A DNA stretch of 64,000 bases from Neobacillus sp. DY30 (GTDB lineage: Bacteria > Bacillota > Bacilli > Bacillales > Cytobacillaceae), in assembly GCF_030123065.1 (NCBI RefSeq), contig NZ_CP126093.1, positions 5,648,001 through 5,712,000 of the forward strand, given 5' to 3'. Shown here one piece after another: positions 1 through 64,000 of this stretch (the first letter of the stretch is position 1; each line of letters starts with the position of its first letter). Position numbers and translations under genes: made by a program. The notes under the pieces were generated by a model. The model ran no database searches, was not told where the DNA came from, and was given only the letters and a program-made list of their open reading frames with translations.

Positions 1-63
1 TGATAGACTCTAAATATTCTTTACCTGTTCTAACCACTAGGGTCATCCTCTCTATTAATAGAT

Positions 64-516
64 TTATAGACTAAAAACAGTTTCTTTGACTTCGTCATCC
101 AGCTTTTTGATCAGTGATTCCTTGTAGGTTTTGATAAATTTCGGTTCTTGGGTAATTTTTGCGCCATAGAAGGTAATATCCCGCAAGTCCTCTACTTCGA
201 TTTCAATAATCGCCATCTTTAAGGTCAAATCCTGAGTCTTCTCCACTTTGACTTTCGAAGGACCCGACAACGAGTAAACGCTTTCACCTCCAACAAAACT
301 TAATGTAATTTCACTATGATTTTGGACGGCTTCAACAATTTTTGATTTACAGTCTACAGCAAAGCGTACTGTCTTATTGTCGATGGCAAACACCCAGGAA
401 AGGGCAGTTGAAATCACCTTGCCTAAACTTTTACTGTAAGTGTGGCATAAGATCAAGGTTTGCCCTTGCAGCAATTCTCCTATTTCTTGACTCATGGTTG
501 ATTCTACCGATTTCAT
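64..516 (-). CDS. Pyridoxamine 5'-phosphate oxidase-like split-barrel protein
   Basis: About 150 residues, the size of single-domain FMN-binding split-barrel proteins of the PNPOx-like superfamily. The pattern fits: a short N-terminal helix, then alternating beta strands around SWVFAIDNKTVRFAVDCKSK and the NHSEITLSF strand, where this family usually contacts flavin. Many such proteins bind FMN, F420 or haem, so substrate and reaction are unknown. The start is placed at the internal ATG at 516 because AAAGG lies 9 bases before it; the upstream in-frame GTG at 525 abuts that site and leaves no spacing. The gene stands just downstream of a GntR-type regulator on the same strand (about 50 bp), so the two may be co-transcribed. 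The family is assigned by fold-like pattern only. Confidence 0.6.
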   Translation of the reverse strand: MKSVESTMSQEIGELLQGQTLILCHTYSKSLGKVISTALSWVFAIDNKTVRFAVDCKSKIVEAVQNHSEITLSFVGGESVYSLSGPSKVKVEKTQDLTLKMAIIEIEVEDLRDITFYGAKITQEPKFIKTYKESLIKKLDDEVKETVFSL

Positions 517-567
517 GTTTTTCACCCTTTCTTGATTTAATAAAATATTCTATTTCTAGGGAAGGCC

Positions 568-1242
568 CTAAAAATTAATATCTAAGTCATTTAAAGTAGC
601 TTTTGTATTATTTAAATGAGATAGAATAACTGCTTCGGCCGCCTTAGCACTTCTAGATTCCAAGGCATCGATAATTTCACTATGTTCTGCTATTACTTCT
701 TTCATTCTTCCTTTTTGGCTGATTGCTTTAAGACCCATAAGCTGAGTAAGATTATGAAGATTTTGCAATACTTCTTCGATAATGCCATAGTTCGCTAGTC
801 TTGTTAGTGATAAATGAAATTCATGGTCTAACTCAATGAATCGAATCGCATCGTCATTTTGCAAGGCTTCCTCTTGCTGTTCCACGATTCCCCTTAATAT
901 CTCTAGCTGTTCGGGAGATGTGATCAACTCGGTTAGTTTTTTCACCACTTCAGCTTCAATCGAACGACGCAGTAAAAAAATTTCATCCTGTTCTGCAGGT
1001 GTTATTTTTCTTACCGTTACTCCTTTCCGTGGAATTGCAACGAGTAATCCTTCTTTGACTAAATCTTGAAGAGCAGCTCTAACTGGCGTTCTGGAGGTAT
1101 TTAATGTTTCTGCTAATTGTACCTCTGTATAGATGTCATCTGAGGAGATACCACCAAAAAGAATAGCCTGTTTAATTTGCTTATAAACCTTATCTTGTGT
1201 TGTAATCTCTTTCTTAATTGGTTTTAAGCTTACTCCCTTCAT
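568..1242 (-). CDS. GntR family transcriptional regulator, FadR/FCD subgroup
   Basis: Cytoplasmic DNA-binding regulator of 224 residues. The N-terminal third is a winged helix with the typical GntR recognition segment TEVQLAETLNTSRTPVRAAL. The rest is an alpha-helical FCD effector domain carrying the usual metal-ligand set: Asp and His in LDHEFH, then His in EHSEI and in LSHL. FCD regulators normally respond to small organic acids or sugar acids, but the ligand cannot be read from the sequence. The start is supported by AAGGTGGAG just upstream. A perfect palindrome sits about 50 bp upstream and is a plausible autoregulatory operator. The only close same-strand neighbour downstream is the split-barrel protein, so the regulated pathway is not evident. 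Confidence 0.88.
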   Translation of the reverse strand: MKGVSLKPIKKEITTQDKVYKQIKQAILFGGISSDDIYTEVQLAETLNTSRTPVRAALQDLVKEGLLVAIPRKGVTVRKITPAEQDEIFLLRRSIEAEVVKKLTELITSPEQLEILRGIVEQQEEALQNDDAIRFIELDHEFHLSLTRLANYGIIEEVLQNLHNLTQLMGLKAISQKGRMKEVIAEHSEIIDALESRSAKAAEAVILSHLNNTKATLNDLDINF

Positions 1243-1290
1243 AACGTCTCCACCTTTTTATAATAATTGTGAAAATTTTGAATTGAACTT

Positions 1291-1302
1291 TATGTATACA
1301 TA
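1291..1302. promoter_or_regulatory. Candidate GntR-type operator palindrome
   Basis: TATGTATACATA is a perfect 12-bp palindrome in the upstream region of the GntR/FCD gene. FadR-subfamily regulators commonly bind short palindromes with a GT...AC core, so autoregulation is plausible. No second copy was seen next to another gene in this window. Assignment is inference. Confidence 0.4.
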
Positions 1303-1399
1303 ATACAAAACATCGTATCCGCAGGTCAACTACTTTCAAAAACTTTTTATACTTTTCTAAATATTCCAGTCAACTTATTTCAAAGATAGACACAAAAAA

Positions 1400-1438
1400 G
1401 GGGGGTGCCCCAAAAGTTATACTTTTGGGGCACCCCCC
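1400..1438 (-). terminator. Strong intrinsic terminator, 18-bp stem
   Basis: A perfect 18-bp stem (GGGGGGTGCCCCAAAAGT and its complement) with a 3-base loop. It is flanked by A-rich sequence on the left and T-rich on the right, so it can stop transcription in both directions. It lies just past the stop of the leftward SRPBCC gene and shields the GntR gene upstream region. Confidence 0.85.
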
Positions 1439-1501
1439 TTTCTATTCATTCATTTTAAGAATAATACCAAAGCAAAGATACAGCCCAATCCGGCGCCTTA
1501 T

Positions 1502-1927
1502 TTAAACCGCTGTTTGCTCTGCATACTTTTTAAAATTATTTAGAATCGCCTGCCATCCTTGTTGCTGCATGTCAATGGAATTCTCAGTATCCGCATCAAA
1601 CGATTCGACAACTTCAGTTGCGTCACCCTGACCCTTAAATGTAATAGTAACTTTTCTTCCATCTTCAAGGGAATATTCAATAAGCTCATGCACTTTCACT
1701 TCATCATAGACCCCTTCAAAATCGAAACCAAAACTTCCATCTTTAGCTTCCATTCTGGAAAGGAATTTCCCGCCTGCTCGTAAATCATTCTCAGCTCGAG
1801 GTGTGTGCCAGTCATCTGAAGCAGCGTTCCACTTCGTAATATGTGCTGGCTCTGTCCAGTATTCCCATACCTTTGCTACAGGTGCCTGAACGGTTGTTTC
1901 TACTGTAATCTTTTTAGATGTTTCCAT
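1502..1927 (-). CDS. SRPBCC / AHSA1-like ligand-binding protein (copy 1)
   Basis: 141-residue protein of the START/Bet v1-like SRPBCC fold, closest in pattern to AHSA1 (activator of Hsp90 homologue) single-domain proteins. Diagnostic features are the N-terminal strand KKITVETTVQAP, the VWEYWTEPAHITKWNAAS segment, a central GGKFLSRMEAKDG strand pair and the C-terminal helix GWQAILNNFKKYAEQ. Such proteins bind a hydrophobic ligand in a central cavity; the ligand is unknown. The start is fixed by an AGAGAGGCGG ribosome site. A second copy at 21888-22313 differs at roughly 24 of 141 residues by eye and shares the upstream non-coding sequence. A strong terminator follows, so it is probably monocistronic. 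Confidence 0.85.
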   Translation of the reverse strand: METSKKITVETTVQAPVAKVWEYWTEPAHITKWNAASDDWHTPRAENDLRAGGKFLSRMEAKDGSFGFDFEGVYDEVKVHELIEYSLEDGRKVTITFKGQGDATEVVESFDADTENSIDMQQQGWQAILNNFKKYAEQTAV

Positions 1928-2045
1928 TTTATTACCGCCTCTCTTAATGCGAAAAATTTAAGCGAGTATCCCACTAGGTGTCTGGATAAATTATAGATTA
2001 TTTTGAATAGTTACGCTACTTTCATTCTGTCCCATTTATAAATTT
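1928..2045. repeat. Upstream region duplicated with the SRPBCC gene (copy 1)
   Basis: About 115 bp upstream of the SRPBCC gene closely matches 22314-22430, upstream of its paralogue, including GATAAATTATAGATTATTT and AATAGTTACGCTACTT. On the minus strand this contains TATAAT, a likely -10 box, with no convincing -35. Both gene and control region were therefore duplicated together. Confidence 0.75.
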
Positions 2046-2078
2046 TGTAATCCTGATTATGATTGATATTTCAAGGTG

Positions 2079-2261
2079 GGATTGAGGACTAATCCCTCTA
2101 GCTGCAACATTCGATTTGTCCTCAAGACACCGGATTGAGGACTAATCCCTCTAACTGCAACATTCGATTTGTCTTCAAGATACCGGGTTGAGGACAAATC
2201 CTCCTGGTAGAACGATATATTTGTCCTCAAGACTACGATTAAGAACGAATCCTTCTGGCAG
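2079..2261. repeat. Tandem ~53-bp repeat, three units plus a partial fourth
   Basis: Units start at about 2079, 2132, 2185 and 2236 with periods of 53, 53 and 51 bp. Each holds ATTGAGGAC near its start and TTTGTCCTCAAGA or a variant near its end, so GAGGAC/GTCCTC arms can fold within each unit. A leftward open frame of 111 codons across it is a by-product of the repeat. Confidence 0.85.
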
Positions 2262-2291
2262 CGCGCCAACTTAAAAAAAGGTATTTTCATT

Positions 2292-2395
2292 AAGCTCTCA
2301 TTAATCCACGAGTGACCGCTCTTTCTTCTTTTATCAGCTTTCGGGCTCTCATCAACCCCATAAGTGACCGGCCTCTCTTTCAAAAACCCCATAAA
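2292..2395. repeat. Second tandem repeat, two units of ~51 bp
   Basis: Two diverged units with 51-bp period, aligned on GCTCTCAT at 2294 and 2345 and on AGTGACCG further in. The AGTGACCG core is shared with the array at 8977-9178, which has the same period. Confidence 0.6.
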
Positions 2396-2420
2396 GGACT
2401 ATTTATCAAAACAAAAACAA

Positions 2421-2545
2421 AAAAAACCTTTGATCAATACGATCAAAGGCCAAAGGTGAACTTAGTGATAAGCTAAGTTCTATATTAGGAGGTCTAAACT
2501 CAGAAGAATTTAAACTTATTAATAATATAACACGGCTTGGATATT
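2421..2545 (-). ncRNA. Candidate small RNA with two hairpins and its own terminator
   Basis: On the minus strand a promoter-like pair TTGTAT-N17-TATATT (about 2530-2558) is followed by roughly 100 nt with no convincing coding frame. It contains the run ACCTCCT, complementary to a ribosome-binding site, then a hairpin GAACTTAG-N7-CTAAGTTC, then a 9-bp stem (CCTTTGATC and complement, 2427-2449) followed by an uninterrupted T run. An orphan terminator plus promoter and anti-Shine-Dalgarno sequence suggests a trans-acting regulatory RNA. It is inferred from sequence layout only and was not matched to a known family. Confidence 0.45.
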
Positions 2546-2731
2546 TATACAATACACCAAATATTTATGCAAACGCTATCTTCAAATTATTTCTCAATAA
2601 CTTAATTCAAGAGTTTAGAGTTTATGTACACTTTAACTAATTATAACGTTCTGAAAAAATAAATATTTACAAAAATAGCCCCAATACCATATAATCCATA
2701 TAAGATTACTTGGTTTTAAGGAGGATGTAAT

Positions 2732-3607
2732 GTGAAAAAGTTAATTATTTTTTCAGTGATTGGGTTTTTGGCTCAGTTAGTTGATGGTTCTTTAGGAATG
2801 GGATTTGGTGCAACATCCTCCTCATTACTACTAATGTTTGGGTTAGCCCCCGCGGCTGCCTCAGCTTCGATTCATATGGCTGAAATTGTGACAACAGCTG
2901 CGTCTGGTGCATCACATATATGGTTTAAAAATGTAGATAAGGGAATTTTATTAAAATTAACAATCCCTGGTGCGATCAGTGCGTTTATAGGGGCAGCATT
3001 TTTAAGTAGTATACCTGGTGGAATAATTAAACCGTTTATCTCGGTCTTTTTAATATTTTTAGGAGTCTACATTCTAATTCGATTCCTATTTTTCAACCAT
3101 GCATCATCTAAGAATCAAGGATCACCGATTTCAAAAAAGCTCCTAACTCCCCTTGGTATTGTTGGCGGCTTCTTTGATGCCGTTGGAGGCGGCGGATGGG
3201 GTCCAATCACCGCTCCCGTATTGATTGCAAGAAGAGGGATTTCCCCTAGAAAAGTGATTGGAACGGTAGATACAAGCGAATTTGCCATTGCGGTCTCAGC
3301 AACATTAGGATTCATACTGTTTCTAGGACTTGATCAGTTTCAATGGCAACTGGTTATAGCATTTATGATTGGCGGAGTAATTGCGGCACCTATAGCTGCT
3401 TGGCTGGTAAGAATCGTTCCTTCTTATATGTTAGGGGTGTTAGTGGGAGGATTCATTATCCTAACCAATTCAATGACGATTATTAAAACCGTCGCATTAC
3501 CAGTTTCCCTGGCATCGCTAACTTACGGTCTCATTATCGTATTATGGATGGTGGCTATATTATATCAAGTAAAGAATCGAAAACGGTTTATAGCTGTGAA
3601 TCAATGA
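2732..3607 (+). CDS. Sulfite exporter TauE/SafE family membrane protein
   Basis: 291-residue integral membrane protein with about eight hydrophobic segments and the two-half architecture of the TauE/SafE (formerly DUF81) family. The first half has LVDGSLGMGFGATSSSLLL; the second opens with GIVGGFFDAVGGGGWGPI, the paired Gly-rich motifs of this family. These proteins export sulfite, sulfoacetate or other small organosulfur anions; the substrate here is unknown. The start is GTG at 2732, seven bases after a perfect AAGGAGG. A terminator follows within a few bases of the stop, and no sulfur gene is adjacent, so the gene appears to stand alone. Confidence 0.9.
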   Translation: MKKLIIFSVIGFLAQLVDGSLGMGFGATSSSLLLMFGLAPAAASASIHMAEIVTTAASGASHIWFKNVDKGILLKLTIPGAISAFIGAAFLSSIPGGIIKPFISVFLIFLGVYILIRFLFFNHASSKNQGSPISKKLLTPLGIVGGFFDAVGGGGWGPITAPVLIARRGISPRKVIGTVDTSEFAIAVSATLGFILFLGLDQFQWQLVIAFMIGGVIAAPIAAWLVRIVPSYMLGVLVGGFIILTNSMTIIKTVALPVSLASLTYGLIIVLWMVAILYQVKNRKRFIAVNQ

Positions 3608-3611
3608 GTAT

Positions 3612-3645
3612 CCCCCTTAGCCATCGCTAAGGGTTTTTCTTTTTT
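3612..3645 (+). terminator. Intrinsic terminator after the TauE gene
   Basis: Stem CCCTTAGC / GCTAAGGG (3614-3621 and 3626-3633) with a 4-base loop, then TTTTTCTTTTTT. Confidence 0.9.
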
Positions 3646-3730
3646 GGGCTTGGAATACAAACCCCTTCCAAATCGAATAATATAGGCAAAAAACAATTTT
3701 TCGCTTTGAAACAATTGGCAGGGGTGCAGA

Positions 3731-4267
3731 ATGAAAAAAATACTTTATAGTTTGTTGGCTGCTTTAGTACTTTTAACTGCCTGTAATGCAGAAGAACCAA
3801 ATAATAACCGCCAGTCAGCAAATGTACCATTAACGAAAGAAGTGAAAGATACTCCAATAAAGGTGAATGACGGACAGACAACAAAAGATTCTGAAGAAAA
3901 GTTAAATGAACAATCTCAAGAAACTCAACCTCGAGAAATACCGCAGCCGCTAACAAAAGCCCAGGTGAAAGAAATAATCGACTTTTATGGTGCCGGTAAA
4001 GGTGATCAATTATCTAATTTTTCTTTTGTAAATGGTGAAATTAAAGCGACGGTTAACCTAGCTCCAAAAAAAATGTTCCCTGCTAAGGATATTGCTGTTA
4101 ATAGATACAGCCAATTATCAGATGAATTATTAAAACATGAAGGTTGGAATATCTTAACGATTACATATCCTGCTGTCGGGACTATCAGCATGCATCGTAA
4201 TGAAAAGGAAACAAATGATAAAGGTGATTATTTTCCGACGATGGTAATTAAAGAAAAATTAAAGTGA
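3731..4267 (+). CDS. Lipoprotein of unknown function
   Basis: 178 residues starting with a lipoprotein signal, KKILYSLLAALVLLTAC, whose LTAC lipobox predicts cleavage before Cys18 and anchoring on the outer face of the membrane. Residues about 20-75 are hydrophilic and low in complexity (Asn, Gln, Glu, Lys), a typical spacer. The C-terminal ~105 residues form a compact domain beginning PLTKAQVKEIIDFYGAG that I do not recognise. A GGGG ribosome site precedes the ATG. It sits between two unrelated transcription units, and the next gene but one encodes another small lipoprotein. Function unknown. Confidence 0.75.
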   Translation: MKKILYSLLAALVLLTACNAEEPNNNRQSANVPLTKEVKDTPIKVNDGQTTKDSEEKLNEQSQETQPREIPQPLTKAQVKEIIDFYGAGKGDQLSNFSFVNGEIKATVNLAPKKMFPAKDIAVNRYSQLSDELLKHEGWNILTITYPAVGTISMHRNEKETNDKGDYFPTMVIKEKLK

Positions 4268-4529
4268 TACAAAAGGTTGGCCAATAATTCTATCAAATCG
4301 ACTTTCGTATATAGTACACAGTTTTGGTAGTGTTCAGTAGCCCTAATAAACTACCAGTACTCAAAACAATTTCTTATATTTATACATAAATTTCCACCAG
4401 TGCTTATTGCATATATGGTGCAGTTTAGGTGAAGAAGAATTGTAGTAAAATTTAATAAAATAGTTTGTACTTTTTTCCAAAAAAACCCTTATAATTGTTT
4501 TGTACAAGACATAATAGGGGTTTTCAACT

Positions 4530-4631
4530 ATGAAAAAGCTTTTACTCTTTTCGATTTTATCATCAGTTATTGTTTTAGGGGCTTGTAATGAATACAAGGA
4601 AAAAGCCGAGGGTGAGGAAACTCCCAAATAA
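4530..4631 (+). CDS. Very small lipoprotein (33 residues)
   Basis: A short frame encoding KKLLLFSILSSVIVLGAC followed by only 14 polar residues. The signal peptide and LGAC lipobox are complete, so a lipidated peptide of about 15 residues would reach the membrane surface. It could be a genuine mini-lipoprotein or the 5' stub of a longer lipoprotein gene truncated by deletion; the next gene starts 24 bp after its stop. AGGGG 10 bases before the ATG supports translation. Confidence 0.5.
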   Translation: MKKLLLFSILSSVIVLGACNEYKEKAEGEETPK

Positions 4632-4655
4632 GAGGTAAATAATTTGGAGGATATT

Positions 4656-4994
4656 ATGACTTTTGAAGAGTTAACTAAAAACAAACCTACAATAGAATGG
4701 AAACTAAGAATGGCTAAAGATGATGACCGATTTACTGAAGAAAATATAAATGCAACTAACGAGGTTCTCGAATCATACATCAATAGCCTAAAAGAGCTTA
4801 AGGATCCGAATGAGGAAAAAGTATTAGAATGTGTTAAAAAGGTAGTTATCAGTTTAAATGAACTAAATGATAATTATGATTACTTTATTGAAACAATAGA
4901 GAGAGAAGAACTATATGAGTTTATTACTGAAGCAGCACGGATTGCTGGCTTTGAATCTGAAGAAGACATAACTGAAGAATGGAGAGAATGGTAA
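4656..4994 (+). CDS. Acidic protein of unknown function
   Basis: 112 residues, strongly acidic and mostly helical by pattern, with no signal peptide or membrane segment. The start is the ATG at 4656 because TTGGAGG lies five bases upstream; the earlier in-frame TTG is part of that ribosome site. A good terminator follows the stop at once. It lies 24 bp after a mini-lipoprotein and about 150 bp before an SMI1/KNR4 protein. Small acidic proteins next to SMI1/KNR4 genes are often immunity proteins of polymorphic toxins, so that is one possibility, but no family motif is recognised. Confidence 0.6.
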   Translation: MTFEELTKNKPTIEWKLRMAKDDDRFTEENINATNEVLESYINSLKELKDPNEEKVLECVKKVVISLNELNDNYDYFIETIEREELYEFITEAARIAGFESEEDITEEWREW

Positions 4995-5025
4995 ACCTAT
5001 TTGAACAAATAGGGTTTTCTTTTTA
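4993..5025 (+). terminator. Intrinsic terminator
   Basis: AAACCTATTT and AAATAGGGTTT pair across a 4-base loop (one G-T pair), followed by TCTTTTT. It overlaps the stop of the preceding gene. Confidence 0.85.
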
Positions 5026-5142
5026 AAATTCTGGTTGCTGCGGCAACCTTTTTCTTTTTTTGCTTACGGTCATGTAAGTTGAAGAAAATTTTTTTATGAA
5101 TTAATAAGAAACAAATGAGTTATGGTGAAGGAGTTTTATCTA

Positions 5143-5574
5143 ATGCAGAATGTTAGATATTTAATCGAAACAAAGAAACCTGGTGTTGATGAATCGGATA
5201 TAAAGTTGACAGAGGAAAAGTTAGGAGCGATTTTTCCTGAACACTACAGAGAACTTTTTAAGTTAGTAAATAATCCCGAAATCGGTGAATGGATTCTCTT
5301 TCCTATTAAAACCAAAAAAAATATTAAAAAGACTTGGGATGATGTTGTTAGACAAAATAAGGAAGTAAAAGATGAAAGAATGTCTGAAGACCTTATTACA
5401 ATTGGTGATAATGGTTCGGGAGAGAAACTGTGCTTTAAAAAAACAAACGGGAAAATGGGCGATACCATTTATCTGTGGAATCACGAAACGACAGAATTGG
5501 ATGAATATGCATCTAGTTTGGAGGAGTTTATTATTCTGATTTCTGATGAAGCTGATGACTTTAATGAAGATTAA
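5143..5574 (+). CDS. SMI1/KNR4 family protein, probable immunity protein
   Basis: 143 residues with the SMI1/KNR4 (SUKH) pattern: an N-terminal DIKLTEEKLGAIFPEHYREL segment, a central strand GEWILFPI, then a late motif GDNGSGEKLCF and an acidic tail with YASSLEEFI. SUKH proteins are the commonest immunity family in polymorphic and contact-dependent toxin systems, where they bind and neutralise a cognate nuclease. No toxin gene is seen nearby, so this looks like an orphan immunity gene. ATG 5143 is chosen over 5122 because AAGGAG lies nine bases before it. Codon use and composition match the neighbours. Confidence 0.8.
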   Translation: MQNVRYLIETKKPGVDESDIKLTEEKLGAIFPEHYRELFKLVNNPEIGEWILFPIKTKKNIKKTWDDVVRQNKEVKDERMSEDLITIGDNGSGEKLCFKKTNGKMGDTIYLWNHETTELDEYASSLEEFIILISDEADDFNED

Positions 5575-5739
5575 ATAAGCTCCAACAAGCTATTAATTCA
5601 ATACATTAGAGGAATTATTGCCTTGATGTTTAACGGGGCAGTTAGCGGAAGAAGGAAATAAAAAATTTATTTAAAGGATTGAAATTGTTATTCCGCGTCA
5701 GAATAGTTAAACAACGATTCATTAATTGGGAGTTAGAAG

Positions 5740-5871
5740 ATGAAAAATAAAAAAAGAAATAGAGACGGCTTTTTTAAAGATACCCTATTTGAATTTATAT
5801 TTGAAGTGGTTTGGAACATCTTAATGTTTATACCAAGAATGATAATTCGCTTAATAGGGAACATTTGGTGA
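5740..5871 (+). CDS. Small amphipathic/membrane protein, 43 residues
   Basis: A short frame with a basic N-terminus (MKNKKRNRDG) followed by hydrophobic and aromatic stretches (EFIFEVVWNILMFIPRMIIR). This is the composition of a single-pass or surface-lying membrane peptide. A GGGAG ribosome site lies 9 bases before the ATG. No family is recognised. Confidence 0.5.
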   Translation: MKNKKRNRDGFFKDTLFEFIFEVVWNILMFIPRMIIRLIGNIW

Positions 5872-6060
5872 AGTAGTTAGTCAAATAGAGCTACCGGGGA
5901 GCGTCAATTAAACAACAAAAAATACTGGGTTACTTTTTAAATAGAGCTTACCGAATATAATTCTCATACGTACACAAATTTGTAACAACTTCCTAAAAAC
6001 CACCATGTCCTTTTACCTTCTGGATTCCTATATAGAGGGTAGAAAGGGTGGTGCATTTTT

Positions 6061-6900
6061 ATGAATTTAAAATCTGGCAAAGTTGAAGGGTTTGAACAAT
6101 ATTCGCAGTTTACGAGTCTTAAGGAGTTCAATACACATATCGAGATGTGGTTGGCGGTAAAGAAGGGGGATTTCTCTAAAGGGGAATTAGTCGCGTTCAA
6201 ACGGCTGGTTCGTTTTTCTGCAAAAATTCCTGGGGTTTCGAATGCGAAGATCGGCACAATATTAAAAGCTATTAATGAAGAATATCAAGGAAACGGAATC
6301 TCCCGCTCAACATTTAAGCGGATGACCATGAAAGCGAAAGAATTAGGCATCCTTACCATCCATGAAACAGAACGAAAAAATGGCTCCCAGTCTAGCAACC
6401 TATACTATTTTAATCGTTTTCCTAAAAGTGAACCACCCAAAATGGAAAAATTGAACCACCTTAAAGAAATTAATAATCTTTTAAAAACTGAAAACCAAAA
6501 GAATAAAAAACGTAACGAAGCGCCGATTGAACTTGATCATACTTTTGTTAGTGATAAAGTTCCACAAACTTTCGTTCAACTGGTAAAGTACTTCTTTTCA
6601 GACGCAAAAACAATTGAGGAATATTGGCATATGGTTCAAATCGCTTCCTTTCGTTTTGAATGTGTCCAGGATACAGAGGCTGTTCTTGCTATTGCGATTC
6701 AATCCTTTAAGCAACTGATCCGCAAACTAAAATCTACCAAACAAGTAGCAAAGCCAATTGCCTTCTTTTATGGGATTTTAACCAATAAGTTGAAAGAATA
6801 CTATTTAGAGAAGCTTGCTGAAGAAAAATCTGACAGCATTCCCTTTCAGATTGCGCTGCCAGGTGGAGAAGTCCTGAACTATGATTGGCTGCATGCTTAG
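6061..6900 (+). CDS. Helix-turn-helix DNA-binding protein, replication-initiator-like
   Basis: 279-residue soluble protein. Residues about 40-105 have the look of a winged helix: GELVAFKRLVRFSAKIPGV, then a segment with ISRSTFKRMTMKAKELGIL as recognition helix and the strand LTIHETERKNGSQSSNLYYF. The C-terminal half is helical and basic. This arrangement resembles HTH proteins of plasmids and phages and chromosomal relatives of unknown role in Bacillus. No ori-like iterons were seen beside it. The ATG follows an AAAGGGTGG site. Confidence 0.6.
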   Translation: MNLKSGKVEGFEQYSQFTSLKEFNTHIEMWLAVKKGDFSKGELVAFKRLVRFSAKIPGVSNAKIGTILKAINEEYQGNGISRSTFKRMTMKAKELGILTIHETERKNGSQSSNLYYFNRFPKSEPPKMEKLNHLKEINNLLKTENQKNKKRNEAPIELDHTFVSDKVPQTFVQLVKYFFSDAKTIEEYWHMVQIASFRFECVQDTEAVLAIAIQSFKQLIRKLKSTKQVAKPIAFFYGILTNKLKEYYLEKLAEEKSDSIPFQIALPGGEVLNYDWLHA

Positions 6901-7047
6901 ATTAATTGACTCACAATAAATAAAAAGGGCGCCAGTCAGTTCGTTGTCACCGACTAACTGGACATGCCCCATGCCTACTTCATAACTAAACTCAAGGCAA
7001 TGAATCTCTCTTTGCCATTAGCTTTAGCACTATGAGTTTCATTTGTA

Positions 7048-8061
7048 TTATTGTGCATTCATCTCTGCACGATAATCATTTATAATCGCTTGTATCTTCG
7101 GATCTTCAGAAACGTTGGTAACATCGTAGAGGAATCCATCAGATTCTACTAATTTCATTTGACCGTCAACGACTTCAAAAGTCAAATCCAGGCGGCCCAG
7201 ATAATTCTCTTGTTCTCCGCCAGCTTGAGTGATCGGCACCATCACCTCTCCGTTGAACTCGTATTCAGGCGTTTTGATGACCTTGTGTGTATCTGCGCCC
7301 AGTACCGCTGAAACTCCAGGAACCTTAGCCAAGTTGTGATCTTCCGGGTTTCCGGCATGAGAAAGGACAATGTTAATGTCCGACTTTGCACTTACTTCTG
7401 GCAGCAATGCTTCTAACGCTTCAACCGGTTCAATAAAATCGAGGTCTGCAACATCATTCCAACCGCGAATTTCCGGTTTCATTGAAGTAAGACCGATCAA
7501 ACCGACTTGAATACCATTAAAAGTAAAACCCTTCCATGGCTTAACATTCTGTATGTACTTTCCTGTTTCCCTGTCAATGACATTACCAGTAACGATTGGG
7601 AAGTTCACGTTACGATGGTAATTCTTTAACTGATCATAAAGACTGTCCGGTGTTCCCTCTCCGGCAGGGTAAACGCGGAAGTCGTTGTTTCCGAGAACCA
7701 TCGCATCATAGTCCATGGCTTTTAAAAGAGACGTCTCCAACTCACCTTGACCAGCCTGAAACTCGCCGCGCAGGAAGACATCCCCGCCATCGACGAGTAG
7801 TACATTCTCCTCGACATTGCGAACATTTTCTATGATGGTAGCATATTTCGCAATCGAATTGTGATGAACGGTTCCATCATCCAGTGTGAGGATGTCATCC
7901 AAATGTCCATGAAGGTCATTTGTCTGGAGGATAGTGAGTTCAAACTGATCTCCCTCCTTAAGCTTTCCCTCAGCACCTGCGGTTAAAGGTGTTGCGACCA
8001 AAGCAGCAGCCATTGCCAGTGAAAAACAGCTCGTCAATACATTCTTTCTCATTTTTTTCAT
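7048..8061 (-). CDS. Secreted metallophosphoesterase, UshA/5'-nucleotidase-like N domain
   Basis: 337 residues with a Sec signal peptide (charged start, hydrophobic core to about residue 28, Ala-Gly-Ala site). The mature part is a calcineurin-like metallophosphatase: TNDLHGH with Asp49 and His51, GGD at 92-94, GNND at 124-127, SHAG and GADTHK. These are the usual metal-ligand motifs, but the catalytic His of the canonical GNHE/GNHD box is Asn126 here. The C-terminal nucleotide-binding domain of full-length 5'-nucleotidases is absent, and the protein ends soon after the phosphoesterase domain. A GGAGGAG site supports the start. It probably cleaves extracellular nucleotides or related phosphates, if still active. 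Confidence 0.85.
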   Translation of the reverse strand: MKKMRKNVLTSCFSLAMAAALVATPLTAGAEGKLKEGDQFELTILQTNDLHGHLDDILTLDDGTVHHNSIAKYATIIENVRNVEENVLLVDGGDVFLRGEFQAGQGELETSLLKAMDYDAMVLGNNDFRVYPAGEGTPDSLYDQLKNYHRNVNFPIVTGNVIDRETGKYIQNVKPWKGFTFNGIQVGLIGLTSMKPEIRGWNDVADLDFIEPVEALEALLPEVSAKSDINIVLSHAGNPEDHNLAKVPGVSAVLGADTHKVIKTPEYEFNGEVMVPITQAGGEQENYLGRLDLTFEVVDGQMKLVESDGFLYDVTNVSEDPKIQAIINDYRAEMNAQ

Positions 8062-8232
8062 AGACTCTCCTCCTATTTATTACTCTATTAAATAGTAAAA
8101 CAGGAATGTAAAGTTATGATTAACTTCTCATTAAAATCACGATAAGAGGGTGAATTACCCATTTGCTTTATTTATGCTAGAAAGGACATAATTGTTCTTA
8201 GAGGATGTAGATTCAAGCATAAGATAATATAG

Positions 8233-8270
8233 AAGCCTTCTCTATTTAAATTAGAGAAGGCTTTTCCTTT
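8233..8270 (+). terminator. Orphan rightward terminator
   Basis: A 12-bp perfect stem (AAGCCTTCTCTA and complement) with a 7-base loop followed by TTCCTTT. No rightward gene precedes it: the nearest gene upstream runs leftward. TTGCTT-N18-CATAAT at about 8163-8192 could be a promoter for a ~70-nt RNA. Confidence 0.7.
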
Positions 8271-8376
8271 AACATTATTCGATTGTTAGTATTCATTGTT
8301 AAAGGTGCGATTCATGCAACATCACAAGATAATTGGTTGTAATCCTGCATGTGTAAGAACGTATATGTCCGTCCTT

Positions 8377-8550
8377 TTAATCGCAAAAACAAAATGCACC
8401 AATAATGATTAATAAAATAAACAACACGATTATTATGATAAAACTATCGCAGCCACGTGTTTGAACACATGGAGACGCAAAGCCGTAATGCATTTGAGGC
8501 TGGGGAAGTACATTCGCCCCCATAGTATGTGATGGAATCATATTATCCAT
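8377..8550 (-). CDS. YjcZ-type sporulation protein
   Basis: 57 residues ending in the hallmark hydrophobic tail GCDSFIIIIVLFILLIIIGA followed by FCFCD. Such C-terminal segments typify the YjcZ family of very small spore or forespore membrane proteins. The 35-residue N-terminal part rich in Met, Pro and His is longer than in the minimal family members. The start is placed at 8550, where a GGAAGTG ribosome site fits; an open frame continues upstream without support. Expected to be made late in sporulation; no sigma-factor site was identified. Confidence 0.75.
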   Translation of the reverse strand: MDNMIPSHTMGANVLPQPQMHYGFASPCVQTRGCDSFIIIIVLFILLIIIGAFCFCD

Positions 8551-8844
8551 TGTAACACTTCCTTTCATTTGCATAGAGAGCTGGTGTGCCAACACTACAT
8601 AATACACACGAAAAGGAAATTCGAGCCCGTCTACAAAAAAATTTTGGGTTAAATATTTTATGAACCCAAATTTCAACCATTTACTTCCATTACTTTTGCA
8701 GTCTATTTTAAAAAAACAAACCCATTAATACCCTCTTTTATTAAACCCTCTTTTCGACAATATTCTTCTCACTAAGGAGGATTAAAACCCAGTTTAACAG
8801 CCTTTAAATCATTTCCAATCAAACGTTTGATTAAAATTATTTTT

Positions 8845-8930
8845 TCTAACTAATCGTTTGATTAAAAGTGCGTCAAACCCTTATAAAATAGGATTTTCAC
8901 CTGTTATTTAGAAATCTTATTGTCGAAGAA
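8845..8930. repeat. Palindrome-headed ~85-bp dispersed repeat (copy 1)
   Basis: Starts with TAACTAATCGTTTGATTAAAA and ends at TTGTCGAA (8920-8927). A second palindrome, ATCAAACGTTTGAT, lies just before it at 8818-8831. Related copies lie at 22932, 60208, 61518, 63048 and 63217, all running from a TAAT-CAAACGTTTG-ATTA type palindrome to a TGTCGA box. Confidence 0.65.
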
Positions 8931-8976
8931 TGGTCCTTTGTTTTGTACAGCTGTCACTAAAAAAAAGACCTTAGAA

Positions 8977-9178
8977 GAGATTTTGGTCGTTGCCAATAAT
9001 AGAGTGACCGTAGCTTGGTTTGAATTGAGATCTTAGTCAATGCAGAAGCGTTGTAGTGACCGTAGTCCGGTATGAAAAGAGTTTTGGGTCAATCCAGAGG
9101 CGCTGTGTGACTGTAACCCGGCATGAAAAGAAATTTGGGTCAATCCAGAGGTGCTGGTGTGACCATATCCTGGCTTAA
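8977..9178. repeat. Tandem ~51-bp repeat, four units
   Basis: Units start at about 8977, 9027, 9079 and 9130. Common parts are GAG-TTTTGGGTCAATCCAGAG near the start and GTGACCGTA-CCGG near the end. It shares the period and the GTGACCG core with the array at 2292-2395. Confidence 0.8.
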
Positions 9179-9195
9179 GGTTAAAGAACTAATAG

Positions 9196-9213
9196 ACGGA
9201 GAATTTCCGGCTA
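9196..9213. repeat. Dispersed CGGAGAATTTCCGG element (copy 1)
   Basis: ACGGAGAATTTCCGGCTAT is the reverse complement of the element at 21793 (ACCGGAAATTCTCCGCCTAT) with one or two changes. Confidence 0.6.
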
Positions 9214-9371
9214 TTGAAATAAAGGGGGCTTAAGAAGCGATAATACCGTATATTATGTTCCTTTTTAAATAATTCATTTGCTTTATAAATCTTCGAGTAT
9301 TACGACCATCTCGTTATAATTCTTGGATACGAAAGGAAATATCCAGTTATTACTTTTTAACGAATTAAGAA

Positions 9372-9869
9372 ATGAACTTTTACATAATGTTAAAAAAAAC
9401 GATTGGAGCTGGTTGCTTGAGCAAATCCATGCCAGAAAAACTATCTGTAGAATACCGGGATGGTATCACAGCTTTGGAACCTGTTTTTCCAAGACATTAC
9501 ACACTTACTCATTCTGATATAACTGGTGACCTATTTTTAACAATTGGAAAACAGTATGCCTGGGATAAAATTAACCCTATGAGAGATGAGGTATTAGGGG
9601 AATGGAAAACAAACGGAAATTGCTTTTATTACAATGTTTATTTATATATCGATCAAGGAGAATATAACGAAATGGTTTCAGCAAAACGCAATGAAATATT
9701 TAGACGTGAACTACCACTGGCATTAACAGCTATTGCGTATGGCGATAGATTTTTGTTCAACTCGTCCCCTTTCTTAAAACACGCCTCAATCATTGTAAAC
9801 TTTATGTCCTCCTATCCTCAGTTTGCTAAATCGGAAAGTTGGGGAACTTTTCACCATTTTTCTATATAA
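9372..9869 (+). CDS. Staygreen family protein (possible Mg-dechelatase homologue)
   Basis: 165 residues. From about residue 20 the protein matches the bacterial staygreen domain: PEKLSVEYRDGITALEP, YTLTHSDITGDLFLTIG, RDEVLGEWKTNG, the strand FYYNVYLYIDQGEYN, RRELPLALTAIAYGDR, and a closing YPQF segment. Plant SGR enzymes remove Mg from chlorophyll a, and some bacterial homologues have been shown to do so in vitro. A non-photosynthetic Bacillaceae has no chlorophyll, so the real substrate is unknown. The first 19 residues do not look like the family and the ATG at 9372 has no clear ribosome site; translation may instead begin at ATG 9429 (PEKL...), or there may be a 5' frameshift. It has no functionally related neighbour. 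Confidence 0.75.
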   Translation: MNFYIMLKKTIGAGCLSKSMPEKLSVEYRDGITALEPVFPRHYTLTHSDITGDLFLTIGKQYAWDKINPMRDEVLGEWKTNGNCFYYNVYLYIDQGEYNEMVSAKRNEIFRRELPLALTAIAYGDRFLFNSSPFLKHASIIVNFMSSYPQFAKSESWGTFHHFSI

Positions 9870-10194
9870 TCTTTCTTCTGTAACCCAGAGCTAAGTACAG
9901 TGTGTCCTAGAACGACTGCTTTAATAAAATTATTAAAAAAGCAAAAAACGGAAAGGTCTCAAAAATGCACAAAACCCCTCCCTCCTTCTAGCAAAATCAT
10001 GTTCATACAAATAAAAAATGACAGCAATGAAGTATAAATAAAATGAATTAGCTATATGATATTTTTTTAACTCCCCATATGGAAAATCTAAGAAAACTGT
10101 TATTATTATGTTAAATAATGTGTAAATGTACCTAATTTGAACTTGTTATTTGCTAGTCATTTTTAAAAGAATCATAGATATCCAGGGGGAGAAA
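9870..10194. other. Intergenic, nothing recognised
   Basis: AT-rich stretch without a supported gene, hairpin terminator or repeat. It presumably holds the promoter of the following secreted protein. Confidence 0.5.
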
Positions 10195-11421
10195 ATGGAA
10201 AAGAAAGTATTTTTGTTCACTTTATTATTTGTGTTGTTATTCGGAACGTTTGCTTCAGCACATTCTGGGGGAACAGATTCTAGCGGTGGACACAATTGCA
10301 GCGACAAATCAAAAGCAAAAGGTCTATGCACAGGCTATCACTATCATAACGGAGGCGGCGGTTCAACAAGCACTGGTGGTTCAACAAGCAGCGGGGCTAC
10401 CATCATTAATAGTGAAAAAGATTGTACAGATTTTGCTAGTTATGATGAAGTTGTTGCTTATTGGAATGAAAAGGGGTATTCAGCAACGAATGATCCAGAA
10501 AACTTGGACGGTTGGGGAAACGGTGTGGTTGATGATGGGATACCTTGTGAAGTCCCCAGCGGCTACGACCTCACGAAGATAAATAATAGTCCCGCACAGA
10601 TTCAGCATAAACAAGAGGAACAAGATCTTGCAAGTGGAGAACAAGCAGGATATCCGAATGGTTTAAACGATGGATATCAAGAGATTACAAGTAATAATGT
10701 TGCTTCAACAGGTTCAGAAGCATATAAAGTTGGATATGCAACTGGTTATAATCGGGGATACGATGAAGGAAAAACGAAGATAACCGCCGAAAAAACAAAA
10801 GCTACCAGTGATGGGTATGCTCTTGGGCAAAAACAAGATACCATCGATATTCCGACGAGTTATATAAACCATACAGGATTAAAGCAATCTTTTGAAGCGG
10901 GTTTTAATAAAGCAGTTACGGAGCGAGTAGAAGTTAAGAAAAAAGAATACAAGGAATTAGGTTACACTGACGGAAAAAAGGATATGAGCAACGCTCCTAA
11001 AGACGTCGAGGAAGCGTATGTAACTGCATACCTGGAAGGATACAATACAGCCCAAGAAGAACTAAAGGACAAGTATTTAAAACAAGGGTATGAAGCTGCG
11101 TTTACCATATTAAAATATACGAAACCTACTATAGATAACGAAAAATTCATTGGTTGGTACAAGGAAGGTTTTGAATCCAATACAGAGGTTAAACAAATTG
11201 GTGATGCAGGACTGGCCTTAGGACAGGCAGGCGAATCCTATAAACTGCCTTCAAAGTACAAAAGCGGCGAAGTCATCTTTAAACATTTCTATGAACAAGG
11301 ATTGAAGGAATACGAAGAGCAACAAAGCGATAATCAAAAAGCAGCTGTTGGTGGTATCGGGGCACTAGCATTCGTTTGGTTAGGCAGAAGATTTTATGTG
11401 GCGAAAAAAATGATAGGTTAA
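10195..11421 (+). CDS. Secreted YHYH / excalibur-domain protein with Gly-Tyr repeats
   Basis: 408 residues with a signal peptide ending near ASAHS. Next comes a Cys/His-rich segment containing GYHYHNGG (YHYH motif), a Gly-Ser-Thr linker, and an excalibur-type calcium-binding domain around residues 80-125 (DCTDFASYDEVVAYW ... DGWGNGVVDDGIPCE). The middle is built of irregular repeats with GY or GYxxGY (YKVGYATGYNRGYDEGK), lysine-rich and probably helical. A hydrophobic segment AAVGGIGALAFVWLG followed by RRFYVAKK forms a C-terminal membrane anchor. It should sit on the outer face of the membrane. ATG 10195 is chosen for the GGGGGA site. A small gene follows by 14 bp, probably in the same operon. 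Confidence 0.8.
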   Translation: MEKKVFLFTLLFVLLFGTFASAHSGGTDSSGGHNCSDKSKAKGLCTGYHYHNGGGGSTSTGGSTSSGATIINSEKDCTDFASYDEVVAYWNEKGYSATNDPENLDGWGNGVVDDGIPCEVPSGYDLTKINNSPAQIQHKQEEQDLASGEQAGYPNGLNDGYQEITSNNVASTGSEAYKVGYATGYNRGYDEGKTKITAEKTKATSDGYALGQKQDTIDIPTSYINHTGLKQSFEAGFNKAVTERVEVKKKEYKELGYTDGKKDMSNAPKDVEEAYVTAYLEGYNTAQEELKDKYLKQGYEAAFTILKYTKPTIDNEKFIGWYKEGFESNTEVKQIGDAGLALGQAGESYKLPSKYKSGEVIFKHFYEQGLKEYEEQQSDNQKAAVGGIGALAFVWLGRRFYVAKKMIG

Positions 11422-11435
11422 CAGGGAGGATAGAA

Positions 11436-11603
11436 ATGGGCATTTACCGGACCTTTAGTTATAAAGTAGAAGATTTAATCATTAAATTGCTTTCAAAAAA
11501 ACAAGACTCTGAAATGATTAAGGAGAAAGTTGCCAACTACCGTAGAAAAAGTGAAGAAATACGCAATCAAAAGAAAATGAGTAAGAAACACAAGGCTGTT
11601 TAG
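11436..11603 (+). CDS. Small basic protein of unknown function
   Basis: 55 residues, Lys/Glu-rich and predicted helical (SYKVEDLIIKLLSKKQDSEM), with a very basic C-terminus and no signal peptide. GGGAGG lies eight bases before the ATG at 11436. It is 14 bp behind the excalibur-domain gene and followed by a terminator, so the two form an operon. Confidence 0.6.
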   Translation: MGIYRTFSYKVEDLIIKLLSKKQDSEMIKEKVANYRRKSEEIRNQKKMSKKHKAV

Positions 11604-11621
11604 TCGCTAATAAATAAGACA

Positions 11622-11655
11622 ATGACGTATGCGATATTCATACGTCATTTCTTGT
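11622..11655 (+). terminator. Intrinsic terminator
   Basis: Perfect 10-bp stem ATGACGTATG / CATACGTCAT with a 7-base loop followed by TTCTTGT; ends the two-gene operon before it. Confidence 0.8.
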
Positions 11656-11701
11656 GTCATCTTGTTGGTTCTTAATGGGTAAATCCAGCCAACGAGGACA
11701 T

Positions 11702-11718
11702 CTGACCTGTCCCCATGG
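11702..11718. repeat. 17-bp direct repeat left of the acyltransferase gene
   Basis: CTGACCTGTCCCCATGG occurs here and, identically and in the same direction, at 13089-13105. The two copies bracket the acyltransferase gene. Confidence 0.75.
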
Positions 11719-11802
11719 CTCCCATGGCTCCTTTTTGCTATTGACATAAATGGAAGTAATTTGTTAAAGTTAGTCGAATTTATCATGAAAGGGACAAAGT
11801 CT

Positions 11803-12852
11803 ATGACTAATCGCATAACTTGGATCGATGCCTGTAAAGGTATTGGGATTTTTTTAGTAATTATCGGACACACAACTTTAGTTAGTACTCCACGACTTCA
11901 TATTTATTCTTTCCATATGCCATTGTTTTTCTTTTTATCTGGATTCTTATTTTCCTCTAAGAATAACTTTAAAGAATTTGTTTTTTCAAAAATAAAATCG
12001 CTATTAGTTCCTTATTTTGCTTTTGCAGTTATATCGTTTTTATTATTTTCTTATTACCAAAACCAGCCTATTGATATCAGTAAGTTTTTGTTTTCTACTA
12101 TAGAATCGAAAAGGAATTTCATTTATTATAATGATCCTTTATGGTTTTTAACTTCTCTATTTCTTATAGAAATCATATTTTATCTTATTGTAAAATTTAT
12201 AAAAAAGAAGTTTGCTATTTTACTAGTGGTTCTAATTGTTAGTTTCTTTGCTTTCTCTGAGCTACAAGCTACTAGCGGAGCCCGAATATTACCCTGGAGT
12301 TTAGATCAATCACTGTATTACCTTGTTTATTTCGGCATTGGGTATTTAATACGTTATATGCAATGGTTTGACAAGAATCTTAAAAAATCCTTAGTATTAA
12401 TGGGTATTTCAAGTCTTTACATTTGGTTAGTTGTAGATTCCACTCTTTATCAAAAATTATGGCTGTCCTTACACTTACCTTCGGTTATTCAGGGATATTT
12501 AAGTGGCATTGTTTGGGCATCTTTGGCCATTTCTTTTGTGATTTATTTATCACAGTTTTTATCGTTCAGCCCTGTAATTAATTTTGTAGGGAAAAATTCA
12601 CTTATTCTTATGGTGTTACATCTAAGTATGGCTATAAATATATTTAACACTCATTTCCGAGAAGGATTATATTTAGAACAACACCCTAATATACTAGCTT
12701 TATTTATTACATGTTTCGCCATTTTTATGTTAATCCCGGTAAGCTTCATCATTAATAATATTTTTCCTTTTTTGTTAGGGAAAAACTACAAGTGGAATTT
12801 ATCAAAACTAATTAAAAAAGAAGTTAAACTTTCCTTCTCATTAAAAAAATAG
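11803..12852 (+). CDS. Acyltransferase 3 family membrane protein (fucose 4-O-acetylase-like)
   Basis: 349-residue polytopic membrane protein with about ten hydrophobic segments. The N-terminus, RITWIDACKGIGIFLVIIGH, then FHMPLFFFLSGFLF, is the signature of acyltransferase 3 proteins, including the invariant His and the LSGFLF turn. The family transfers acyl groups, mostly acetyl, to sugars of surface polysaccharides, and this subgroup resembles fucose O-acetylase-like proteins. A GDP-fucose pathway is encoded in the EPS locus of this window, so acetylation of that polymer is conceivable but unproven. ATG 11803 is preferred for the AAAGGG site. The gene lies between two direct 17-bp repeats. 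Confidence 0.8.
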   Translation: MTNRITWIDACKGIGIFLVIIGHTTLVSTPRLHIYSFHMPLFFFLSGFLFSSKNNFKEFVFSKIKSLLVPYFAFAVISFLLFSYYQNQPIDISKFLFSTIESKRNFIYYNDPLWFLTSLFLIEIIFYLIVKFIKKKFAILLVVLIVSFFAFSELQATSGARILPWSLDQSLYYLVYFGIGYLIRYMQWFDKNLKKSLVLMGISSLYIWLVVDSTLYQKLWLSLHLPSVIQGYLSGIVWASLAISFVIYLSQFLSFSPVINFVGKNSLILMVLHLSMAINIFNTHFREGLYLEQHPNILALFITCFAIFMLIPVSFIINNIFPFLLGKNYKWNLSKLIKKEVKLSFSLKK

Positions 12853-12882
12853 CCCTTCTCAATCGAGAGGGGCTTTATTCTA
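12851..12882 (+). terminator. Intrinsic terminator
   Basis: AGCCCTTCTC / GAGAGGGGCT (one G-T pair) with a 4-base loop, followed by TTATTCT; overlaps the acyltransferase stop codon. Confidence 0.8.
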
Positions 12883-13040
12883 TCCTATAAAACCTAAGGA
12901 ACTGGCTAAAAATAAACCTAATCTCCATTATTATCAGTCCTTCTTGTTCAAGGATAAATATCATCTTTTGAATATCGACTTACTTGATGTTCACTTTAGT
13001 ATTTTTCGGAGAAATCAGTTCAGGTCCTACTCCATATAAG

Positions 13041-13072
13041 AAAACGAGCATACAATGGTGCCCGTCTTTTAC
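13041..13072 (-). terminator. Probable terminator of the sugar operon
   Basis: Imperfect stem pairing ACGAGCA with TGCCCGT; on the minus strand it is followed by TTTTCTT. It lies past the stop of the GH43 gene, the last gene of the leftward sugar locus. Confidence 0.55.
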
Positions 13073-13088
13073 CTAACGTCCGAGACAC

Positions 13089-13105
13089 CTGACCTGTCCC
13101 CATGG
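13089..13105. repeat. 17-bp direct repeat right of the acyltransferase gene
   Basis: Identical to 11702-11718 (CTGACCTGTCCCCATGG), same direction. Confidence 0.75.
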
Positions 13106-13130
13106 TTCTCTTAAATAAACCGGCTCGATT

Positions 13131-14105
13131 CTACTTTTGTTTGACATTTGAACCAATCTCATTGAAATTAGGAATCCGTAACCCGTCTACTAGTTCTTCT
13201 ACCGCTATAAACAGAGGCCGCTCACTACCGTGCGGGGTATCAGGATAATGGGTGGCAAGATAGGTTTTTCCGTCGAGACCGGTGAATAGACTTGAGTGTC
13301 CTGCGTTCCGGTCCATTAACAGCTTGTCTTCATGCTCCCATGGTCCTTCAATGCTTCCTGATTTGGAACGGGCAACTGCAACCGTATAACCCCCAAAACC
13401 TTTGTCCCCATAGTTTGGAACAGAGTAGCTGGACCAAAGCATCAGCAGGTCACCATTTTGCGCTTCATACATAAACGGCGCATCTGTCAGGAATCCTTCC
13501 TTTTCAATCCGCGGGTCTCCGAACAGCCGAATCCATCTCATTTCAGCTGCGTTTAAAATTTCAATCGGGTCACCATATGATTGCTTCAGATCGTGTGTCA
13601 GCCTAATCGCCTTGATCTTCCCCTCATATTCTTGGGTCCATTCATGGCAAAATACCATCCAGCGCTGTCCGTCCTTGTCTTCATAAAACGTTCCATCAAG
13701 GCATTCCCAGCCAGCAGGTGTCACCGCACCGTTACTGTGCGGGACATAAGGCCCCGCAGGATGGTCTGCTACCAGAATACCAGTCCCGCGGTGTTCGCCA
13801 ATCCCGCCTTTAAACGTCGCAAACATATAAAATCGACCATCAACAGAAAATACCTCTGGAGCCCAGTAATGGCGTACACCCCAAAATCCGTACGGGGGTT
13901 CAAAGGCAATATAAGGACCTTCCCATGTTTCTAAGTCTTGGCTCACATACACTTCAAAAACGGGATCTTTGTCTCCGCAGCCATCCGCGAACGTAGTCCC
14001 AAACAAGTAATACTTATTTTCCTCAACATACGGGAATACGAACGGATCCCTCATGTGAATGTTTTCCCGGCTAACCTTCTGAACGGAACGGAAACCTTTT
14101 TTCAT
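13131..14105 (-). CDS. Glycoside hydrolase family 43 protein
   Basis: 324 residues, five-bladed beta-propeller type. Visible family motifs are HMRDPFVFP (catalytic base Asp20), HYWAPEVF, LDGTFYEDKDG, the segment TDAPFMYEAQNGDLLMLWSS and the late GHSSLFTGLDGKTYLATHYP. GH43 enzymes act on arabinans, xylans and galactans. The position that is often EGP/EAP is TDAP here, as in a subgroup with Asp. No signal peptide, so it acts inside the cell on imported oligosaccharides. It is the last gene of the operon regulator - binding protein - two permeases - GH2 - GH43, three bp from the GH2 gene. Exact substrate not determinable. Confidence 0.85.
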   Translation of the reverse strand: MKKGFRSVQKVSRENIHMRDPFVFPYVEENKYYLFGTTFADGCGDKDPVFEVYVSQDLETWEGPYIAFEPPYGFWGVRHYWAPEVFSVDGRFYMFATFKGGIGEHRGTGILVADHPAGPYVPHSNGAVTPAGWECLDGTFYEDKDGQRWMVFCHEWTQEYEGKIKAIRLTHDLKQSYGDPIEILNAAEMRWIRLFGDPRIEKEGFLTDAPFMYEAQNGDLLMLWSSYSVPNYGDKGFGGYTVAVARSKSGSIEGPWEHEDKLLMDRNAGHSSLFTGLDGKTYLATHYPDTPHGSERPLFIAVEELVDGLRIPNFNEIGSNVKQK

Positions 14106-14108
14106 TTT

Positions 14109-15905
14109 TTAGCCCTCCACAATTTCTGAATGCCACTTGTTATTAATGTTGCGTATTTCTTCCAGTTCACATTTTGGTTTGCGGTCATAGGTAAGTAAGC
14201 CATTAATCTCCTGTTCAACGTCGGTTAGTTGGGTATAGCAGTACCCATGCAGCGCTTTTGATGCGTAGACCGCTTCCATAATTCGCTTATAATCCGCTAC
14301 GAATTCATCTGCACCGCTGACAGAAGTATAACCCCAGCCCGCATCTTCACCGACTTTAAATCCAATTCCGCCAAATTCAGTCAGAAGAATCGGCTCTCCC
14401 TGATGGGCAAAGCCATTGGCATAAATCTTACGTTTAGCTGGCTGCGATTGTAGAAGCTGCTCCTTGGTAGAAATGGATTGTTTATACTGTTCATATTTCG
14501 CTTTTTCATTATCATTGCCATGATTATAATTGTGTATCGCACAAATATCCGACACAGTCAGCTCCCATCCATCATTGGAAATGACTAGACGTGTGGAATC
14601 AAGCGATTTAACCAGGTGGTACATCGCCAGCGAATGATTTTGTTGCTGCTTGTCACCGCGCACATTTGGGATACCCCAGCTTTCATTAAGCGGTACCCAT
14701 GCAACAATCGAAGGATGATTGTAATCACGCTCGATAATTTCAATCCATTCTCTTGTCAGGCGGCCAGCTGCTTTATCGTTAAAAGAAGGCGAAGCGGCGC
14801 ATTCTCCCCAGACAAGGAAGCCAAGCTGGTCAGCCCAATACAAGAATCTTGGGTCCTCCACTTTTTGGTGCTTCCGGCAGCCATTAAAGCCCATTTCCTT
14901 TGCAAGCTCGATATCAAGCTTTAACGCATCGTCACTTGGTGCTGTCAACAAGCCCTCTGGCCAGTATCCTTGATCAAGCACAAGCTTTTGATAGTATGGC
15001 TTATTGTTTAAGTATACCATTCCATCTTCGGTATGGACTTTCCTCATCCCGAAGTATCCTTCAATTTCATCAAGAACGGAGCTGTTTTCTGTTATCGTCA
15101 ATGTAACGTCAAACAAATTCGGATTCTCCGGTGTCCAACACCAGCCATCGTGGTGAAAATGAGTTCGGAAAATCTTATTTTGAAAGAGATTAATACTACG
15201 CTGAGTATTACGGTCAAACAGATGAATGACATCCTTGGCCACAGACTCCCCTTTAAATGAAATTTCCACTTCCACCTGTTTGCCAGCGATCTCTCCTTCT
15301 ACCTCTACTTCAAGATGAACATCACCATGATCGACATCAGGGGTGAATTTAACTTTTGAAAAATGAACAGGGTTGACTGCTTCCATCCAGACGGTTTGCC
15401 AGATCCCAGTTGTTCGTGTATACCAAATCGAATCGGACTTTTCAATCCAGTATTGCTTTCCTCTTGGAATGGTTTCATCCGTTGAGGGATCTTCTACTCT
15501 GACCACAACACTCTCCTTCCCCCAAGTTAAATAATGGGTAACATCGAAAGAGAAGGACACATTTCCCCCTTCATGAAAGCCGACAAGCTGTTCATTAACA
15601 TACACCCACGCACGGTAATCAACCGCTCCAAAGTGAAGGATGACCTGTTGTCCTTTCCAATCAGACGGAACACTCAACTCGCGGCGATACCAAACATAGT
15701 CATGAAAGCTATGGTCCTCAATACCACTCAGTTTTGTTTGATAGGCAAATGGAACATTGATTTCTTTTGTAAAAACTTCCGACTTCGTCTGCCATGCTTC
15801 TTTTAAACCAATATTTTGATCGTCGAAGGCAAACTGCCAGGTTCCATTCAAATTCAACCATTTATCTCGTTTTAACTGTGGTCTCGGATATTCTTGACGC
15901 AACAT
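14109..15905 (-). CDS. Glycoside hydrolase family 2 (beta-galactosidase/glucuronidase-like)
   Basis: 598 residues with the three-part GH2 layout: an N-terminal jelly-roll sugar-binding domain (LNLNGTWQFAFDD, YVWYRRELSVP, DYRAWVYVNEQ), an immunoglobulin-like middle and a TIM barrel. The acid/base is Glu408 in VPLNESWG and the nucleophile Glu510 in LTEFGG; HQKVEDPRFLYWADQLGFLVW is the usual barrel entry. The short length, without the extra C-terminal domains of LacZ, is typical of intracellular GH2 enzymes acting on small glycosides. No signal peptide. Probably hydrolyses a beta-galactoside, glucuronide or related oligosaccharide delivered by the adjacent ABC transporter. Confidence 0.88.
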   Translation of the reverse strand: MLRQEYPRPQLKRDKWLNLNGTWQFAFDDQNIGLKEAWQTKSEVFTKEINVPFAYQTKLSGIEDHSFHDYVWYRRELSVPSDWKGQQVILHFGAVDYRAWVYVNEQLVGFHEGGNVSFSFDVTHYLTWGKESVVVRVEDPSTDETIPRGKQYWIEKSDSIWYTRTTGIWQTVWMEAVNPVHFSKVKFTPDVDHGDVHLEVEVEGEIAGKQVEVEISFKGESVAKDVIHLFDRNTQRSINLFQNKIFRTHFHHDGWCWTPENPNLFDVTLTITENSSVLDEIEGYFGMRKVHTEDGMVYLNNKPYYQKLVLDQGYWPEGLLTAPSDDALKLDIELAKEMGFNGCRKHQKVEDPRFLYWADQLGFLVWGECAASPSFNDKAAGRLTREWIEIIERDYNHPSIVAWVPLNESWGIPNVRGDKQQQNHSLAMYHLVKSLDSTRLVISNDGWELTVSDICAIHNYNHGNDNEKAKYEQYKQSISTKEQLLQSQPAKRKIYANGFAHQGEPILLTEFGGIGFKVGEDAGWGYTSVSGADEFVADYKRIMEAVYASKALHGYCYTQLTDVEQEINGLLTYDRKPKCELEEIRNINNKWHSEIVEG

Positions 15906-15951
15906 ATCTTTAGTCTCCTTTAGTAACAGCTTGATTCATTTAGAAAAATAC

Positions 15952-16779
15952 TTATTTAATTCCTGAGTTCGTTACACTTTTTACAAAATATTTGTTAGCC
16001 ACTAGGAAAACAACGATTGCCGGGATGGTTGCAACTACGGTGGCAGCCATCATTCCAGCGGGGTTAACGAAATTCGAGCCTTGGATTAACGTAGCAATTC
16101 CGAGCGTCATCGTTTTCATTTCGTTGGAGTTAATCACGAGTGACGGCCATAGGTAGTCATTATAAATCCCCATAAATGTGATAACACCGAGCGTTACCGC
16201 GACCGGCTTAATCGCAGGGAATATGACATGGCGCAGAATCTGCATTTGTGAAGCACCATCAAGATAGGCTGCTTCTTCCAGGTCCTTCGGAAAGCTAATA
16301 AGAAAGTTATAGATCAGGAAGACACCCATGGTACTTGCTGTATATGGCAGCACGAGCGGGATAAAAGTATCCAGCAAATTAAAGCTTTTAAATAAATAGA
16401 ACGCCGGGAAAAGGGTTACGATGCCCGGAACGGTCAAGGCAATAATAATAATTCCGATGATGATTTTTTTACCTGGTACATTTAGGCGCGCCAATGAGTA
16501 TGCCGCAAGTATATCAATAGCAACAACAAGAATGGTTCCGACAATCGTAATAACAGCGGTGTTAAAAACCCAGAGAAGGATTGGTGCATCACTTGTCGGC
16601 GATAAAATATCTATATAGTTTTGCAGGGTCCAAACTTTTGGCAGGATGGCCGAACTGGACATCGATTCACTTAAGGTTTTAAAGGAAGTGAACACCATCC
16701 AGACGAGCGGTAAAAGAAATAAAATGGCAATCAGAACGGCCAGTGTAACAATAATGATGTTTTTTTGCTTTCGTCTCAT
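15952..16779 (-). CDS. Sugar ABC transporter permease, MalG/AraQ type
   Basis: 275-residue inner-membrane permease with six hydrophobic segments. It has the EAA loop EEAAYLDGASQMQILRHVIF, which docks onto the ATPase, and a C-terminus close to the MalG type. It pairs with the permease just upstream, whose stop codon lies one base before this start. No ATP-binding subunit is encoded in the locus; in Bacillaceae such CUT1 importers usually borrow a shared MsmX-type ATPase. Imports an oligosaccharide captured by the binding protein of this operon. Confidence 0.9.
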   Translation of the reverse strand: MRRKQKNIIIVTLAVLIAILFLLPLVWMVFTSFKTLSESMSSSAILPKVWTLQNYIDILSPTSDAPILLWVFNTAVITIVGTILVVAIDILAAYSLARLNVPGKKIIIGIIIIALTVPGIVTLFPAFYLFKSFNLLDTFIPLVLPYTASTMGVFLIYNFLISFPKDLEEAAYLDGASQMQILRHVIFPAIKPVAVTLGVITFMGIYNDYLWPSLVINSNEMKTMTLGIATLIQGSNFVNPAGMMAATVVATIPAIVVFLVANKYFVKSVTNSGIK

Positions 16780-16780
16780 G

Positions 16781-17692
16781 TTAATTCACTTCCTTTTTGC
16801 GGTAAGACATGAAGTATTGGGAAGCTGTCACGAGCAGCATGATAATCCCCATCATAATGGCCATCGAAGAACCAACACCAAGCTGATTCATGCCAAAAAC
16901 GGTATTCTGGATGCTCATTGTCAAACTTGTGGTCGACTGCTCCGGCCCGCCTGCTGTGATGAGCTTTGATTGCCCGTACAAGTTAAAGGACGCAATGACA
17001 GTCATAATAATGATAAAGAAAGCGACATTTTTAATCTGAGGCAATGTGATATAAATAAATTTCTTGAATCCATTGGCCCCATCTAGGTCAGCCGCTTCGT
17101 AAAGACTTGGATCCACTTCATCAAGACCATTGATGAACAACATCATATTGAATCCAATTGTCCACCAAACGGTAGCAATAAGGACGGACACCCAAGCATA
17201 CGGCTGTTCACTAAGCCAATTAATCGGCTTATCCAAGATTCCAATGCTTAGAAAAAGATTATTGATAAAACCGCCATTCTCATTAAAGAGCCATAAAAAG
17301 ATAGCCGATACAGCGGTAACAGAAATCGAATAAGAAACAAAGTAAATGGTCCGGAAAACCGGCTTAAGCTTTGCTGGCAGTTGATCAAGAAGGAGCGCAA
17401 GACCTAAAGCAATGATCACTAACGGAGGAACGCTGATAACGACGAATACTAACGTATTTTTCAAGGCCAGCATAAATGCTTCATTATAGAGAGAGCCGGG
17501 GGTTAAAATATCAATATAGTTTTGCAGCCCGATAAAACCATTATTACCGGAAGAAAGATTCCATTTGTGAAGACTAACCCATACCCCTAAGAGCATCGGT
17601 GCCAGCCAGAATAGAATAAAGCAAAGTATAAATGGGGAAACCATTAGGATTGCCCATGTTTTTGTCGAAGTTCCTTTGTGCATTTTATACAC
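16781..17692 (-). CDS. Sugar ABC transporter permease, MalF/AraP type
   Basis: 303 residues, six membrane segments, with an N-terminal extension and the first helix ILMVSPFILCFILFWLAPML typical of the short MalF-like (CUT1) permeases. The EAA loop is YEAADLDGANGFKKFIYITL. Forms a heterodimeric channel with the product of the next gene. About 100 bp separates it from the binding-protein gene upstream, in the same direction. Confidence 0.9.
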   Translation of the reverse strand: MYKMHKGTSTKTWAILMVSPFILCFILFWLAPMLLGVWVSLHKWNLSSGNNGFIGLQNYIDILTPGSLYNEAFMLALKNTLVFVVISVPPLVIIALGLALLLDQLPAKLKPVFRTIYFVSYSISVTAVSAIFLWLFNENGGFINNLFLSIGILDKPINWLSEQPYAWVSVLIATVWWTIGFNMMLFINGLDEVDPSLYEAADLDGANGFKKFIYITLPQIKNVAFFIIIMTVIASFNLYGQSKLITAGGPEQSTTSLTMSIQNTVFGMNQLGVGSSMAIMMGIIMLLVTASQYFMSYRKKEVN

Positions 17693-17791
17693 CCTCCACT
17701 AAGCAGGGAACGATTGCTCACCCTTAGCTGATTTAGAGTTTCTTAGCATGAATGGCGCAGGAATTCCCACGCCACTCTGCCTTTCACATGA

Positions 17792-19060
17792 TTATTTCGG
17801 TTGAGTCTCAGCAATTTGCTGGGCTTTCTTTGTTGCAGACTGAAGTTCTTTCATTAATTGTTCTTTTGTCAAGTTTTCGGTTGTTACAAGCTTGCTAAAG
17901 ACTTTTTCATTCATATAACGGATTTGTTCACCAAACTGATACACTTGAGGAGGAGCGACATACGAATCAAACTGTAAAGAGTTTTGGTATGCGATTTGAT
18001 ACTTGTCTTTCTCAGCTGTCACTTTTTCAATTGTTTTCAAGTGAACAGGAGCTTGTCCTCCGTCAGCCCAGTTGATCAGATTTTCAGGTGTGTACATATA
18101 TTTAACAAACTCTGCAATACCTTCTTTGACTTCCTCATCTTTTACACTTGCAGAAACAGCAAGCATGTGGGCATTACCATAAGCAGCAGGCTGTTTACCG
18201 ATCTGAGGAATAGGTGCAACCCCAAGGTTATCACCAAACTTTTCTTTCGCTGCCCCATAGAACCAAGGACCTGTAAGCGCAACAGCTGATTGAACTGCTT
18301 TTCCTGATTCTGCTTCTTTCATAAAGGTTTTAAATTCTCCATCAAGACCTAAGCCTGCTGGAGAAACTTTATCTTTCCAAACCATGTCGTGGAAGGTCAT
18401 CAGCGCATCAGCAAATTCAGGCTGTGCAAAGTTCAAGGCATCTCCATCCTTCAGTTCTACACCATTCTGTGCAGCAATCATCAGCATGTAAAACTCCACA
18501 AGACCTGATGATGGAACTCCCATTGCATATAAATCCTTGTTTGTTGCTTGAAGTTCATTATTTAGCTTCAAGATATCCTCATATGTTTTTGGAGCGTCTT
18601 TTACAAATTCTTTGTTATAGAACATGGTTAATGGGTGAATATCTATCGGGAATCCGTATAACTTATCATCTAGTTTTGCAAGGTCCATTCCAGCTTTGTG
18701 GAAATCAGATTCTTTCAGACCTGCTTTTTCGTATAGAGAACCAACATCCTGTATCATTCCATCAAGACGGTACGTTTCCAGGTTATTCCCATGAATGACA
18801 ACTAGGTCATAGTCACCGGATTTGTATTTTGTATAGTGCTCTTTTTCTTGGCTTTCGACGATTTCATACTTATCCTGAGATGCATTGAAGCCATCTGTGA
18901 TTTTTTTCATGTATGCCCCGTCGCCGCCAGTGAAACCGTTGATAAATGAGATTTGAATTTTTCCATCTTTTGACTTTGAGGACGTATTATTACCGCCAGA
19001 GCAAGCGCCTAAAACTAGGACACTAGCAATTAATAAAACTAGCCATTTAAAAGATTTCAT
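17792..19060 (-). CDS. Sugar-binding lipoprotein of the ABC importer (family 1)
   Basis: 422 residues with the lipoprotein signal LVLLIASVLVLGAC (Cys20) followed by a Gly/Ser/Asn linker. The body fits the extracellular solute-binding family 1: ISFINGFTGGDGAYMKKITDGF near the start, YGFPIDIHPLTMFYNKEFV, the ALTGPWFYGAAKEKFG segment and a C-terminal helix bundle. It captures an oligosaccharide and hands it to the two permeases encoded next. The gene is first of the structural genes; a cre-like site and an AT palindrome lie in the 120 bp upstream, after the terminator of the regulator gene, so it has its own promoter. Confidence 0.9.
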   Translation of the reverse strand: MKSFKWLVLLIASVLVLGACSGGNNTSSKSKDGKIQISFINGFTGGDGAYMKKITDGFNASQDKYEIVESQEKEHYTKYKSGDYDLVVIHGNNLETYRLDGMIQDVGSLYEKAGLKESDFHKAGMDLAKLDDKLYGFPIDIHPLTMFYNKEFVKDAPKTYEDILKLNNELQATNKDLYAMGVPSSGLVEFYMLMIAAQNGVELKDGDALNFAQPEFADALMTFHDMVWKDKVSPAGLGLDGEFKTFMKEAESGKAVQSAVALTGPWFYGAAKEKFGDNLGVAPIPQIGKQPAAYGNAHMLAVSASVKDEEVKEGIAEFVKYMYTPENLINWADGGQAPVHLKTIEKVTAEKDKYQIAYQNSLQFDSYVAPPQVYQFGEQIRYMNEKVFSKLVTTENLTKEQLMKELQSATKKAQQIAETQPK

Positions 19061-19091
19061 TCTGTCTTTCCTCCTAGGAAATTATTCTTTT

Positions 19092-19105
19092 ATAAAACGC
19101 TTTCA
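19092..19105 (-). promoter_or_regulatory. Candidate CcpA cre site
   Basis: On the minus strand, TGAAAGCGTTTTAT matches the cre consensus TGWAANCGNTNWCA at 12 of 14 positions. It lies about 32-45 bases before the binding-protein start codon, where CcpA binding would block expression during growth on preferred sugars. Confidence 0.6.
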
Positions 19106-19129
19106 ACTTCTGAAACCATTATTACATAA

Positions 19130-19143
19130 TTTATTATAATAAA
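19130..19143. promoter_or_regulatory. AT palindrome, candidate operator of the sugar regulator
   Basis: TTTATTATAATAAA is a perfect palindrome upstream of the binding-protein gene. A similar one (TATTATATATAATA, 20166-20179) precedes the ArsR-type regulator gene. Shared AT-rich palindromes ahead of both the regulator and its likely target fit ArsR-type operators; the low complexity of the sequence weakens the case. Confidence 0.4.
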
Positions 19144-19180
19144 TCAACTATTTTTATAATAATATTTTATGTTATAAAAA

Positions 19181-19212
19181 AAGACTGATTGGATATAGTT
19201 CCAATCAGTCTT
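19181..19212 (-). terminator. Terminator of the ArsR-type regulator gene
   Basis: Perfect 12-bp stem AAGACTGATTGG / CCAATCAGTCTT with an 8-base loop; on the minus strand it runs into a T-rich stretch. It separates the regulator from the transport genes. Confidence 0.85.
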
Positions 19213-19225
19213 TTCTGGCAGCGGA

Positions 19226-20143
19226 TTATTCCCCTGCAGCATATTGAATTTTCATGATCAATCCTTGTTCATAGTTTCCGAACTTCGAGCCAAATATATT
19301 GATTCCGCCCGGATTTTTGGCGTCTTTTTTGACTCCAAGCTGCAGCGAAATATAAGGCTTTTCTTGTAGTTTTAAATCCTCAATCGTCACAGAAGAAATT
19401 TTCATACCATCAATAAAACTGCCTTCATGGTTTATTTTCCAATATTTCAATAAACCATACTGAGTATTGTGAGTTTCCCACCAGGCTGGAGTTAAAAATC
19501 CCCTCTCTCCCCCAAAGTCCCCAGGACTCGTCCAATAACCAATTTCCTTCCCGTTAATCCAACAGGTGATATCAGAGGGCCAGTCTAAATTATGATAAGG
19601 AGCTTCCGAACATAATTCAATAGAGAAACTCAGCTCATCAACCCTTGCCCCGTAAGGAATTCTGTTCGGGAAGTGGTACTCAATGTAACCGGAACGAAAC
19701 CAAATCAGCTGGGCATTTTTCCGTTCTGGCTCGTAAAAGGAACGGGGATCATCAAGGATATGGATAATCCCCGTTTCACTGAGCAGGCCGCAGGTCGATT
19801 CAATTTCACACTGCACATATTCGCCAATCTCAAGCTCGAAGGTTAACACATCTTCCTTCGCACCCTCTTTTTCCTCAAGGTCAATAATGATTCGGTCATA
19901 GCGCTTAGAACTCACTTTCTGATTCCCTCGGCCAGGAACAATCTCTGTAGTGATCAAACCTGTTTCCTCCAACTTCCGTACATTCACTGCCGTCGAAGAG
20001 AACGGGATGTTCAACAACTCAGAAAGCTCATTCACATTTTTAGGACCGCCTGTTAAGGATCTGATTATTTCCATCCGGTGTTCATTCGCAAGCGCTTTAC
20101 AAATCTCAATCGCTTCTTGTAATGTTAACTGTAATGTTCGCAC
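19226..20143 (-). CDS. ArsR-type regulator with a large C-terminal sensor-like domain
   Basis: 305 residues. Residues about 8-80 form an ArsR winged helix (ICKALANEHRMEIIRSLTGG, then NVNELSELLNIPFSSTAVNV and a wing ending ITTEIVPGRGNQKV). The metal-binding ELCVCD motif of metal sensors is missing. The remaining ~220 residues are rich in beta strands and aromatics (WFRSGYIEYHFPNRIPYGAR, ITCWINGKEIGYWTSPGDFG) and look like a jelly-roll carbohydrate-binding domain. It stands upstream of a sugar importer and two glycosidases, so it is probably a sugar-responsive repressor of that operon. GTG start at 20143 with a GGGAG site. Confidence 0.78.
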   Translation of the reverse strand: MRTLQLTLQEAIEICKALANEHRMEIIRSLTGGPKNVNELSELLNIPFSSTAVNVRKLEETGLITTEIVPGRGNQKVSSKRYDRIIIDLEEKEGAKEDVLTFELEIGEYVQCEIESTCGLLSETGIIHILDDPRSFYEPERKNAQLIWFRSGYIEYHFPNRIPYGARVDELSFSIELCSEAPYHNLDWPSDITCWINGKEIGYWTSPGDFGGERGFLTPAWWETHNTQYGLLKYWKINHEGSFIDGMKISSVTIEDLKLQEKPYISLQLGVKKDAKNPGGINIFGSKFGNYEQGLIMKIQYAAGE

Positions 20144-20165
20144 ATCGATCTCCCTTTTATTACAC

Positions 20166-20179
20166 TATTATATATAATA
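20166..20179. promoter_or_regulatory. AT palindrome upstream of the ArsR-type gene
   Basis: TATTATATATAATA, a perfect 14-bp palindrome about 23 bp upstream of the regulator start codon. Candidate autoregulatory site, compare 19130-19143. Confidence 0.35.
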
Positions 20180-20243
20180 AAATACAGGAAAATGCATTTT
20201 TCTGCAACTTTTATTGTAAAAAAGTGTTTCCATGGGTTTCTTT

Positions 20244-20306
20244 GGGGACGGTTCTCATGGTTTTTTTATGTTTAAATTTGACAAAAAAGCCAACAGAACC
20301 GTCCCC
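20244..20306. repeat. Inverted-repeat element GGGGACGGTTCT ... AGAACCGTCCCC
   Basis: Perfect 12-bp inverted arms at 20244-20255 and 20295-20306, each followed inward by a short T-rich or A-rich stretch. Related arms occur at 23054-23069 and 57193-57239. The layout resembles REP or short MITE-type elements of Bacillaceae genomes. Confidence 0.65.
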
Positions 20307-20328
20307 ATTGACTTGACTTAGGCTATGC

Positions 20329-21257
20329 TTAAAAAGTAAGTTCCTTCATATAAACCGCAGTTTGTGAATGGGGGCTCATTCCCACTTGTTGGTATAAGCG
20401 GTTGGCATTGGTTAGGCTATCAGAATCTACATATAAAAGAATCGTTTTTTGATTACGTTGGTATGCGGCGCTAAATGCATGAAGCAGTAGCGCCTTCCCG
20501 ATTCCATGTTTTCGATAATTACGTTTAACGCCTAGTAAATCAATAAATAATCCATCATCCTGCATTCTGCACATGAGGAATCCTACTGCTTTAGAATCCT
20601 CCCATACTAGAAACCAAAGACTTGGATCGTACCCGTCTCCCCTTTTTTGAGAAATCCATGTGGAGTAGTCCTTCTTGGTATAACCCCATGAATCCCGGAA
20701 GGTTTCATCGTATAGTGAGAATAGGGTTTCTTCATCATGATCGGGTTGAAAAGGCCGTATTGTCATCCCCTGTAATTGAGGCTGGTCTGGCTGCTCTTCT
20801 AACTTAATTTTCATCCGTTCATATAGCCTGCTGAATTGGTATCCCCTCTTCTCAATCAAGTTTCTAGCTCCACTATTGGTAAAAGCAATTTGGTTCATTA
20901 ACCTTTGCTCTTCCTTTTTCCCTTTAGCTAGAACATAGGCTCGCTCCTCAACTTTCGTAAGCAATAAGGAACCAATACCTTGATTTTTATGCTGTGGGTG
21001 GACAAACACACACGTATCCATTCTATTTAAACCGGTTACCTCAACAAAACCATACCCAATGATTCGTCCTTCGCAGAAACGGCAATCCATGCATCACTGT
21101 CAATTGGAATAGTTCTCCACATATCCAGTACATCCGATAACGTAATATCCGGTTCACCAATATCCTCAATATCACATAATGCTACCAAATCCGAAATGGC
21201 TTGCGCGTCATCTACTGTCGGATGTTTTATCGTAAACTTCTCTCTTTCTTTTACCAT
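20329..21257 (-). pseudogene. Double-domain GNAT acetyltransferase, frameshifted
   Basis: Two overlapping frames (21036-21257 and 20329-21090) together encode one protein of about 305 residues. The N-terminal frame carries MVKEREKFTIKHPTVDD and ends shortly after DSDAWIAVS. The next frame continues with EGRIIGYGFVEVTGLNRMDT, exactly where a GNAT domain would continue. The rest has two acetyl-CoA-binding signatures, HPQHKNQGIGSLLL and RNYRKHGIGKALLL, so the intact protein is a tandem GNAT. A single-base loss near 21070 explains the break. Whether the frameshift is real or a sequencing error cannot be told here. A GGAGAGG site precedes the start at 21257. Confidence 0.75.
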
Positions 21258-21542
21258 TTAAACCTCTCCCCTTGACTAATCTGTTCAAACCTTAATTAGA
21301 ATCCACTTCGATATATATGGATTTTCCTATGAAAATATCCCTTGGCAAAATCTATTATAAAAAAATATGAATTCTTTAAACACCTCATAGGTAAAAACTG
21401 TTACCGACATTTTTCAAAAAAGTTCGGTACACAAAACAGGGATAATTTATTTTTTGGTATTGCGTTTGCACTGGTAACCTTTCTCCATGTGGTTATTGTT
21501 GAGCTTGCTCCCATATCTAGAAGTTATAAAAATAAACTAGTA

Positions 21543-21580
21543 AAAGGGCTTGGATCTCAGTATCCAAGCCCTTTCTATTT
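21543..21580 (+). terminator. Rightward terminator without an assigned gene
   Basis: Perfect 13-bp stem AAAGGGCTTGGAT / ATCCAAGCCCTTT with a 6-base loop and TCTATTT after it. It lies inside a 96-codon rightward open frame (21342-21632) that therefore is unlikely to be translated to its end; the transcript it stops is unidentified. Confidence 0.75.
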
Positions 21581-21737
21581 ATTCATTTGGCTATGTTATA
21601 TGATTGTTGAGTTCATTGTGCTTGATAAATAATCGGAAAAATTCCACTAAATTGGGAAATACCCATATTCCCTAAAAAACAAAGGGGATTTTTTCCAGTT
21701 ATATGATCCAAATCTTTGGATTTTGGCTTAATTTGAG

Positions 21738-21815
21738 CAGTTAACCGGAATATCTCCGTTTATATCTGCTTCTTAAGCTTACCCTGTTTACATTAACCGG
21801 AAATTCTCCGCCTAT
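21738..21815. repeat. Two copies of the TTAACCGGAAATTCTCCG element
   Basis: TTAACCGGAATATCTCCG (about 21739) and TTAACCGGAAATTCTCCG (about 21791), spaced 52 bp; an inverted third copy lies at 9196. Their AT-rich flanks are not similar. Confidence 0.6.
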
Positions 21816-21887
21816 GAATGAATTCTTACACCTGCACGAAAATCAACAATAAATAATAACAGAGCCATTCATTATTTGTTGCTTTAT

Positions 21888-22313
21888 TTATCGTGCTGTT
21901 TCCTCTGCATACTTTTTGAAATTATTTAGAATAGCCTGCCATCCTTGTTGTTGTAACTCAATGGAATTTTCAGTTTCTGCATCAAACGTTTCGATGACAT
22001 TGGTTACGTTATCTTGACCTCTAAACGTAATCGTCACTTTTCTTCCATCTTCCAGTGAATACGCAATAAGCTCATGTAATCTCACTTCGTCATAGACTCC
22101 TCCAAAATCAAAACCAAAACTGCCATCTTTGGCTTCCATTCTGGAAAGGAATTTCCCGCCTGCCCTTAAATCATTCTCAGCATGGGGTGTATGCCAATCC
22201 TCTGAAGCTGTGTTCCACTTCGTGATATGAGATGGCTCAGTCCAATATTCCCATACCTTTTCAACGGGTGCTTGAACAATTGTTTCAACTGTAATCTTTT
22301 TAAATGCTTCCAT
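21888..22313 (-). CDS. SRPBCC / AHSA1-like ligand-binding protein (copy 2)
   Basis: 141-residue paralogue of the protein at 1502-1927, same length, with KKITVETIVQAP, VWEYWTEPSHITKWN and GWQAILNNFKKYAEE. About 24 residues differ, mostly conservative and concentrated in the last third, which suggests both copies are still under selection. The start is set at 22313 by the GAGGCGG-type site shared with copy 1; an in-frame ATG 48 bases earlier has no support. The upstream ~115 bp is duplicated as well. No terminator like that of copy 1 follows. Confidence 0.85.
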   Translation of the reverse strand: MEAFKKITVETIVQAPVEKVWEYWTEPSHITKWNTASEDWHTPHAENDLRAGGKFLSRMEAKDGSFGFDFGGVYDEVRLHELIAYSLEDGRKVTITFRGQDNVTNVIETFDAETENSIELQQQGWQAILNNFKKYAEETAR

Positions 22314-22430
22314 TCCTTTACCGCCTCTCTTAATACAACTATTTAAAGCGAGTATCCCCATAGATGCCTGGATAAATTATAGATTATTTCGAATAGTTAC
22401 GCTACTTACATTCTATCCATTTAATCGTAA
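22314..22430. repeat. Upstream region duplicated with the SRPBCC gene (copy 2)
   Basis: Close match to 1928-2045, including the conserved ATAAATTATAGATTATTT block. Between this block and 22700 no gene could be supported. Confidence 0.75.
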
Positions 22431-22699
22431 ATTTAATTTCTAAATATTCAAAGTTTTATGGTAAAATTATACTAAAGTAGGCACAATAAAGCTCCATTTC
22501 GAGTCAGGTTCATTTTTCACTGCTATTCTTTGTGCAAAAGGACTTTTAAAAACAATCCCTTTATCTAGTTTTTCCCCTAGTATGTTCGTTCTATTTGTCA
22601 TAATGATTAACGTTTTGTAACTTTGGTACATAGACAGAAGGTTTCTAAAGTGAAACACAATGCATTAGCTGAACTAACGTTTTAATCATTCAAAGGGAG

Positions 22700-22810
22700 T
22701 TGATCTATCTGAATTTTAAATCCATCCTTTGTTTCTTTCGCAGACGACATAAGTACAGTTATTACACAAGTAAATGCATCAGATGTGGAAAGAGTAGTAA
22801 ATCTATGTAA
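22700..22810 (+). CDS. Small cysteine-containing protein, possible mini zinc ribbon
   Basis: A 36-codon frame too short for most gene callers: NFKSILCFFRRRHKYSYY then TSKCIRCGKSSKSM. The CIRCGK knuckle and basic composition resemble half of a zinc ribbon. A strong terminator begins on the base after the stop, which supports a real short gene. The start is uncertain: GGGAG at 22695 directly touches the TTG at 22700 and lies nine bases before an in-frame CTG at 22709. Confidence 0.45.
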   Translation: MIYLNFKSILCFFRRRHKYSYYTSKCIRCGKSSKSM

Positions 22811-22835
22811 AAAGAGCCCTTTGGCTCTTTTTTTG
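22809..22835 (+). terminator. Intrinsic terminator
   Basis: Stem AAAGAGCC / GGCTCTTT with a 4-base loop, then TTTT; starts immediately after the small cysteine-containing frame. Confidence 0.85.
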
Positions 22836-22931
22836 CTGCATCATTCTAATATCCTAATAAACTGTTAGTCATCTCGACAATTTTTTTACTACCAATAACC
22901 GGAAAACGCAGTATGAACAACACTTATCGTG

Positions 22932-23015
22932 AATCTAATCAAACGATTGTTTAAACAGCGCCTGAACCCCTATGATTGTTGAGTTTCTGCATGAAACAAG
23001 GAGTAAAATTTGTCT
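22932..23015. repeat. Degenerate copy of the palindrome-headed repeat
   Basis: AATCTAATCAAACGATTGTTTAAAC followed by CGCCTGAACCCCTA resembles the head of the repeat at 8845 and 63048. The TGTCGA end is not preserved, so this copy is uncertain. Confidence 0.35.
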
Positions 23016-23045
23016 TATACCGCGGTTTCAAAATGGGGAAATCTG

Positions 23046-23070
23046 AAAAAAAACCGCCAGAACCGTCCCC
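23046..23070. repeat. REP-like arm downstream of the histidine kinase gene
   Basis: An A run followed by CCGCCAGAACCGTCCCC. The 16-mer CCGCCAGAACCGTCCC is identical at 57224-57239. Confidence 0.7.
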
Positions 23071-23085
23071 AAGATTCACCCATGA

Positions 23086-24291
23086 TTACGAAGCTGGAAT
23101 ACGTATCATAACGGTAGTACCCCGACCTATAGAGGATTGGAAGTCAATTGTCCCATTAAATTTTTCCACAATGTTAAAGCAAATCATCATTCCTAATCCG
23201 GTTCCTTTACTTTTTAATGAATAAAAAGGAGTACCTAAAAATGCAACTTCTGCTTCTGACATTCCTCTCCCATAATCAATTACTTGAATCACAACAAAAT
23301 CTTTCTCCCTTCCAGCTGTCACAAAAACTGGATCACCAAAATGGGAAGCCTCGATTGCGTTTTTAATAAGATTGATGAGTAATTGTTTAAACTCTATGGT
23401 ATTAGCCGAGATCATACAATCTTCCGTTACGTTTAGTTCTATCCGATTATCATGTAAAAGTCCATATGAATGAAGCAAATCGGTTACACTCCGGAGAACA
23501 AGCTTCACATCGACATTTTCAGTTACATTCTCTTTATCTGGTTTCGCAACCGATAAAAATTGTGAAATAACCTCTTCAGCCGTATTTAATTCATCTATCA
23601 TCAGAGTAAAATGCCCTTTTTGAATATGGCTAAAGGAAGAATCCTTCTCATATACCTGCAAGAACCCTTTCACAACGGTAAGAGGATTTCTAATTTCATG
23701 TGCAACCGCAGCTGCAAGCTGACCGGTTGTCTTCAATCGCTCAGAATGTTGGATTTGTTCATAATAGATTTGTAGTTTCTTAATCCTTCCATTTGTTAAA
23801 TAAAAAATAAAGTAGACAATAATTTGACTCGCAACAAAGTTAAAGAAATTTCCTATTAGGTCCTCTTCTATAAAGGGGTATTGCAGTCCATCAGTCAACA
23901 CAATATATCCAAATATAATGATTATTGATATACCGTTTAAGAACAAGGAAAAATAAAAAAGCTTTGAATCAAAATAAAGAATAGAAAGTGCTGGGAGAAA
24001 ACATAAAAATACAAAAGTGGAAGATGTTTCAGGATAAAAAAGGAATAGCGTATAAAAGTAAACGGATGCAACAATTATAATGGTCAATCTTAGAACCGCA
24101 GTACCATTCTTAGGATAAAGCAGTAAACATATAGACAGGATGAACACTAGTATCAAGTGGGCTATGTAAACAACTCCAAATTCTCCAAAACGTGGATTAT
24201 CAATAAACAAACCAGATATCATAATAGCGATTACTATCCATACAACAATATAATAGATTTTTTCATTTAGGTTATTCGTAATCTCTTTCAT
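23086..24291 (-). CDS. Membrane sensor histidine kinase, KinB-like orphan
   Basis: 401 residues. About six hydrophobic segments fill residues 1-170; there is no extracellular sensor domain. A short linker leads to the dimerisation/phosphoacceptor helix with AHEIRNPLT (His198). The HATPase has the N box NLIKNAIEAS, G1 DYGRGM, F box FYSLKSKG and G2 GTGLGM. This is the layout of sporulation kinases such as KinB, which feed the Spo0A phosphorelay. No response regulator is adjacent, in keeping with an orphan kinase. AAGGGG precedes the ATG. Its stop lies 16 bp from a REP-like arm, and its first codons plus leader are duplicated at 57036-57145. Confidence 0.85.
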   Translation of the reverse strand: MKEITNNLNEKIYYIVVWIVIAIMISGLFIDNPRFGEFGVVYIAHLILVFILSICLLLYPKNGTAVLRLTIIIVASVYFYTLFLFYPETSSTFVFLCFLPALSILYFDSKLFYFSLFLNGISIIIIFGYIVLTDGLQYPFIEEDLIGNFFNFVASQIIVYFIFYLTNGRIKKLQIYYEQIQHSERLKTTGQLAAAVAHEIRNPLTVVKGFLQVYEKDSSFSHIQKGHFTLMIDELNTAEEVISQFLSVAKPDKENVTENVDVKLVLRSVTDLLHSYGLLHDNRIELNVTEDCMISANTIEFKQLLINLIKNAIEASHFGDPVFVTAGREKDFVVIQVIDYGRGMSEAEVAFLGTPFYSLKSKGTGLGMMICFNIVEKFNGTIDFQSSIGRGTTVMIRIPAS

Positions 24292-24365
24292 ACAAACCCC
24301 TTTTATAAAAGTCTAAAATGTACACTCTAAAATATACCATTTTTAGATATAAAAAGGGAATGCCA
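24269..24365. repeat. Kinase 5' end and leader, duplicated at 57036-57145
   Basis: AGGTTATTCGTAATCTCTTT and the following CAT (the first codons of the kinase, minus strand) and the adjoining leader with CACTCTAAAATAT and TATAAAAAGGGAATGCC recur at 57036-57145. Just beyond, 24370-24430 has GGTTCTG and an AAAAAAAGCCACC stretch like a decayed REP-like element. Confidence 0.75.
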
Positions 24366-24519
24366 AAGGGAGGTTCTGATCGATGTCATTACGGGTAAAC
24401 CTGGTCAAAAAAAGCCACCTAAACCATGGTACTGATTAGGTTCCTAACAACCTATTAAAATAGTTCTTTAAATCAATCTTTTTCACTTAAAAGTAGTAAA
24501 AAGAAGTCGAAATGTGAAT

Positions 24520-24900
24520 AGGGAATGAGATACCTTGTGTAATGGCAGCGGAGATTACGTTTCTTTGAGAATCATGGAATGAATAGGGCGATTGTTTCAG
24601 GAAAGCAGGGCTTGTGCGGGAAATGGGGTTGAAGAAGGAGAATATAGTAATAGCTGCGTGATTTGATCTTAATAAAAACCCTTCTATTCCATTTTTAATG
24701 AAGGCCACAAAGCCCTTAGGTGTTTCCATAAAATACTTACCGGAATCGACCAAGGAAAAATTCAATTAGACAATTATGAAAAAGAGATACTGGATACAGA
24801 GTTGAAGAATATCATTGAAAATGCTGTGAATGATGGAATAGATAAAAGACGATTTTAAAGAATATATAAACTATATCAAATTTAAAATTTGGGAGAAAAA
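24520..24900 (+). pseudogene. Decayed sinR-like gene
   Basis: Remnant of a SinR-type regulator with several frameshifts and stops. Recognisable parts are DLNKNPSIPFLMKATKPLGV (compare NLQANPSIQFLEKISSVLGV in the gene at 26658), then ILDTELKNIIENAVNDGIDK and, in the next frame, DFKEYINYIKFKIWEKNQL. The latter two match the C-terminal SinI-binding half of the intact protein at 55084 (DEEWRALIQKAINNGMSK, DDFKNYLDYIRFTKW). The DNA-binding N-terminus is barely recognisable. The opposite-strand frame 24487-24765 is not a gene. The 5' boundary is approximate. Confidence 0.7.
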
Positions 24901-25120
24901 TCAACTATAGAACTATACGTTTCTATCATTTGACAGTATTTTCAAATTACTGTCGAACTTTTTGTCACGGTTTTTGTTCGTATATTGATACGCTTATAGT
25001 ACGATTGTAATAATAAATAAGACTAACAATCTAGTTCTCGGTTGATGAGAAGCAGAATAATATGATTAAATTTCACTTCTAGTGTTAGGAATATTGTGCA
25101 TTTTTTGGAGGGTAAATTTG

Positions 25121-25234
25121 ATGACTATTACGCTGGATAAAGAATGGGTCGCTCTTATTAAGAAGGCTTTAGAGTTAGGAATATCCGTTGAAGAAATTAG
25201 GGATTTTTTGAGAAACAACCAAGTATCGGAGTAA
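25121..25234 (+). CDS. SinI-like anti-repressor (37 residues)
   Basis: A short intact frame, TITLDKEWVALIKKALELGI then SVEEIRDFLRNN. This is the SinI dimerisation motif, also found in the C-terminus of SinR. SinI-type proteins bind SinR through this helical hairpin and remove it from DNA. GGAGGG lies 9 bases before the ATG. It follows the decayed sinR-like remnant by about 220 bp, so it has outlived its partner gene and may act on the remaining SinR-like proteins in trans. It is below the length limit of most gene callers. Confidence 0.75.
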   Translation: MTITLDKEWVALIKKALELGISVEEIRDFLRNNQVSE

Positions 25235-25412
25235 CATCGATTTGGGGCTTAACAGCAATCTTTGCTATGGAAGAGCTAGGGTTCAGAAATACTTCAATTA
25301 AGCATTGAGAACTTACAAAGAACCCGCTATCCATTAGGATGCAGGTTCTTTGTTAGGGTGTTGCCTCCCTTGATATACTATTTATTGTAAAATATAAAAT
25401 TACTTTGATTGA

Positions 25413-25771
25413 CTATTCTTTTTCTACTATTAATTTTTCGATAGCATAAGCTACCCCATGTTCATTATTGGATAATGTATGGAACTGAGCCGCTTCTTTC
25501 ACAACAGATTCAGGATTGGCCATTGCCACTCCACAGCCAGCATACTCAATCATACTTAAATCATTTTCGCCGTCCCCGATGCAAATGACTTCTTCCTGCT
25601 TAATACTAAGTTTTTCGCCGATTTGTCTGACTGCATTTCCTTTGCTGACACATGGGTCAAGGATTTCTAAAAAAACGGAGTACTTTTAACGAACGTATAT
25701 TTTCCCCAGAATGATTCAGATATGTTAGCAAAAATCGTATTCAAACGTTCCGGTTCATCAATAAACATTAC
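25413..25771 (-). pseudogene. 3' fragment of a HAD phosphatase gene
   Basis: Close relative, at DNA level, of the last ~380 bp of the intact HAD gene at 58014-58826. Shared stretches include GCATAAGCTACNCCATGTTC, CATTGCCACTCCACAGCC and GCATTTCCTTTGCTGACAC. The reading frame is broken by indels near 25665-25690 and the N-terminal half, with the nucleophile motif DIDGT, is absent; similarity ends at 25771. It has the same strand as the intact copy. Confidence 0.85.
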
Positions 25772-26447
25772 TGGTCACATCCTTGTGTTTAGGATCTTCA
25801 ACAACTTCGGGTTGACAGGGCAACGTATTCACTTTGAACAATGAGAACCCCTCTCATTTACCACTTCTGTTTTTTTCCTCCACTTTCATTCAATGCGGAC
25901 CACTCGCTTTACTCGATTCTTACGGTCAACGAGAACAGCACTATATGACTTTACTCGCTTCTGTTTTTTACTTCTAGTTCCCAGGAGTTTATTCCCAAAA
26001 ATCACTAGTTATTTTTTCGTAAAAAAAACAATCGACATTAATTCACAGCAATATACACTTTATACTATTTTCTAACAATATTTTGATGTTTTTTAGCTTG
26101 TTCGAAGTGACAAATCAACTATCCTAAAATTGGATATATAAACCAGGTAATTCCTATCATCTTTATGAATACGTTTACAATTTTGAAATCACAACATTTT
26201 CCAATTGCTTATAGTTAAAAAATTCTTATCTCTTCTTAATTTTTAGACAATTACAAACTTCTACAGTATCCCTTTAATACATCATATATACTATGAAATG
26301 AGATAAAAAATAAAAATAAATAACTATTAAACAGTAAAGGGCAAAACTATTGAAAAATAGGGACGTAAAGTCACAGGTCTAAAGTTATTTTTTTGCTATG
26401 ATGGCTGGACTGCCTGAAATAAAATGTTGTATTTTGGAGGAAAAACG
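25772..26447. other. Intergenic, nothing recognised
   Basis: AT-rich, no supported gene or terminator. A 60-codon rightward frame (25893-26075) has an unnatural Arg/Thr/Phe-rich composition and no ribosome site. TTTTGGAGG at 26433 belongs to the following sinI-like frame. Confidence 0.5.
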
Positions 26448-26590
26448 ATGAATAAGATGAGAAAAGTAGATGAACTGTTGGTCAAGAGTGGGTAGATTTA
26501 ATTTTAGAAGCATTAGAAATGGGAATCACAGAGGAAGAAATTAAAAGCTTCTTTGTAGAGAAGAGAAAAGAATCAAGTAATTGGATTTGA
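26448..26590 (+). pseudogene. sinI-like gene, frameshifted
   Basis: ATG 26448 (TTGGAGG upstream) opens NKMRKVDELLVKSG and stops. A different frame continues with VGQEWVDLILEALEMGITEE then EIKSFFVEKRK, the SinI dimerisation motif. One missing or extra base near 26478 joins the two into a normal ~46-residue SinI-like protein. The gene stands 67 bp before a sinR-like gene, the classical sinI-sinR order. Confidence 0.65.
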
Positions 26591-26657
26591 ACAATTAGAC
26601 TCGTTTCCGTCACCCTTCAACTTATGCTATAATCGATTATGGAGGGAGTGACAAAAC

Positions 26658-26992
26658 ATGATTGGTGAACGCATTAAATCATATCGAATGCAAAGGAAGC
26701 TCTCATTATCCGAACTAGCTGAACGAGCAGGAGTTGCAAAATCATATATAAGCTCTATTGAACGTAACCTACAAGCAAATCCTTCGATTCAATTCCTTGA
26801 AAAAATCTCCTCCGTTCTAGGAGTATCAGTGAATACTTTACTTAACGATGAGGATAACGAAGCTAGTCAGAACGTCCTTGACACTGAATGGTCAAAACTA
26901 GTTCTAGAAGCTATGAATTCAGGTGTCTCAAAAAATCATTCCGAGAATTTTTAGATTTTAATAAGTGGAAAATAGAAAATGAGAATAAATAA
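26658..26992 (+). pseudogene. SinR-like repressor, frameshifted at a poly-A run
   Basis: The first 91 residues are a good SinR: an HTH of the XRE type (IGERIKSYRMQRKLSLSELA, AGVAKSYISSIERNLQANPS), then the SinI-binding segment LDTEWSKLVLEAMNSGVSK. The frame then ends early as NHSENF. Shifting one base in the six-A run at 26930-26935 restores SFREFLDFNKWKIENENK, the usual end of SinR-type proteins, with stop at 26992. As written the product is 98 residues lacking the last helix, which would weaken dimer formation. The N-terminal DNA-binding part is intact. Ribosome site GGAGGGAG. Confidence 0.75.
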
Positions 26993-26996
26993 GAGA

Positions 26997-27037
26997 GCGT
27001 TTATTGGTGACCTGAAAGTCATCCATAAACGCTTTTT
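26997..27037 (+). terminator. Long terminator hairpin after the sinR-like gene
   Basis: AGCGTTTATTGGTGAC pairs with GTCATCCATAAACGCT around a 6-base loop, followed by TTTTTG. Nearly the same hairpin occurs at 29091-29133. Confidence 0.85.
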
Positions 27038-27059
27038 GTGTTTGAATCCTATCACCGAC

Positions 27060-27215
27060 TTATATTATGTCTAACGTCTTTCTTCTACTAGGTATAGAAT
27101 TAATCCACTCAGCTACTTCCTCCAAATCCATTTCTAGGTATTTATAACCCTATTTCCTACCTTTGACTTTTTTTTCTCAGCTACCTTTGAATCATTGTGC
27201 TCCCTTTCATTCCTC
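27060..27215 (-). pseudogene. Possible short gene relic
   Basis: On the minus strand, AGGAGG at about 27215 precedes an ATG but the frame stops quickly. In another frame a coherent end is seen: YKYLEMDLEEVAEWINSIPS then RRKTLDII and stop. It reads like a broken ~45-residue protein. No family recognised; the rest of this 430-bp gap is featureless. Confidence 0.25.
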
Positions 27216-27424
27216 CTACTAGAAAAAATTTGATATAAGTATCATAGCTTGCCTGGAAAATATATTGGCAAAAAGTGTTTAATCTTATCTAACAGAATCT
27301 GTTGATAGTCTGACAATTAATGACAAAATATTTAAAATTTTTACAATAAATGTGTGTTTTAATTAAGTCTTATTTGTACTTTTTAATAAACTATTATGTA
27401 ATACAATAAATCAATTACTGGGGA

Positions 27425-29065
27425 GTGATTAAAATAGTTAATCTTTCAGATTATTCTTCCTATAAAATTGGGTCGGATTGGATTCCTGCATTTAACCAAG
27501 CATTTAGGGATTTAACAGCGAGCGGAGGCGGAATCTTACAAATTCCAGCAGGATTACATTACATCAATTCTACTATAAACATTCCGTCAAATGTCCACAT
27601 TATAGGAGCAGGTGCAGGTGTTTCGACTATTAGACTATCCAATGGTGCTAATACAGATATGGTTAACTTTAATATAAGTGATAATTGTGGAATTGCCGAC
27701 CTCACCTTAAGAGGGAATTGCTTCGATCCCACACCTTCTGTTGATAAGAACGGTCTTGTCATTGGTAGACCCGGTCTTAATTCGGCCACTAACGAGGGGT
27801 CAATGGATAATATTAGCATCCAAAATATTGAAATTAGGGACATAGGAGGAAATGGATTCCGCTGTTACCGCAATACATGGATCTATTCTATCTCGAGGGT
27901 CACCATTCAATTCTGTACGGGTTACGGTGCTTGGATCGAATCAACGGATAATATGTATGATACTTTTGATATTACTGGCAATGGTAAAGCAGGACTTTAT
28001 GTAACAGGAAGTAATAACAGATTTTCAAATATGAAAATCATCTTCAATGGCCGCGGCGTGAAGAAAGCAGATGGGAAATTCTACGGCAATGGTACGGACT
28101 TGAACTCTGCAGGTACCTATTGTACGGGTACTAGAAATGGATTTGTGAATATTGACTCACAGGAAAACTATGGACATGGTTTTGTCTTCGATGGAGCGAA
28201 AGATACAGATTTACTTGGTTGTTTAGCGGATAAAAATGGATACTCTGTACTTGCTCCTGATGGATCTAGCCTAAAATCTGCAGCAACGGCAGTCGGTTTT
28301 TATTTTATCAATTCTAGTGCCAGAATCACAGGTATTGTGAAAGCCACTAACTTTAACACAAATCTTGTCTCACAATTATGCGGATATTATATCGACCATA
28401 CTTGTACAAGCATCTCATTGGATTATGAGCAAGATGCGACGCAAGGTCTAAGTACAAATCTTTCTTACACCTCTCAAGTAACAACTGCAAGTATGAAAGC
28501 AACTATTTATGCAATTGCACAATATAATAATTTTCTAACGTCAGGAAACACATTGACCAATAAGATAACTGCTTATAACAGTACTAATTTTCAGTTAGGC
28601 AAAAACTTCATTAGTTCCTATACAGTAACAGGAAATAGAATTTATGCAACTACGAACTGGGCAGCAACACCTAGAATGGGCACACTTAGTAATTTATCTG
28701 TATCACAGAATCGTGTATATTTAGTTAGAGTCAAAGTGAAACCAACTGTAGATAATTATTTCCTTCGTTTTAAAGCTTTTTATGATGAAGGGTCCTTTGA
28801 CCAGATTAGACAAATAGATGCTCGATATAACAGTAGTGCCTACACGGACATTTCATTTGTATTTAAAGCAGATCGAACAAGCAGTAAAGTCGCTTTTTAT
28901 GTGCAAGATCAAGTCGGGACAAACAATGCAAAGCAATACCCCTTCTATGCAGCGGAATTTGCACTGATTGACATCACAGATATGATGAAGCAAGAATATT
29001 TACCAAAATCATTGGACATGGCAGTGAGTAAAAACTACTTTGTTGGTTCAAGGACATTTTTGTAA
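27425..29065 (+). CDS. Right-handed beta-helix protein (pectate-lyase-3 type)
   Basis: 546 residues. The N-terminus has the pectate_lyase_3 pattern: DWIPAFNQAFRDLTASGGGI then LQIPAGLHYI, INIPSNVHIIGAGAGVSTIR. This continues into parallel beta-helix rungs (NISIQNIEIRDIGGNGFRC, DNMYDTFDITGNGKAGLYV) to about residue 300; the last ~170 residues form a separate beta domain. Such proteins bind or cleave acidic polysaccharides, as in phage tailspikes and EPS lyases. No signal peptide is seen, so export would need another route. Start is uncertain: GTG 27425 overlaps the only ribosome site (GGGGAG), which would be well spaced for the AUA at 27434. It is the only large rightward gene at the EPS locus edge. 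Confidence 0.75.
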   Translation: MIKIVNLSDYSSYKIGSDWIPAFNQAFRDLTASGGGILQIPAGLHYINSTINIPSNVHIIGAGAGVSTIRLSNGANTDMVNFNISDNCGIADLTLRGNCFDPTPSVDKNGLVIGRPGLNSATNEGSMDNISIQNIEIRDIGGNGFRCYRNTWIYSISRVTIQFCTGYGAWIESTDNMYDTFDITGNGKAGLYVTGSNNRFSNMKIIFNGRGVKKADGKFYGNGTDLNSAGTYCTGTRNGFVNIDSQENYGHGFVFDGAKDTDLLGCLADKNGYSVLAPDGSSLKSAATAVGFYFINSSARITGIVKATNFNTNLVSQLCGYYIDHTCTSISLDYEQDATQGLSTNLSYTSQVTTASMKATIYAIAQYNNFLTSGNTLTNKITAYNSTNFQLGKNFISSYTVTGNRIYATTNWAATPRMGTLSNLSVSQNRVYLVRVKVKPTVDNYFLRFKAFYDEGSFDQIRQIDARYNSSAYTDISFVFKADRTSSKVAFYVQDQVGTNNAKQYPFYAAEFALIDITDMMKQEYLPKSLDMAVSKNYFVGSRTFL

Positions 29066-29090
29066 ATAGAACAGTAGGGAGAACAAATAA

Positions 29091-29133
29091 AGCGTTTATT
29101 GATGACCTAATTTGTCATCAATGAACGCTTTTG
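29091..29133. terminator. Bidirectional terminator, repeat of the 26997 hairpin
   Basis: AGCGTTTATTGATGAC / GTCATCAATGAACGCT with a 7-base loop, followed by TTTTG. It lies between the convergent beta-helix and asparagine synthetase genes and nearly copies the hairpin at 26997-27033. Confidence 0.85.
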
Positions 29134-29137
29134 TCAA

Positions 29138-31015
29138 TTAGAAAATAGCCTCTATATACTCTCTGTACCATAATTGAAACACATAAAAGCTCCATATAAC
29201 TCGATCTTCTAAGCCGTTAGTTTTATTGTCATAAAGCTTCGTTATCAGCTCTGAAAGTACTTCATATTCAAATATTCCCTGTTTCATAATAGCAGTTCTC
29301 TCAGAGAACCTTTTAAGGTCATTACTTAATGAAGTTTTTAGCCATGTGTCAATCGGTACTCCAAAACCTTTTTTGGGGCGATCTAGTAACTTGCTAGGAA
29401 TATATTCATAGGCAAGATCCTTTAGAATACGTTTCTTCGTACCTTTATAATACTTAAAATCATGTGGAAGTTGAAACGAGTACTCAATAATCCGATAATC
29501 GATGATTGGACATCTCGCTTCGAGCGAATATTTCATGGATGCTCTATCCACTTTCGTTAAAATATCCTCTGGTAAATATGTCTGCATATCAAGAAGCATT
29601 CGACGCATCTGCCAATTATCCAGTGGATATTTATCTTCTCCGAAGAATAACACTTCGCCGCTGTTCCCTTTCACTAACCTATTAGGAAGATCATCAAGCG
29701 TATGATACAATAATTGAGTTTTCGTTCTTTCCTCCCGGTTTAGGACAACGGCCCTAACGGAAGATGGAATTTTCTCATTTAAATTTAATTTTTTGATCTT
29801 CGTTTCTTCTAACAAATAGTGCAAAATTCCCCCATATCTATCTAATTTTTGCACCATCGGTAATTTATCATACATATTATAACCACAAAATAGTTCATCA
29901 CCGCCATCTCCAGAGAGAGCAACGGTTACATCCCTCTTAGCAAGCTGTGAAACTAACATGGTAGGAATCTGTGAAGCATCTGCAAATGGCTCGTCGTAAT
30001 AGTAGGGAATACTTTCAACAAGATCAACCATATCATCTGTATTGATTTTCATCACAGTATGGTGTGTTCCTAAATAATCCGCAATCTCATTTGCAAAAGC
30101 TGATTCATCATATTCAGGGTCATCAAATCCGATTGAATAGGTCTTGATTGGTTTACTGCTTACGCTTTGCGAAATAGCAGTAACTAAACTAGAATCAATG
30201 CCGCCGCTTAAGAAAGATCCTAAAGGAACATCTGCTATCATTCTTTTACTCACACTATCTTTCAATAAATCATTTAACTCAAATTTTGCTTGTTTGTAGT
30301 CGGTGATTAATTGATTACTTAAATTCGAGTACCTGTCTATTATGTTCCAGTATTTTTGTATCGTTACAGTGTTATTTTTCCAAATCAAAAAAGAACCTGG
30401 CTCTAACTTAAACGTATCTTTAAAAATGGTATTTGGTGCGGAAATATATTGATGGTAGAGGTAACCTGATATGACATCCCTTCTTATCTCTTTTGTAAAC
30501 GCCGGATACTTCATAATGGCCTTAAGCTCCGAGGCATATACAAAATCCCCATATTTATGGTAATAATAGAGCGGCTTCTTACCAATTCGATCTCTTGCCA
30601 AGATTAGTTCATTTTTGCTTTTATCATATATTGCAATTGCAAACATTCCATTCAACCTATTAAAGCAATTTGTTCCCCACTGTTGATAGGCATAGATGAT
30701 CACTTCTGTATCCGTGTTTGAACGAAACCGATATCCAATAGCACGAAGTTCCTCTCGTAATTCAATATAATTATAAATTTCTCCATTGAAAACAATGGAA
30801 ATAGTTGAGTCATCCGAATGCATTGGCTGATGCCCCATCTCAGATAAGTCTAAAATGGATAATCTACTATGTGCCAATCCAAAATAAAATCCATCTTTTT
30901 GGAAGATTACTTCACCATTATCATCTGGTCCTCTATGCACCAATGTATTGTTCATCTTTTCTAGATCATTCAAATGAAATGGTTCCTTGGTAATAAATCC
31001 ACAAATTCCACACAT
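29138..31015 (-). CDS. Asparagine synthetase (glutamine-hydrolysing), AsnB/AsnO type
   Basis: 625 residues. After Met removal the N-terminal Cys2 (CGICGFI) is the class-II glutaminase nucleophile; NTLVHRGPDDNG, FNGEIYNYIELREEL and SNTDTEVIIYAYQQWG complete that domain. The C-terminal synthetase half has the pyrophosphate loop SGGIDSSLV and the SLEARCPIIDYRIIEYS region. The enzyme transfers ammonia from glutamine to an adenylated carboxylate; beyond asparagine, such paralogues amidate sugars or peptides in surface-polymer and antibiotic loci. It lies 52 bp after the carrier-thioesterase gene in the same direction, at the edge of the EPS locus, which suggests a specialised substrate. Confidence 0.88.
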   Translation of the reverse strand: MCGICGFITKEPFHLNDLEKMNNTLVHRGPDDNGEVIFQKDGFYFGLAHSRLSILDLSEMGHQPMHSDDSTISIVFNGEIYNYIELREELRAIGYRFRSNTDTEVIIYAYQQWGTNCFNRLNGMFAIAIYDKSKNELILARDRIGKKPLYYYHKYGDFVYASELKAIMKYPAFTKEIRRDVISGYLYHQYISAPNTIFKDTFKLEPGSFLIWKNNTVTIQKYWNIIDRYSNLSNQLITDYKQAKFELNDLLKDSVSKRMIADVPLGSFLSGGIDSSLVTAISQSVSSKPIKTYSIGFDDPEYDESAFANEIADYLGTHHTVMKINTDDMVDLVESIPYYYDEPFADASQIPTMLVSQLAKRDVTVALSGDGGDELFCGYNMYDKLPMVQKLDRYGGILHYLLEETKIKKLNLNEKIPSSVRAVVLNREERTKTQLLYHTLDDLPNRLVKGNSGEVLFFGEDKYPLDNWQMRRMLLDMQTYLPEDILTKVDRASMKYSLEARCPIIDYRIIEYSFQLPHDFKYYKGTKKRILKDLAYEYIPSKLLDRPKKGFGVPIDTWLKTSLSNDLKRFSERTAIMKQGIFEYEVLSELITKLYDNKTNGLEDRVIWSFYVFQLWYREYIEAIF

Positions 31016-31067
31016 ACTTGTTGTCCACCTCTCGTTCCTTAAAAAGATTTTAGGGAATAACCTACTA

Positions 31068-32162
31068 TCAATTTATTTTTTGGTTATAAAAAATGGCTTC
31101 CTCCATCTCAAAATGTTGTTTTAAGAGACCCGCAACAACTTCAATGTTCGGTTTTTTCAAAAACCTATCATGTTCGACTCGTATTGCTTGAACTTCAATG
31201 CTTCCATTATCAGCTGTCTCCCAACCGAGTTTTTCCTCATAGTCGTTATATCTATCTCCAGAAAGTAGTAATATCTTTCCTGGATAAGGTTGGGGATTAT
31301 ATCCTCTTACTGCAGCTCTAAGGGTCATTCTTGTTTGTGTCATTCCGTTAGGCTTTTTATTTTCTGTCGTATTTGAAGCAAAAAATTTACCTACTACTTT
31401 TTGGAACATCTGTTTAATGAATAAAGCACACTCTTTCAGTGACATTTTAGATATTTTCATTAGCCTATTTAGGATTTTTTGGTTTAATGGCGTTTCTTTT
31501 GGAATGATTAGAGGGATTTTTTGGGGGTTGGCTAAATTGAGAATAGCTAACAATGAAACCTCCTCTCCTATTTGAATCAGCTTTTGAGCTATTTCATAGG
31601 CAATGGCTCCACCAATACAGAAACCCAAGAGTGAATATGGCCCATTTGGTTGTATTTTTCTTATTTCTTTAACATATATATCAGCGAGTGATTCAACCGT
31701 TATTTTCTCGTTATTTTCACTATTAGGATATCTAAGTCCAAATAAAGGTTGGTCATTCCCTAATTCCACCGCTAAATATCTATAAATTAATACTTCACCG
31801 CCTCCACCATGAATACAATAAAGAGGTTGCTTAGAGCCAAAAGATTGTATTGCCACTAGGGATGATGACATATCAATAGTCTGATTATTTGATGACAATA
31901 ACGCTGCCAGATTTTCTATTGTTCCTTCTTGAAGAATGATTGAAACAGGCAATTCCTTATTAAAGATTTTTTCTATATCCGAAAACATTTGCATAGCTAA
32001 ATAAGAATTTCCACCTAAATCGAAGAAATTATCCGTAATTCCTATGGGTCTAACATCTAATATAGATTCCCATAATTCTACAAGTTTCTTTTCAATCGTA
32101 TTCCTTGGTAAGGTAACTTGAGCATCTCTGTCTGATACTGATGATACAGACGAATGATCCAT
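31068..32162 (-). CDS. Peptidyl-carrier protein - thioesterase didomain with Cys at the nucleophile position
   Basis: 364 residues equivalent to the last two modules of a nonribosomal peptide synthetase. Residues 17-92 are a carrier domain: LPRNTIEKKLVELWESIL, then DNFFDLGGNSYLAMQMF with Ser53 as phosphopantetheine site. From about residue 105 a type-I thioesterase follows: PLYCIHGGGGEVLIYRYLA, QPNGPYSLLGFCIGGAIAYE and a late VEHDRF His. The nucleophile elbow is GFCIGG, so Cys182 replaces the usual Ser. Adenylation and condensation domains are missing. It may be a stand-alone didomain or the tail of a lost synthetase gene. AGGAGGC precedes the ATG. A serine acetyltransferase remnant ends 30 bp upstream and asnB follows, probably one transcript. 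Confidence 0.82.
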   Translation of the reverse strand: MDHSSVSSVSDRDAQVTLPRNTIEKKLVELWESILDVRPIGITDNFFDLGGNSYLAMQMFSDIEKIFNKELPVSIILQEGTIENLAALLSSNNQTIDMSSSLVAIQSFGSKQPLYCIHGGGGEVLIYRYLAVELGNDQPLFGLRYPNSENNEKITVESLADIYVKEIRKIQPNGPYSLLGFCIGGAIAYEIAQKLIQIGEEVSLLAILNLANPQKIPLIIPKETPLNQKILNRLMKISKMSLKECALFIKQMFQKVVGKFFASNTTENKKPNGMTQTRMTLRAAVRGYNPQPYPGKILLLSGDRYNDYEEKLGWETADNGSIEVQAIRVEHDRFLKKPNIEVVAGLLKQHFEMEEAIFYNQKIN

Positions 32163-32192
32163 TTTTTAGCCTCCTATCTTTTTAACAAGTAG

Positions 32193-32543
32193 CTACCAAA
32201 AGACTGCAGGATCCTTTATAAAGGCTGCCTCAATTTCTTTATAGACCATGGTTCTAATAGAAGGGATCTTCCCAAGAATAATCATTGAATCTTTATCAGA
32301 TAAACCATTACTACATTTTGTCATATGAAGTATATTCTCGATCCTATTTTTAAAATGATTTAATTCTTGGAGTGTAATTTACCCATCATGGAAAAATTCT
32401 GGCAACACTACCTTCCGATAATCATTTAAAAATATTTCTATATCCTTTTCTAATATTTTTTTTTGAAACATATTAGAAGCACTAATTGTTTCATGGCTTT
32501 TCGTAAGTTGGTTATGTATTTCCATTAAAAAGCGTTCTTCCAT
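32193..32543 (-). pseudogene. Serine O-acetyltransferase (EpsC/CysE type) N-terminal remnant
   Basis: One frame with a single internal TAA (32379-32381). Before it: IEIFLNDYRKVVLPEFFHDG; after it: ITLQELNHFKNRIENIL, LGKIPSIRTMVYKEIEAAFI and KDPAVFW. This matches the N-terminal helical domain of long serine acetyltransferases, which typically has a LFPGYF-like segment and a closing IR-ML-DVEAAYEGDPAA segment. The catalytic left-handed beta-helix domain is absent. AAAGGTGAT precedes the ATG at 32543. The first 54 residues could still be translated. A SinR-like palindrome lies 45 bp upstream. Confidence 0.6.
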
Positions 32544-32587
32544 GTTTATCACCTTTCTGCCCTTTTGTTGATTTAAAAAACAGGTTG

Positions 32588-32603
32588 GTTCTTTATAAAG
32601 AAC
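32588..32603. promoter_or_regulatory. SinR-like operator palindrome
   Basis: GTTCTTTATAAAGAAC is a perfect 16-bp palindrome made of two SinR half-sites (consensus GTTCTYT). It lies 45 bp before the acetyltransferase remnant, which heads the carrier-thioesterase/asnB group. Same form as the sites at 52803, 52896, 54462 and 54537. Confidence 0.7.
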
Positions 32604-32734
32604 GAAGAATGTATAAAAAAAATGCTTTCGCATTTAACCTAATGATTTAGTACTTATAAGGAACAAGCCTTACCTTTAAGTATTACATAAATTATAACAT
32701 GAATTCCTCTAAGGCGACAGAATTTTTAAAATTT

Positions 32735-34018
32735 TCATTTCATTGTCTTAATCACCATTTTAGTTGTTTTAGGTTTCAACTTAATCTTAAAGATGATCTC
32801 TTCAACGTTTATTTCATTCAATCCAATTGCAAACAACCAATAAATAAGGAACCACACAGTACCATATGAAAAGTCATAGTCCACCACTCCATGCCCAAAT
32901 AACATAGATAATGCTAGAATTACTCCAACTCGATGTGTCTGATTACTTACAGTAGATCTAGATTTCAATATAAGATAGATTAATAAGATAAAGAACAAAC
33001 TAAAAACCAATATCCCAATCCAACCGATTTCAATTAAGAAATCTAGATAACCGTTATGAACTTGATCTAATCCAAATTTCTTATCTTCATATTTTGGATA
33101 ATAAACCGGCCAGCTGTCACCACCGAAACCAAACCATGGTGAATCGTTACTCATAGAGATCGCTTCCTCGTAAAAACTAATTCTAGCCGCTGCAGTATCC
33201 GTGCTCGGACTAATATCAGATATACGAGCTTTCAAGCTGTCTGGAATGACTTGTATCCTTCCATTTTGTTCGATGCTTGCAAAACTAAAAACACCAATGG
33301 ATAAAAATATAAACGAGGACGAATATAATAATAACTTTTTCCACTGTTTATATAATAAAGTAATAGCTAAAATGAAAGCACATGCGAAAAAGATATAAGC
33401 TCCACGTGAATAGGTATGTAACAAAACTGCTCCATAACCTGCAATCAATAACAAGAGAAATCCAGTTATCCAATCAAAGGATCTTCTCCGAATCAGAATT
33501 GCGAAGGTATAAAACCAATAAGCCCCCATTATTGCTGCAAAAGTGTTTGGATATCGAACAGGTCCACATGCCCGTCCTGGCTCACATCCAACCATATATT
33601 CATTAAAATAAATGAAATCTAACTTATTGGCTAATGAAAAAACCAGAAATGAGACTCCTAGAATATGAAAAATGTATGAATACAGATTTTTTATAACAAC
33701 TTCTTCTTTTGTCCACATTAATAAAAGAAAGAAGAATGAGTATGTAAAAAATCTGAAAATTGTATTCCAGTTCCCTTCTGGGTTTAATGCAAAAGGAACC
33801 GTTAAAACATACATAAATGGTAAAAGAAACACTAGGAAATAAACTTTATTTTTCAATAATATCTCTGGTTCTTTGAGCCAAAACCATGCAACGTTCATTA
33901 GAAATAGTCCGAAAATAAACCATTCCCAAAATCGAATATCCGAATCATAATAAAGTCCCCACTGGAATGGAGTAACAAGAAAAATAACACTTAAACAAAT
34001 AAAAGTAAACCATCTCAT
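32735..34018 (-). CDS. O-antigen ligase / Wzy polymerase-like membrane protein (1)
   Basis: 427 residues with about 12 hydrophobic segments. A large loop between the late segments contains HTYSRGAYIFFACAF and the stretch GFGGDSWPVYYPKYEDKKFG then LDQVHNGYLDFLIEIGWIGI. The H-N-YL-L-E-G element is the hallmark of the O-antigen ligase/Wzy_C domain. It joins or polymerises lipid-linked sugar repeats on the outer membrane face. A second polymerase-like protein is encoded at 43129. The gene follows the GH5 lipoprotein in the same direction after a 363-bp gap that holds a small opposite-strand gene. Confidence 0.8.
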   Translation of the reverse strand: MRWFTFICLSVIFLVTPFQWGLYYDSDIRFWEWFIFGLFLMNVAWFWLKEPEILLKNKVYFLVFLLPFMYVLTVPFALNPEGNWNTIFRFFTYSFFFLLLMWTKEEVVIKNLYSYIFHILGVSFLVFSLANKLDFIYFNEYMVGCEPGRACGPVRYPNTFAAIMGAYWFYTFAILIRRRSFDWITGFLLLLIAGYGAVLLHTYSRGAYIFFACAFILAITLLYKQWKKLLLYSSSFIFLSIGVFSFASIEQNGRIQVIPDSLKARISDISPSTDTAAARISFYEEAISMSNDSPWFGFGGDSWPVYYPKYEDKKFGLDQVHNGYLDFLIEIGWIGILVFSLFFILLIYLILKSRSTVSNQTHRVGVILALSMLFGHGVVDYDFSYGTVWFLIYWLFAIGLNEINVEEIIFKIKLKPKTTKMVIKTMK

Positions 34019-34220
34019 TTTTTTAACTCCGTAATTTTTTTAATCCAATAGGAATAAAATGATAAATATACTGCTTAAAAATCGAGACTATTATTTTGAA
34101 TTTTCAAGCAATGGTATTAGCACTTTTCCTAATTAATAAGGTTAACTTCAGAATTATTAACCATAATAGATTTAAACCAGAAAGGTTTCTTCCTTTTATA
34201 AAAGTTAAGGAGGTACTATT

Positions 34221-34343
34221 ATGAATCATGAAGGTAATTTTCTAAAAGGACTAGTCTGGGCTGTACCATTAAGTATCACTCTTTGGATCTCAATGATTGG
34301 CTGGGTTGAATTAATACTTCGGTTTATCTGTGAAAATAAATAA
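34221..34343 (+). CDS. Small single-pass membrane protein (40 residues)
   Basis: Short frame NHEGNFLKGLVWAVPLSITL then WISMIGWVELILRFICENK: one long hydrophobic helix with polar ends. A perfect AAGGAGG lies seven bases before the ATG, which is strong support for translation. It runs against all surrounding EPS genes, between the GH5 lipoprotein and the Wzy-like gene. Function unknown. Confidence 0.65.
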   Translation: MNHEGNFLKGLVWAVPLSITLWISMIGWVELILRFICENK

Positions 34344-34381
34344 TACTGGTTCCCCTGTATTCATTTGAATAAAGCTTTATT

Positions 34382-35494
34382 CTATTTTTGATCAGATAAA
34401 CCAAGAGCCTGTGCGGTTTCTTTGTCTACCGTACGCTTACCAGTCACACTTGATCGAGAAGAGAATAATCCAAATTGATGATCATCATAGCCCCAAAATG
34501 CCCACCCGATATTATATTTTTCTACCGTGGTTCGAACATCCCTGATCCAAGCATTTCTATCTTCTGGTTTTGAATTTTGTTTATATACACCGAATTCATT
34601 CATGATCACTTTTGTTTGATGTTGATCACGCCATTCTGCAACCTGCATAATTTGTTGTTCAATTTTTTGCTGATTCCATTTTTCACTTCCATACCATTTT
34701 AGCATTGACTGTGCCTCTGGTGATAATCCTTGAAGGAGTGATGCAACAATTTCAGGTGAGGCAGGATATGGAATATTTCTTAATTCTTTAATAGCGGCCT
34801 CCTCCCACCATTCCCACCCTTGATGAGTAAACACAAATGGGGCATAGAAATGAAAAACATAAACTAAATGATTATCACTAAAAGGCTCGCTTGATACAAG
34901 TGTTTCCAACTTAGAAAAATTGTTTGAATCAATTAGAAGGGTACGTTTCGTATCATGTTCTCGAACCGCTTTAATGGATTTATCCATAAAATCCCGCCAA
35001 GCGTCATCGTCTGTAAAATTCGGTTCATTAAATAATTCAAAAGATAATTGGTCAGAAGGATACTTTTTTAACTCCTTTGATAATGCACTCCAAAGGGAAT
35101 ATATTTCTTGTTTTGTACTAGGATCATTTTGTTTACCTGTAATTTTTTCTGTTGGATGTAAATCTAACGTTACGGCGAGTCCTTGACTATTATTCATTTC
35201 AATTGCTCGTTTAATTTCCTTCATGTGCTTTAATTGATCGTTTTCATAATCCCAAATATAATCTGGATCAACTGGAATACGAACATACGTATATCCTAGA
35301 TCTTTTAATTGTTTAGCGTCGTTTTCCTTGTAAAATGTATGTGGATCATTACCAAATTGCCAAACAAACCAACCATTAAGATTCATTCCTTTTGAGAAGT
35401 CCATTTGCTTTTCGGTAAGCACAGTGTGTTGACAACTAAAAAGGAGAAATAATAAGAGAAAAAACCAAGCCCATTTTTTATTCCTTTTTATCAT
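34382..35494 (-). CDS. Lipoprotein glycoside hydrolase family 5 (endoglucanase-like)
   Basis: 370 residues. KKWAWFFLLLFLLFSC is a lipoprotein signal with Cys18 near LFSC. The mature protein is a GH5 barrel: GMNLNGWFVWQFGND, YTYVRIPVDPDYIWDYEN, GLAVTLDLHP, SFELFNEPNF (acid/base Glu), LVYVFHFYAP and MNEFGVY (nucleophile Glu). GH5 enzymes cut beta-glucans, mannans and related chains. Position inside the EPS locus and surface anchoring suggest trimming or release of the polymer made here. ATG 35494 has an AGAGGTGAT site; the open frame continues 19 codons upstream without support. Confidence 0.85.
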   Translation of the reverse strand: MIKRNKKWAWFFLLLFLLFSCQHTVLTEKQMDFSKGMNLNGWFVWQFGNDPHTFYKENDAKQLKDLGYTYVRIPVDPDYIWDYENDQLKHMKEIKRAIEMNNSQGLAVTLDLHPTEKITGKQNDPSTKQEIYSLWSALSKELKKYPSDQLSFELFNEPNFTDDDAWRDFMDKSIKAVREHDTKRTLLIDSNNFSKLETLVSSEPFSDNHLVYVFHFYAPFVFTHQGWEWWEEAAIKELRNIPYPASPEIVASLLQGLSPEAQSMLKWYGSEKWNQQKIEQQIMQVAEWRDQHQTKVIMNEFGVYKQNSKPEDRNAWIRDVRTTVEKYNIGWAFWGYDDHQFGLFSSRSSVTGKRTVDKETAQALGLSDQK

Positions 35495-35585
35495 AATCAC
35501 CTCTATAAAAAACGATATACAGTTAGAAAGGATCATTGAGGGAGAGTTCATGATTCACCGTCAATGACCCAAGACCGAATCCATA

Positions 35586-36977
35586 TTACGAGATTACCTT
35601 TGATTTAGATTGTTGAAAATGACCAATAACTTCATCCCAAGTCATATACAATCTTGTAAAGTCTTCATCTGTGATACCCGAACCTGTTTGAACTTCTACA
35701 AACTCTAAATCACTAATCGCAAAAATTCCATGTTTTCTTCCTGCTGGAAGATGAACAATATCCCCTGCTTTAACACGATTGATTGAATCATCTAAAGCTA
35801 GCTCACCCTCACCCTTTACAATCGTCCACACTTCATCTCGTAAATGATGATAATGATAGCTTGAATTTTTTCCTTTATGGATACAAATTCGCTTTGTAAC
35901 CATTTCCTGTCCATTCTCAAATTTTGCATAATCTAATACACGGGACCATCCCCATATCCGTTCTTCATACATTTGTGGATGATTAAAGGAACGGATTAGC
36001 TCTTTAATTTTTGGACTAGATGCTTTATCTGTAACAAGAATCCCATCCGGACTTGCGGCAACTACTACATCTTTGACACCATGAACCGTTATAGGAATAT
36101 CTAATTCATTGACTAAATGTGTATTGAACGTATCGTCACTAATAATCCCTTTACCGATTTGAGTGGTAGCCATTTCTTCTGTTAACGTATTCCATGTTCC
36201 AAGATCTTTCCAATATCCAACATATGGAAGCACAATAAGATGATTTGCTTTTTCAACCACTTCATAATCAAAGCTTATTTTAGCGAGAGATTGATATTGT
36301 CGTTTTAGTTCATCAAAATGAAGCGGCAAGCCTTTTTCGTAAAGTAAATCAATGAGATATTTCAATTTAAATCCGAACACGCCACAATTCCATAATGCAT
36401 TTTTTTCTATTAGTGTTCGTGCCTTTTCTTCGCTTGGTTTTTCGGTAAAATGATTTACTGTTAAATATTCATCTCCTATACCAGCATGTTCTTTTGGAAC
36501 AATATATCCATATTTTGAAGATGGATATGTTGGTTTCACCCCAATTAAAGCAAGATCAGCTTCCGAATGGGCTAATATGTGTTCTAGTTCCTTTACCTTT
36601 TCAAAAAAGTGATCTTCTATATATGGATCTACTGGCAAAACAACAATGACCTCATTTTCTGAAACACTTTCAATCGAGTATAAATAAGAGGCAGCCAATG
36701 CAATCGCTGGAAACGTATCTCGTCTTTCAGGTTCAATAATTAAAGGAACATCCATTCCAATTTGGCTGTATATCATGTCTCTTTGCATTTTTGAAGTGGA
36801 GATTAATGAAGAATCTGCAAGTCCCGCTTTTTTTAACTGTCCCCATACCCTTTGGACCATCGACTGTTTTTCCCCATTTTCTCCTTCAAGCACTTTCAAG
36901 AATTGTTTCGAACGGGTATCATTTGACAACGGCCATAACCGTTTTCCTGAACCACCAGATAATAGTACTAATCTCAT
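35586..36977 (-). CDS. manC: Mannose-1-phosphate guanylyltransferase, ManC type
   Basis: 463 residues. Nucleotidyltransferase domain with LVLLSGGSGKRLWPLSN (GTP-binding loop), RSKQFLKVL, VVLPVDPYIED and FTEKPSEEKA; C-terminal cupin with KICIH-type strand RICIHKGKNSSYHYHHLRDE and KAGDIVHLPAGRKHGI, matching type-II bifunctional ManC/AlgA proteins. Makes GDP-mannose from mannose-1-phosphate and GTP; the cupin may also isomerise mannose-6-phosphate. GDP-mannose feeds Gmd and Fcl encoded at 48914 and 50024. A bidirectional terminator separates it from ugd upstream, so it may have its own promoter. No phosphomannomutase gene was seen in the window. Confidence 0.88.
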   Translation of the reverse strand: MRLVLLSGGSGKRLWPLSNDTRSKQFLKVLEGENGEKQSMVQRVWGQLKKAGLADSSLISTSKMQRDMIYSQIGMDVPLIIEPERRDTFPAIALAASYLYSIESVSENEVIVVLPVDPYIEDHFFEKVKELEHILAHSEADLALIGVKPTYPSSKYGYIVPKEHAGIGDEYLTVNHFTEKPSEEKARTLIEKNALWNCGVFGFKLKYLIDLLYEKGLPLHFDELKRQYQSLAKISFDYEVVEKANHLIVLPYVGYWKDLGTWNTLTEEMATTQIGKGIISDDTFNTHLVNELDIPITVHGVKDVVVAASPDGILVTDKASSPKIKELIRSFNHPQMYEERIWGWSRVLDYAKFENGQEMVTKRICIHKGKNSSYHYHHLRDEVWTIVKGEGELALDDSINRVKAGDIVHLPAGRKHGIFAISDLEFVEVQTGSGITDEDFTRLYMTWDEVIGHFQQSKSKVIS

Positions 36978-36991
36978 GATTTTCCCTCCAT

Positions 36992-37030
36992 AAAAAAATA
37001 GACAGACCGGGAGTTGGTCTGCCTTTTCTT
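36992..37030. terminator. Bidirectional terminator after ugd
   Basis: CAGACC / GGTCTG stem around GGGAGTT, with an A run on the left and TTTTCTTTTTTT on the right. Ends the main EPS operon (leftward). Confidence 0.75.
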
Positions 37031-37112
37031 TTTTTAATTGATTATAATATTGTCACACTTCAGGAGATTGAATATTCGGAAAACCAAGGCTATTTCTTTA
37101 TTCAAAAATCAC

Positions 37113-38432
37113 TTATAAAAGTGACATTTCTAAACTGTTTATCGTTTCTCTTCCAATTGAGTCATAAATGATTTTTGCATTTTTTACACTGATCAAATCA
37201 TAGCAGTTTCTTCCATCCACAACGATCGGATTTTTCATCAACTTACTATAGTTATTTAAATCAAAGTTTTTAACTTCTTCCCATTCAGTAAATATAAAAC
37301 AAATGTCAGCATCCTTAATCGTTTCTTCGATGGAATGGCAGTAAGCAATGCCGTTTGGATATACCTTTTTAAAATTATCAATCCCCACAGGATCCCAAGC
37401 CCTTACATTTGCGCCATCATCCATCATAATCGGAATATTCACTAGCGAAGGCGCTTCTCTTAAATCATCCGTTCCTGGCTTGAAGGTTAAACCAAGGACC
37501 GCTACATTCAATCCTTTTAAACGATCATAATATTTGCGGGATTTTTTGAACAATTTAAGTTTTTGATTTTCATTTACATCAATCGCTGCTTTTACAGTCT
37601 TTAATTCATAGTCATGGAAATTTGCCAGCCAATGCAATGCTTTTGTATCTTTAGGGAAACAAGACCCTCCATATCCGATGCCAGCATTTAAGAATCGGTT
37701 GCCAATCCGCGGATCATAGCCCATGCCATGTGCGACATCTTCTATATTCGCACCAATAATTTCGCAAAGATTTGCAATTTCATTGATAAAAGATATCTTA
37801 AGAGCTAGAAAATCATTGGAGGCATATTTAATCATTTCAGCACTTTTTCTATTTGTCACCACAACTGGCGCATGAAAATTTCGATAAACTTCTTTTAATA
37901 TGTTGCTAGCCATTTCATCTTCGACGCCAATCACAATCCTTGATGCATGTAAGGTATCCCTGACAGCCGTACCTTGTGACAAAAATTCCGGATTTGAAGC
38001 AACATATACCTTTACATCATTTGCTAAATGGGATTTAATCAAATCTTCAATTTTATCATTCGTGCCAATCGGGACGGTTGATTTAACCACCACGACACAA
38101 TCTTTTTCAATACTTTCAGCAATTTGTTCAGCTACTTCATAAACATAACTTAAATTGGCCGAACCGTCCCGCTTTTCTGGCGTTCCAACACCAATGAAAA
38201 TGACATCTGCCTCTTTATAAGCTTCTTTATAATCGGTCGTGAAATCCAATCGTTCTCTATTATGAGCCATTAATTCTTCAATGCCCGGCTCATAGATGGG
38301 GGAAATTCCCGACTTCATTAAAGCAATCTTCGTATCGTCGACATCTACACATGTAACAGAATGGCCGTGTTTTGCCAGACATACCCCTGTGACTAAGCCT
38401 ACATATCCAGTTCCAGCTACTGCTATTTTCAT
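37113..38432 (-). CDS. ugd: UDP-glucose 6-dehydrogenase
   Basis: 439 residues. Rossmann NAD site IAVAGTGYVGLVTGVCLAKH, the KSTVPIGTND segment, the catalytic Cys in GIGYGGSCFPKDTKAL, and the C-terminal UDP-binding domain LGLTFKPGTDDLREAPS. Oxidises UDP-glucose twice to UDP-glucuronate. The preceding epimerase gene overlaps its start by 4 bp (ATGA type), so both are translated together. With GalU (51678) and the epimerase it forms a route from glucose-1-phosphate to UDP-glucuronate and UDP-galacturonate. Confidence 0.93.
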   Translation of the reverse strand: MKIAVAGTGYVGLVTGVCLAKHGHSVTCVDVDDTKIALMKSGISPIYEPGIEELMAHNRERLDFTTDYKEAYKEADVIFIGVGTPEKRDGSANLSYVYEVAEQIAESIEKDCVVVVKSTVPIGTNDKIEDLIKSHLANDVKVYVASNPEFLSQGTAVRDTLHASRIVIGVEDEMASNILKEVYRNFHAPVVVTNRKSAEMIKYASNDFLALKISFINEIANLCEIIGANIEDVAHGMGYDPRIGNRFLNAGIGYGGSCFPKDTKALHWLANFHDYELKTVKAAIDVNENQKLKLFKKSRKYYDRLKGLNVAVLGLTFKPGTDDLREAPSLVNIPIMMDDGANVRAWDPVGIDNFKKVYPNGIAYCHSIEETIKDADICFIFTEWEEVKNFDLNNYSKLMKNPIVVDGRNCYDLISVKNAKIIYDSIGRETINSLEMSLL

Positions 38433-39511
38433 ATTTGTACCGCCTTCACTCCGGATTCCAGATAATATTCCTTATACCACTTCGCAAATCGACTAAGACC
38501 TACTTCAAGACTAGTACTAGGTTTGAAACCAAAATCGTTCACAAGTTCATCTACATCTGCATACGTTTGGTAAACATCACCAGACTGCATAGGAAGAAGT
38601 TCTTTCACAGCAGGTTGATCAATAATCCCCTCTTTCATCAAACACTTCTCAAGGGTCTCCACAAAGTTTAACAAGCTTTCCGGCTGATTATTACCAATAT
38701 TGTAAACCTTATACTTCACACCATCTTCATTTGCATTTGGAGTTTTTCCCATCACATTTATGACGCCGGTCACAATATCATCCACATAAGTGAAGTCTCG
38801 CATCATGTCCCCATAATTATAAATTTGGATTTTTTCTCCTTTTACAAGTTTATTGGTAAACCCAAAGTATGCCATATCCGGTCTGCCCATTGGACCGTAA
38901 ACGGTAAAGAAACGTAAACCGGTAGAAGGAATACCATATAGATTAGAATACGAATGGGCTAACAGTTCATTAGACTTCTTTGTGGCTGCATACAAGGACA
39001 CAGGATTATCCACTTTGTCATCCGTAGCATACGGTACCTTTTTATTGGATCCATATACAGAGGAAGAGGATGCATACACAAGATGCTCAACCCCTTTTGC
39101 TCCATTTTCATAGGAATGGCGGCATGCTTCAAGGATATTGAAGAAACCAATTAGGTTCGATTCAATATAGGATAACGGATTTGTAATACTATAACGAACA
39201 CCTGCCTGTGCAGCAAGGTTTACCACGATATTCGGCCGGTACTGTTCAAAAATAGAATCAATGAGCGGTTTGTCTGTTAGCGAACCTTTAATAAAAGTGA
39301 AGTTACCTTTCGATTCATCCGCTGCGATTTCTTTCAACAGGGACAACCTCGTTTCTTTTAAGGAAACATCGTAATAGTCATTCATATTATCAAGACCGAT
39401 AATGGACACCGTGTCATCATTTGTTTCTAAAATCTGTTTAGCCAGGTAAAAACCGATAAAACCAGCCGCGCCAGTAATGAAAATTGATTTATTCTGAAAT
39501 TTGATCGTCAT
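38429..39511 (-). CDS. NAD-dependent epimerase, UDP-glucuronate 4-epimerase type
   Basis: 360 residues of the extended short-chain dehydrogenase family. FITGAAGFIGFYLAKQILE binds NAD; the catalytic triad is seen as ASSSSVYG and YAATKK. The segment RFFTVYGPMGRPDMAYFGFT and INPL-like SITNPLSYIESNLIGFFNIL are typical of UDP-glucuronate 4-epimerases (CapI/GAE group). Would convert UDP-glucuronate from Ugd into UDP-galacturonate. Overlaps ugd by 4 bp and follows the ATP-grasp gene by 2 bp. Confidence 0.88.
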   Translation of the reverse strand: MTIKFQNKSIFITGAAGFIGFYLAKQILETNDDTVSIIGLDNMNDYYDVSLKETRLSLLKEIAADESKGNFTFIKGSLTDKPLIDSIFEQYRPNIVVNLAAQAGVRYSITNPLSYIESNLIGFFNILEACRHSYENGAKGVEHLVYASSSSVYGSNKKVPYATDDKVDNPVSLYAATKKSNELLAHSYSNLYGIPSTGLRFFTVYGPMGRPDMAYFGFTNKLVKGEKIQIYNYGDMMRDFTYVDDIVTGVINVMGKTPNANEDGVKYKVYNIGNNQPESLLNFVETLEKCLMKEGIIDQPAVKELLPMQSGDVYQTYADVDELVNDFGFKPSTSLEVGLSRFAKWYKEYYLESGVKAVQI

Positions 39512-39513
39512 AT

Positions 39514-40443
39514 TTACATCACCCTTTTAATAGTTGGTTTGTTTGGTAATTCAAGTAATCTTCCAATTTGCAAATCGTATTCTGGAGGTTGTATGGGAAT
39601 AAATCCGCTCGTAGGTGAAAAGGTTAATTCAGAGAAATATACTCTTCCATTAATTTCATATAAGTCAACGCGCAAAAAGGAATGTCCCTGTGATAGCTCC
39701 TCTGCGAACGATTTCATCAGTTCTAAATTTAACGGCTGAGGAGGAATTTTATGGATTCGTAAAAAATCGCTCCTCTCGAATGGCAGACGTTCCCAATCTA
39801 ACGTTAAAAAAGCCATAGATGCCGTACTGTGTTTCTCCATACCTTCGGATAACTGTACGAATTCTGGCTTTCCATTAAAACAATAAAACTTATAATCTTT
39901 TAAGACGACGGATGAAGGATCTTCCATGTACGTTTCGGCGATCACTCTTGGTTTTACATTTTTATACGGCCATTCCCGCCCATTATAAAAATAGTTTCTT
40001 TTCAAACAACGATTGATTTTTTCACGAGCTGCCTCTTTATCAAAATTCTTTTTATCTCTGCAAATGACTAAGCCGCCGCAATCATGTGTACATTTTAAAA
40101 CAAACTGGTTTGGCAGCATTTCAATATTTATCTCATCAAAAGAATCCCACACCCCATAAGTAGGAATGATATATTCTGATCCGATTCTGTTCGCAACATA
40201 TTCTTTCGCTTCATACTTATCGACCATTTGTATATATTTAGGATGCCGGTCATAAAGTTTAAGCCATTGGAGTTTCTCGTTAAATGTTTTTGGGCTTTTC
40301 AATTCTAGCTTTTTTTTCATTCTAGAAAGATACATTATATTCAGGTAGACATTATCTGGGAGCCAATTCAAGTATCCTTTCCAATTAGCCCATAAAACCA
40401 CAGTTTCTGGTTTTTTGATAACTTTGCTAATTTTCTTTAACAA
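39514..40443 (-). CDS. TupA-like ATP-grasp protein of polysaccharide loci
   Basis: 309 residues. Opening SPKTFNEKLQWLKLYDRHP then MVDKYEAKEYVANRIGSEYIIP, LPNQFVLKCTHDCGGLVICRDK and PRVIAETYMED are the signature of the TupA-like ATP-grasp family, named after the teichuronopeptide protein of alkaliphilic Bacillus. These proteins are thought to attach amino acids or peptides to uronic acid-containing polymers through an amide bond. That fits a locus making UDP-glucuronate and carrying an AsnB-like protein. Overlaps the flippase gene by 17 bp. Confidence 0.8.
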   Translation of the reverse strand: MLKKISKVIKKPETVVLWANWKGYLNWLPDNVYLNIMYLSRMKKKLELKSPKTFNEKLQWLKLYDRHPKYIQMVDKYEAKEYVANRIGSEYIIPTYGVWDSFDEINIEMLPNQFVLKCTHDCGGLVICRDKKNFDKEAAREKINRCLKRNYFYNGREWPYKNVKPRVIAETYMEDPSSVVLKDYKFYCFNGKPEFVQLSEGMEKHSTASMAFLTLDWERLPFERSDFLRIHKIPPQPLNLELMKSFAEELSQGHSFLRVDLYEINGRVYFSELTFSPTSGFIPIQPPEYDLQIGRLLELPNKPTIKRVM

Positions 40444-41929
40444 TCGTTTCGCCTTCCTTCATTTTTCGTATATGTACCTTAGAATCTTTCCTTACCATTT
40501 TCATGAGCATTTCACTTAAATACATAAAACTATCAAGTTTAAACAGATAGGAAAACCCGACATATATGATTCCACCAGATAAAACTTGCAATCCCAGTGT
40601 CACGATAGCTGGAAGTGAGAGCCAAGAAATCGTATAAATCATCCCTCCCATTGCAATGGATAATAATAACGGTGGTGCAATATCACGAAATTGCTCTGCC
40701 ATGGAATAATTGATCAACTTTTTATTCGGAATCATGTTGATGATCATTGAAATACCTGCAAAAACAGCATTTGATATCGCAATTGCATATACATTTATGT
40801 GCATGGTTAACAAAAGCATCGATACACCGATTACCTTTTTCAAGATTTCCAAATTCATTAATAAGTCACTTCGCCCTAAAGCCTTAATCGCTTGCCAGTT
40901 TGCCGTTTGCATGGGTTGAAATAACCAATAAATGCAGCAAATCTGTAAAAACGGGACAACAAACAACCACTTTTCAGTCAATAAAACCAGAATGAGGGGA
41001 TTCGCCACACTCATAAGTCCCACCATAAGCGGAAAAATGAAATAGGCAGTAATTTTCATCGATCTTCTTGTTACGGTTTTTAAACGGCTAATATCGTCAT
41101 TGACCTCTGCCATCGCTGGAAATACGACTTTAGCAATCGCTGAATTTATATTCGTAATAATAAGACTGGGGAACTGATTGCCTCGATTGTAATAGGCCAA
41201 ATCAGCCATTGTATAAACCTTACCAATGGTTAGACTTCTTAACTCGTTATATCCGATATTAATAAAATCGGCAGTAACAAGTTTCCATCCAAATCCCATA
41301 AGTTCCTTAGCAGACTGTGAAGAAAATAATAGTCTAGGTCTCCACTGAACAGTATAAAAAAGCACGATTGTTCCAACTATTGTATTAATGAGGTTTTGAG
41401 CTACTAATGCCCATACGCCGAATCCATTATATGCCATGATAATGCCAATTACCCCAGACACCAATGTGCCGCCCAAGTTCGAAAAAAAGAATTTTTTGAA
41501 CATCATTTTTTTCGACACATATGCCTGCTGAATTGTATTAAAGGACGAAACGGGAATGATTAATGCCAGGATTCGTAATATCCATACTAAATCAGCGTTG
41601 TCATAAAACTTTGCTATTAATGGTGCTGTAAAAAATAGAATGATATAAATAAAAATCGACATGACAAAACTGCAATAAAAGATCGTAGAAAAATCTGTTT
41701 CATCTGCATTCTTTTTTTGAATTAATGATTCACTAATTCCGTTTGTGACGAATACGCTAGCTAAATTAATAAACACCAGAATTAAAGCTACTAAACCATA
41801 TTCACTAGGCATAAGCAGACGTGCTAAAATGATCGATAAAGCAAAAGAAACACCTTGTGTCATAAATCGCTCACCAAATGACCATAACAACCCAGATACA
41901 ACTTTTTTCTTCAGATTTTTTTCTTCCAT
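40427..41929 (-). CDS. Polysaccharide flippase, Wzx/MOP superfamily
   Basis: 500-residue membrane protein with about 12-14 hydrophobic segments and the PST-type start KKVVSGLLWSFGERFMTQGV, ILARLLMPSEYGLVALILVF. Further marks are LIQKKNADETDFSTIFY and AYYNRGNQFPSLIITNI. Moves undecaprenyl-linked repeat units to the outer face for polymerisation. Lies between a glycosyltransferase and the ATP-grasp gene in the EPS operon. Confidence 0.9.
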   Translation of the reverse strand: MEEKNLKKKVVSGLLWSFGERFMTQGVSFALSIILARLLMPSEYGLVALILVFINLASVFVTNGISESLIQKKNADETDFSTIFYCSFVMSIFIYIILFFTAPLIAKFYDNADLVWILRILALIIPVSSFNTIQQAYVSKKMMFKKFFFSNLGGTLVSGVIGIIMAYNGFGVWALVAQNLINTIVGTIVLFYTVQWRPRLLFSSQSAKELMGFGWKLVTADFINIGYNELRSLTIGKVYTMADLAYYNRGNQFPSLIITNINSAIAKVVFPAMAEVNDDISRLKTVTRRSMKITAYFIFPLMVGLMSVANPLILVLLTEKWLFVVPFLQICCIYWLFQPMQTANWQAIKALGRSDLLMNLEILKKVIGVSMLLLTMHINVYAIAISNAVFAGISMIINMIPNKKLINYSMAEQFRDIAPPLLLSIAMGGMIYTISWLSLPAIVTLGLQVLSGGIIYVGFSYLFKLDSFMYLSEMLMKMVRKDSKVHIRKMKEGETIVKEN

Positions 41930-41948
41930 AATGACCTCTCAAACACCC

Positions 41949-43118
41949 TTACATATGTTCAAGGGCATTATGGATTTTTCCTGCCCAATTTCTATAGTCG
42001 AATTTATTCTTCGCACATTCTCTTGCTTTTAAAGATAAATCCACTATTTCTGCCTGCGTCATAGAAAGGGCTTGACGTATTTTCTCTAAGCATAAATCGA
42101 TGTCACATCCATCAAAGATTAAACTATTTACATTGTCTTCTAAATAATATTTCGTATAGTCACCTACACGTGATACGATTGGAATCACACCATAGCACAT
42201 GACTTCCGGTACTTTACTAGGAAAATTCGCTAAGGTCATTTGGTTTTCTTCTCTAGCCAACATCAAAAAATGCATCGACTGATATAATTCAATCAATTCT
42301 TCATAATGCATCCATTTATGCACGATAAGCATATCTTTTAGACGATCATATTCTTGTGGAGACAATAGATTTTTAATTTTCTCTTCCTTAATCCCGCATA
42401 AATTTAATTCCACTCGTTCCCTTTCTTGAACAGTTAGTTGGCTAAAGCTTTTCAGAACGACCTCAATCGCATCTTTCATTAATCCATTACCTGGAAAGAT
42501 AAACTTAATTTTATTAAATGCTTTTTCTCCAACCGGGTATTCAAGTGTATCCGCCATAATCGGTAAGCACATGCTTTTGCTCTTGTCTCCAATGAGATGC
42601 GTTTCTATATAGGAAGAAATCGGGAAAATTAAGTCATGTTGTAGTAAAAAGCGGTCTAAATAAGTTTTGTACCTTTTTTCTTTCTGCTTTTTCTCAAAAT
42701 AGCTGCTGGTGACCCATTCAGCAACAACATGTACTGATTTAAAGCCAATCTTTCTCTTATATTTTATAACCTCACGATTCACGCCTAAGTCTCCAGAATA
42801 TACCAACACAATATCTTCTTTTGTAACCCTATACTTCTTTAAGAGATTAACGAAGATATGCCCCTGAAGATAGTCAAATTGTAAGCGCCGTAAAAGTCTT
42901 ATATTCGTTATTTTGTATGGAATGATCTTCAGTCCCTTATAAGAAAGATGACCCTCTTGAATTTGGAGTCTAAATTCATCATTTATATTTGAAATTATAT
43001 ACACATCATATTCTGCCTCTTTCAATGCCTGACCCAAATATTGCATATAATTAGCCTTTGCTGATCCCCGAGGGAAACTTGAATATCCTCCAAAAACAAA
43101 AATTCTTTTCTTCACCAA
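41949..43118 (-). CDS. Glycosyltransferase, GT4-like (1)
   Basis: 389 residues, GT-B fold. N-terminal RIFVFGGYSSFPRGSAKANY domain binds the acceptor; the C-terminal domain has IKFIFPGNGLMKDAIEVVL, the HKWMHYEELIELYQSMHFLM segment and KVPEVMCYGVIPIVSRVGDY, where the donor nucleotide sugar binds. An EX7E-type pattern is only weakly visible. One of five sugar-adding enzymes of the EPS operon; donor unknown. Confidence 0.8.
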   Translation of the reverse strand: MVKKRIFVFGGYSSFPRGSAKANYMQYLGQALKEAEYDVYIISNINDEFRLQIQEGHLSYKGLKIIPYKITNIRLLRRLQFDYLQGHIFVNLLKKYRVTKEDIVLVYSGDLGVNREVIKYKRKIGFKSVHVVAEWVTSSYFEKKQKEKRYKTYLDRFLLQHDLIFPISSYIETHLIGDKSKSMCLPIMADTLEYPVGEKAFNKIKFIFPGNGLMKDAIEVVLKSFSQLTVQERERVELNLCGIKEEKIKNLLSPQEYDRLKDMLIVHKWMHYEELIELYQSMHFLMLAREENQMTLANFPSKVPEVMCYGVIPIVSRVGDYTKYYLEDNVNSLIFDGCDIDLCLEKIRQALSMTQAEIVDLSLKARECAKNKFDYRNWAGKIHNALEHM

Positions 43119-43128
43119 AATTCCCCCA

Positions 43129-44427
43129 CTAACTAATCAATTTATTCACTTTACTTCCCTTCAAATTTTTGCTTATTGTTCGAGTGTTATCGTTGTTTAT
43201 GGCAATTTTTCTAGATTCCTTCACCATTTTATGTGCTCTTCCAATGAAAATAAATACGAATAGTGTACACAGATTCCACCCTAATTTATAGTAGACCGAT
43301 AATCCGCCTAAGGCTGCCAAAAAGAAGATACTCATTAATCGGCACCCGAAAATAAAAGCTATTTCCTCTCGATTTAAACTGCCTCTTTTTATTTTTCTAA
43401 ATAAGCCGCTGATCACACCAAGCAAACAAAGAATCGGCACCGTTCCATAATGAAACATCAGATAAATAAATTGATTATCAAAATACTTATAGTTGGGATT
43501 ACCTAGAAAACTATAACCAGCACGTATTCCGTTACCCCACAGTAAACTAAGTGGACTAACTTGCGAAAAGAAAGTTTCGTACTGTCCAAATCTCGTATCT
43601 TCACCGATACGGTTAAAAAGAGCTCCAGTAATATTTGGAAATAAGACGATAATGGCGATAAAAACGAGCACAACAATACAAACAGACAATATTTTCTTAA
43701 AGAAACTATGTTTACCTGGGTTAAGAGCCATGATGGAATAGAGGACGAAAACCCCCTGAATAACCCAACTTCTGGAACGGAGTAGAAAAGCACAAATCAA
43801 TAAACATATGCCCAAAATATATTTGAAAGACTTGTGGGTACTTTTTTGACCAGACATTCCTAATGCATAACACCAATAAGCACTGATTAGCACCGAAAAC
43901 ATTTCTTTACTTGGTGATAATCGCGTCTCAACTGAAATCCCATATTGTAAAATAAATGAAATACTATTCCATAGAATTAGTACAACCATTAGGATGATCA
44001 GATATGGGACAACTTTTTTTGCACTTTCAAAAACAGTCTTATCATAACCAAGTAAATAAAATAACGGGATTAAACTTAGATTTATCGAAAGGTCACTTAG
44101 AAATATCTCTTGCAAACTAGCTTCAAAAATTGAATTGATCAACCAAATAAAAAATACTAGTAGACTAAAAGGAATAAACAAATTAATTTTGCCTTTTTGT
44201 TGATTACTAACGATACAAAAGGCTAATAACATATACAGTAAAAGGATGGCCAGATTGAAGCTTGCTGATGATAATGAAGAGTAATGAAATTGATAAGCGT
44301 AGGCATCCGAACCATCAGAACTCCAAAAACCCGTAATCCCCGGTAAAATTAAATGAATAAGCATTAGCAATATGATGCTATTTAGTAGCAATCCTTTTAT
44401 ATTAATTCTCAACTCATTTAGATTCAT
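43129..44427 (-). CDS. Wzy-like EPS polymerase (2)
   Basis: 432 residues with about 11 hydrophobic segments and no catalytic signature outside the membrane. The large loop before the last segments contains RIGEDTRFGQYETFFSQVSP then LWGNGIRAGYSFLGNPNYKY and FIYLMFHYGTVPILCLLG, the general design of Wzy polymerases. Placed between two glycosyltransferase genes near wzx, it is the better candidate for the polymerase of this operon; the protein at 32735 is the alternative. Confidence 0.7.
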   Translation of the reverse strand: MNLNELRINIKGLLLNSIILLMLIHLILPGITGFWSSDGSDAYAYQFHYSSLSSASFNLAILLLYMLLAFCIVSNQQKGKINLFIPFSLLVFFIWLINSIFEASLQEIFLSDLSINLSLIPLFYLLGYDKTVFESAKKVVPYLIILMVVLILWNSISFILQYGISVETRLSPSKEMFSVLISAYWCYALGMSGQKSTHKSFKYILGICLLICAFLLRSRSWVIQGVFVLYSIMALNPGKHSFFKKILSVCIVVLVFIAIIVLFPNITGALFNRIGEDTRFGQYETFFSQVSPLSLLWGNGIRAGYSFLGNPNYKYFDNQFIYLMFHYGTVPILCLLGVISGLFRKIKRGSLNREEIAFIFGCRLMSIFFLAALGGLSVYYKLGWNLCTLFVFIFIGRAHKMVKESRKIAINNDNTRTISKNLKGSKVNKLIS

Positions 44428-44493
44428 CGTTTTACCCCTAGTAGCGAACCCAATGGTTCATCCTGTCGCTTAAAATTTTCCATTGGCTTCTGA

Positions 44494-45618
44494 TTAATAG
44501 TTAACGTTAAAAACTCCTTTCGACACATTTTTCTTTACGATTTGATTTATTTCTCTAATAAATTTGTCGATAACCATCTCTACTTGAAATTCTTCTTTGA
44601 CTTTTTCCTTTGCAGCTCTTCCTGCTTCTTGACAAAATAAAGGATTCTCTACACAGTAATGAATCGCAGATGCTAATTCATCGACATCATTGCTTTTAAT
44701 CAAAATGCCATTTTCCATATTCTGTATTAGATCTTTAGGGCCAGTCGGACAATCTGTCGAGATACAAGGCAAGCCAACGGCCATCGCTTCCATCAGTGCA
44801 TTTGGCATCCCTTCATAGTTGGACGATAAAACAAATAGATCAGTAGACATCAGTGCATCGGCAACATTCGCTACTCTTCCTTTAAAACTTACAGCATTCT
44901 CTATTCCCAGTTTATTCACTAATTCCTTCAGGATGTTTTCTTCTTCACCTGCACCATATAGGCTTAATCGTACAGACTGATTTGTTTGATAAACTTTTGC
45001 AAATGCCTGAATTAAGAGGCGGTGGTTTTTCTGAGTATTTAACCTACCGAAAGTAGCTATTTCTTCAATGGATTCTCTTCTCTGATAATCGCATTCTATT
45101 AGGGCATTGCTTACCGGATTAGGAACCACAAAGATTTTTTTCCGTACAAATTTCGGAAAAAAATCAGCTTGTTCTTCCGTTTGCAGAAAGATTCCAGTGG
45201 ATAACAACGCAACCATCTTGCCAACAAACCTCATGAGGTTTGATTCTGGATAGACAAACGGATTATTTCGGACAGTAAAGATGAATGGAATGTTCATAAA
45301 TCTTGATGCGATATAGACATGGTTTACTTGATCGGGTAAAAACGGAATGATGATATCAGGCCTGATTTCATCAACCAATTTTCTCATGATTGAAAATTTC
45401 CGCATATAGTAATAGATTTTATTTTCGCCTTTTCTTTTAGGCAGGAGGTGCAGTTTTACTTTATCCGAAATCGGATATTCATTTTCAACTCTCACATATA
45501 GGATTAAATGAACTTCATACCCTTTCTCAGCGAGAAGGCTTGCTAATATGGATACAACCCTCTCTGCTCCACCGGATGAAAGAGAATTCGTTACAAAAAG
45601 ATACTTTTTAACAGGCAT
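44494..45618 (-). CDS. Glycosyltransferase, GT4 family (2)
   Basis: 374 residues. LFVTNSLSSGGAERVVSILA is the classic GT4 N-terminus. The donor domain holds IATFGRLNTQKNHRLLIQAF, LYGAGEEENILKELVNKLGI and DLFVLSSNYEGMPNALMEAM, the EX7E motif with its two Glu residues. Retaining transferase on the cytoplasmic side of the membrane. SD AAGGGGAT. Confidence 0.88.
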   Translation of the reverse strand: MPVKKYLFVTNSLSSGGAERVVSILASLLAEKGYEVHLILYVRVENEYPISDKVKLHLLPKRKGENKIYYYMRKFSIMRKLVDEIRPDIIIPFLPDQVNHVYIASRFMNIPFIFTVRNNPFVYPESNLMRFVGKMVALLSTGIFLQTEEQADFFPKFVRKKIFVVPNPVSNALIECDYQRRESIEEIATFGRLNTQKNHRLLIQAFAKVYQTNQSVRLSLYGAGEEENILKELVNKLGIENAVSFKGRVANVADALMSTDLFVLSSNYEGMPNALMEAMAVGLPCISTDCPTGPKDLIQNMENGILIKSNDVDELASAIHYCVENPLFCQEAGRAAKEKVKEEFQVEMVIDKFIREINQIVKKNVSKGVFNVNY

Positions 45619-45669
45619 ATCAAATCCCCTTAAACAATTTTTTTCGAATTTAGCCGCCGGAAGTGCTAG

Positions 45670-46875
45670 TTAGTTGATTTGATTGTAATACATTTCAATT
45701 AAGTCCTCGTTGCCATATTCATGTTCTTGTAAATAGTGACTTAATTGTTTCCTTTTACTTGGATTGTTCAATAAATCGATAATGACCCCGGCGATTTGAT
45801 GAGGTTCAAGCGGGACGATGATTCCTTCCGAACCTCCAATAATTTGATCTTTAACGGTATCATAATTGGAAACCACAATCGGTTTCGCTAAAATTTTCGC
45901 TTCATCCAGCACAACTGATTTTCCCTCATATCTCGATGGCTGGACGACGATATCACAATAATGGCAATAGGGATATGGATTCTCCCTGGTCCCTAATAGT
46001 ATGACTTTGTTTTGTACCTGTGCATCATGTATTTGCTTCTGTAATTTTCCCTTTAGCTCACCCTGCCCGATAATATACCAGATAAAGTTAATGTTCTGAT
46101 CCTGCATTACTTTTGCCGTTTCAATTGCCATATCAAATCCTTTTTGGCTGCTTAGCCGGCCAATGGAAAGAAGGATTGGCTTCTCAGGATCCATTTCTCT
46201 CACTTCCTTATATTCATGCGGAAGAAAATCAAGCGCCATTTTCTTAATTAATGAGGATGATGTGAGATTCGGTATAGATACGGTCCTGTCAGCAAAATCA
46301 GTAAAAATATCACTGAATATTTTTACGCATTCATCTGATATGGAAACAATTCGATCGAATTTCGCAAAATAGGGCCGATCTAACTCCTGATCAAATCCAG
46401 CGGCATGATAATCATTGTGTACCCATGTAATCTTTTTCTTTGCATGTACCTTATCAGCGACATAATACATCGCTTCACCGTGCATATAAGAAATCGCGAC
46501 GTCATATTCCCCTGGTAAATCCTTAATCGCATTTCTATAGAACGTGTTCCATCGGATTTGTTTACCCTTATTCATATTGCCTTTATATCTATACCTTGTA
46601 TAAAAGGTACCGATATACCTTCTTATACCTGAATTTAAGGTAGAAATTTTTCTGACTCCATCCGAGTCCAAAGATTTGAATGCATATTTCAATGTGTTCG
46701 GGATGCTTAATATCGTAACCTCTTTCGGTACTTGTTTAATAAACTCACCCTCATGTTTAAATAACAGCAAATCGACTTTGAACTTTGAATAATCCAAAAG
46801 ATTCAGCAGATTGACTAAGCTTTTTTCTGCTCCTCCGGTTGTTAATGCTGATATGACAAAAAGAACTTTTTTCAT
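45670..46875 (-). CDS. Glycosyltransferase, GT4 family (3)
   Basis: 401 residues. ISALTTGGAEKSLVNLLNLL at the N-terminus, ILLSIGRLSSQKGFDMAIET and WYIIGQGELKGKLQKQIHDA in the donor domain, then DIVVQPSRYEGKSVVLDEAK (EX7E). Of the type found in poly-sugar operons where each enzyme adds one residue; donor sugar unknown. Confidence 0.87.
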   Translation of the reverse strand: MKKVLFVISALTTGGAEKSLVNLLNLLDYSKFKVDLLLFKHEGEFIKQVPKEVTILSIPNTLKYAFKSLDSDGVRKISTLNSGIRRYIGTFYTRYRYKGNMNKGKQIRWNTFYRNAIKDLPGEYDVAISYMHGEAMYYVADKVHAKKKITWVHNDYHAAGFDQELDRPYFAKFDRIVSISDECVKIFSDIFTDFADRTVSIPNLTSSSLIKKMALDFLPHEYKEVREMDPEKPILLSIGRLSSQKGFDMAIETAKVMQDQNINFIWYIIGQGELKGKLQKQIHDAQVQNKVILLGTRENPYPYCHYCDIVVQPSRYEGKSVVLDEAKILAKPIVVSNYDTVKDQIIGGSEGIIVPLEPHQIAGVIIDLLNNPSKRKQLSHYLQEHEYGNEDLIEMYYNQIN

Positions 46876-46940
46876 TTAAATCATCCCCTAAATGAGGTAC
46901 TTGCTGCTTAATCCTTACGAATATCCGTGAGTGTATCTAC

Positions 46941-48038
46941 TTATTCCATTAACCTAGAAATTGCTTTTAATATAGAGGTTTTAACCCTATCCTCTGTATA
47001 GTTTTCTTTTATCCGATCGTAAACAAATTTTGAATAAATTCCCCATGATTTATCCTGAATGATCTTATCCATAACATTAGCGTATCCGGTTGGATCCATC
47101 TCAGTAACAACCAGTTCTGGTTTAGCGACGATACTACTATTAAATCCTGCTGAACTGACAACTGGGACCACACCGAAGGTCATCGCTTCTGTGAGTGAAT
47201 TGGAATGGCCCTCCTTTTTCTCTTGCGAAGGAAAAATAAAAAAGTGTGCTTTTTGTAATTCTTCGCTTATCATTTCAAAGGGCTGCTGCCCTAAAAATCT
47301 GATTGTGCCTTCAGGAATATTCATGTTAGCAATATGCTGATCCAAGTCCTTTTTATATTCTTCTGAATAAGATCCAATAATAATCGTTTCAACGTTGTAG
47401 CCTTTTTTTAAGAGTTCATTACACACATCGACAATTAATCCAACATTTTTTGTCTCCGTAACACGACCAAAGTAGATCAACCTAACAACATCTAGAGGAC
47501 GCTCTGCATTATACTTCTTCAAACTCTTGTTTAAGACATAATTTGGAGTATATACAGATTTTTTCTTATATTGTTGTTCTATAAACTCTACATATTCGAG
47601 CCCTTGGCAAAACACGGTATCCACTTGCTTGAGTATAGAACCCATCATGAACCTATAAATCTTTCCAAATTCAAAATATGCCTTAACCAATCTACCGTTC
47701 CTTGCTTCATAGATAGTCTTTCGAGAAAGTAACTTTCCAGATATGATAATGAACCATTCCAAGTAAACATTTTTTTCATAGAAACCAACTGTATATAAGA
47801 TAGCACCCTTATTAGAGACTAATGCTTTCAAAAGTCTGCTATAACCCTTCAGTGCCATCTTTACATAACCAATAATCCCATTTTTCCCCATGATAGGCTT
47901 ATCGATTGTAATAACATCAAACCCATTTCCTTTTAAAATATCTCTTGTTCTACGGCACCCAATTTCACCTCCACCCAATTGGTATCGTGGCAAATTTGTA
48001 CCTACTGGAGCATAAAAGACAATAACATTTTTTTCCAT
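46941..48038 (-). CDS. Glycosyltransferase, GT4 family (4)
   Basis: 365 residues. VIVFYAPVGTNLPRYQLGGG EIG start, donor domain with RLIYFGRVTETKNVGLIVDV, TIIIGSYSEEYKKDLDQHIA and KAHFFIFPSQEKKEGHSNSL then TEAMTFGVVPVVSSAGF. Fits GT4. Stop codon lies just past the start of the next gene region, with 1-bp spacing to the WecG-like gene upstream, so tightly coupled. Confidence 0.85.
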   Translation of the reverse strand: MEKNVIVFYAPVGTNLPRYQLGGGEIGCRRTRDILKGNGFDVITIDKPIMGKNGIIGYVKMALKGYSRLLKALVSNKGAILYTVGFYEKNVYLEWFIIISGKLLSRKTIYEARNGRLVKAYFEFGKIYRFMMGSILKQVDTVFCQGLEYVEFIEQQYKKKSVYTPNYVLNKSLKKYNAERPLDVVRLIYFGRVTETKNVGLIVDVCNELLKKGYNVETIIIGSYSEEYKKDLDQHIANMNIPEGTIRFLGQQPFEMISEELQKAHFFIFPSQEKKEGHSNSLTEAMTFGVVPVVSSAGFNSSIVAKPELVVTEMDPTGYANVMDKIIQDKSWGIYSKFVYDRIKENYTEDRVKTSILKAISRLME

Positions 48039-48039
48039 A

Positions 48040-48843
48040 TCACATACCTCTAGCTATTAACCATAAAAACTTTGTATTCGTGTAAAGATATCTCTTAAAC
48101 AATCTTTTCGGGTCTTGCATCAACCGGTAAAACCATTCCAAATTACTCTTCTGCATCCATTCTGGTGCCCTAGAAATGTTTTCTGCATAATAATCAAATC
48201 CAGCACCAATGCCAATCATCAAGGAGTTTACCTCTCCCTGATGAGCTGCCATCCATCTTTCCTGCTTCGGTGCGCCTAGACCAATCCAAACAAAGTCAGG
48301 GGCTGTGTCATTAATGACCTTCACAATGGCTTCGTCCTCCTTTTCTGTCATCGGACGAAAAGGAGGACTGTACATCCCAGCAATCTCTAAGCCTGGATAG
48401 TTTTCTTTCAATTTTTGAGAGAGTTTTTCTAAAGTTTCTTCTGAAGACCCGAAAAAATAATGTCGATAACCTTTCTTTACAGAAATCTTGAAAATTTCTC
48501 CCATAAGACTAGGTCCAGTGGTTCTAGCCATATTTTTATGACCCTGTTTTCTGCCAATAGCAGATAGTGGACCACCATCTGGAATAGCCATAATACCACC
48601 GTTCTGAATAGCACAATAATCCGGTTCTTCATAGCTGGTTACTGTGGTATGCACATTGGAAACACAGATGTAGTCACCGGTTAAGTCCTTTATATTATTA
48701 ATTAAATAATCAATTAACCACTCCATATTAATCGCGGCGATATTTACCCCTAAGATATTGCATGTTGGGATCCCCGATTTATCCACTTTTCGGACAAAAC
48801 CCTCAACAGGTTCCTCTGCAGTCTTTCTCAACACATTTGACAT
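48040..48843 (-). CDS. WecG/TagA/CpsF family glycosyltransferase (GT26)
   Basis: 267 residues. CNILGVNIAAINMEWLIDYL, AIPDGGPLSAIGRKQGHKNM, the RTTGPSLMGEIFKISVKKGYR segment, FFGSSEETLEKLSQKLKENY and FVWIGLGAPKQERWMAAHQG are textbook GT26 motifs, with the catalytic Asp in PDG. Family members add the second sugar (ManNAc, glucose or GlcA) onto a lipid-linked first sugar, so it probably acts right after the priming transferase encoded at 50982. The final residues RYLYTNTKFLWLIARG lie at the membrane. Start fixed by GGGGG nine bases upstream. Confidence 0.9.
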   Translation of the reverse strand: MSNVLRKTAEEPVEGFVRKVDKSGIPTCNILGVNIAAINMEWLIDYLINNIKDLTGDYICVSNVHTTVTSYEEPDYCAIQNGGIMAIPDGGPLSAIGRKQGHKNMARTTGPSLMGEIFKISVKKGYRHYFFGSSEETLEKLSQKLKENYPGLEIAGMYSPPFRPMTEKEDEAIVKVINDTAPDFVWIGLGAPKQERWMAAHQGEVNSLMIGIGAGFDYYAENISRAPEWMQKSNLEWFYRLMQDPKRLFKRYLYTNTKFLWLIARGM

Positions 48844-48913
48844 CTGTGTCTGCCCCCGATTAAACCATAGTAATATTCAAATATTCTGTTAAATAACCCC
48901 AAAAAAATGATGA

Positions 48914-50005
48914 TTATACTGAAACATAATCAAATATCTTTTTGGCTATATCTTCCTTCTCAACTTTCTTCATATCCGCCTCCACCATGATACGGACTAA
49001 CTCCTGGAAAGAAGTTTTTGTCGGATTCCAACTTAATAATGTTCTTGCTTTTGTTGGATCTCCTAATAACTGCTCTACTTCTGCAGGTCGGAAGAATTTA
49101 GGATCAACCTCAACAATGACTTCACCTGTTGCTTTGTTAATCCCTTTCTCTTCTAAACCATGTCCTGTCCACTCGATATGGACACCAACATGTTTGAATG
49201 CTAACTCGACAAATTCTCGTACAGTATGCATTTCACCAGTTGCGATGACAAAATCCTCAGGATTATGGTGTTGAAGGATTAACCACATACATTCAACATA
49301 ATCTTTCGCATAACCCCAATCGCGTAAAGAGTCTAAATTTCCTAACAATAATTTCTTTTGTTTCCCCTGGGCAATTCGCGCTGCAGCAAGTGTGATTTTT
49401 CGTGTTACGAACGTTTCACCGCGACGTTCTGATTCGTGGTTGAACAAAATCCCATTTACTGCAAACATATTATAAGATTCACGATAATTCTTTGTAATCC
49501 AGAATCCATATATCTTTGCTACTCCATATGGAGAACGTGGATAAAAAGGAGTTGTTTCTTTTTGTGGAACCTCCTGAACTTTTCCATATAGTTCAGAAGT
49601 GGAGGCTTGGTATACACGTGTTTTATCTGTTAATCCTGAAATTCGTACTGCTTCCAAAATATTCAAAGTACCTTTTGCATCCACATCCAATGTATATCCT
49701 GGCATGTCAAAAGAAACACGAACATGAGATTGGGCTGCCAGATTGTAAATTTCATCTGGCTGGATTTCACCAATTATACGGGTAACGTTTAAAGCATCTG
49801 TAACATCTCCGTAGTGAAGGTGGAAGTTTTGGTTATTTATTAATTCATTTGCTTCTTCAACAGTAAGAATGTCTTCTAATCGTTCTTGATTATAAGAAGA
49901 GCTGCGTCGAATAATACCGTGGACTTCATATCCTTTTTCCAATAAAAACTCTGCTAAATAGGAACCATCTTGCCCTGTTACACCGGTAATTAATGCCCTT
50001 TTCAT
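48914..50005 (-). CDS. gmd: GDP-mannose 4,6-dehydratase
   Basis: 363 residues. [20 protein letters not shown] (NADP site), [20 protein letters not shown], the catalytic [14 protein letters not shown] and YAVAK-like YGVAK, then [18 protein letters not shown] and [20 protein letters not shown] are diagnostic of Gmd. Converts GDP-mannose to GDP-4-keto-6-deoxymannose, the substrate of Fcl encoded 18 bp upstream. Confidence 0.95.
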
Positions 50006-50023
50006 GTGAGTCCTCCCATTTAT

Positions 50024-50965
50024 TCATTTCACTTTCATTAATTCATTTTCCAAAAACCATTGATAGGCTTTTTGTAATCCTACTTCTAAAGGCATACTTG
50101 CTTTCCAGCCTAACGAATTTATTTTAGATACATCCACTAATTTACGAGGGGTTCCGTCAGGTTTTGTCGTATCAAAAATGATTTCACCCTCATAGCCAAT
50201 AACCTGTTTAATCGTTTCAGCAAGATTTTTAATCGAAATATCTTCTCCAACACCCACATTTACGATTTCATTTCCTTCATAATGATTCATTAAGAATAGA
50301 CACGCACCAGCCAAATCATCGGAATACAGGAATTCTCTTTTTGGTGTTCCTGTTCCCCATACCTCGACCTCAGACCTATTGTTGACTTTCGCTTCATGGA
50401 ATTTACGGATCAATGCTGGCAAAACATGTGATGTATGTAAATTGAAATTATCATTAGGGCCATATAAGTTTGTTGGCATAACAGAAATGTATTTAGTGCC
50501 AAATTGTCTATTGTATGATTGGCACATTTTGATCCCGGCGATTTTTGCAATCGCATACGGTTCATTAGTTGCTTCTAGTTCACCTGTTAATAAATATTCT
50601 TCTTTTAGAGGCTGAGGGGCAAATTTAGGATAAATGCAGGTACTTCCTAAAAAAAGTAGTTTCTTTATCCCCGTTTTATATGCTGCATCAATCACATTCG
50701 TTTGTATTAAAAGATTATCGCGAATGAAATCAGCAGGATATTCATTGTTTGCTACAATTCCTCCAACTTTTGCGGCAGCTAAAAACACATACTCAACTTC
50801 TTCTTCTTCAAAAAAGGCTAATACCTTCTCAAAATTCCGTAAATCTAATTCGTCGCTAGTTTTATAGAGCAAATTTGTAAATCCGTCATTCTGCAATCTT
50901 CTTAAAATAGCAGATCCAACTAATCCTCGATGCCCAGCAACATATATTTTTGAATGTTTTTCCAT
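50024..50965 (-). CDS. fcl: GDP-L-fucose synthase
   Basis: 313 residues. [60 protein letters not shown], and [20 protein letters not shown] with the Tyr/Lys pair, then [21 protein letters not shown] classical Fcl/WcaG with all its signature segments. Epimerises and reduces the Gmd product to GDP-L-fucose. With gmd it shows that the EPS almost certainly contains fucose or a relative. Confidence 0.95.
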
Positions 50966-50981
50966 TCAAACACTCCCTTAG

Positions 50982-51662
50982 TTAAAACGCATTCTTTGAT
51001 CCAAATAAAACGAGAAAAGTTTTTAATATGACTCTAATATCCATCCAAAGATTTCTTTCAGAAATGTATTTAAGATCCAATTCAACCATTTCCTTAAAAC
51101 TAAGACTATTTCTCCCACTAACCTGCCATAAACCCGTACAACCAGGTGTGACAGTTAACCGTTGTTTATCATAATCATCATATTCCTCTACTTCTCTGGG
51201 TAACGGCGGCCTAGGTCCAACTAAGCTCATTTCACCTTTTATTACATTCCAAAGCTGAGGAAGTTCATCAATACTTGTTTTTCTGATAAACTTTCCTACC
51301 CTCGTAATACGGGGGTCATCTTTCATCTTGAACATCGCACCACTTATTTCATTTTTTTCTAGTAAATCCTTTAATAATTCCTCCGCATTCATAACCATTG
51401 AACGAAATTTGTACATATAAAACTTTTGTCCATTTTTGCCAACTCGTTCTTGCTTAAAAAAAATAGGACCTCTTGGGTCCTGCATTTTGATAAGAATAGC
51501 AAAAATCAAAAAAAAAGGTGACAATAAGATGAAACCAGAGAAAGCACCAACAATATCTACGATACGTTTCGTAAGTAGATACCCCACTTTTTGATTAACG
51601 AAGTTTTTTTGACTAAAATCACTAACTACGTTCTCTCTTTCTTTCATTTTAGTAAGAGCCAA
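50982..51662 (-). CDS. Priming sugar transferase (polyprenyl-phosphate hexose-1-phosphate transferase)
   Basis: 226 residues. One membrane segment, IVDIVGAFSGFILLSPFFLI, followed by KMQDPRGPIFFKQERVGKNG, FYMYKFRSMVMNAEELL, KTSIDELPQLWNVIKGEMSL, VGPRPPLPREVEEYD and TPGCTGLWQVSGRNSLSF. This is the catalytic core of the short-form bacterial sugar transferases (EpsL/CpsE/WbaP C-domain). Transfers a sugar-1-phosphate to undecaprenyl phosphate and so starts each repeat unit. Confidence 0.93.
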   Translation of the reverse strand: MALTKMKERENVVSDFSQKNFVNQKVGYLLTKRIVDIVGAFSGFILLSPFFLIFAILIKMQDPRGPIFFKQERVGKNGQKFYMYKFRSMVMNAEELLKDLLEKNEISGAMFKMKDDPRITRVGKFIRKTSIDELPQLWNVIKGEMSLVGPRPPLPREVEEYDDYDKQRLTVTPGCTGLWQVSGRNSLSFKEMVELDLKYISERNLWMDIRVILKTFLVLFGSKNAF

Positions 51663-51677
51663 CAGTCTCTCCCCCTA

Positions 51678-52559
51678 CTAGTTGGATACTTTTTCAACTC
51701 CAAGATATTTTTCTAATGCTTGAAAAATACCTTCTCTCAACTCTTCATTTTTCATTGCAAAATCAATAGTTGTTAGGATAAAGCCAAGCTTTTCACCAAC
51801 GTCATATCTAGTACCTTCAAAATCATAGGCATAGACTTCTTGCAATTGATTTAATTGTTGAATGGCATCCGTTAATTGAACTTCTCCCCCAGCACCAATC
51901 GTTTGGTTGTCCAAGAATGTAAAAATCTCAGGAGTTAATACATATCTCCCCATAATGGCTAAATTTGAAGGTGGATTTTCTTTTGGTTTTTCAACAAAAT
52001 TGAATACTTTATAACGTCTTCCTTCTTGTCTAAGGGGATCAATAATTCCATAGCGGCTTGTTTGATTGTAAGGAACAGGTTGAACTCCAATAACAGATGA
52101 TCCGGTTTGTTCGTATTGCTCAATCAATTGCTTTAATCCAGGCTTTTGAGAAACAACAATGTCGTCTCCAAGTAGAACAGCAAATGGCTCATTACCAATG
52201 AATTTTCGTGCACACCATACAGCATGCCCTAATCCTTTCGGTTCTTTTTGGCGAATATAATGGATATCCACAAGCTTTGAGGAATGCTGCACTTTTTCTA
52301 ACAAATCGTACTTTTCTTTTTCCATTAACGTTTGTTCCAGTTCAAATGCATGATCAAAATGATCTTCAATTGCTCTTTTTCCTTTTCCTGTCACGATGAT
52401 GATATCTTCAATGCCAGATTCAATTGCTTCCTCTACAATATACTGAATAGTAGGCTTATCAATTATTGGGAGCATTTCCTTTGGCATTGCTTTTGTTGCA
52501 GGTAGAAATCTCGTCCCTAGGCCTGCTGCAGGTATAATTGCTTTTCTAACTTTTTTCAA
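51678..52559 (-). CDS. galU: UTP-glucose-1-phosphate uridylyltransferase
   Basis: 293 residues. [71 protein letters not shown] and [20 protein letters not shown]: a complete GalU/GtaB. Makes UDP-glucose, the input of Ugd. Initiates at TTG (52557-52559) behind GGAGGG. First gene after the structured 420-nt leader in the EPS operon. Confidence 0.94.
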
Positions 52560-52602
52560 ATATTTCCCTCCCTGTTTTTTAAAATATATGAAAACAACTT
52601 AA

Positions 52603-52653
52603 AAGCTCTTATGTATAAAGATCACTTGCGAGACATTATACATAAGAGCTAGA
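52603..52653. other. Long inverted repeat between leader and galU
   Basis: AGCTCTTATGTATA and TATACATAAGAGCT (14 bp, perfect) enclose about 22 bases. On the minus strand it is followed by only a short T run (CTTTTAAG). It could be a weak terminator read through with help of the leader RNA, or an RNA processing stem. Confidence 0.55.
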
Positions 52654-52659
52654 AATTAA

Positions 52660-52800
52660 TAATAATTGGGCATCAAACCCGACCTCACATTACACTTTCG
52701 ACGACTAGCGTCTAAGGTATCATTAACCCACAGCATAACCGAGTGCCTCCATTGATAGTGGTAAGGAGACATCACCACATTATTGAAAAATGACAAACGG
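52660..52800 (-). ncRNA. Structured leader resembling the EAR (eps-associated) RNA
   Basis: Between the second and third genes of the EPS operon, where B. subtilis carries the EAR element, there is a 420-nt non-coding gap. On the minus strand the part 52660-52800 has GGUUAUGCUGUGGGUUAAUG and several short stems: GACG-CUAGU-CGUC, GUGGU...ACCAC and GGG-UUUGAUG-CCC. This fits a compact folded RNA and not a coding gap. EAR RNAs promote processive antitermination through the long eps operon. The identification rests on position, operon type and folding by eye. Confidence 0.6.
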
Positions 52801-52802
52801 TT

Positions 52803-52818
52803 GTTCTCTATTAAGAAC
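52803..52818. promoter_or_regulatory. SinR-like palindrome in the EPS leader
   Basis: GTTCTCTATTAAGAAC: left half matches GTTCTYT exactly. Located between the kinase gene and the EAR-like RNA. Confidence 0.55.
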
Positions 52819-52895
52819 TAATTGAGTAAAAAAATAATAATAAAAATAACTTAATCGATATTCTTTATTACATCTTTGTCATTGGGTGAATTTTT

Positions 52896-52911
52896 GTTCC
52901 TAATAATGAAC
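52896..52911. promoter_or_regulatory. SinR-like palindrome (weaker) in the EPS leader
   Basis: GTTCCTAATAATGAAC has the GTTC-N8-GAAC frame with degenerate centre. Confidence 0.4.
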
Positions 52912-52955
52912 TCTTTGAGAGTTTTAATTAAATATCATAGAAAGTTATATGGTTA

Positions 52956-53646
52956 TTACCTACCGTAATAAGAATGCCGGTCACCTTTTCTTTTTTTTAT
53001 TTAACACCACACCTATGAGCTTTGCTTTTGCTGATTTTAGTGTTTCTAACGCAATTAAGCCCTTGTCTTTTTTCGTTTTGCCACTGTTTACAACTAATAC
53101 AACACCATCACATGAATTAGACAATATTTGCGTATCGGCAACTGCATTAACAGGCGGGGAATCAAATAAAATCACATCATACATTTCTAAGGCCTGCTCC
53201 ATAACCTCTTTCATTGCACCTGAACTTAGTAGTTCTACTGGATTGAGAGGAATAGGTCCACTAGGCAAAATATCTAATTGATCAATCTCCGTTTTTCGTA
53301 TAGCTCTTTGTAATGAAGTTTGTTGTATAAGTACATTGGTTAATCCAGTCGTATTTTCGGTTTTAAACATATAATGCATCATTGGTTTGCGGAGGTCTGC
53401 ATCGACAATGAGAATCTTTTTTCCTTGTTGAGCCATTACGACTCCCAAGTTTGCCGTTGTCATTGTCTTTCCGTCTCCAAACCCTGGGGACGTAATGATT
53501 AATGTACGATAGGCCTTTTCAATGGATGAAAATTGAATTTTCGTTCGAATGGTCCGATATTGTTCTGAAATCATTGATGTCGTATCGATGTAATTAATTA
53601 AGTTTGTATCTTTTCTATGTTTTGCCTTTTTACTTCGTATAAGCAT
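52956..53646 (-). pseudogene. EPS tyrosine kinase (EpsB/CpsD type), C-terminus frameshifted
   Basis: Bacterial tyrosine kinase of about 225 residues: Walker A ITSPGFGDGKTMTTANLG, Walker A' ILIVDADLRKPMMH, Walker B DVILFDSPP. As written the frame ends with LNKKKKR at 52981. Changing the length of the eight-base T run at 52991-52998 (poly-A in mRNA) by one gives instead RKGDRHSYYGR and a stop at 52956, restoring the Tyr-rich tail that this family autophosphorylates. All catalytic motifs are intact, so activity may remain while the phosphorylation tail is lost. The start is ATG 53646 with an AGGTGAGG site, overlapping the upstream gene by 17 bp. Confidence 0.8.
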
Positions 53647-54376
53647 CAATTGCCTCACCTCTAATTGATAAATTAACTTGTTTTCCATTTTTCTTTTGTT
53701 TGCCTTTTATTTCAGACACTGCACCTAATACCGGAAGATCAAATACCTCTTCCACGTCACGTTCTGTTTTAATCGAATCATCCATCCGCTCAAGCATGAA
53801 GCAAAGTCCTATACTTGCGAGTAGTCCAAATATAAAAGCAACGACTATTATTAATTTCGGATTAAGATTAATTGGTGATGGATTAACTTCTGCCTTTGAT
53901 AAAATATTCTCATTTTCAACATTCAGTAATGTTGGAATTTGTTCATTAAATGTCTCTGCAATCGCGTTAGCTATGTTTGCTGCCGTTTCAGGGTCTTTAT
54001 CTTGAACTGTTACAGTAAATACTTGTGATTTCTCTCCTCTGCTTATTTCAATCTGATTAATTAACGACTTTCCAGGGCGATCTAATCCCAACTCGGCACT
54101 AACAATATCGAGTATCATTGGACTCTTGATGATATCACTATAGGTCTCTATTAATTGGAGGTTTGATTGGATTTGGTTATAATTAATTCTTTGCCCATTT
54201 TCTTGTGTTTGATTTACAAGAATCTGGGTAGAAGATTGATAGAAGGGAGTTACAAAGTAAAAACTATAAATACCACTTGTAACTGTTGCGAGTAATGTGA
54301 TTAATACTATCATCCATAAACGTCTCTTAACGGCATTAAATAACTCTTTTACTGTAATAAAATCCAATTCTTCCAT
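53630..54376 (-). CDS. EPS chain-length determinant / kinase modulator (EpsA/YveK type)
   Basis: 248 residues with the Wzz architecture: membrane segment about 20-45 (LWMIVLITLLATVTSGIYSF), a long extracellular part with QSSTQILVNQTQ and VTVQDKDPETAANIANAIAE, and a second membrane segment LIIVVAFIFGLLASIGLCFM followed by a cytoplasmic tail that activates the kinase. Controls polymer length together with the kinase encoded next. ATG 54376 is chosen because GGAGGG lies six bases upstream. First gene of the main EPS operon; two SinR-like palindromes precede it. Confidence 0.88.
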   Translation of the reverse strand: MEELDFITVKELFNAVKRRLWMIVLITLLATVTSGIYSFYFVTPFYQSSTQILVNQTQENGQRINYNQIQSNLQLIETYSDIIKSPMILDIVSAELGLDRPGKSLINQIEISRGEKSQVFTVTVQDKDPETAANIANAIAETFNEQIPTLLNVENENILSKAEVNPSPINLNPKLIIVVAFIFGLLASIGLCFMLERMDDSIKTERDVEEVFDLPVLGAVSEIKGKQKKNGKQVNLSIRGEAIDAYTK

Positions 54377-54461
54377 AGTTCCCTCCATTAAAATATATTT
54401 TTCAAATATTGGTAGTAAAAATTTTTACCGCTCCTACCTATAAGGCTTTTTACTCACATAT

Positions 54462-54477
54462 GTTCTTAATGATGAAC
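54462..54477. promoter_or_regulatory. SinR-like operator upstream of the EPS operon (proximal)
   Basis: GTTCTTAATGATGAAC, GTTC-N8-GAAC, about 85 bp upstream of the first EPS gene. Confidence 0.6.
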
Positions 54478-54536
54478 AAGTTGGGAATACAAAAGCACTA
54501 CTAAAAATAAATAATTTCTTTATAAGCTTATTTTAT

Positions 54537-54552
54537 GTTCCTTATAAAGAAC
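54537..54552. promoter_or_regulatory. SinR-like operator upstream of the EPS operon (distal)
   Basis: GTTCCTTATAAAGAAC, differing by one base from the perfect palindrome at 32588. A further half-site GTTCTTT follows at 54570. Two spaced sites fit cooperative repression of the eps promoter by SinR tetramers. Confidence 0.68.
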
Positions 54553-54687
54553 GTGTCAAGTTGAAAATTGTTCTTTTTAAAATTCCATTTAACAAATGTA
54601 TTGACATTTTAATGTCAGTCAATATTCTTCCTACATGCTTATCCCCATCTTGTTAATACCAACTCTTATGACAATAATCATCAGGTC

Positions 54688-54703
54688 GTTCTTAAAAGAG
54701 AAT
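54688..54703. promoter_or_regulatory. Degenerate SinR-like sites in the EPS/sinR divergent region
   Basis: GTTCTTAAAAGAGAAT here, GTTCTCT at 54809 and GTTCTTTATAATGAAA at 54860 carry one good half each. They lie between the divergent EPS operon and the sinR-like gene at 55084, so autoregulation is possible. The 106-codon open frame 54761-55081 across this region is not supported as a gene. Confidence 0.4.
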
Positions 54704-55083
54704 TGACTTAAAAAATATATCATACAAATTCTTATTTGAACAATACAAAAATGGTAAATTTTGAAATTCCCACTTGGTCCGTTTAGCAAACAAGAAAGCA
54801 TTCTTCTTGTTCTCTATTTCCTTAATTTATTCTTAAAAATACTTGTAATGCATCATTTCGTTCTTTATAATGAAAATGTGAAATCGCTGTTCAATAAGCA
54901 TGATCTTTTTCAAACATATAATTCAAGCTGTGTTTGCATTCAATCTGCTGCTGTTGACTACAAACAAAGCTTTAATGTGCCAAATGTTGGATTTTACTTA
55001 TTAGTAATATTTTATATCCATTTATTTTTTTCACAATCAGTTCGTTATAACGCATATACATTATCTATTTTAAGGAGGTAAAA

Positions 55084-55443
55084 ATGGTTGGAGTTCGTAT
55101 AAAAAAATTGAGAGAACAAAAGGGGTATTCCATTACGGAATTAGCAGAACTTGCAGGAGTATCCAAATCATACCTGAGTTATATTGAACGAAATCTTCAA
55201 AATAATCCCTCACTCCAGTTTTTATCAAAGATTGCTGTACCATTGGATACTACGATTACATTTTTATTATGTATTGATGATAACGAATCACACCCTTTGA
55301 TGGATCAACTACTGGATGAAGAGTGGAGGGCCTTAATTCAAAAGGCTATTAATAATGGAATGAGTAAAGATGATTTCAAGAATTATCTGGATTATATTCG
55401 TTTTACAAAATGGTTAAATCAAAAAAAGGAGTTTGGTGAATAA
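55084..55443 (+). CDS. SinR-like biofilm repressor, intact copy
   Basis: 119 residues. XRE helix-turn-helix at 1-65 (VGVRIKKLREQKGYSITELA, AGVSKSYLSYIERNLQNNPS), a short acidic linker, and the SinI/SinR oligomerisation part MDQLLDEEWRALIQKAINNG then MSKDDFKNYLDYIRFTKW. It differs much from the frameshifted copy at 26658 in the linker. In B. subtilis SinR represses eps and tapA operons; here the gene is divergent from the EPS operon, with matching operator-like palindromes between. A perfect TAAGGAGG site precedes the ATG. A sinI-like gene follows after 2 bp. Confidence 0.85.
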   Translation: MVGVRIKKLREQKGYSITELAELAGVSKSYLSYIERNLQNNPSLQFLSKIAVPLDTTITFLLCIDDNESHPLMDQLLDEEWRALIQKAINNGMSKDDFKNYLDYIRFTKWLNQKKEFGE

Positions 55444-55445
55444 GC

Positions 55446-55601
55446 ATGACAACAACTATTATGGAACAAGATTCTAAAACCCCTTTTGATGATGAATGGA
55501 AGAAATTAATATCATATGCAAAAATTTCAGGCCTTACAAAAGAAGATATACTTCAATTCTTGCAAAAAAATAGTACGAATGAATTATGTAAAAAGATATA
55601 A
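55446..55601 (+). CDS. SinI-like anti-repressor
   Basis: 51 residues: TTTIMEQDSKTPFDDEWKKL then ISYAKISGLTKEDILQFLQK. The DDEWKKLI--AKISGLTKEDI part is the SinI dimerisation hairpin. Starts 2 bp after the stop of the SinR-like gene, so repressor and antagonist are co-translated; the order is reversed relative to B. subtilis sinI-sinR. Not reported by length-limited gene finders. Confidence 0.72.
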   Translation: MTTTIMEQDSKTPFDDEWKKLISYAKISGLTKEDILQFLQKNSTNELCKKI

Positions 55602-56065
55602 GATTACAATTCTTACATCCTTTTAAAGTGAGATGTATCCTTTTCAGGTTTCTATGAGTTCTTTAGGATGACACTGAACTACTAGAATGGGGTAAACTTT
55701 AGCTAAGGATTTTCACAAAATCTTTACACCAGAAAACAAGAACACCTTAACCCACGACATCTATGCCCCCTGCACTTTTATTTTGTTTTGCATTTAGCCG
55801 CATAGGCACTTATGTATATTTGTATTCTTTCTTTATCTTTTTCACCAAGTACTTAAATCCCTCTCCATTTTGTTTGTTATTCGAAAAAATGGAAATTTCA
55901 GGGTCTGCTTAAGGTCGGTCATTTTTATAAAAATATTTCCGTTTAACTTATGTAGGATTATACGCTGTTACTGAATTTTAAGTGAATCCATAGTGAATTT
56001 TTGGAATCCTCTTTGCTGAGTTTATTCTGGAGTTATTAAAAATTGTTCTTTTGGAGGTAATAATC
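55602..56065. other. Intergenic between sinI-like gene and manA
   Basis: No supported gene. GTTCTTT at 56045, four bases before the manA ribosome site, is a single SinR-like half-site. Confidence 0.5.
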
Positions 56066-57010
56066 TTGCAACCTTTATTCTTGAAGTCAGTTTTTAAAGA
56101 GAGAATTTGGGGCGGTACGACCTTGAAGATGGAATTTGGGTATGATATTCCAACTGAAAATACAGGGGAGTGCTGGGCAATTTCAGCTCATCCAAATGGA
56201 CCATCAGTGATTGAGAATGGCCCTTATGCGGGAGTAGGGTTGGACACGTTATGGAAGGAACACCCAGAGCTGTTTGGACATCCAAAGGAAGAGGTTTTCC
56301 CACTGTTAACAAAAATATTAGATGCCACTATGGACTTGTCTGTCCAAGTTCATCCAGAGGACTCATATGCTAAGGTCTATGAAAATGGCGAGTTAGGGAA
56401 AACGGAATGTTGGTATATTCTTGATTGTAAAGAAGATGCCTACATGATCTATGGCCATCATGCACAGTCAAGGGAAGAATTAATGGAGCAAATTAACAAA
56501 GGTCAATGGAATAAACTATTGCGTCGAGTTAAGATTAAGCCAGGGGATTTTTTCTATGTTCCTAGCGGAACCATTCATGCGTTATGTGAAGGAACCCTTG
56601 TAATTGAAACACAGCAAAGCTCCGATACGACGTATCGTGTATATGATTATGAACGCCGGGATGCAAATGGAAATTTACGTGAACTTCACCTGGAGAAGGC
56701 GATTTCTGTAACCAGTGTGCCGTTTCAAGAAACTGGTGTTATTCCCAATATTAAAGTGAGGGAAAATGTCGCGATTACTACTTTCGTAGAATCTGAGTTT
56801 TTCTCTGTACATAAATGGGATATTACCGGTCAATCTACCTTCCTAAATGATAATCAATATTTACTAATGAGTGTGATAAATGGGGAAGGAATCCTTGTTC
56901 ATAATGGGAATCGTTACTCACTGAACAAAGGAACGCACTTTATTATTCCGGTTGGATTTGGAGAATTCAGTATAGAAGGAAGTTGTAGTTTAATTATTTC
57001 GCATAAATAA
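56066..57010 (+). CDS. manA: Mannose-6-phosphate isomerase, class I
   Basis: 314 residues, cupin-type zinc enzyme: QPLFLKSVFKERIWGGTTLK, LSVQVHPEDSYAK with zinc ligands, GKTECWYILD, FYVPSGTIHALCEGTLVIET and RVYDYERRD. Interconverts fructose-6-phosphate and mannose-6-phosphate, the entry to GDP-mannose and GDP-fucose made by the EPS locus. It initiates at TTG 56066 behind GGAGG; the in-frame TTG at 56051 overlaps that site. Read away from the EPS operon, behind the sinR/sinI-like pair. Confidence 0.92.
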   Translation: MQPLFLKSVFKERIWGGTTLKMEFGYDIPTENTGECWAISAHPNGPSVIENGPYAGVGLDTLWKEHPELFGHPKEEVFPLLTKILDATMDLSVQVHPEDSYAKVYENGELGKTECWYILDCKEDAYMIYGHHAQSREELMEQINKGQWNKLLRRVKIKPGDFFYVPSGTIHALCEGTLVIETQQSSDTTYRVYDYERRDANGNLRELHLEKAISVTSVPFQETGVIPNIKVRENVAITTFVESEFFSVHKWDITGQSTFLNDNQYLLMSVINGEGILVHNGNRYSLNKGTHFIIPVGFGEFSIEGSCSLIISHK

Positions 57011-57035
57011 GATGTGGGGGTCTGACCCCAGTACT

Positions 57036-57145
57036 AAGGTTATTCGTAATCTCTTTCATACGTACCCATTTTGTAAGTATCTAAAAAATGCACACTCTAA
57101 AATATTCCATTTATAGCCATAAAAAGGGAATACTAGAATACCAGG
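57036..57145. repeat. Remnant of the kinase 5' end and leader
   Basis: Matches 24269-24365: first codons of the histidine kinase (minus strand) plus leader. Just left lies the palindrome GGGGTCTGACCCC (57018-57030), where the match begins. The rest of the kinase gene is absent. Confidence 0.75.
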
Positions 57146-57158
57146 GGAATGCCACAGG

Positions 57159-57194
57159 AATTGCAATAGGGATTGCAATAGGGATTGCAATAGG
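57159..57194. repeat. Three tandem 12-bp units
   Basis: GATTGCAATAGG three times (first unit AATTGCAATAGG), running directly into the GGGACGGTT arm of the next repeat. Confidence 0.85.
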
Positions 57195-57239
57195 GACGGT
57201 TCCCGCGGTATCTGTAAAAAAATCCGCCAGAACCGTCCC
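57193..57239. repeat. REP-like inverted element
   Basis: GGGACGGTT at the left and CCGCCAGAACCGTCCC at the right, the latter identical to 23054-23069. Same family as 20244-20306. Confidence 0.7.
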
Positions 57240-57260
57240 TAAAATTCATTTCCTCAAATT

Positions 57261-57626
57261 TCAGTTTTTTAAGAGAGTTAAATGTCCGACGATTTCCTTC
57301 GCTTCAAATTTTTCCATCGGCGGAAGGGCAATTACAGTTAATGAACCCGCTTTAATCTCTGTTAAGCCACTATCATGTATACTGAAAAAACCTCTTTTTT
57401 CTAACTTTTCAAGCTCGGTTTGTTTACCCTTTAGAATAATTTTCTTCATTCCGCTCTGTACCCATTCCACGAAATCATCGTGCCTTTCAGGAAAAGGGGA
57501 ATGTGAGGACATCAGGTTAATCGTACTTAGAGTTGCAGCATGAGCCACTTGTGCGGCTGTTTTACCCGTCGACATTTTTAGGTCTTGGTTTACAATAAAA
57601 TATTGAACGAGATCTCGTTTATTCAT
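57261..57626 (-). CDS. Peptidyl-tRNA hydrolase, PTH2 family
   Basis: About 121 residues. QYFIVNQDLKMSTGKTAAQV then AHAATLST is the PTH2 opening with the catalytic Lys; GMKKIILKGKQTELEKLEKR and HDSGLTEIKAGSLTVIALPP complete the fold. PTH2 enzymes, typical of archaea and eukaryotes and scattered in bacteria, release peptide from stalled peptidyl-tRNA. In Bacillus the house-keeping enzyme is the unrelated Pth (SpoVC), so this is an extra. The ATG at 57626 is preferred to the TTG at 57638, which abuts the AAGGA site. Confidence 0.82.
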   Translation of the reverse strand: MNKRDLVQYFIVNQDLKMSTGKTAAQVAHAATLSTINLMSSHSPFPERHDDFVEWVQSGMKKIILKGKQTELEKLEKRGFFSIHDSGLTEIKAGSLTVIALPPMEKFEAKEIVGHLTLLKN

Positions 57627-57685
57627 CTTCGTGTTCAATCCTTCTATAAAGGTTAATTCAAAGCTTCATACTTTAATCATTCTAT

Positions 57686-57979
57686 CTAGTACCGTGACTT
57701 ACGTAGTTTCGCATCAAGAAAAATATTACCGAAAGGAATAAACGCAACAGCAATCGCTGAGGTTACCCATATAAAGGACCACCTAATCTTAAAAGTTACA
57801 TATGCAATAGTAAACAAATACATGATAAAGAACAAACCGTGAAGCGAACCAACAACTGTTACTACTTCTGGGAGACCTGCAAAGTACTTAAGCGGCATAG
57901 CAATAAATAACAAAATGAGCAGGGATAAACCTTCTATAAATCCCATTAACCTAAATCGACCAATTGCTGAGGTTAACAT
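57686..57979 (-). CDS. DUF3817 integral membrane protein
   Basis: 97 residues with three hydrophobic segments; the pattern GRFRLMGFIEGLSLLILLFI, AMPLKYFAGLP then VGSLHGLFFIMYLF with GNIFLDAKLRK at the end is DUF3817 (YdzA-like). Function unknown. Lies between the PTH2 and HAD genes on the same strand. Confidence 0.82.
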   Translation of the reverse strand: MLTSAIGRFRLMGFIEGLSLLILLFIAMPLKYFAGLPEVVTVVGSLHGLFFIMYLFTIAYVTFKIRWSFIWVTSAIAVAFIPFGNIFLDAKLRKSRY

Positions 57980-58013
57980 ACTATTCCCTCCTATCTTTTA
58001 TCTACCATGCATT

Positions 58014-58826
58014 TTAATTGTTTAATACTAATTTTTCTATGGCATAAGCTACTCCATGTTCATTATTAGATAGTGTATGGAACTGGGCCGCTTCTTTCAC
58101 AACAGATACTGCATTGGCCATTGCCACTCCACAGCCTGCATACTCAATCATACTTAAATCATTCTCGCCATCCCCCATGCAGATGACCTCTTCTCGTTTA
58201 ATTCCAAGTTTTTCAGCCAGCTGTTTGACTGCATTTCCTTTGCTGACACGCGGATCTAGGATTTCTAAAAAGAACGGAGTACTTTTTACGAACGTATATT
58301 TTTCCCAGAATGATTCAGGTATGTTGGCAATGCTCGTATTCAAACGGTCCGGTTCATCAATGAACATTACCTTCGGAATTAGCATGTCCTCTGGTACTTC
58401 ATCAATTGGCAGATAATGAAGAGGCATCTGATTGATATGAGCTTCATGAATGGTATACTCGTTTATTACTCTATGCGGTGTATAAAGATGTTCTGTATCA
58501 AAGTAATGGAGCGGTGAACCAATCTTTAGGCCTAATTCATATATGTCTTTTAAATCATCATAGCTTAAGGTAATTTGGGATTCTACATCCTTGCTGTACG
58601 TATTTTGTACAAGTGCACCATTAAAGGTAATCACAAAGTCATCTTCATCGTTTAATTTTAATTCCTCTATAATCGATTGGACACCAACGATTGGCCTCCC
58701 CGTACAGATTACCACCTTTACTCCTTTTGCTTTAGCAGCTTGAATGGCGTCATTGACCTCTTTTGTAATTTCCTTTCGATCATTCATCAGTGTTCCATCA
58801 ATATCTATTGCTATTAATTTATACAA
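58014..58826 (-). CDS. HAD-superfamily sugar phosphatase, Cof type (intact copy)
   Basis: 270 residues. Motif I DIDGTLMND (nucleophile and acid Asp), motif II TFNGA region, motif III Lys within RVSKGNAVKQLAEKLGI and motif IV GDGENDLSMIEYAGCGVAMA, with the large C2-type cap of the Cof/YidA group. Dephosphorylates small sugar or vitamin phosphates. A truncated second copy lies at 25413-25771 on the same strand, on the other side of the EPS locus. Confidence 0.92.
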   Translation of the reverse strand: MYKLIAIDIDGTLMNDRKEITKEVNDAIQAAKAKGVKVVICTGRPIVGVQSIIEELKLNDEDDFVITFNGALVQNTYSKDVESQITLSYDDLKDIYELGLKIGSPLHYFDTEHLYTPHRVINEYTIHEAHINQMPLHYLPIDEVPEDMLIPKVMFIDEPDRLNTSIANIPESFWEKYTFVKSTPFFLEILDPRVSKGNAVKQLAEKLGIKREEVICMGDGENDLSMIEYAGCGVAMANAVSVVKEAAQFHTLSNNEHGVAYAIEKLVLNN

Positions 58827-59181
58827 AACATGTCCTCCTAAATCTCGCTTTTAATTGAGCATATTACCATATTACAAGAAGGACAATGATTAATCCAGAG
58901 GACCCATACTATCTTAATATATCCGTAACTCATGGCTTTTTTATTTTTTAACGTTTAAAAAGCTAGTGTTTCGGGTATATATATAGTATTTGGAATAGGA
59001 ACCCTAAAAACTGAATAATATAGAGTTAAAGACCTATAACTCTACTTCGTAGATATCAGATAGTATCTATATATACATAAACGCAAAACTAAAGGGGCTA
59101 ACAACATATTTGGTGATCATGCTCGCCAGTTACCGAATACGGTCTCTTACGATTTTTGAAAAATTAAAGGAGACAAACATT
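58827..59181. other. Intergenic, short palindromes only
   Basis: No gene supported. TAGAGTTA-N6-TAACTCTA (59032-59053) and AGATA-N8-TATCT (about 59050-59070) are the only structures seen. Confidence 0.45.
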
Positions 59182-59343
59182 ATGGAGATCAACAGGAATA
59201 TGACAAAACTTAGAATTATGTGGCATTCGGCAAGAATAAACTATTTAAAGCAATTATTGGATAGCTGTCTCGATACCATTATTCAAACAAAATTGAGACG
59301 AAAAATAACCTATCATTACAATAGGTTAATTGATCTTAATTAG
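59182..59343 (+). CDS. Small helical protein of unknown function
   Basis: 53 residues, EINRNMTKLRIMWHSARINY then LKQLLDSCLDTIIQTKLRRK, probably a helical pair. The size and general look recall Spo0E-type phosphatases, but the SQELD motif is missing. AAAGGAGA precedes ATG 59182; the upstream extension of the frame is unsupported. Confidence 0.55.
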   Translation: MEINRNMTKLRIMWHSARINYLKQLLDSCLDTIIQTKLRRKITYHYNRLIDLN

Positions 59344-59477
59344 TCGGGTACCTTAACCACTGGGACGGTACATCATGGTTAAACCATGGTAAATATCTTA
59401 GGGTGATGTTCATCCCTCGGCTCACTAATATCACCAATTAATAAGCCATATAAACCGCCCACAATGTTCACTCGGTT

Positions 59478-60059
59478 TTACGCAAAAAACGCCTTTACTT
59501 TTTTAGACCCTTTTACTAAGTAAGCAATGGGTTTGATATAGATAGGATATCCTTCAGTGTTATTGATGGCGTCTTCCACATCAATTAAAGCTGGAACCAG
59601 TCTCTTCTTACCAAACATAACTTCCTCGCCAACTTTTTCGATTCTGAATTTAAACTTCTCGGTTAATTTTACATAATGATTATGCTCTAAATAGCTAACG
59701 TAAAAGCGAACCTGGTTATTCTTAGCATGCATGGCTGCCAGCTTAAGCAAATCCAATAAGATGGATTTTGAAGCAAACTCTTTTGTTACCCCCATTTTAC
59801 GAACCTGGTAAGAATACTTTAAGTTTTCTAGTATGCGTGTTTCTTTTGATATATCAATTAAATCCTCAATTTCCAAGAGATTCGCATCACATGGCACAAA
59901 TTCGATTGTTCCAACACTTCTGTTGGTTTTGTCCTTTAACAGATAAGCTTCTGAGTTTTCAGCAAGCGTTGTTACCTGGTATTTCCTTTCATTGGCGATT
60001 TGACTCCACAGAGTCATAAACTCTTCTTTTTGTTCATGGTTTTCTACCAAAACATTCAT
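59478..60059 (-). CDS. GNAT-fold protein, autoinducer/FeeM-synthase-like
   Basis: 193 residues. LKDKTNRSVGTIEFVPCDAN, then LEIEDLIDISKETRILENLK, VRKMGVTKEFASKSILLDLL and VRFYVSYLEHNHYVKLTEKF then RIEKVGEEV. The order fits GNAT-related N-acyl amino acid or homoserine-lactone synthase-like proteins, a group common and poorly studied in Bacillus. The substrate is unknown. Start at ATG 60059, nine bases behind GGGG; the in-frame ATG at 60068 touches that site. Confidence 0.6.
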   Translation of the reverse strand: MNVLVENHEQKEEFMTLWSQIANERKYQVTTLAENSEAYLLKDKTNRSVGTIEFVPCDANLLEIEDLIDISKETRILENLKYSYQVRKMGVTKEFASKSILLDLLKLAAMHAKNNQVRFYVSYLEHNHYVKLTEKFKFRIEKVGEEVMFGKKRLVPALIDVEDAINNTEGYPIYIKPIAYLVKGSKKVKAFFA

Positions 60060-60207
60060 CGTTATCATCCCCGCTAGTTGTATTACTTTGTCCTTTTAAT
60101 TGTGTAATAATTAACCAAATTTGGCAATAGAAAAACGTTTGGTCTATAAAATGCCCTCCACCATATGCTAAATTATTACATTATTTGACTAGCTACAACA
60201 AACTGGT

Positions 60208-60292
60208 AACTAATCAAACGTTTGATTAGTTTGAATTGAATCTGTTTAGCAACTTGAATTTCCTTTATAATAATGGTGCAATAATTGTCGAG
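60208..60292. repeat. Palindrome-headed ~85-bp repeat (copy)
   Basis: ACTAATCAAACGTTTGATTAGT, a perfect palindrome at 60210-60230, then about 55 bp to AATTGTCGA (60283-60291). Confidence 0.65.
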
Positions 60293-60352
60293 GAAATATC
60301 GTCAATATGTGACCCTATAAATAGAACCAATCAAGAACTTTGAAACAAAAAA

Positions 60353-60395
60353 CTGCACCTCCAAATGTTAGTCGCAACTAGCAATTGTGGTGCAG
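60353..60395 (-). terminator. Terminator of the zinc-ribbon gene
   Basis: CTGCACC and GGTGCAG close a hairpin with an inner TAGT-CGCA-ACTA stem; on the minus strand it is followed by TTTTTTG. Confidence 0.75.
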
Positions 60396-60479
60396 CATTA
60401 AATATTGTTCTTCTTTAGAATACCTATCATAATCATAAGAAATAACCTTACTCAACCCGCCATATATAGAAACGAAAAG

Positions 60480-61382
60480 TTAGTCCGCAAAGATGGTGCC
60501 TAGCAAGTGTTCACGTTCAAATTGATCTAAAACCTCACCATCAACTACAATCATCTGATCGATATACGAATCCCCGGTTATCCCTATATCGATGATGACA
60601 GACACGACTTCCCCATCCCGGTCTGCTACTCCTGTAAAGCGAACAATCTCATAAGGAAGCTCGGTTTCTTGGTTTTCCCAGTGGGGAGACCCAAAAAACC
60701 GGTGAAACCCATTTCCAATCGTAGCTGATGGATAACTTTTATAGGATCCGTTCTGAACACTTACGATATTTATCGCATTAGGTGGAATAAGCACGTCCTG
60801 ACTAACCAAATAAAAAATTACAAAACCCATGAAAGAAGTTATGGCAGTTATCCAATTAGTTCTGCCCTTCTTTTTCGACCATATGTCCATTTTTTCCTGA
60901 TTATTGTTTCTTCGTTTACCTTTCGTCAATTGCCGTTTGGTGTGCTGCAAATAAAAATAGTTTCCGAACAATCCATAAAGTAACGTAATGCAAACCTTTA
61001 GCACCCATAGGATCGGAAAATAAAAAATAGAATAGGTGATATCAATAAAGTACAACAACAAATCTAACCAAAGATAGATACCTGCCAGAAACCCAAGATA
61101 CCGATACATTTTTCGGTAGCCGAGCCAAATTGGTCCTAGAAAAAAGGATGCCCAATTCCAGCTTGTTTTGATTGCTCGATTTTCTAACTGGTCCCATTTT
61201 CTTCGATAATAATGATGCTTTTTTCCCACATAAGACTGCTCCATCTCAAGGTCGTTTTCAACAAGTTCTTGCGCTGGTTTTGGATCTTGTACATATTCAC
61301 TGGAAACAACATGCCCACATCTATAGCAATGAGCCTCATGTTCCCCTATTTCCTGACCACAATCTCGGCAACTCAAATTCAT
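60480..61382 (-). CDS. Zinc-ribbon and DUF2628 membrane protein
   Basis: 300 residues. An N-terminal zinc ribbon (CRDCGQ, then CYRCGH) is followed by a linker and the DUF2628 segment TSWNWASFFLGPIWLGYRKM then YRYLGFLAGIYLWLDLLLYF with two to three membrane passes. After a basic stretch comes a further membrane segment (AITSFMGFVIFYLVSQDVL) and a ~100-residue extracytoplasmic domain with FTGVADRDGEVVSVIIDIGI. Function unknown. ATG 61382 is selected for the AGAAGTG site; the frame is open further upstream without support. Confidence 0.75.
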   Translation of the reverse strand: MNLSCRDCGQEIGEHEAHCYRCGHVVSSEYVQDPKPAQELVENDLEMEQSYVGKKHHYYRRKWDQLENRAIKTSWNWASFFLGPIWLGYRKMYRYLGFLAGIYLWLDLLLYFIDITYSIFYFPILWVLKVCITLLYGLFGNYFYLQHTKRQLTKGKRRNNNQEKMDIWSKKKGRTNWITAITSFMGFVIFYLVSQDVLIPPNAINIVSVQNGSYKSYPSATIGNGFHRFFGSPHWENQETELPYEIVRFTGVADRDGEVVSVIIDIGITGDSYIDQMIVVDGEVLDQFEREHLLGTIFAD

Positions 61383-61517
61383 CACTTCTCTCTTATAAAT
61401 AGACGAATGCAAAAAAGTTTTTCCTTGATTATATTCAATAAAAAAATTCATTTATCCTATCTCCATTCATTTTTTTCTTAACTTTTTCAATCAATCGACA
61501 AAGAGTGACATATATGA

Positions 61518-61602
61518 ATTCAATTAAACGTTTGATTAGTGGAAGATTCAAACCATACCCAGTTTGGGATTAGTACAAATAATTGTTGCAAGAATTGTCG
61601 AT
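61518..61602. repeat. Palindrome-headed ~85-bp repeat (copy)
   Basis: TCAATTAAACGTTTGATTAGT head and AATTGTCGA end (61593-61601). Confidence 0.6.
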
Positions 61603-61620
61603 GATATGGACATTACTCCA

Positions 61621-61655
61621 TGAAAAAAGAGAGACCATAAGAAGTCTCTCTTAAC
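61621..61655 (-). terminator. Terminator of rtcB
   Basis: AAGAGAGAC / GTCTCTCTT, 9 bp, with 8-base loop; on the minus strand followed by TTTTTTCA. Confidence 0.85.
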
Positions 61656-61662
61656 TACGAAA

Positions 61663-62892
61663 CTATGATTTTTTATATTTTCCAGGTATATATTTTTCAC
61701 TGGCTTTAAAGTTATAAACGGGTTTGATAAAAGAAACAATCTCCGTTGTTTCCTCGATTTTTTCTAGAATTTCATTCATTGGCTTGTAGGCCATTGGCGC
61801 TTCATCAAGTGTTTCTTCAGATACTGATGTCGTCCAAACGCCCTCCATTGTTTTGTGAAAGTCTGCCATATCTAAAGTTTTCATTGCTTTTGTACGGCTT
61901 AAGACACGGCCTGCTCCATGTGGTGCGGAATAATTCCAATCCTCATTCCCTTTACCCACCGCTAAAATGGAACCATCCCTCATGTTGATCGGAATAATGA
62001 GCCGTTCTCCCTTTTGGGCAGAAACTGCCCCTTTTCGCAAAATCAAGTTATCCGTATCAATATAATTGTGCACGGTATCGAAGCGATCGAGTTCCTCAAA
62101 TCCCATATTGTCAATGATAGCTCTTGCAATTTCTTCGCGGTTTGATTTTGCGAATGCTTGAGCTAATTTCATGTCATGCATATAATTATAAAAATCCTCA
62201 CCTTCCAAATACGCTAAATCATTTGGAATCACTGGATTCTTTTCTTTGTAATTTTGAATGGCCGTTTGGATTTCTCTTTCCCGGCCCGCAGCTTTTAATT
62301 GTTCAATCATTTCCGTTAAGTCTTGATTACGAAGCTTTGAAATTGCTACCTTCTGATAGTAGGTTGCAATCTTTGCCCCAACATAACGGCTACCAGTATG
62401 GATCGTTAAGAAGTGGCAGCCATCGGAATCAATTGACGCTTCGATAAAATGATTTCCGCCCCCAAGGGTTCCCAAGCTATAAAGACTTTTATTCTGACTG
62501 AGTATATGTTTAGCCCTGAACTCTTCTGTGGATGGGAAATCCGTGCTAATAAATTTTACCGTATCATCCGTATGAAGTTCATGGCCGCTTGGGACGTATG
62601 AACGAATGACGTTATCCAGTTTGTTAAAATCAACTTTTTTATCTTGAAGCCTAACGGTCAGGACACCGCAGCCAACATCGACTCCAACTAGGTTAGGAAC
62701 GACCTTATCTTTCAACTGGATGGTTGTGCCAATTACACAGCCTTTCCCAGCATGATAGTCTGGCATTATACTAATCTTTGTATCCTTTAAAAACGCTTGA
62801 TTACATAGCTCCTGTATTTGCTCCATCGCCGTTTCCTGCGGATAATTAGAAAATACCTTTGCTTCTGTTTGTGTCCCTTTTATTGTTATCAC
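61663..62892 (-). CDS. rtcB: RtcB family RNA-splicing ligase
   Basis: About 409 residues. The metal-ligand set is visible: MPDYHAGKGCVIGTTI, GVDVGCGVLTV (Asp and Cys), GTLGGGNHFIEA, FLTIHTGSRYVGA and SAPHGAGRVLSRTKA with the guanylated His. RtcB joins 2',3'-cyclic phosphate and 5'-OH RNA ends with GTP and manganese. It repairs cleaved tRNAs and rRNA after toxin or stress damage in bacteria. No archease or RtcA gene is adjacent. GTG 62892 is chosen because GGGGGAGGG lies seven bases before; the in-frame TTG at 62910 precedes that site. Confidence 0.93.
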   Translation of the reverse strand: MITIKGTQTEAKVFSNYPQETAMEQIQELCNQAFLKDTKISIMPDYHAGKGCVIGTTIQLKDKVVPNLVGVDVGCGVLTVRLQDKKVDFNKLDNVIRSYVPSGHELHTDDTVKFISTDFPSTEEFRAKHILSQNKSLYSLGTLGGGNHFIEASIDSDGCHFLTIHTGSRYVGAKIATYYQKVAISKLRNQDLTEMIEQLKAAGREREIQTAIQNYKEKNPVIPNDLAYLEGEDFYNYMHDMKLAQAFAKSNREEIARAIIDNMGFEELDRFDTVHNYIDTDNLILRKGAVSAQKGERLIIPINMRDGSILAVGKGNEDWNYSAPHGAGRVLSRTKAMKTLDMADFHKTMEGVWTTSVSEETLDEAPMAYKPMNEILEKIEETTEIVSFIKPVYNFKASEKYIPGKYKKS

Positions 62893-63047
62893 AAGATTTC
62901 CCTCCCCCAACGCAGATTACCAATAGGCTACCATTTTACCTACATTCTTACAATCGATTTCGTGCGACAATTTTAATGGGTTATAAGTCTTTGTTTGAGT
63001 ATTAATAATACCGCCATCAATGTTTCCTTAATCGACAAGAAACGTCT

Positions 63048-63130
63048 TAACTAATCGTTTAATTAAAACTCTCTTAAACCCTTTTGAAAAACGAACTTTT
63101 AATAGTTTTCCGGGAAATTTTTTGTCGATA
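63048..63130. repeat. Palindrome-headed ~85-bp repeat (copy)
   Basis: TTAACTAATCGTTTAATTAAAA head and TTTGTCGAT end; internal CTTAAACCCTT-AAAA also matches the copy at 8845. Confidence 0.65.
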
Positions 63131-63216
63131 ACATATTCTCTTACCGACAGCAAAATGACAATTACTTTCCAAAAACATTATATTTTTCCACTAGTAGACT
63201 CCCTTAGACAAATCAA

Positions 63217-63303
63217 AAACTAATTAAATGATTGATTAATTTGACTAAAATCCCTCCACCTGCAAGAAGTTTCTTCACCCAAGAAGTACGTAAAATGTCG
63301 AGA
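63217..63303. repeat. Palindrome-headed ~85-bp repeat (copy)
   Basis: ACTAATTAAATGATTGATTAAT head and AATGTCGAG end (63295-63302); the most diverged of the right-hand copies. Confidence 0.5.
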
Positions 63304-63307
63304 AAAA

Positions 63308-63336
63308 ACACCCTTGAAATTCAAGGGTGTCTAATG
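63308..63336 (-). terminator. Terminator of the SH3-domain hydrolase gene
   Basis: ACACCCTTGA / TCAAGGGTGT with a 3-base loop; on the minus strand followed by TTTTTTC. Confidence 0.88.
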
Positions 63337-63351
63337 ATAGTCTTTTTACTT

Positions 63352-64000
63352 TTAGTTAATTACTTGTTTAATAAAATCTCCACTTACCCATCCGGTAGTT
63401 GTGGAATTAGGCACAAACACTTGATACCAGCCATTTTGTGTTACAGGCACTCCGTTGATCGTAACAAGATTCAAATAAGCACCGTTTCTAACACTAGCAA
63501 TCATACTCGAATCCGTTGAAGCACTGCTGCGAATATTTAAAGAACCGCCAGCAAGGGTTACCTGTGCTAAGTTTTGAATCTGTAAATATCCACCATAAAG
63601 CCAGCCGGTTTGGCCATTCACACTTACTCGGTACCAACGATAGGCGTAATTACCTGTTGTAGTCGGTTCATAGTAAACATCAGTATTATATCCTAATACG
63701 GTGATGGCTGTACCCTGAGGAATGGAACCGATGACGGTTGATCGTAAAATATATGGTAATGATCTTAAAGTTAGTGATGAAGTATTCACTATCTTTGCGT
63801 TGATCCCACTTGGGAAGTTAATAATCGTATCTTCCGGATATGGCAGTCCAGCTGGAATATCTCTCACCAAAGTAGGTGGAGCAATGTTAGACATTCCAAG
63901 AACATTCGCATTGGAATAATAGGCGTTATCATAAGGTTTCATACCTTGCATAAGATTTGCAATCCCATTTTTCCAATTTTGATCTGTCGCATAGTTCACA
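63352..64000 (-). CDS. Cell-wall hydrolase with SH3 domains, 3' part only
   Basis: The last 216 codons of a gene that continues beyond the right edge. It begins inside NYATDQNWKNGIANLMQGMK, the end of a LytG-like endo-N-acetylglucosaminidase domain. After a Pro-rich linker come two bacterial SH3 repeats: one ending TGWLYGGYLQIQNL and one with GSLNIRSSASTDSSMIASVR and NGWYQVFV ... TGWVSGDFI. The SH3 domains bind peptidoglycan. The true start is outside the window. Expected to be secreted or surface-bound and to act in growth or sporulation-related wall turnover. Confidence 0.8.
   Translation of the reverse strand, partial: VNYATDQNWKNGIANLMQGMKPYDNAYYSNANVLGMSNIAPPTLVRDIPAGLPYPEDTIINFPSGINAKIVNTSSLTLRSLPYILRSTVIGSIPQGTAITVLGYNTDVYYEPTTTGNYAYRWYRVSVNGQTGWLYGGYLQIQNLAQVTLAGGSLNIRSSASTDSSMIASVRNGAYLNLVTINGVPVTQNGWYQVFVPNSTTTGWVSGDFIKQVIN

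Follow-up and report, generated by a model that had tools for sequence, protein, structure and literature searches.

Bacillus eps operons, which encode exopolysaccharide (EPS) synthesis, carry the epsC (EAR) RNA element and are under SinR/SinI control. Integration of the Campbell type, that is, by a single crossover, leaves a scar in which a whole and a truncated copy of a gene flank the inserted DNA in direct orientation. Repeat-bordered tandem copies are also found in Streptococcus pneumoniae merodiploids: these reportedly form by natural transformation, such copies arising via unequal crossing-over with incoming DNA; the duplications are fresh and span ~100-900 kb, and genes present twice can change freely (PMC3784515). 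Among the papers searched, none joins Neobacillus, genomic island and exopolysaccharide. Here we describe an EPS locus within 64,000 nucleotides of the Neobacillus sp. DY30 chromosome (the window), which lies between partial copies of two genes.

The EPS block (29134..55637) encodes asparagine synthase, PCP-thioesterase, Wzy, glycosyltransferases, flippase, Wzz and AAA proteins, and a SinR-SinI-like pair whose genes (55084..55601, plus strand) form its right end. Both hallmarks of a Bacillus-type eps operon are present, EPS biosynthesis genes and an epsC (EAR) RNA element (52667..52777, minus strand; 110 bits). To the left of the block, a c-di-GMP-I riboswitch (26330..26417, plus strand) is followed on its 3′ side by a frame-broken sinI-like ORF (~26450-26590) and a SinR-like gene (26658-26954).

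As the original prediction had proposed, the EPS cluster looks acquired, seemingly from a distant relative, because a distant congener (G010; rpoB 84.6%) carries 29134-55637 colinearly, with gaps, at unexpectedly high identity and at another chromosomal site. The colinear pieces are 73-89% identical (80-89% for those longer than 1 kb), as against 66-81% for yardstick DNA outside the EPS block, where one 20-kb stretch of this genome was among those compared. The right flank of the G010 copy, the one flank placed here, maps to 5.056-5.067 Mb of the present genome, ~0.6 Mb away, where no EPS match occurs in 40 kb. Among the matches listed in a DNA search with 37100-57040 (four candidates scored per genome), only G010 has most of the EPS gene set. 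The cluster shows the marks of horizontal acquisition: it is patchily present, its identity does not fit the divergence of the genomes, and its chromosomal sites differ. The G+C content of the block (35.1%, versus 36.8-38.1% in the window flanks and 36.5-40.9% in five other genome stretches) weakly favours acquisition. Carriage by a plasmid or phage found no support: megablast of 30700-55640 against a plasmid collection gave three Lactococcus records, each covering 2% of the query, and the TupA-like protein has no relative in viral contigs.

Alignment of the paired segments revealed clear nucleotide identity, confirming the predicted partial duplications of a sensor histidine kinase gene (HisKA/HATPase_c) and a HAD-family phosphatase gene (Hydrolase_3) around the locus. 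The first seven codons and leader of the kinase (24269-24361) recur at 57037-57131 (85.3% over 95 columns, E 5e-23, 106 bits), and 25425-25771 matches 58023-58370 (87.9% over 348 columns, E 2e-122, 435 bits), the HAD repeat being confined to the 3′ half of the gene. Both scores are far above those of random windows, in which the best off-diagonal self-match reached 31.9-38.3 bits per window (n=10 Markov-1 windows). Both pairs are plus/plus and follow each other in the same order left and right; for either gene just one of the two copies is complete, likewise as predicted. The kinase is intact on the left (23086..24291, minus strand; 81-86% orthologs in 6 of 59 other genomes), and the HAD gene on the right (58014..58826, minus strand; long DNA matches in 22 of 60 other genomes). 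Their counterparts are remnants truncated on the insert-facing side: the right kinase copy is a stub of seven codons plus leader, cut on its left, and the left HAD copy (25412..25772, minus strand), recovered as two tblastn pieces, is a frame-broken fragment of about codons 153-268, cut on its right. An AHSA1 gene is doubled in the window too (1495-2045 and 21881-22434).

What lies between the repeats differs on the two sides: segments 24362-25412 and 57132-58013 are dissimilar (best match E 0.39 over 11 bases). The left interval contains a decayed sinR-like stretch with internal stops (24665..24892, plus strand), detected by tblastn with the SinR-like protein encoded at 55084 (28% over 79 aa, E 4e-5), and a small sinI-like gene (25082..25234, plus strand) adjoining the HAD fragment. 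The right interval contains a PTH2-family gene (57261..57638, minus strand) and a DUF3817 gene (57686..57979, minus strand). Although order and strand were correctly predicted, a REP-like element between kinase and HAD on both sides was not borne out, since self-comparison of the window found none common to the two intervals, and the relative of the right hairpin (57191..57248) lies at 23041-23078, downstream of the left kinase gene. The kinase stub is adjoined by a manA-type mannose-6-phosphate isomerase gene (56051..57010, plus strand); manA is also near the kinase in G016.

Relatives present parts of this neighbourhood in other arrangements. G039, the closest relative compared, has a near-empty site with sinI, a single whole HAD, PTH2 and the right-flank block 63158-66219, which begins inside our window (63158..64000), runs past its end and is shared with G039 and G015 at 81-83%. 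No EPS match was found at the G039 site in the 20 kb read (40.9-kb contig of a draft of ~110 contigs). Its sinI adjoins HAD as on our left side, and HAD and PTH2 are arranged the other way round than here. In G016 and G017 PTH2 is directly upstream of the kinase, and in G015 the order is PTH2-HAD-right flank. Partial direct repeats of kinase and HAD lie around the EPS DNA, as a merodiploid or Campbell-type integration scar would predict; such a scar would also predict a single copy of these genes at the empty site, where G039 has one HAD, no kinase and PTH2 on the opposite side of HAD.

We give about an even chance to a scenario, built on these sequence comparisons, in which recombination brought together two diverged versions of a single kinase/HAD neighbourhood, with the acquired EPS cluster between them. 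The left version would comprise the kinase, sinI and the HAD 3′ half, with the sinI-HAD junction seen in G039, and the right version the kinase stub, PTH2, DUF3817, the whole HAD and the shared right flank, with PTH2-kinase and PTH2-HAD neighbours as in other congeners. DNA from another Neobacillus most likely entered by homologous or homology-assisted recombination in the kinase/HAD genes, in a joining of Campbell-like or merodiploid type. The two versions would have come to stand in tandem, separated by the EPS DNA, and deletions at the inner ends would have cost the left HAD and the right kinase their insert-facing parts. In favour of this scenario we count the repeats with their nearly equal offsets, the cuts that face the insert on both sides, the colinear EPS block in G010, the near-empty site in G039, the species-level divergence of the copies and the truncated or additional HAD pieces in G060 and G015; the weak HAD tree, the lack of a clear donor-resident switch in the right HAD and the position of PTH2 in G039 count against it. 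A shuffled zone would be the setting of this recombination. The partial gene copies are probably scars of the joining, of a kind already known. By which route the DNA recombined, what the donor was, in which sequence the events took place and if the EPS DNA arrived together with the rest are matters of inference; among the genomes compared, no donor with EPS beside this kinase/HAD locus was found.

The original prediction had instead envisaged that a kinase-HAD unit was duplicated locally in tandem, that the EPS DNA was inserted between the copies and that the redundant halves subsequently decayed. The common order and strand, the similar kinase-to-HAD repeat spacing (1064 bp left, 892 bp right) and the start-to-start offsets of 32,768 bp (kinase pair) and 32,598 bp (HAD pair), within 170 bp of each other, speak for it, and the phylogeny of HAD leaves room for it. 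The tree is a polytomy in which the left and right copies do not group, yet a topology that makes them sisters has the same likelihood as the free tree and is not rejected (AU p 0.454), so that an old duplication retains some probability. However, the DNA between the repeats is unrelated, and the two HAD copies are, by their sequences, as different as species are: they share 87.1% identity with each other and up to 89% with HADs of some other species. Left-right differences fall at codon positions 1/2/3 in the proportion 11/6/29, mostly third positions, and therefore most of the divergence arose under constraint. With a species-level difference of this type, tandem duplication would imply that both copies were functional throughout their divergence. 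At conserved HAD columns the changes number 4/2/2 plus a one-base gap in the left copy and 1/0/6 in the right; relaxation of the left fragment is modest, because the working-control HADs G052 and G038 show 5 changes at positions 1+2 against its 6. Nor did relatives provide the empty site in the expected form: the near-empty site with a single whole HAD exists in G039, but a kinase-HAD junction is absent there, G039 having no kinase ortholog (best 36% identity). No single short junction was found elsewhere, since in five relatives with both genes at at least 81% these are about 9, 11.5, 63, 70 and 154 kb apart. Divergence, codon positions and unrelated middle segments speak against a recent tandem duplication, and we regard tandem duplication in general as unlikely. 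As to a HAD composed of donor and resident sequence, identity in a sliding window along the right HAD shows no clear transition from donor-like to resident-like stretches, and trees built separately for each half gave no resolution, for which reason we name no crossover point.

The same scattered spacings suit another account, which we also hold to be improbable and in about the same degree, namely that there was no joint event: kinase, HAD, PTH2, manA, GNAT and AHSA1 genes would have been reshuffled singly in a variable zone, and two scraps came to flank the EPS DNA by chance. Other window genes are scattered among relatives as well, HAD is truncated in G060 and accompanied by an extra 5′ scrap in G015, and the doubling of AHSA1 fits too. 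Equal offsets, a common strand and insert-facing cuts are, on the other hand, unlikely if independent; a simple simulation put the agreement of offsets and closeness of two unrelated pairs at a probability of ~0.0003, a value that allows neither for the occurrence of several such pairs in the window nor for possible linkage between kinase and HAD.

Finally, direct repeats at both ends could suggest attachment sites of a site-specific mobile island or the termini of a composite transposon, but such an element is hardly credible, given that there are no precise att repeats, that the repeats are gene pieces 12-15% diverged with a longest identical tract of 25-26 bp, that the right flank of the G010 copy belongs to a different chromosomal place, that the window contains no tRNA or tmRNA, and that no integrase, transposase, recombinase or conjugation family occurs in 50 window proteins scanned (50 of 55 ORFs selected from 79 listed; ORFs starting at 1502, 2057, 4361, 15952 and 16781 were left out). 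On the same grounds we rejected an integrase-borne genomic island, ICE or transposon island, and the idea of an excisable locus finds no support.

The locus is a concrete example of the apparent transfer of an entire EPS cluster, sin-type control genes included, from one species to another and into a new chromosomal position, and gene scraps at both ends may record a joining of DNA with no visible mobility enzyme. It also counsels caution, as paired scraps around an island mimic a neat tandem duplication until relatives reveal the species-level difference of the copies. Much more speculatively, the kinase/PTH2/HAD neighbourhood could be a recurrent Neobacillus landing place, where recombination between divergent versions of these same small genes repeatedly captures cargo with no dedicated mobility enzyme; such cargo would include whole EPS clusters travelling with their own c-di-GMP riboswitch-sinI switch.

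Compared with known systems, the locus resembles Bacillus eps operons in its EPS biosynthesis genes, epsC RNA and SinR/SinI-like genes at the ends, but differs in having a c-di-GMP riboswitch at one end and in that, among the matches listed, only G010 has most of the gene set. As in a Campbell-type scar, a whole copy of a gene on one side of the insert faces a truncated copy on the other, in direct orientation; unlike such a scar, it involves two genes, the inter-repeat DNA differs between the sides and no hybrid halves were resolved. With respect to the S. pneumoniae merodiploids (PMC3784515), the event here is only inferred and the copies differ in being ~12-15% diverged, ~33 kb apart and already trimmed, but tandem copies of a region would be common to both.

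Comparison of the window with itself detected two pairs of directly oriented segments, which follow each other in the same order and orientation on both sides of a 31-kb insert carrying the EPS genes, as stated in the original prediction. The first pair (24269-24361 and 57037-57131; 85.3%, 106 bits) corresponds to the start of the sensor histidine kinase gene (23086-24291, minus strand), and the second (25425-25771 and 58023-58370; 87.9%, 435 bits) to the HAD-family phosphatase gene (58014-58826, minus strand). The best self-match in each of ten Markov-1 random windows reached only 31.9-38.3 bits. Offsets of the two pairs differ by 170 bp, an agreement with a probability of ~0.0003 for unrelated pairs in a simple simulation that ignores gene linkage and is uncorrected for other repeat pairs in the window. 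Each gene is indeed intact on one side only: the left side has the complete kinase and the right side a stub comprising 7 codons and the leader, whereas HAD is whole on the right and represented on the left by its 3′ half with a broken frame. Both remnants are truncated on the side facing the insert.

The DNA between the kinase and HAD repeats displays no detectable relation between the two sides (best E-value 0.39). On the left, it contains a degraded sinR-like sequence along with a sinI-like gene; on the right, the PTH2 (57261-57638, minus strand) and DUF3817 (57686-57979, minus strand) genes. The REP-like element supposed to be common to both intervals was not confirmed, the right hairpin (57191-57248) matching instead a segment beyond the 3′ end of the left kinase (23041-23078). 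The insert contains EPS genes with epsC RNA, a SinR-SinI-like pair, a 546-aa protein with no Pfam match and the mannose-6-phosphate isomerase gene manA (56051-57010, plus strand). The EPS block is bordered at one end (26330-26954) by a c-di-GMP-I riboswitch, with a frame-broken sinI-like ORF and then a SinR-like gene downstream of it. No mobility families were detected in 50 proteins scanned (of 55 chosen from 79 listed ORFs), and no tRNA was found in the window.

The tandem duplication originally proposed is neither favored nor opposed by the phylogeny of HAD genes. In a tree of 24 rows both copies fall within one unresolved group of 10, and constraining them together has no cost (AU p 0.454); the other constraints yielded p 0.331 (left copy with relative G039), 0.348 (right with G004) and 0.077 (right with G016), and the best tree groups the left copy with G015 (support 60/0). 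However, the middle DNA is unrelated and the two copies have diverged to an interspecies level. Over shared columns they are 87.1% identical, the left one being 89.0%, 88.6% and 88.3% identical to HAD of G039, G015 and G020, and the right one 89.1% and 88.5% identical to HAD of G016 and G017. Since their differences at codon positions 1/2/3 (11/6/29) are distributed as between species (e.g. 4/4/34 for G039 and the right copy), most of the divergence accumulated while both genes worked. Over columns that hardly vary among 11 relatives, changes number 4/2/2 plus one gap for the left copy and 1/0/6 for the right; totals in these relatives are 0-5 for positions 1 and 2 together and 2-15 for position 3. 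Decay of the left copy thus came later and was modest in extent. Local duplication fits only if both copies were retained over roughly the whole time since the species separated, and two versions united by recombination would explain the sequences more simply.

The closest relative according to rpoB, G039 (94.0% among 19 other genomes, followed by G008, G016 and G017 at 91.3-91.7%), has a nearly empty site. Within ~7 kb it encodes in succession a sinI-like gene (31636-31776), one whole HAD (32121-32942), PTH2 (33352-33723) and a block 83% identical to window coordinates 63158-66219. The left side of the insert retains the G039-like sinI and the HAD 3′ half (75% over two short stretches within and preceding sinI, 89% in HAD), and the right side retains HAD and, ~4.3 kb further, the shared block. 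The sinI-HAD neighborhood was not found elsewhere by pattern search and tblastn in ~35 other loci. The expected empty site is matched in part: G039 has a single whole HAD and nothing matching EPS within the 20 kb read there, but lacks a kinase ortholog (best match 36% identity). PTH2 in G039 lies on the opposite side of HAD compared with its position here; in G015, PTH2, HAD and the block are ordered as in the window, with more DNA in between. PTH2 directly precedes the kinase in G016 and G017, and G016 has a manA ~1.8 kb past the kinase, in the opposite orientation to that of the window. A long match to HAD is present in 22 of the 60 other genomes, and kinase orthologs (81-86%) in six of 59 (G016, G008, G017, G004, G038 and G020; G060 is outside this count). 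In the five genomes with both, the genes are ~9 kb (G017, order reversed), ~11.5 kb (G004, order as here), ~63 kb (G038), ~70 kb (G016) and ~154 kb (G020) apart, and a single short kinase-HAD junction was thus not encountered. The G004 interval contains different genes, with one stretch resembling DNA left of the window, and self-comparison of 32 kb of this locus detected no repeats.

Genes of the window are dispersed in relatives, HAD of G060 is reduced to a 5′ part inside a contig (10738-11092 of the locus read), and G015 has an additional 86-bp HAD 5′ scrap (11599-11684 of its locus). These observations support a zone of frequent rearrangement and keep alive the alternative that the kinase and HAD scraps formed separately. 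The window also has a second repeat pair (84%), AHSA1/SRPBCC-type genes at 1495-2045 and 21881-22434, ~20 kb apart. Short dispersed repeats (8736-8931, 22868-22954, 63047-63131) recur intergenically in several relatives and are possible substrates of gene shuffling. Past the window end, a 5.7-kb block (window coordinates 71259-76937) is 95% identical to G017, compared with 91.3% for rpoB; its counterpart there sits between the kinase and HAD, and the block is perhaps a recent transfer.

The predicted acquisition of the EPS locus is supported. Relative G010 (rpoB 84.6%) is colinear, with gaps, with 29134-55637, in pieces of 73-89% identity (80-89% for those over 1 kb), whereas its matches in a 20-kb yardstick stretch at 1.0 Mb are at 66-81%. 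The right flank of the G010 cluster matches this genome at 66-78% (colinear pieces 70-76%) at 5.056-5.067 Mb, ~0.6 Mb from the window locus; the 40 kb read around this counterpart contain no match to EPS or to the left flank. Because of the elevated identity, the different site and the absence of comparable coverage in any other genome among the matches listed, a transfer of the block between lineages is very likely. The borders of the part shared with G010 (29.1 and 55.6 kb) are internal to the repeats, and thus the inter-repeat DNA exceeds this common block. Beside the left end of the G010 cluster, a c-di-GMP riboswitch (GGC family) directly precedes a sinI-like gene; Bacillus methanolicus is reported to have a putative c-di-GMP riboswitch upstream of sinI (PMC4342826). 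Outside the right end, by ~0.7 kb, G010 has a 417-bp 23S rRNA-like fragment (~5205616-5206032; 15626-16042 of the locus read), which was not found at the colinear site here in 9 kb scanned.

The best-supported scenario is that recombination united two diverged forms of the locus, leaving EPS DNA in between, and that the inner ends of both would then have been deleted. The scenario presupposes that this species takes up DNA from a donor, presumably another Neobacillus, and the EPS DNA may have arrived in that event. Recombination across identical tracts of 25-26 bp could in principle excise the insert, a purely hypothetical outcome. The two joined versions may be likened to merodiploids, which are described as arising by transformation (PMC3784515).
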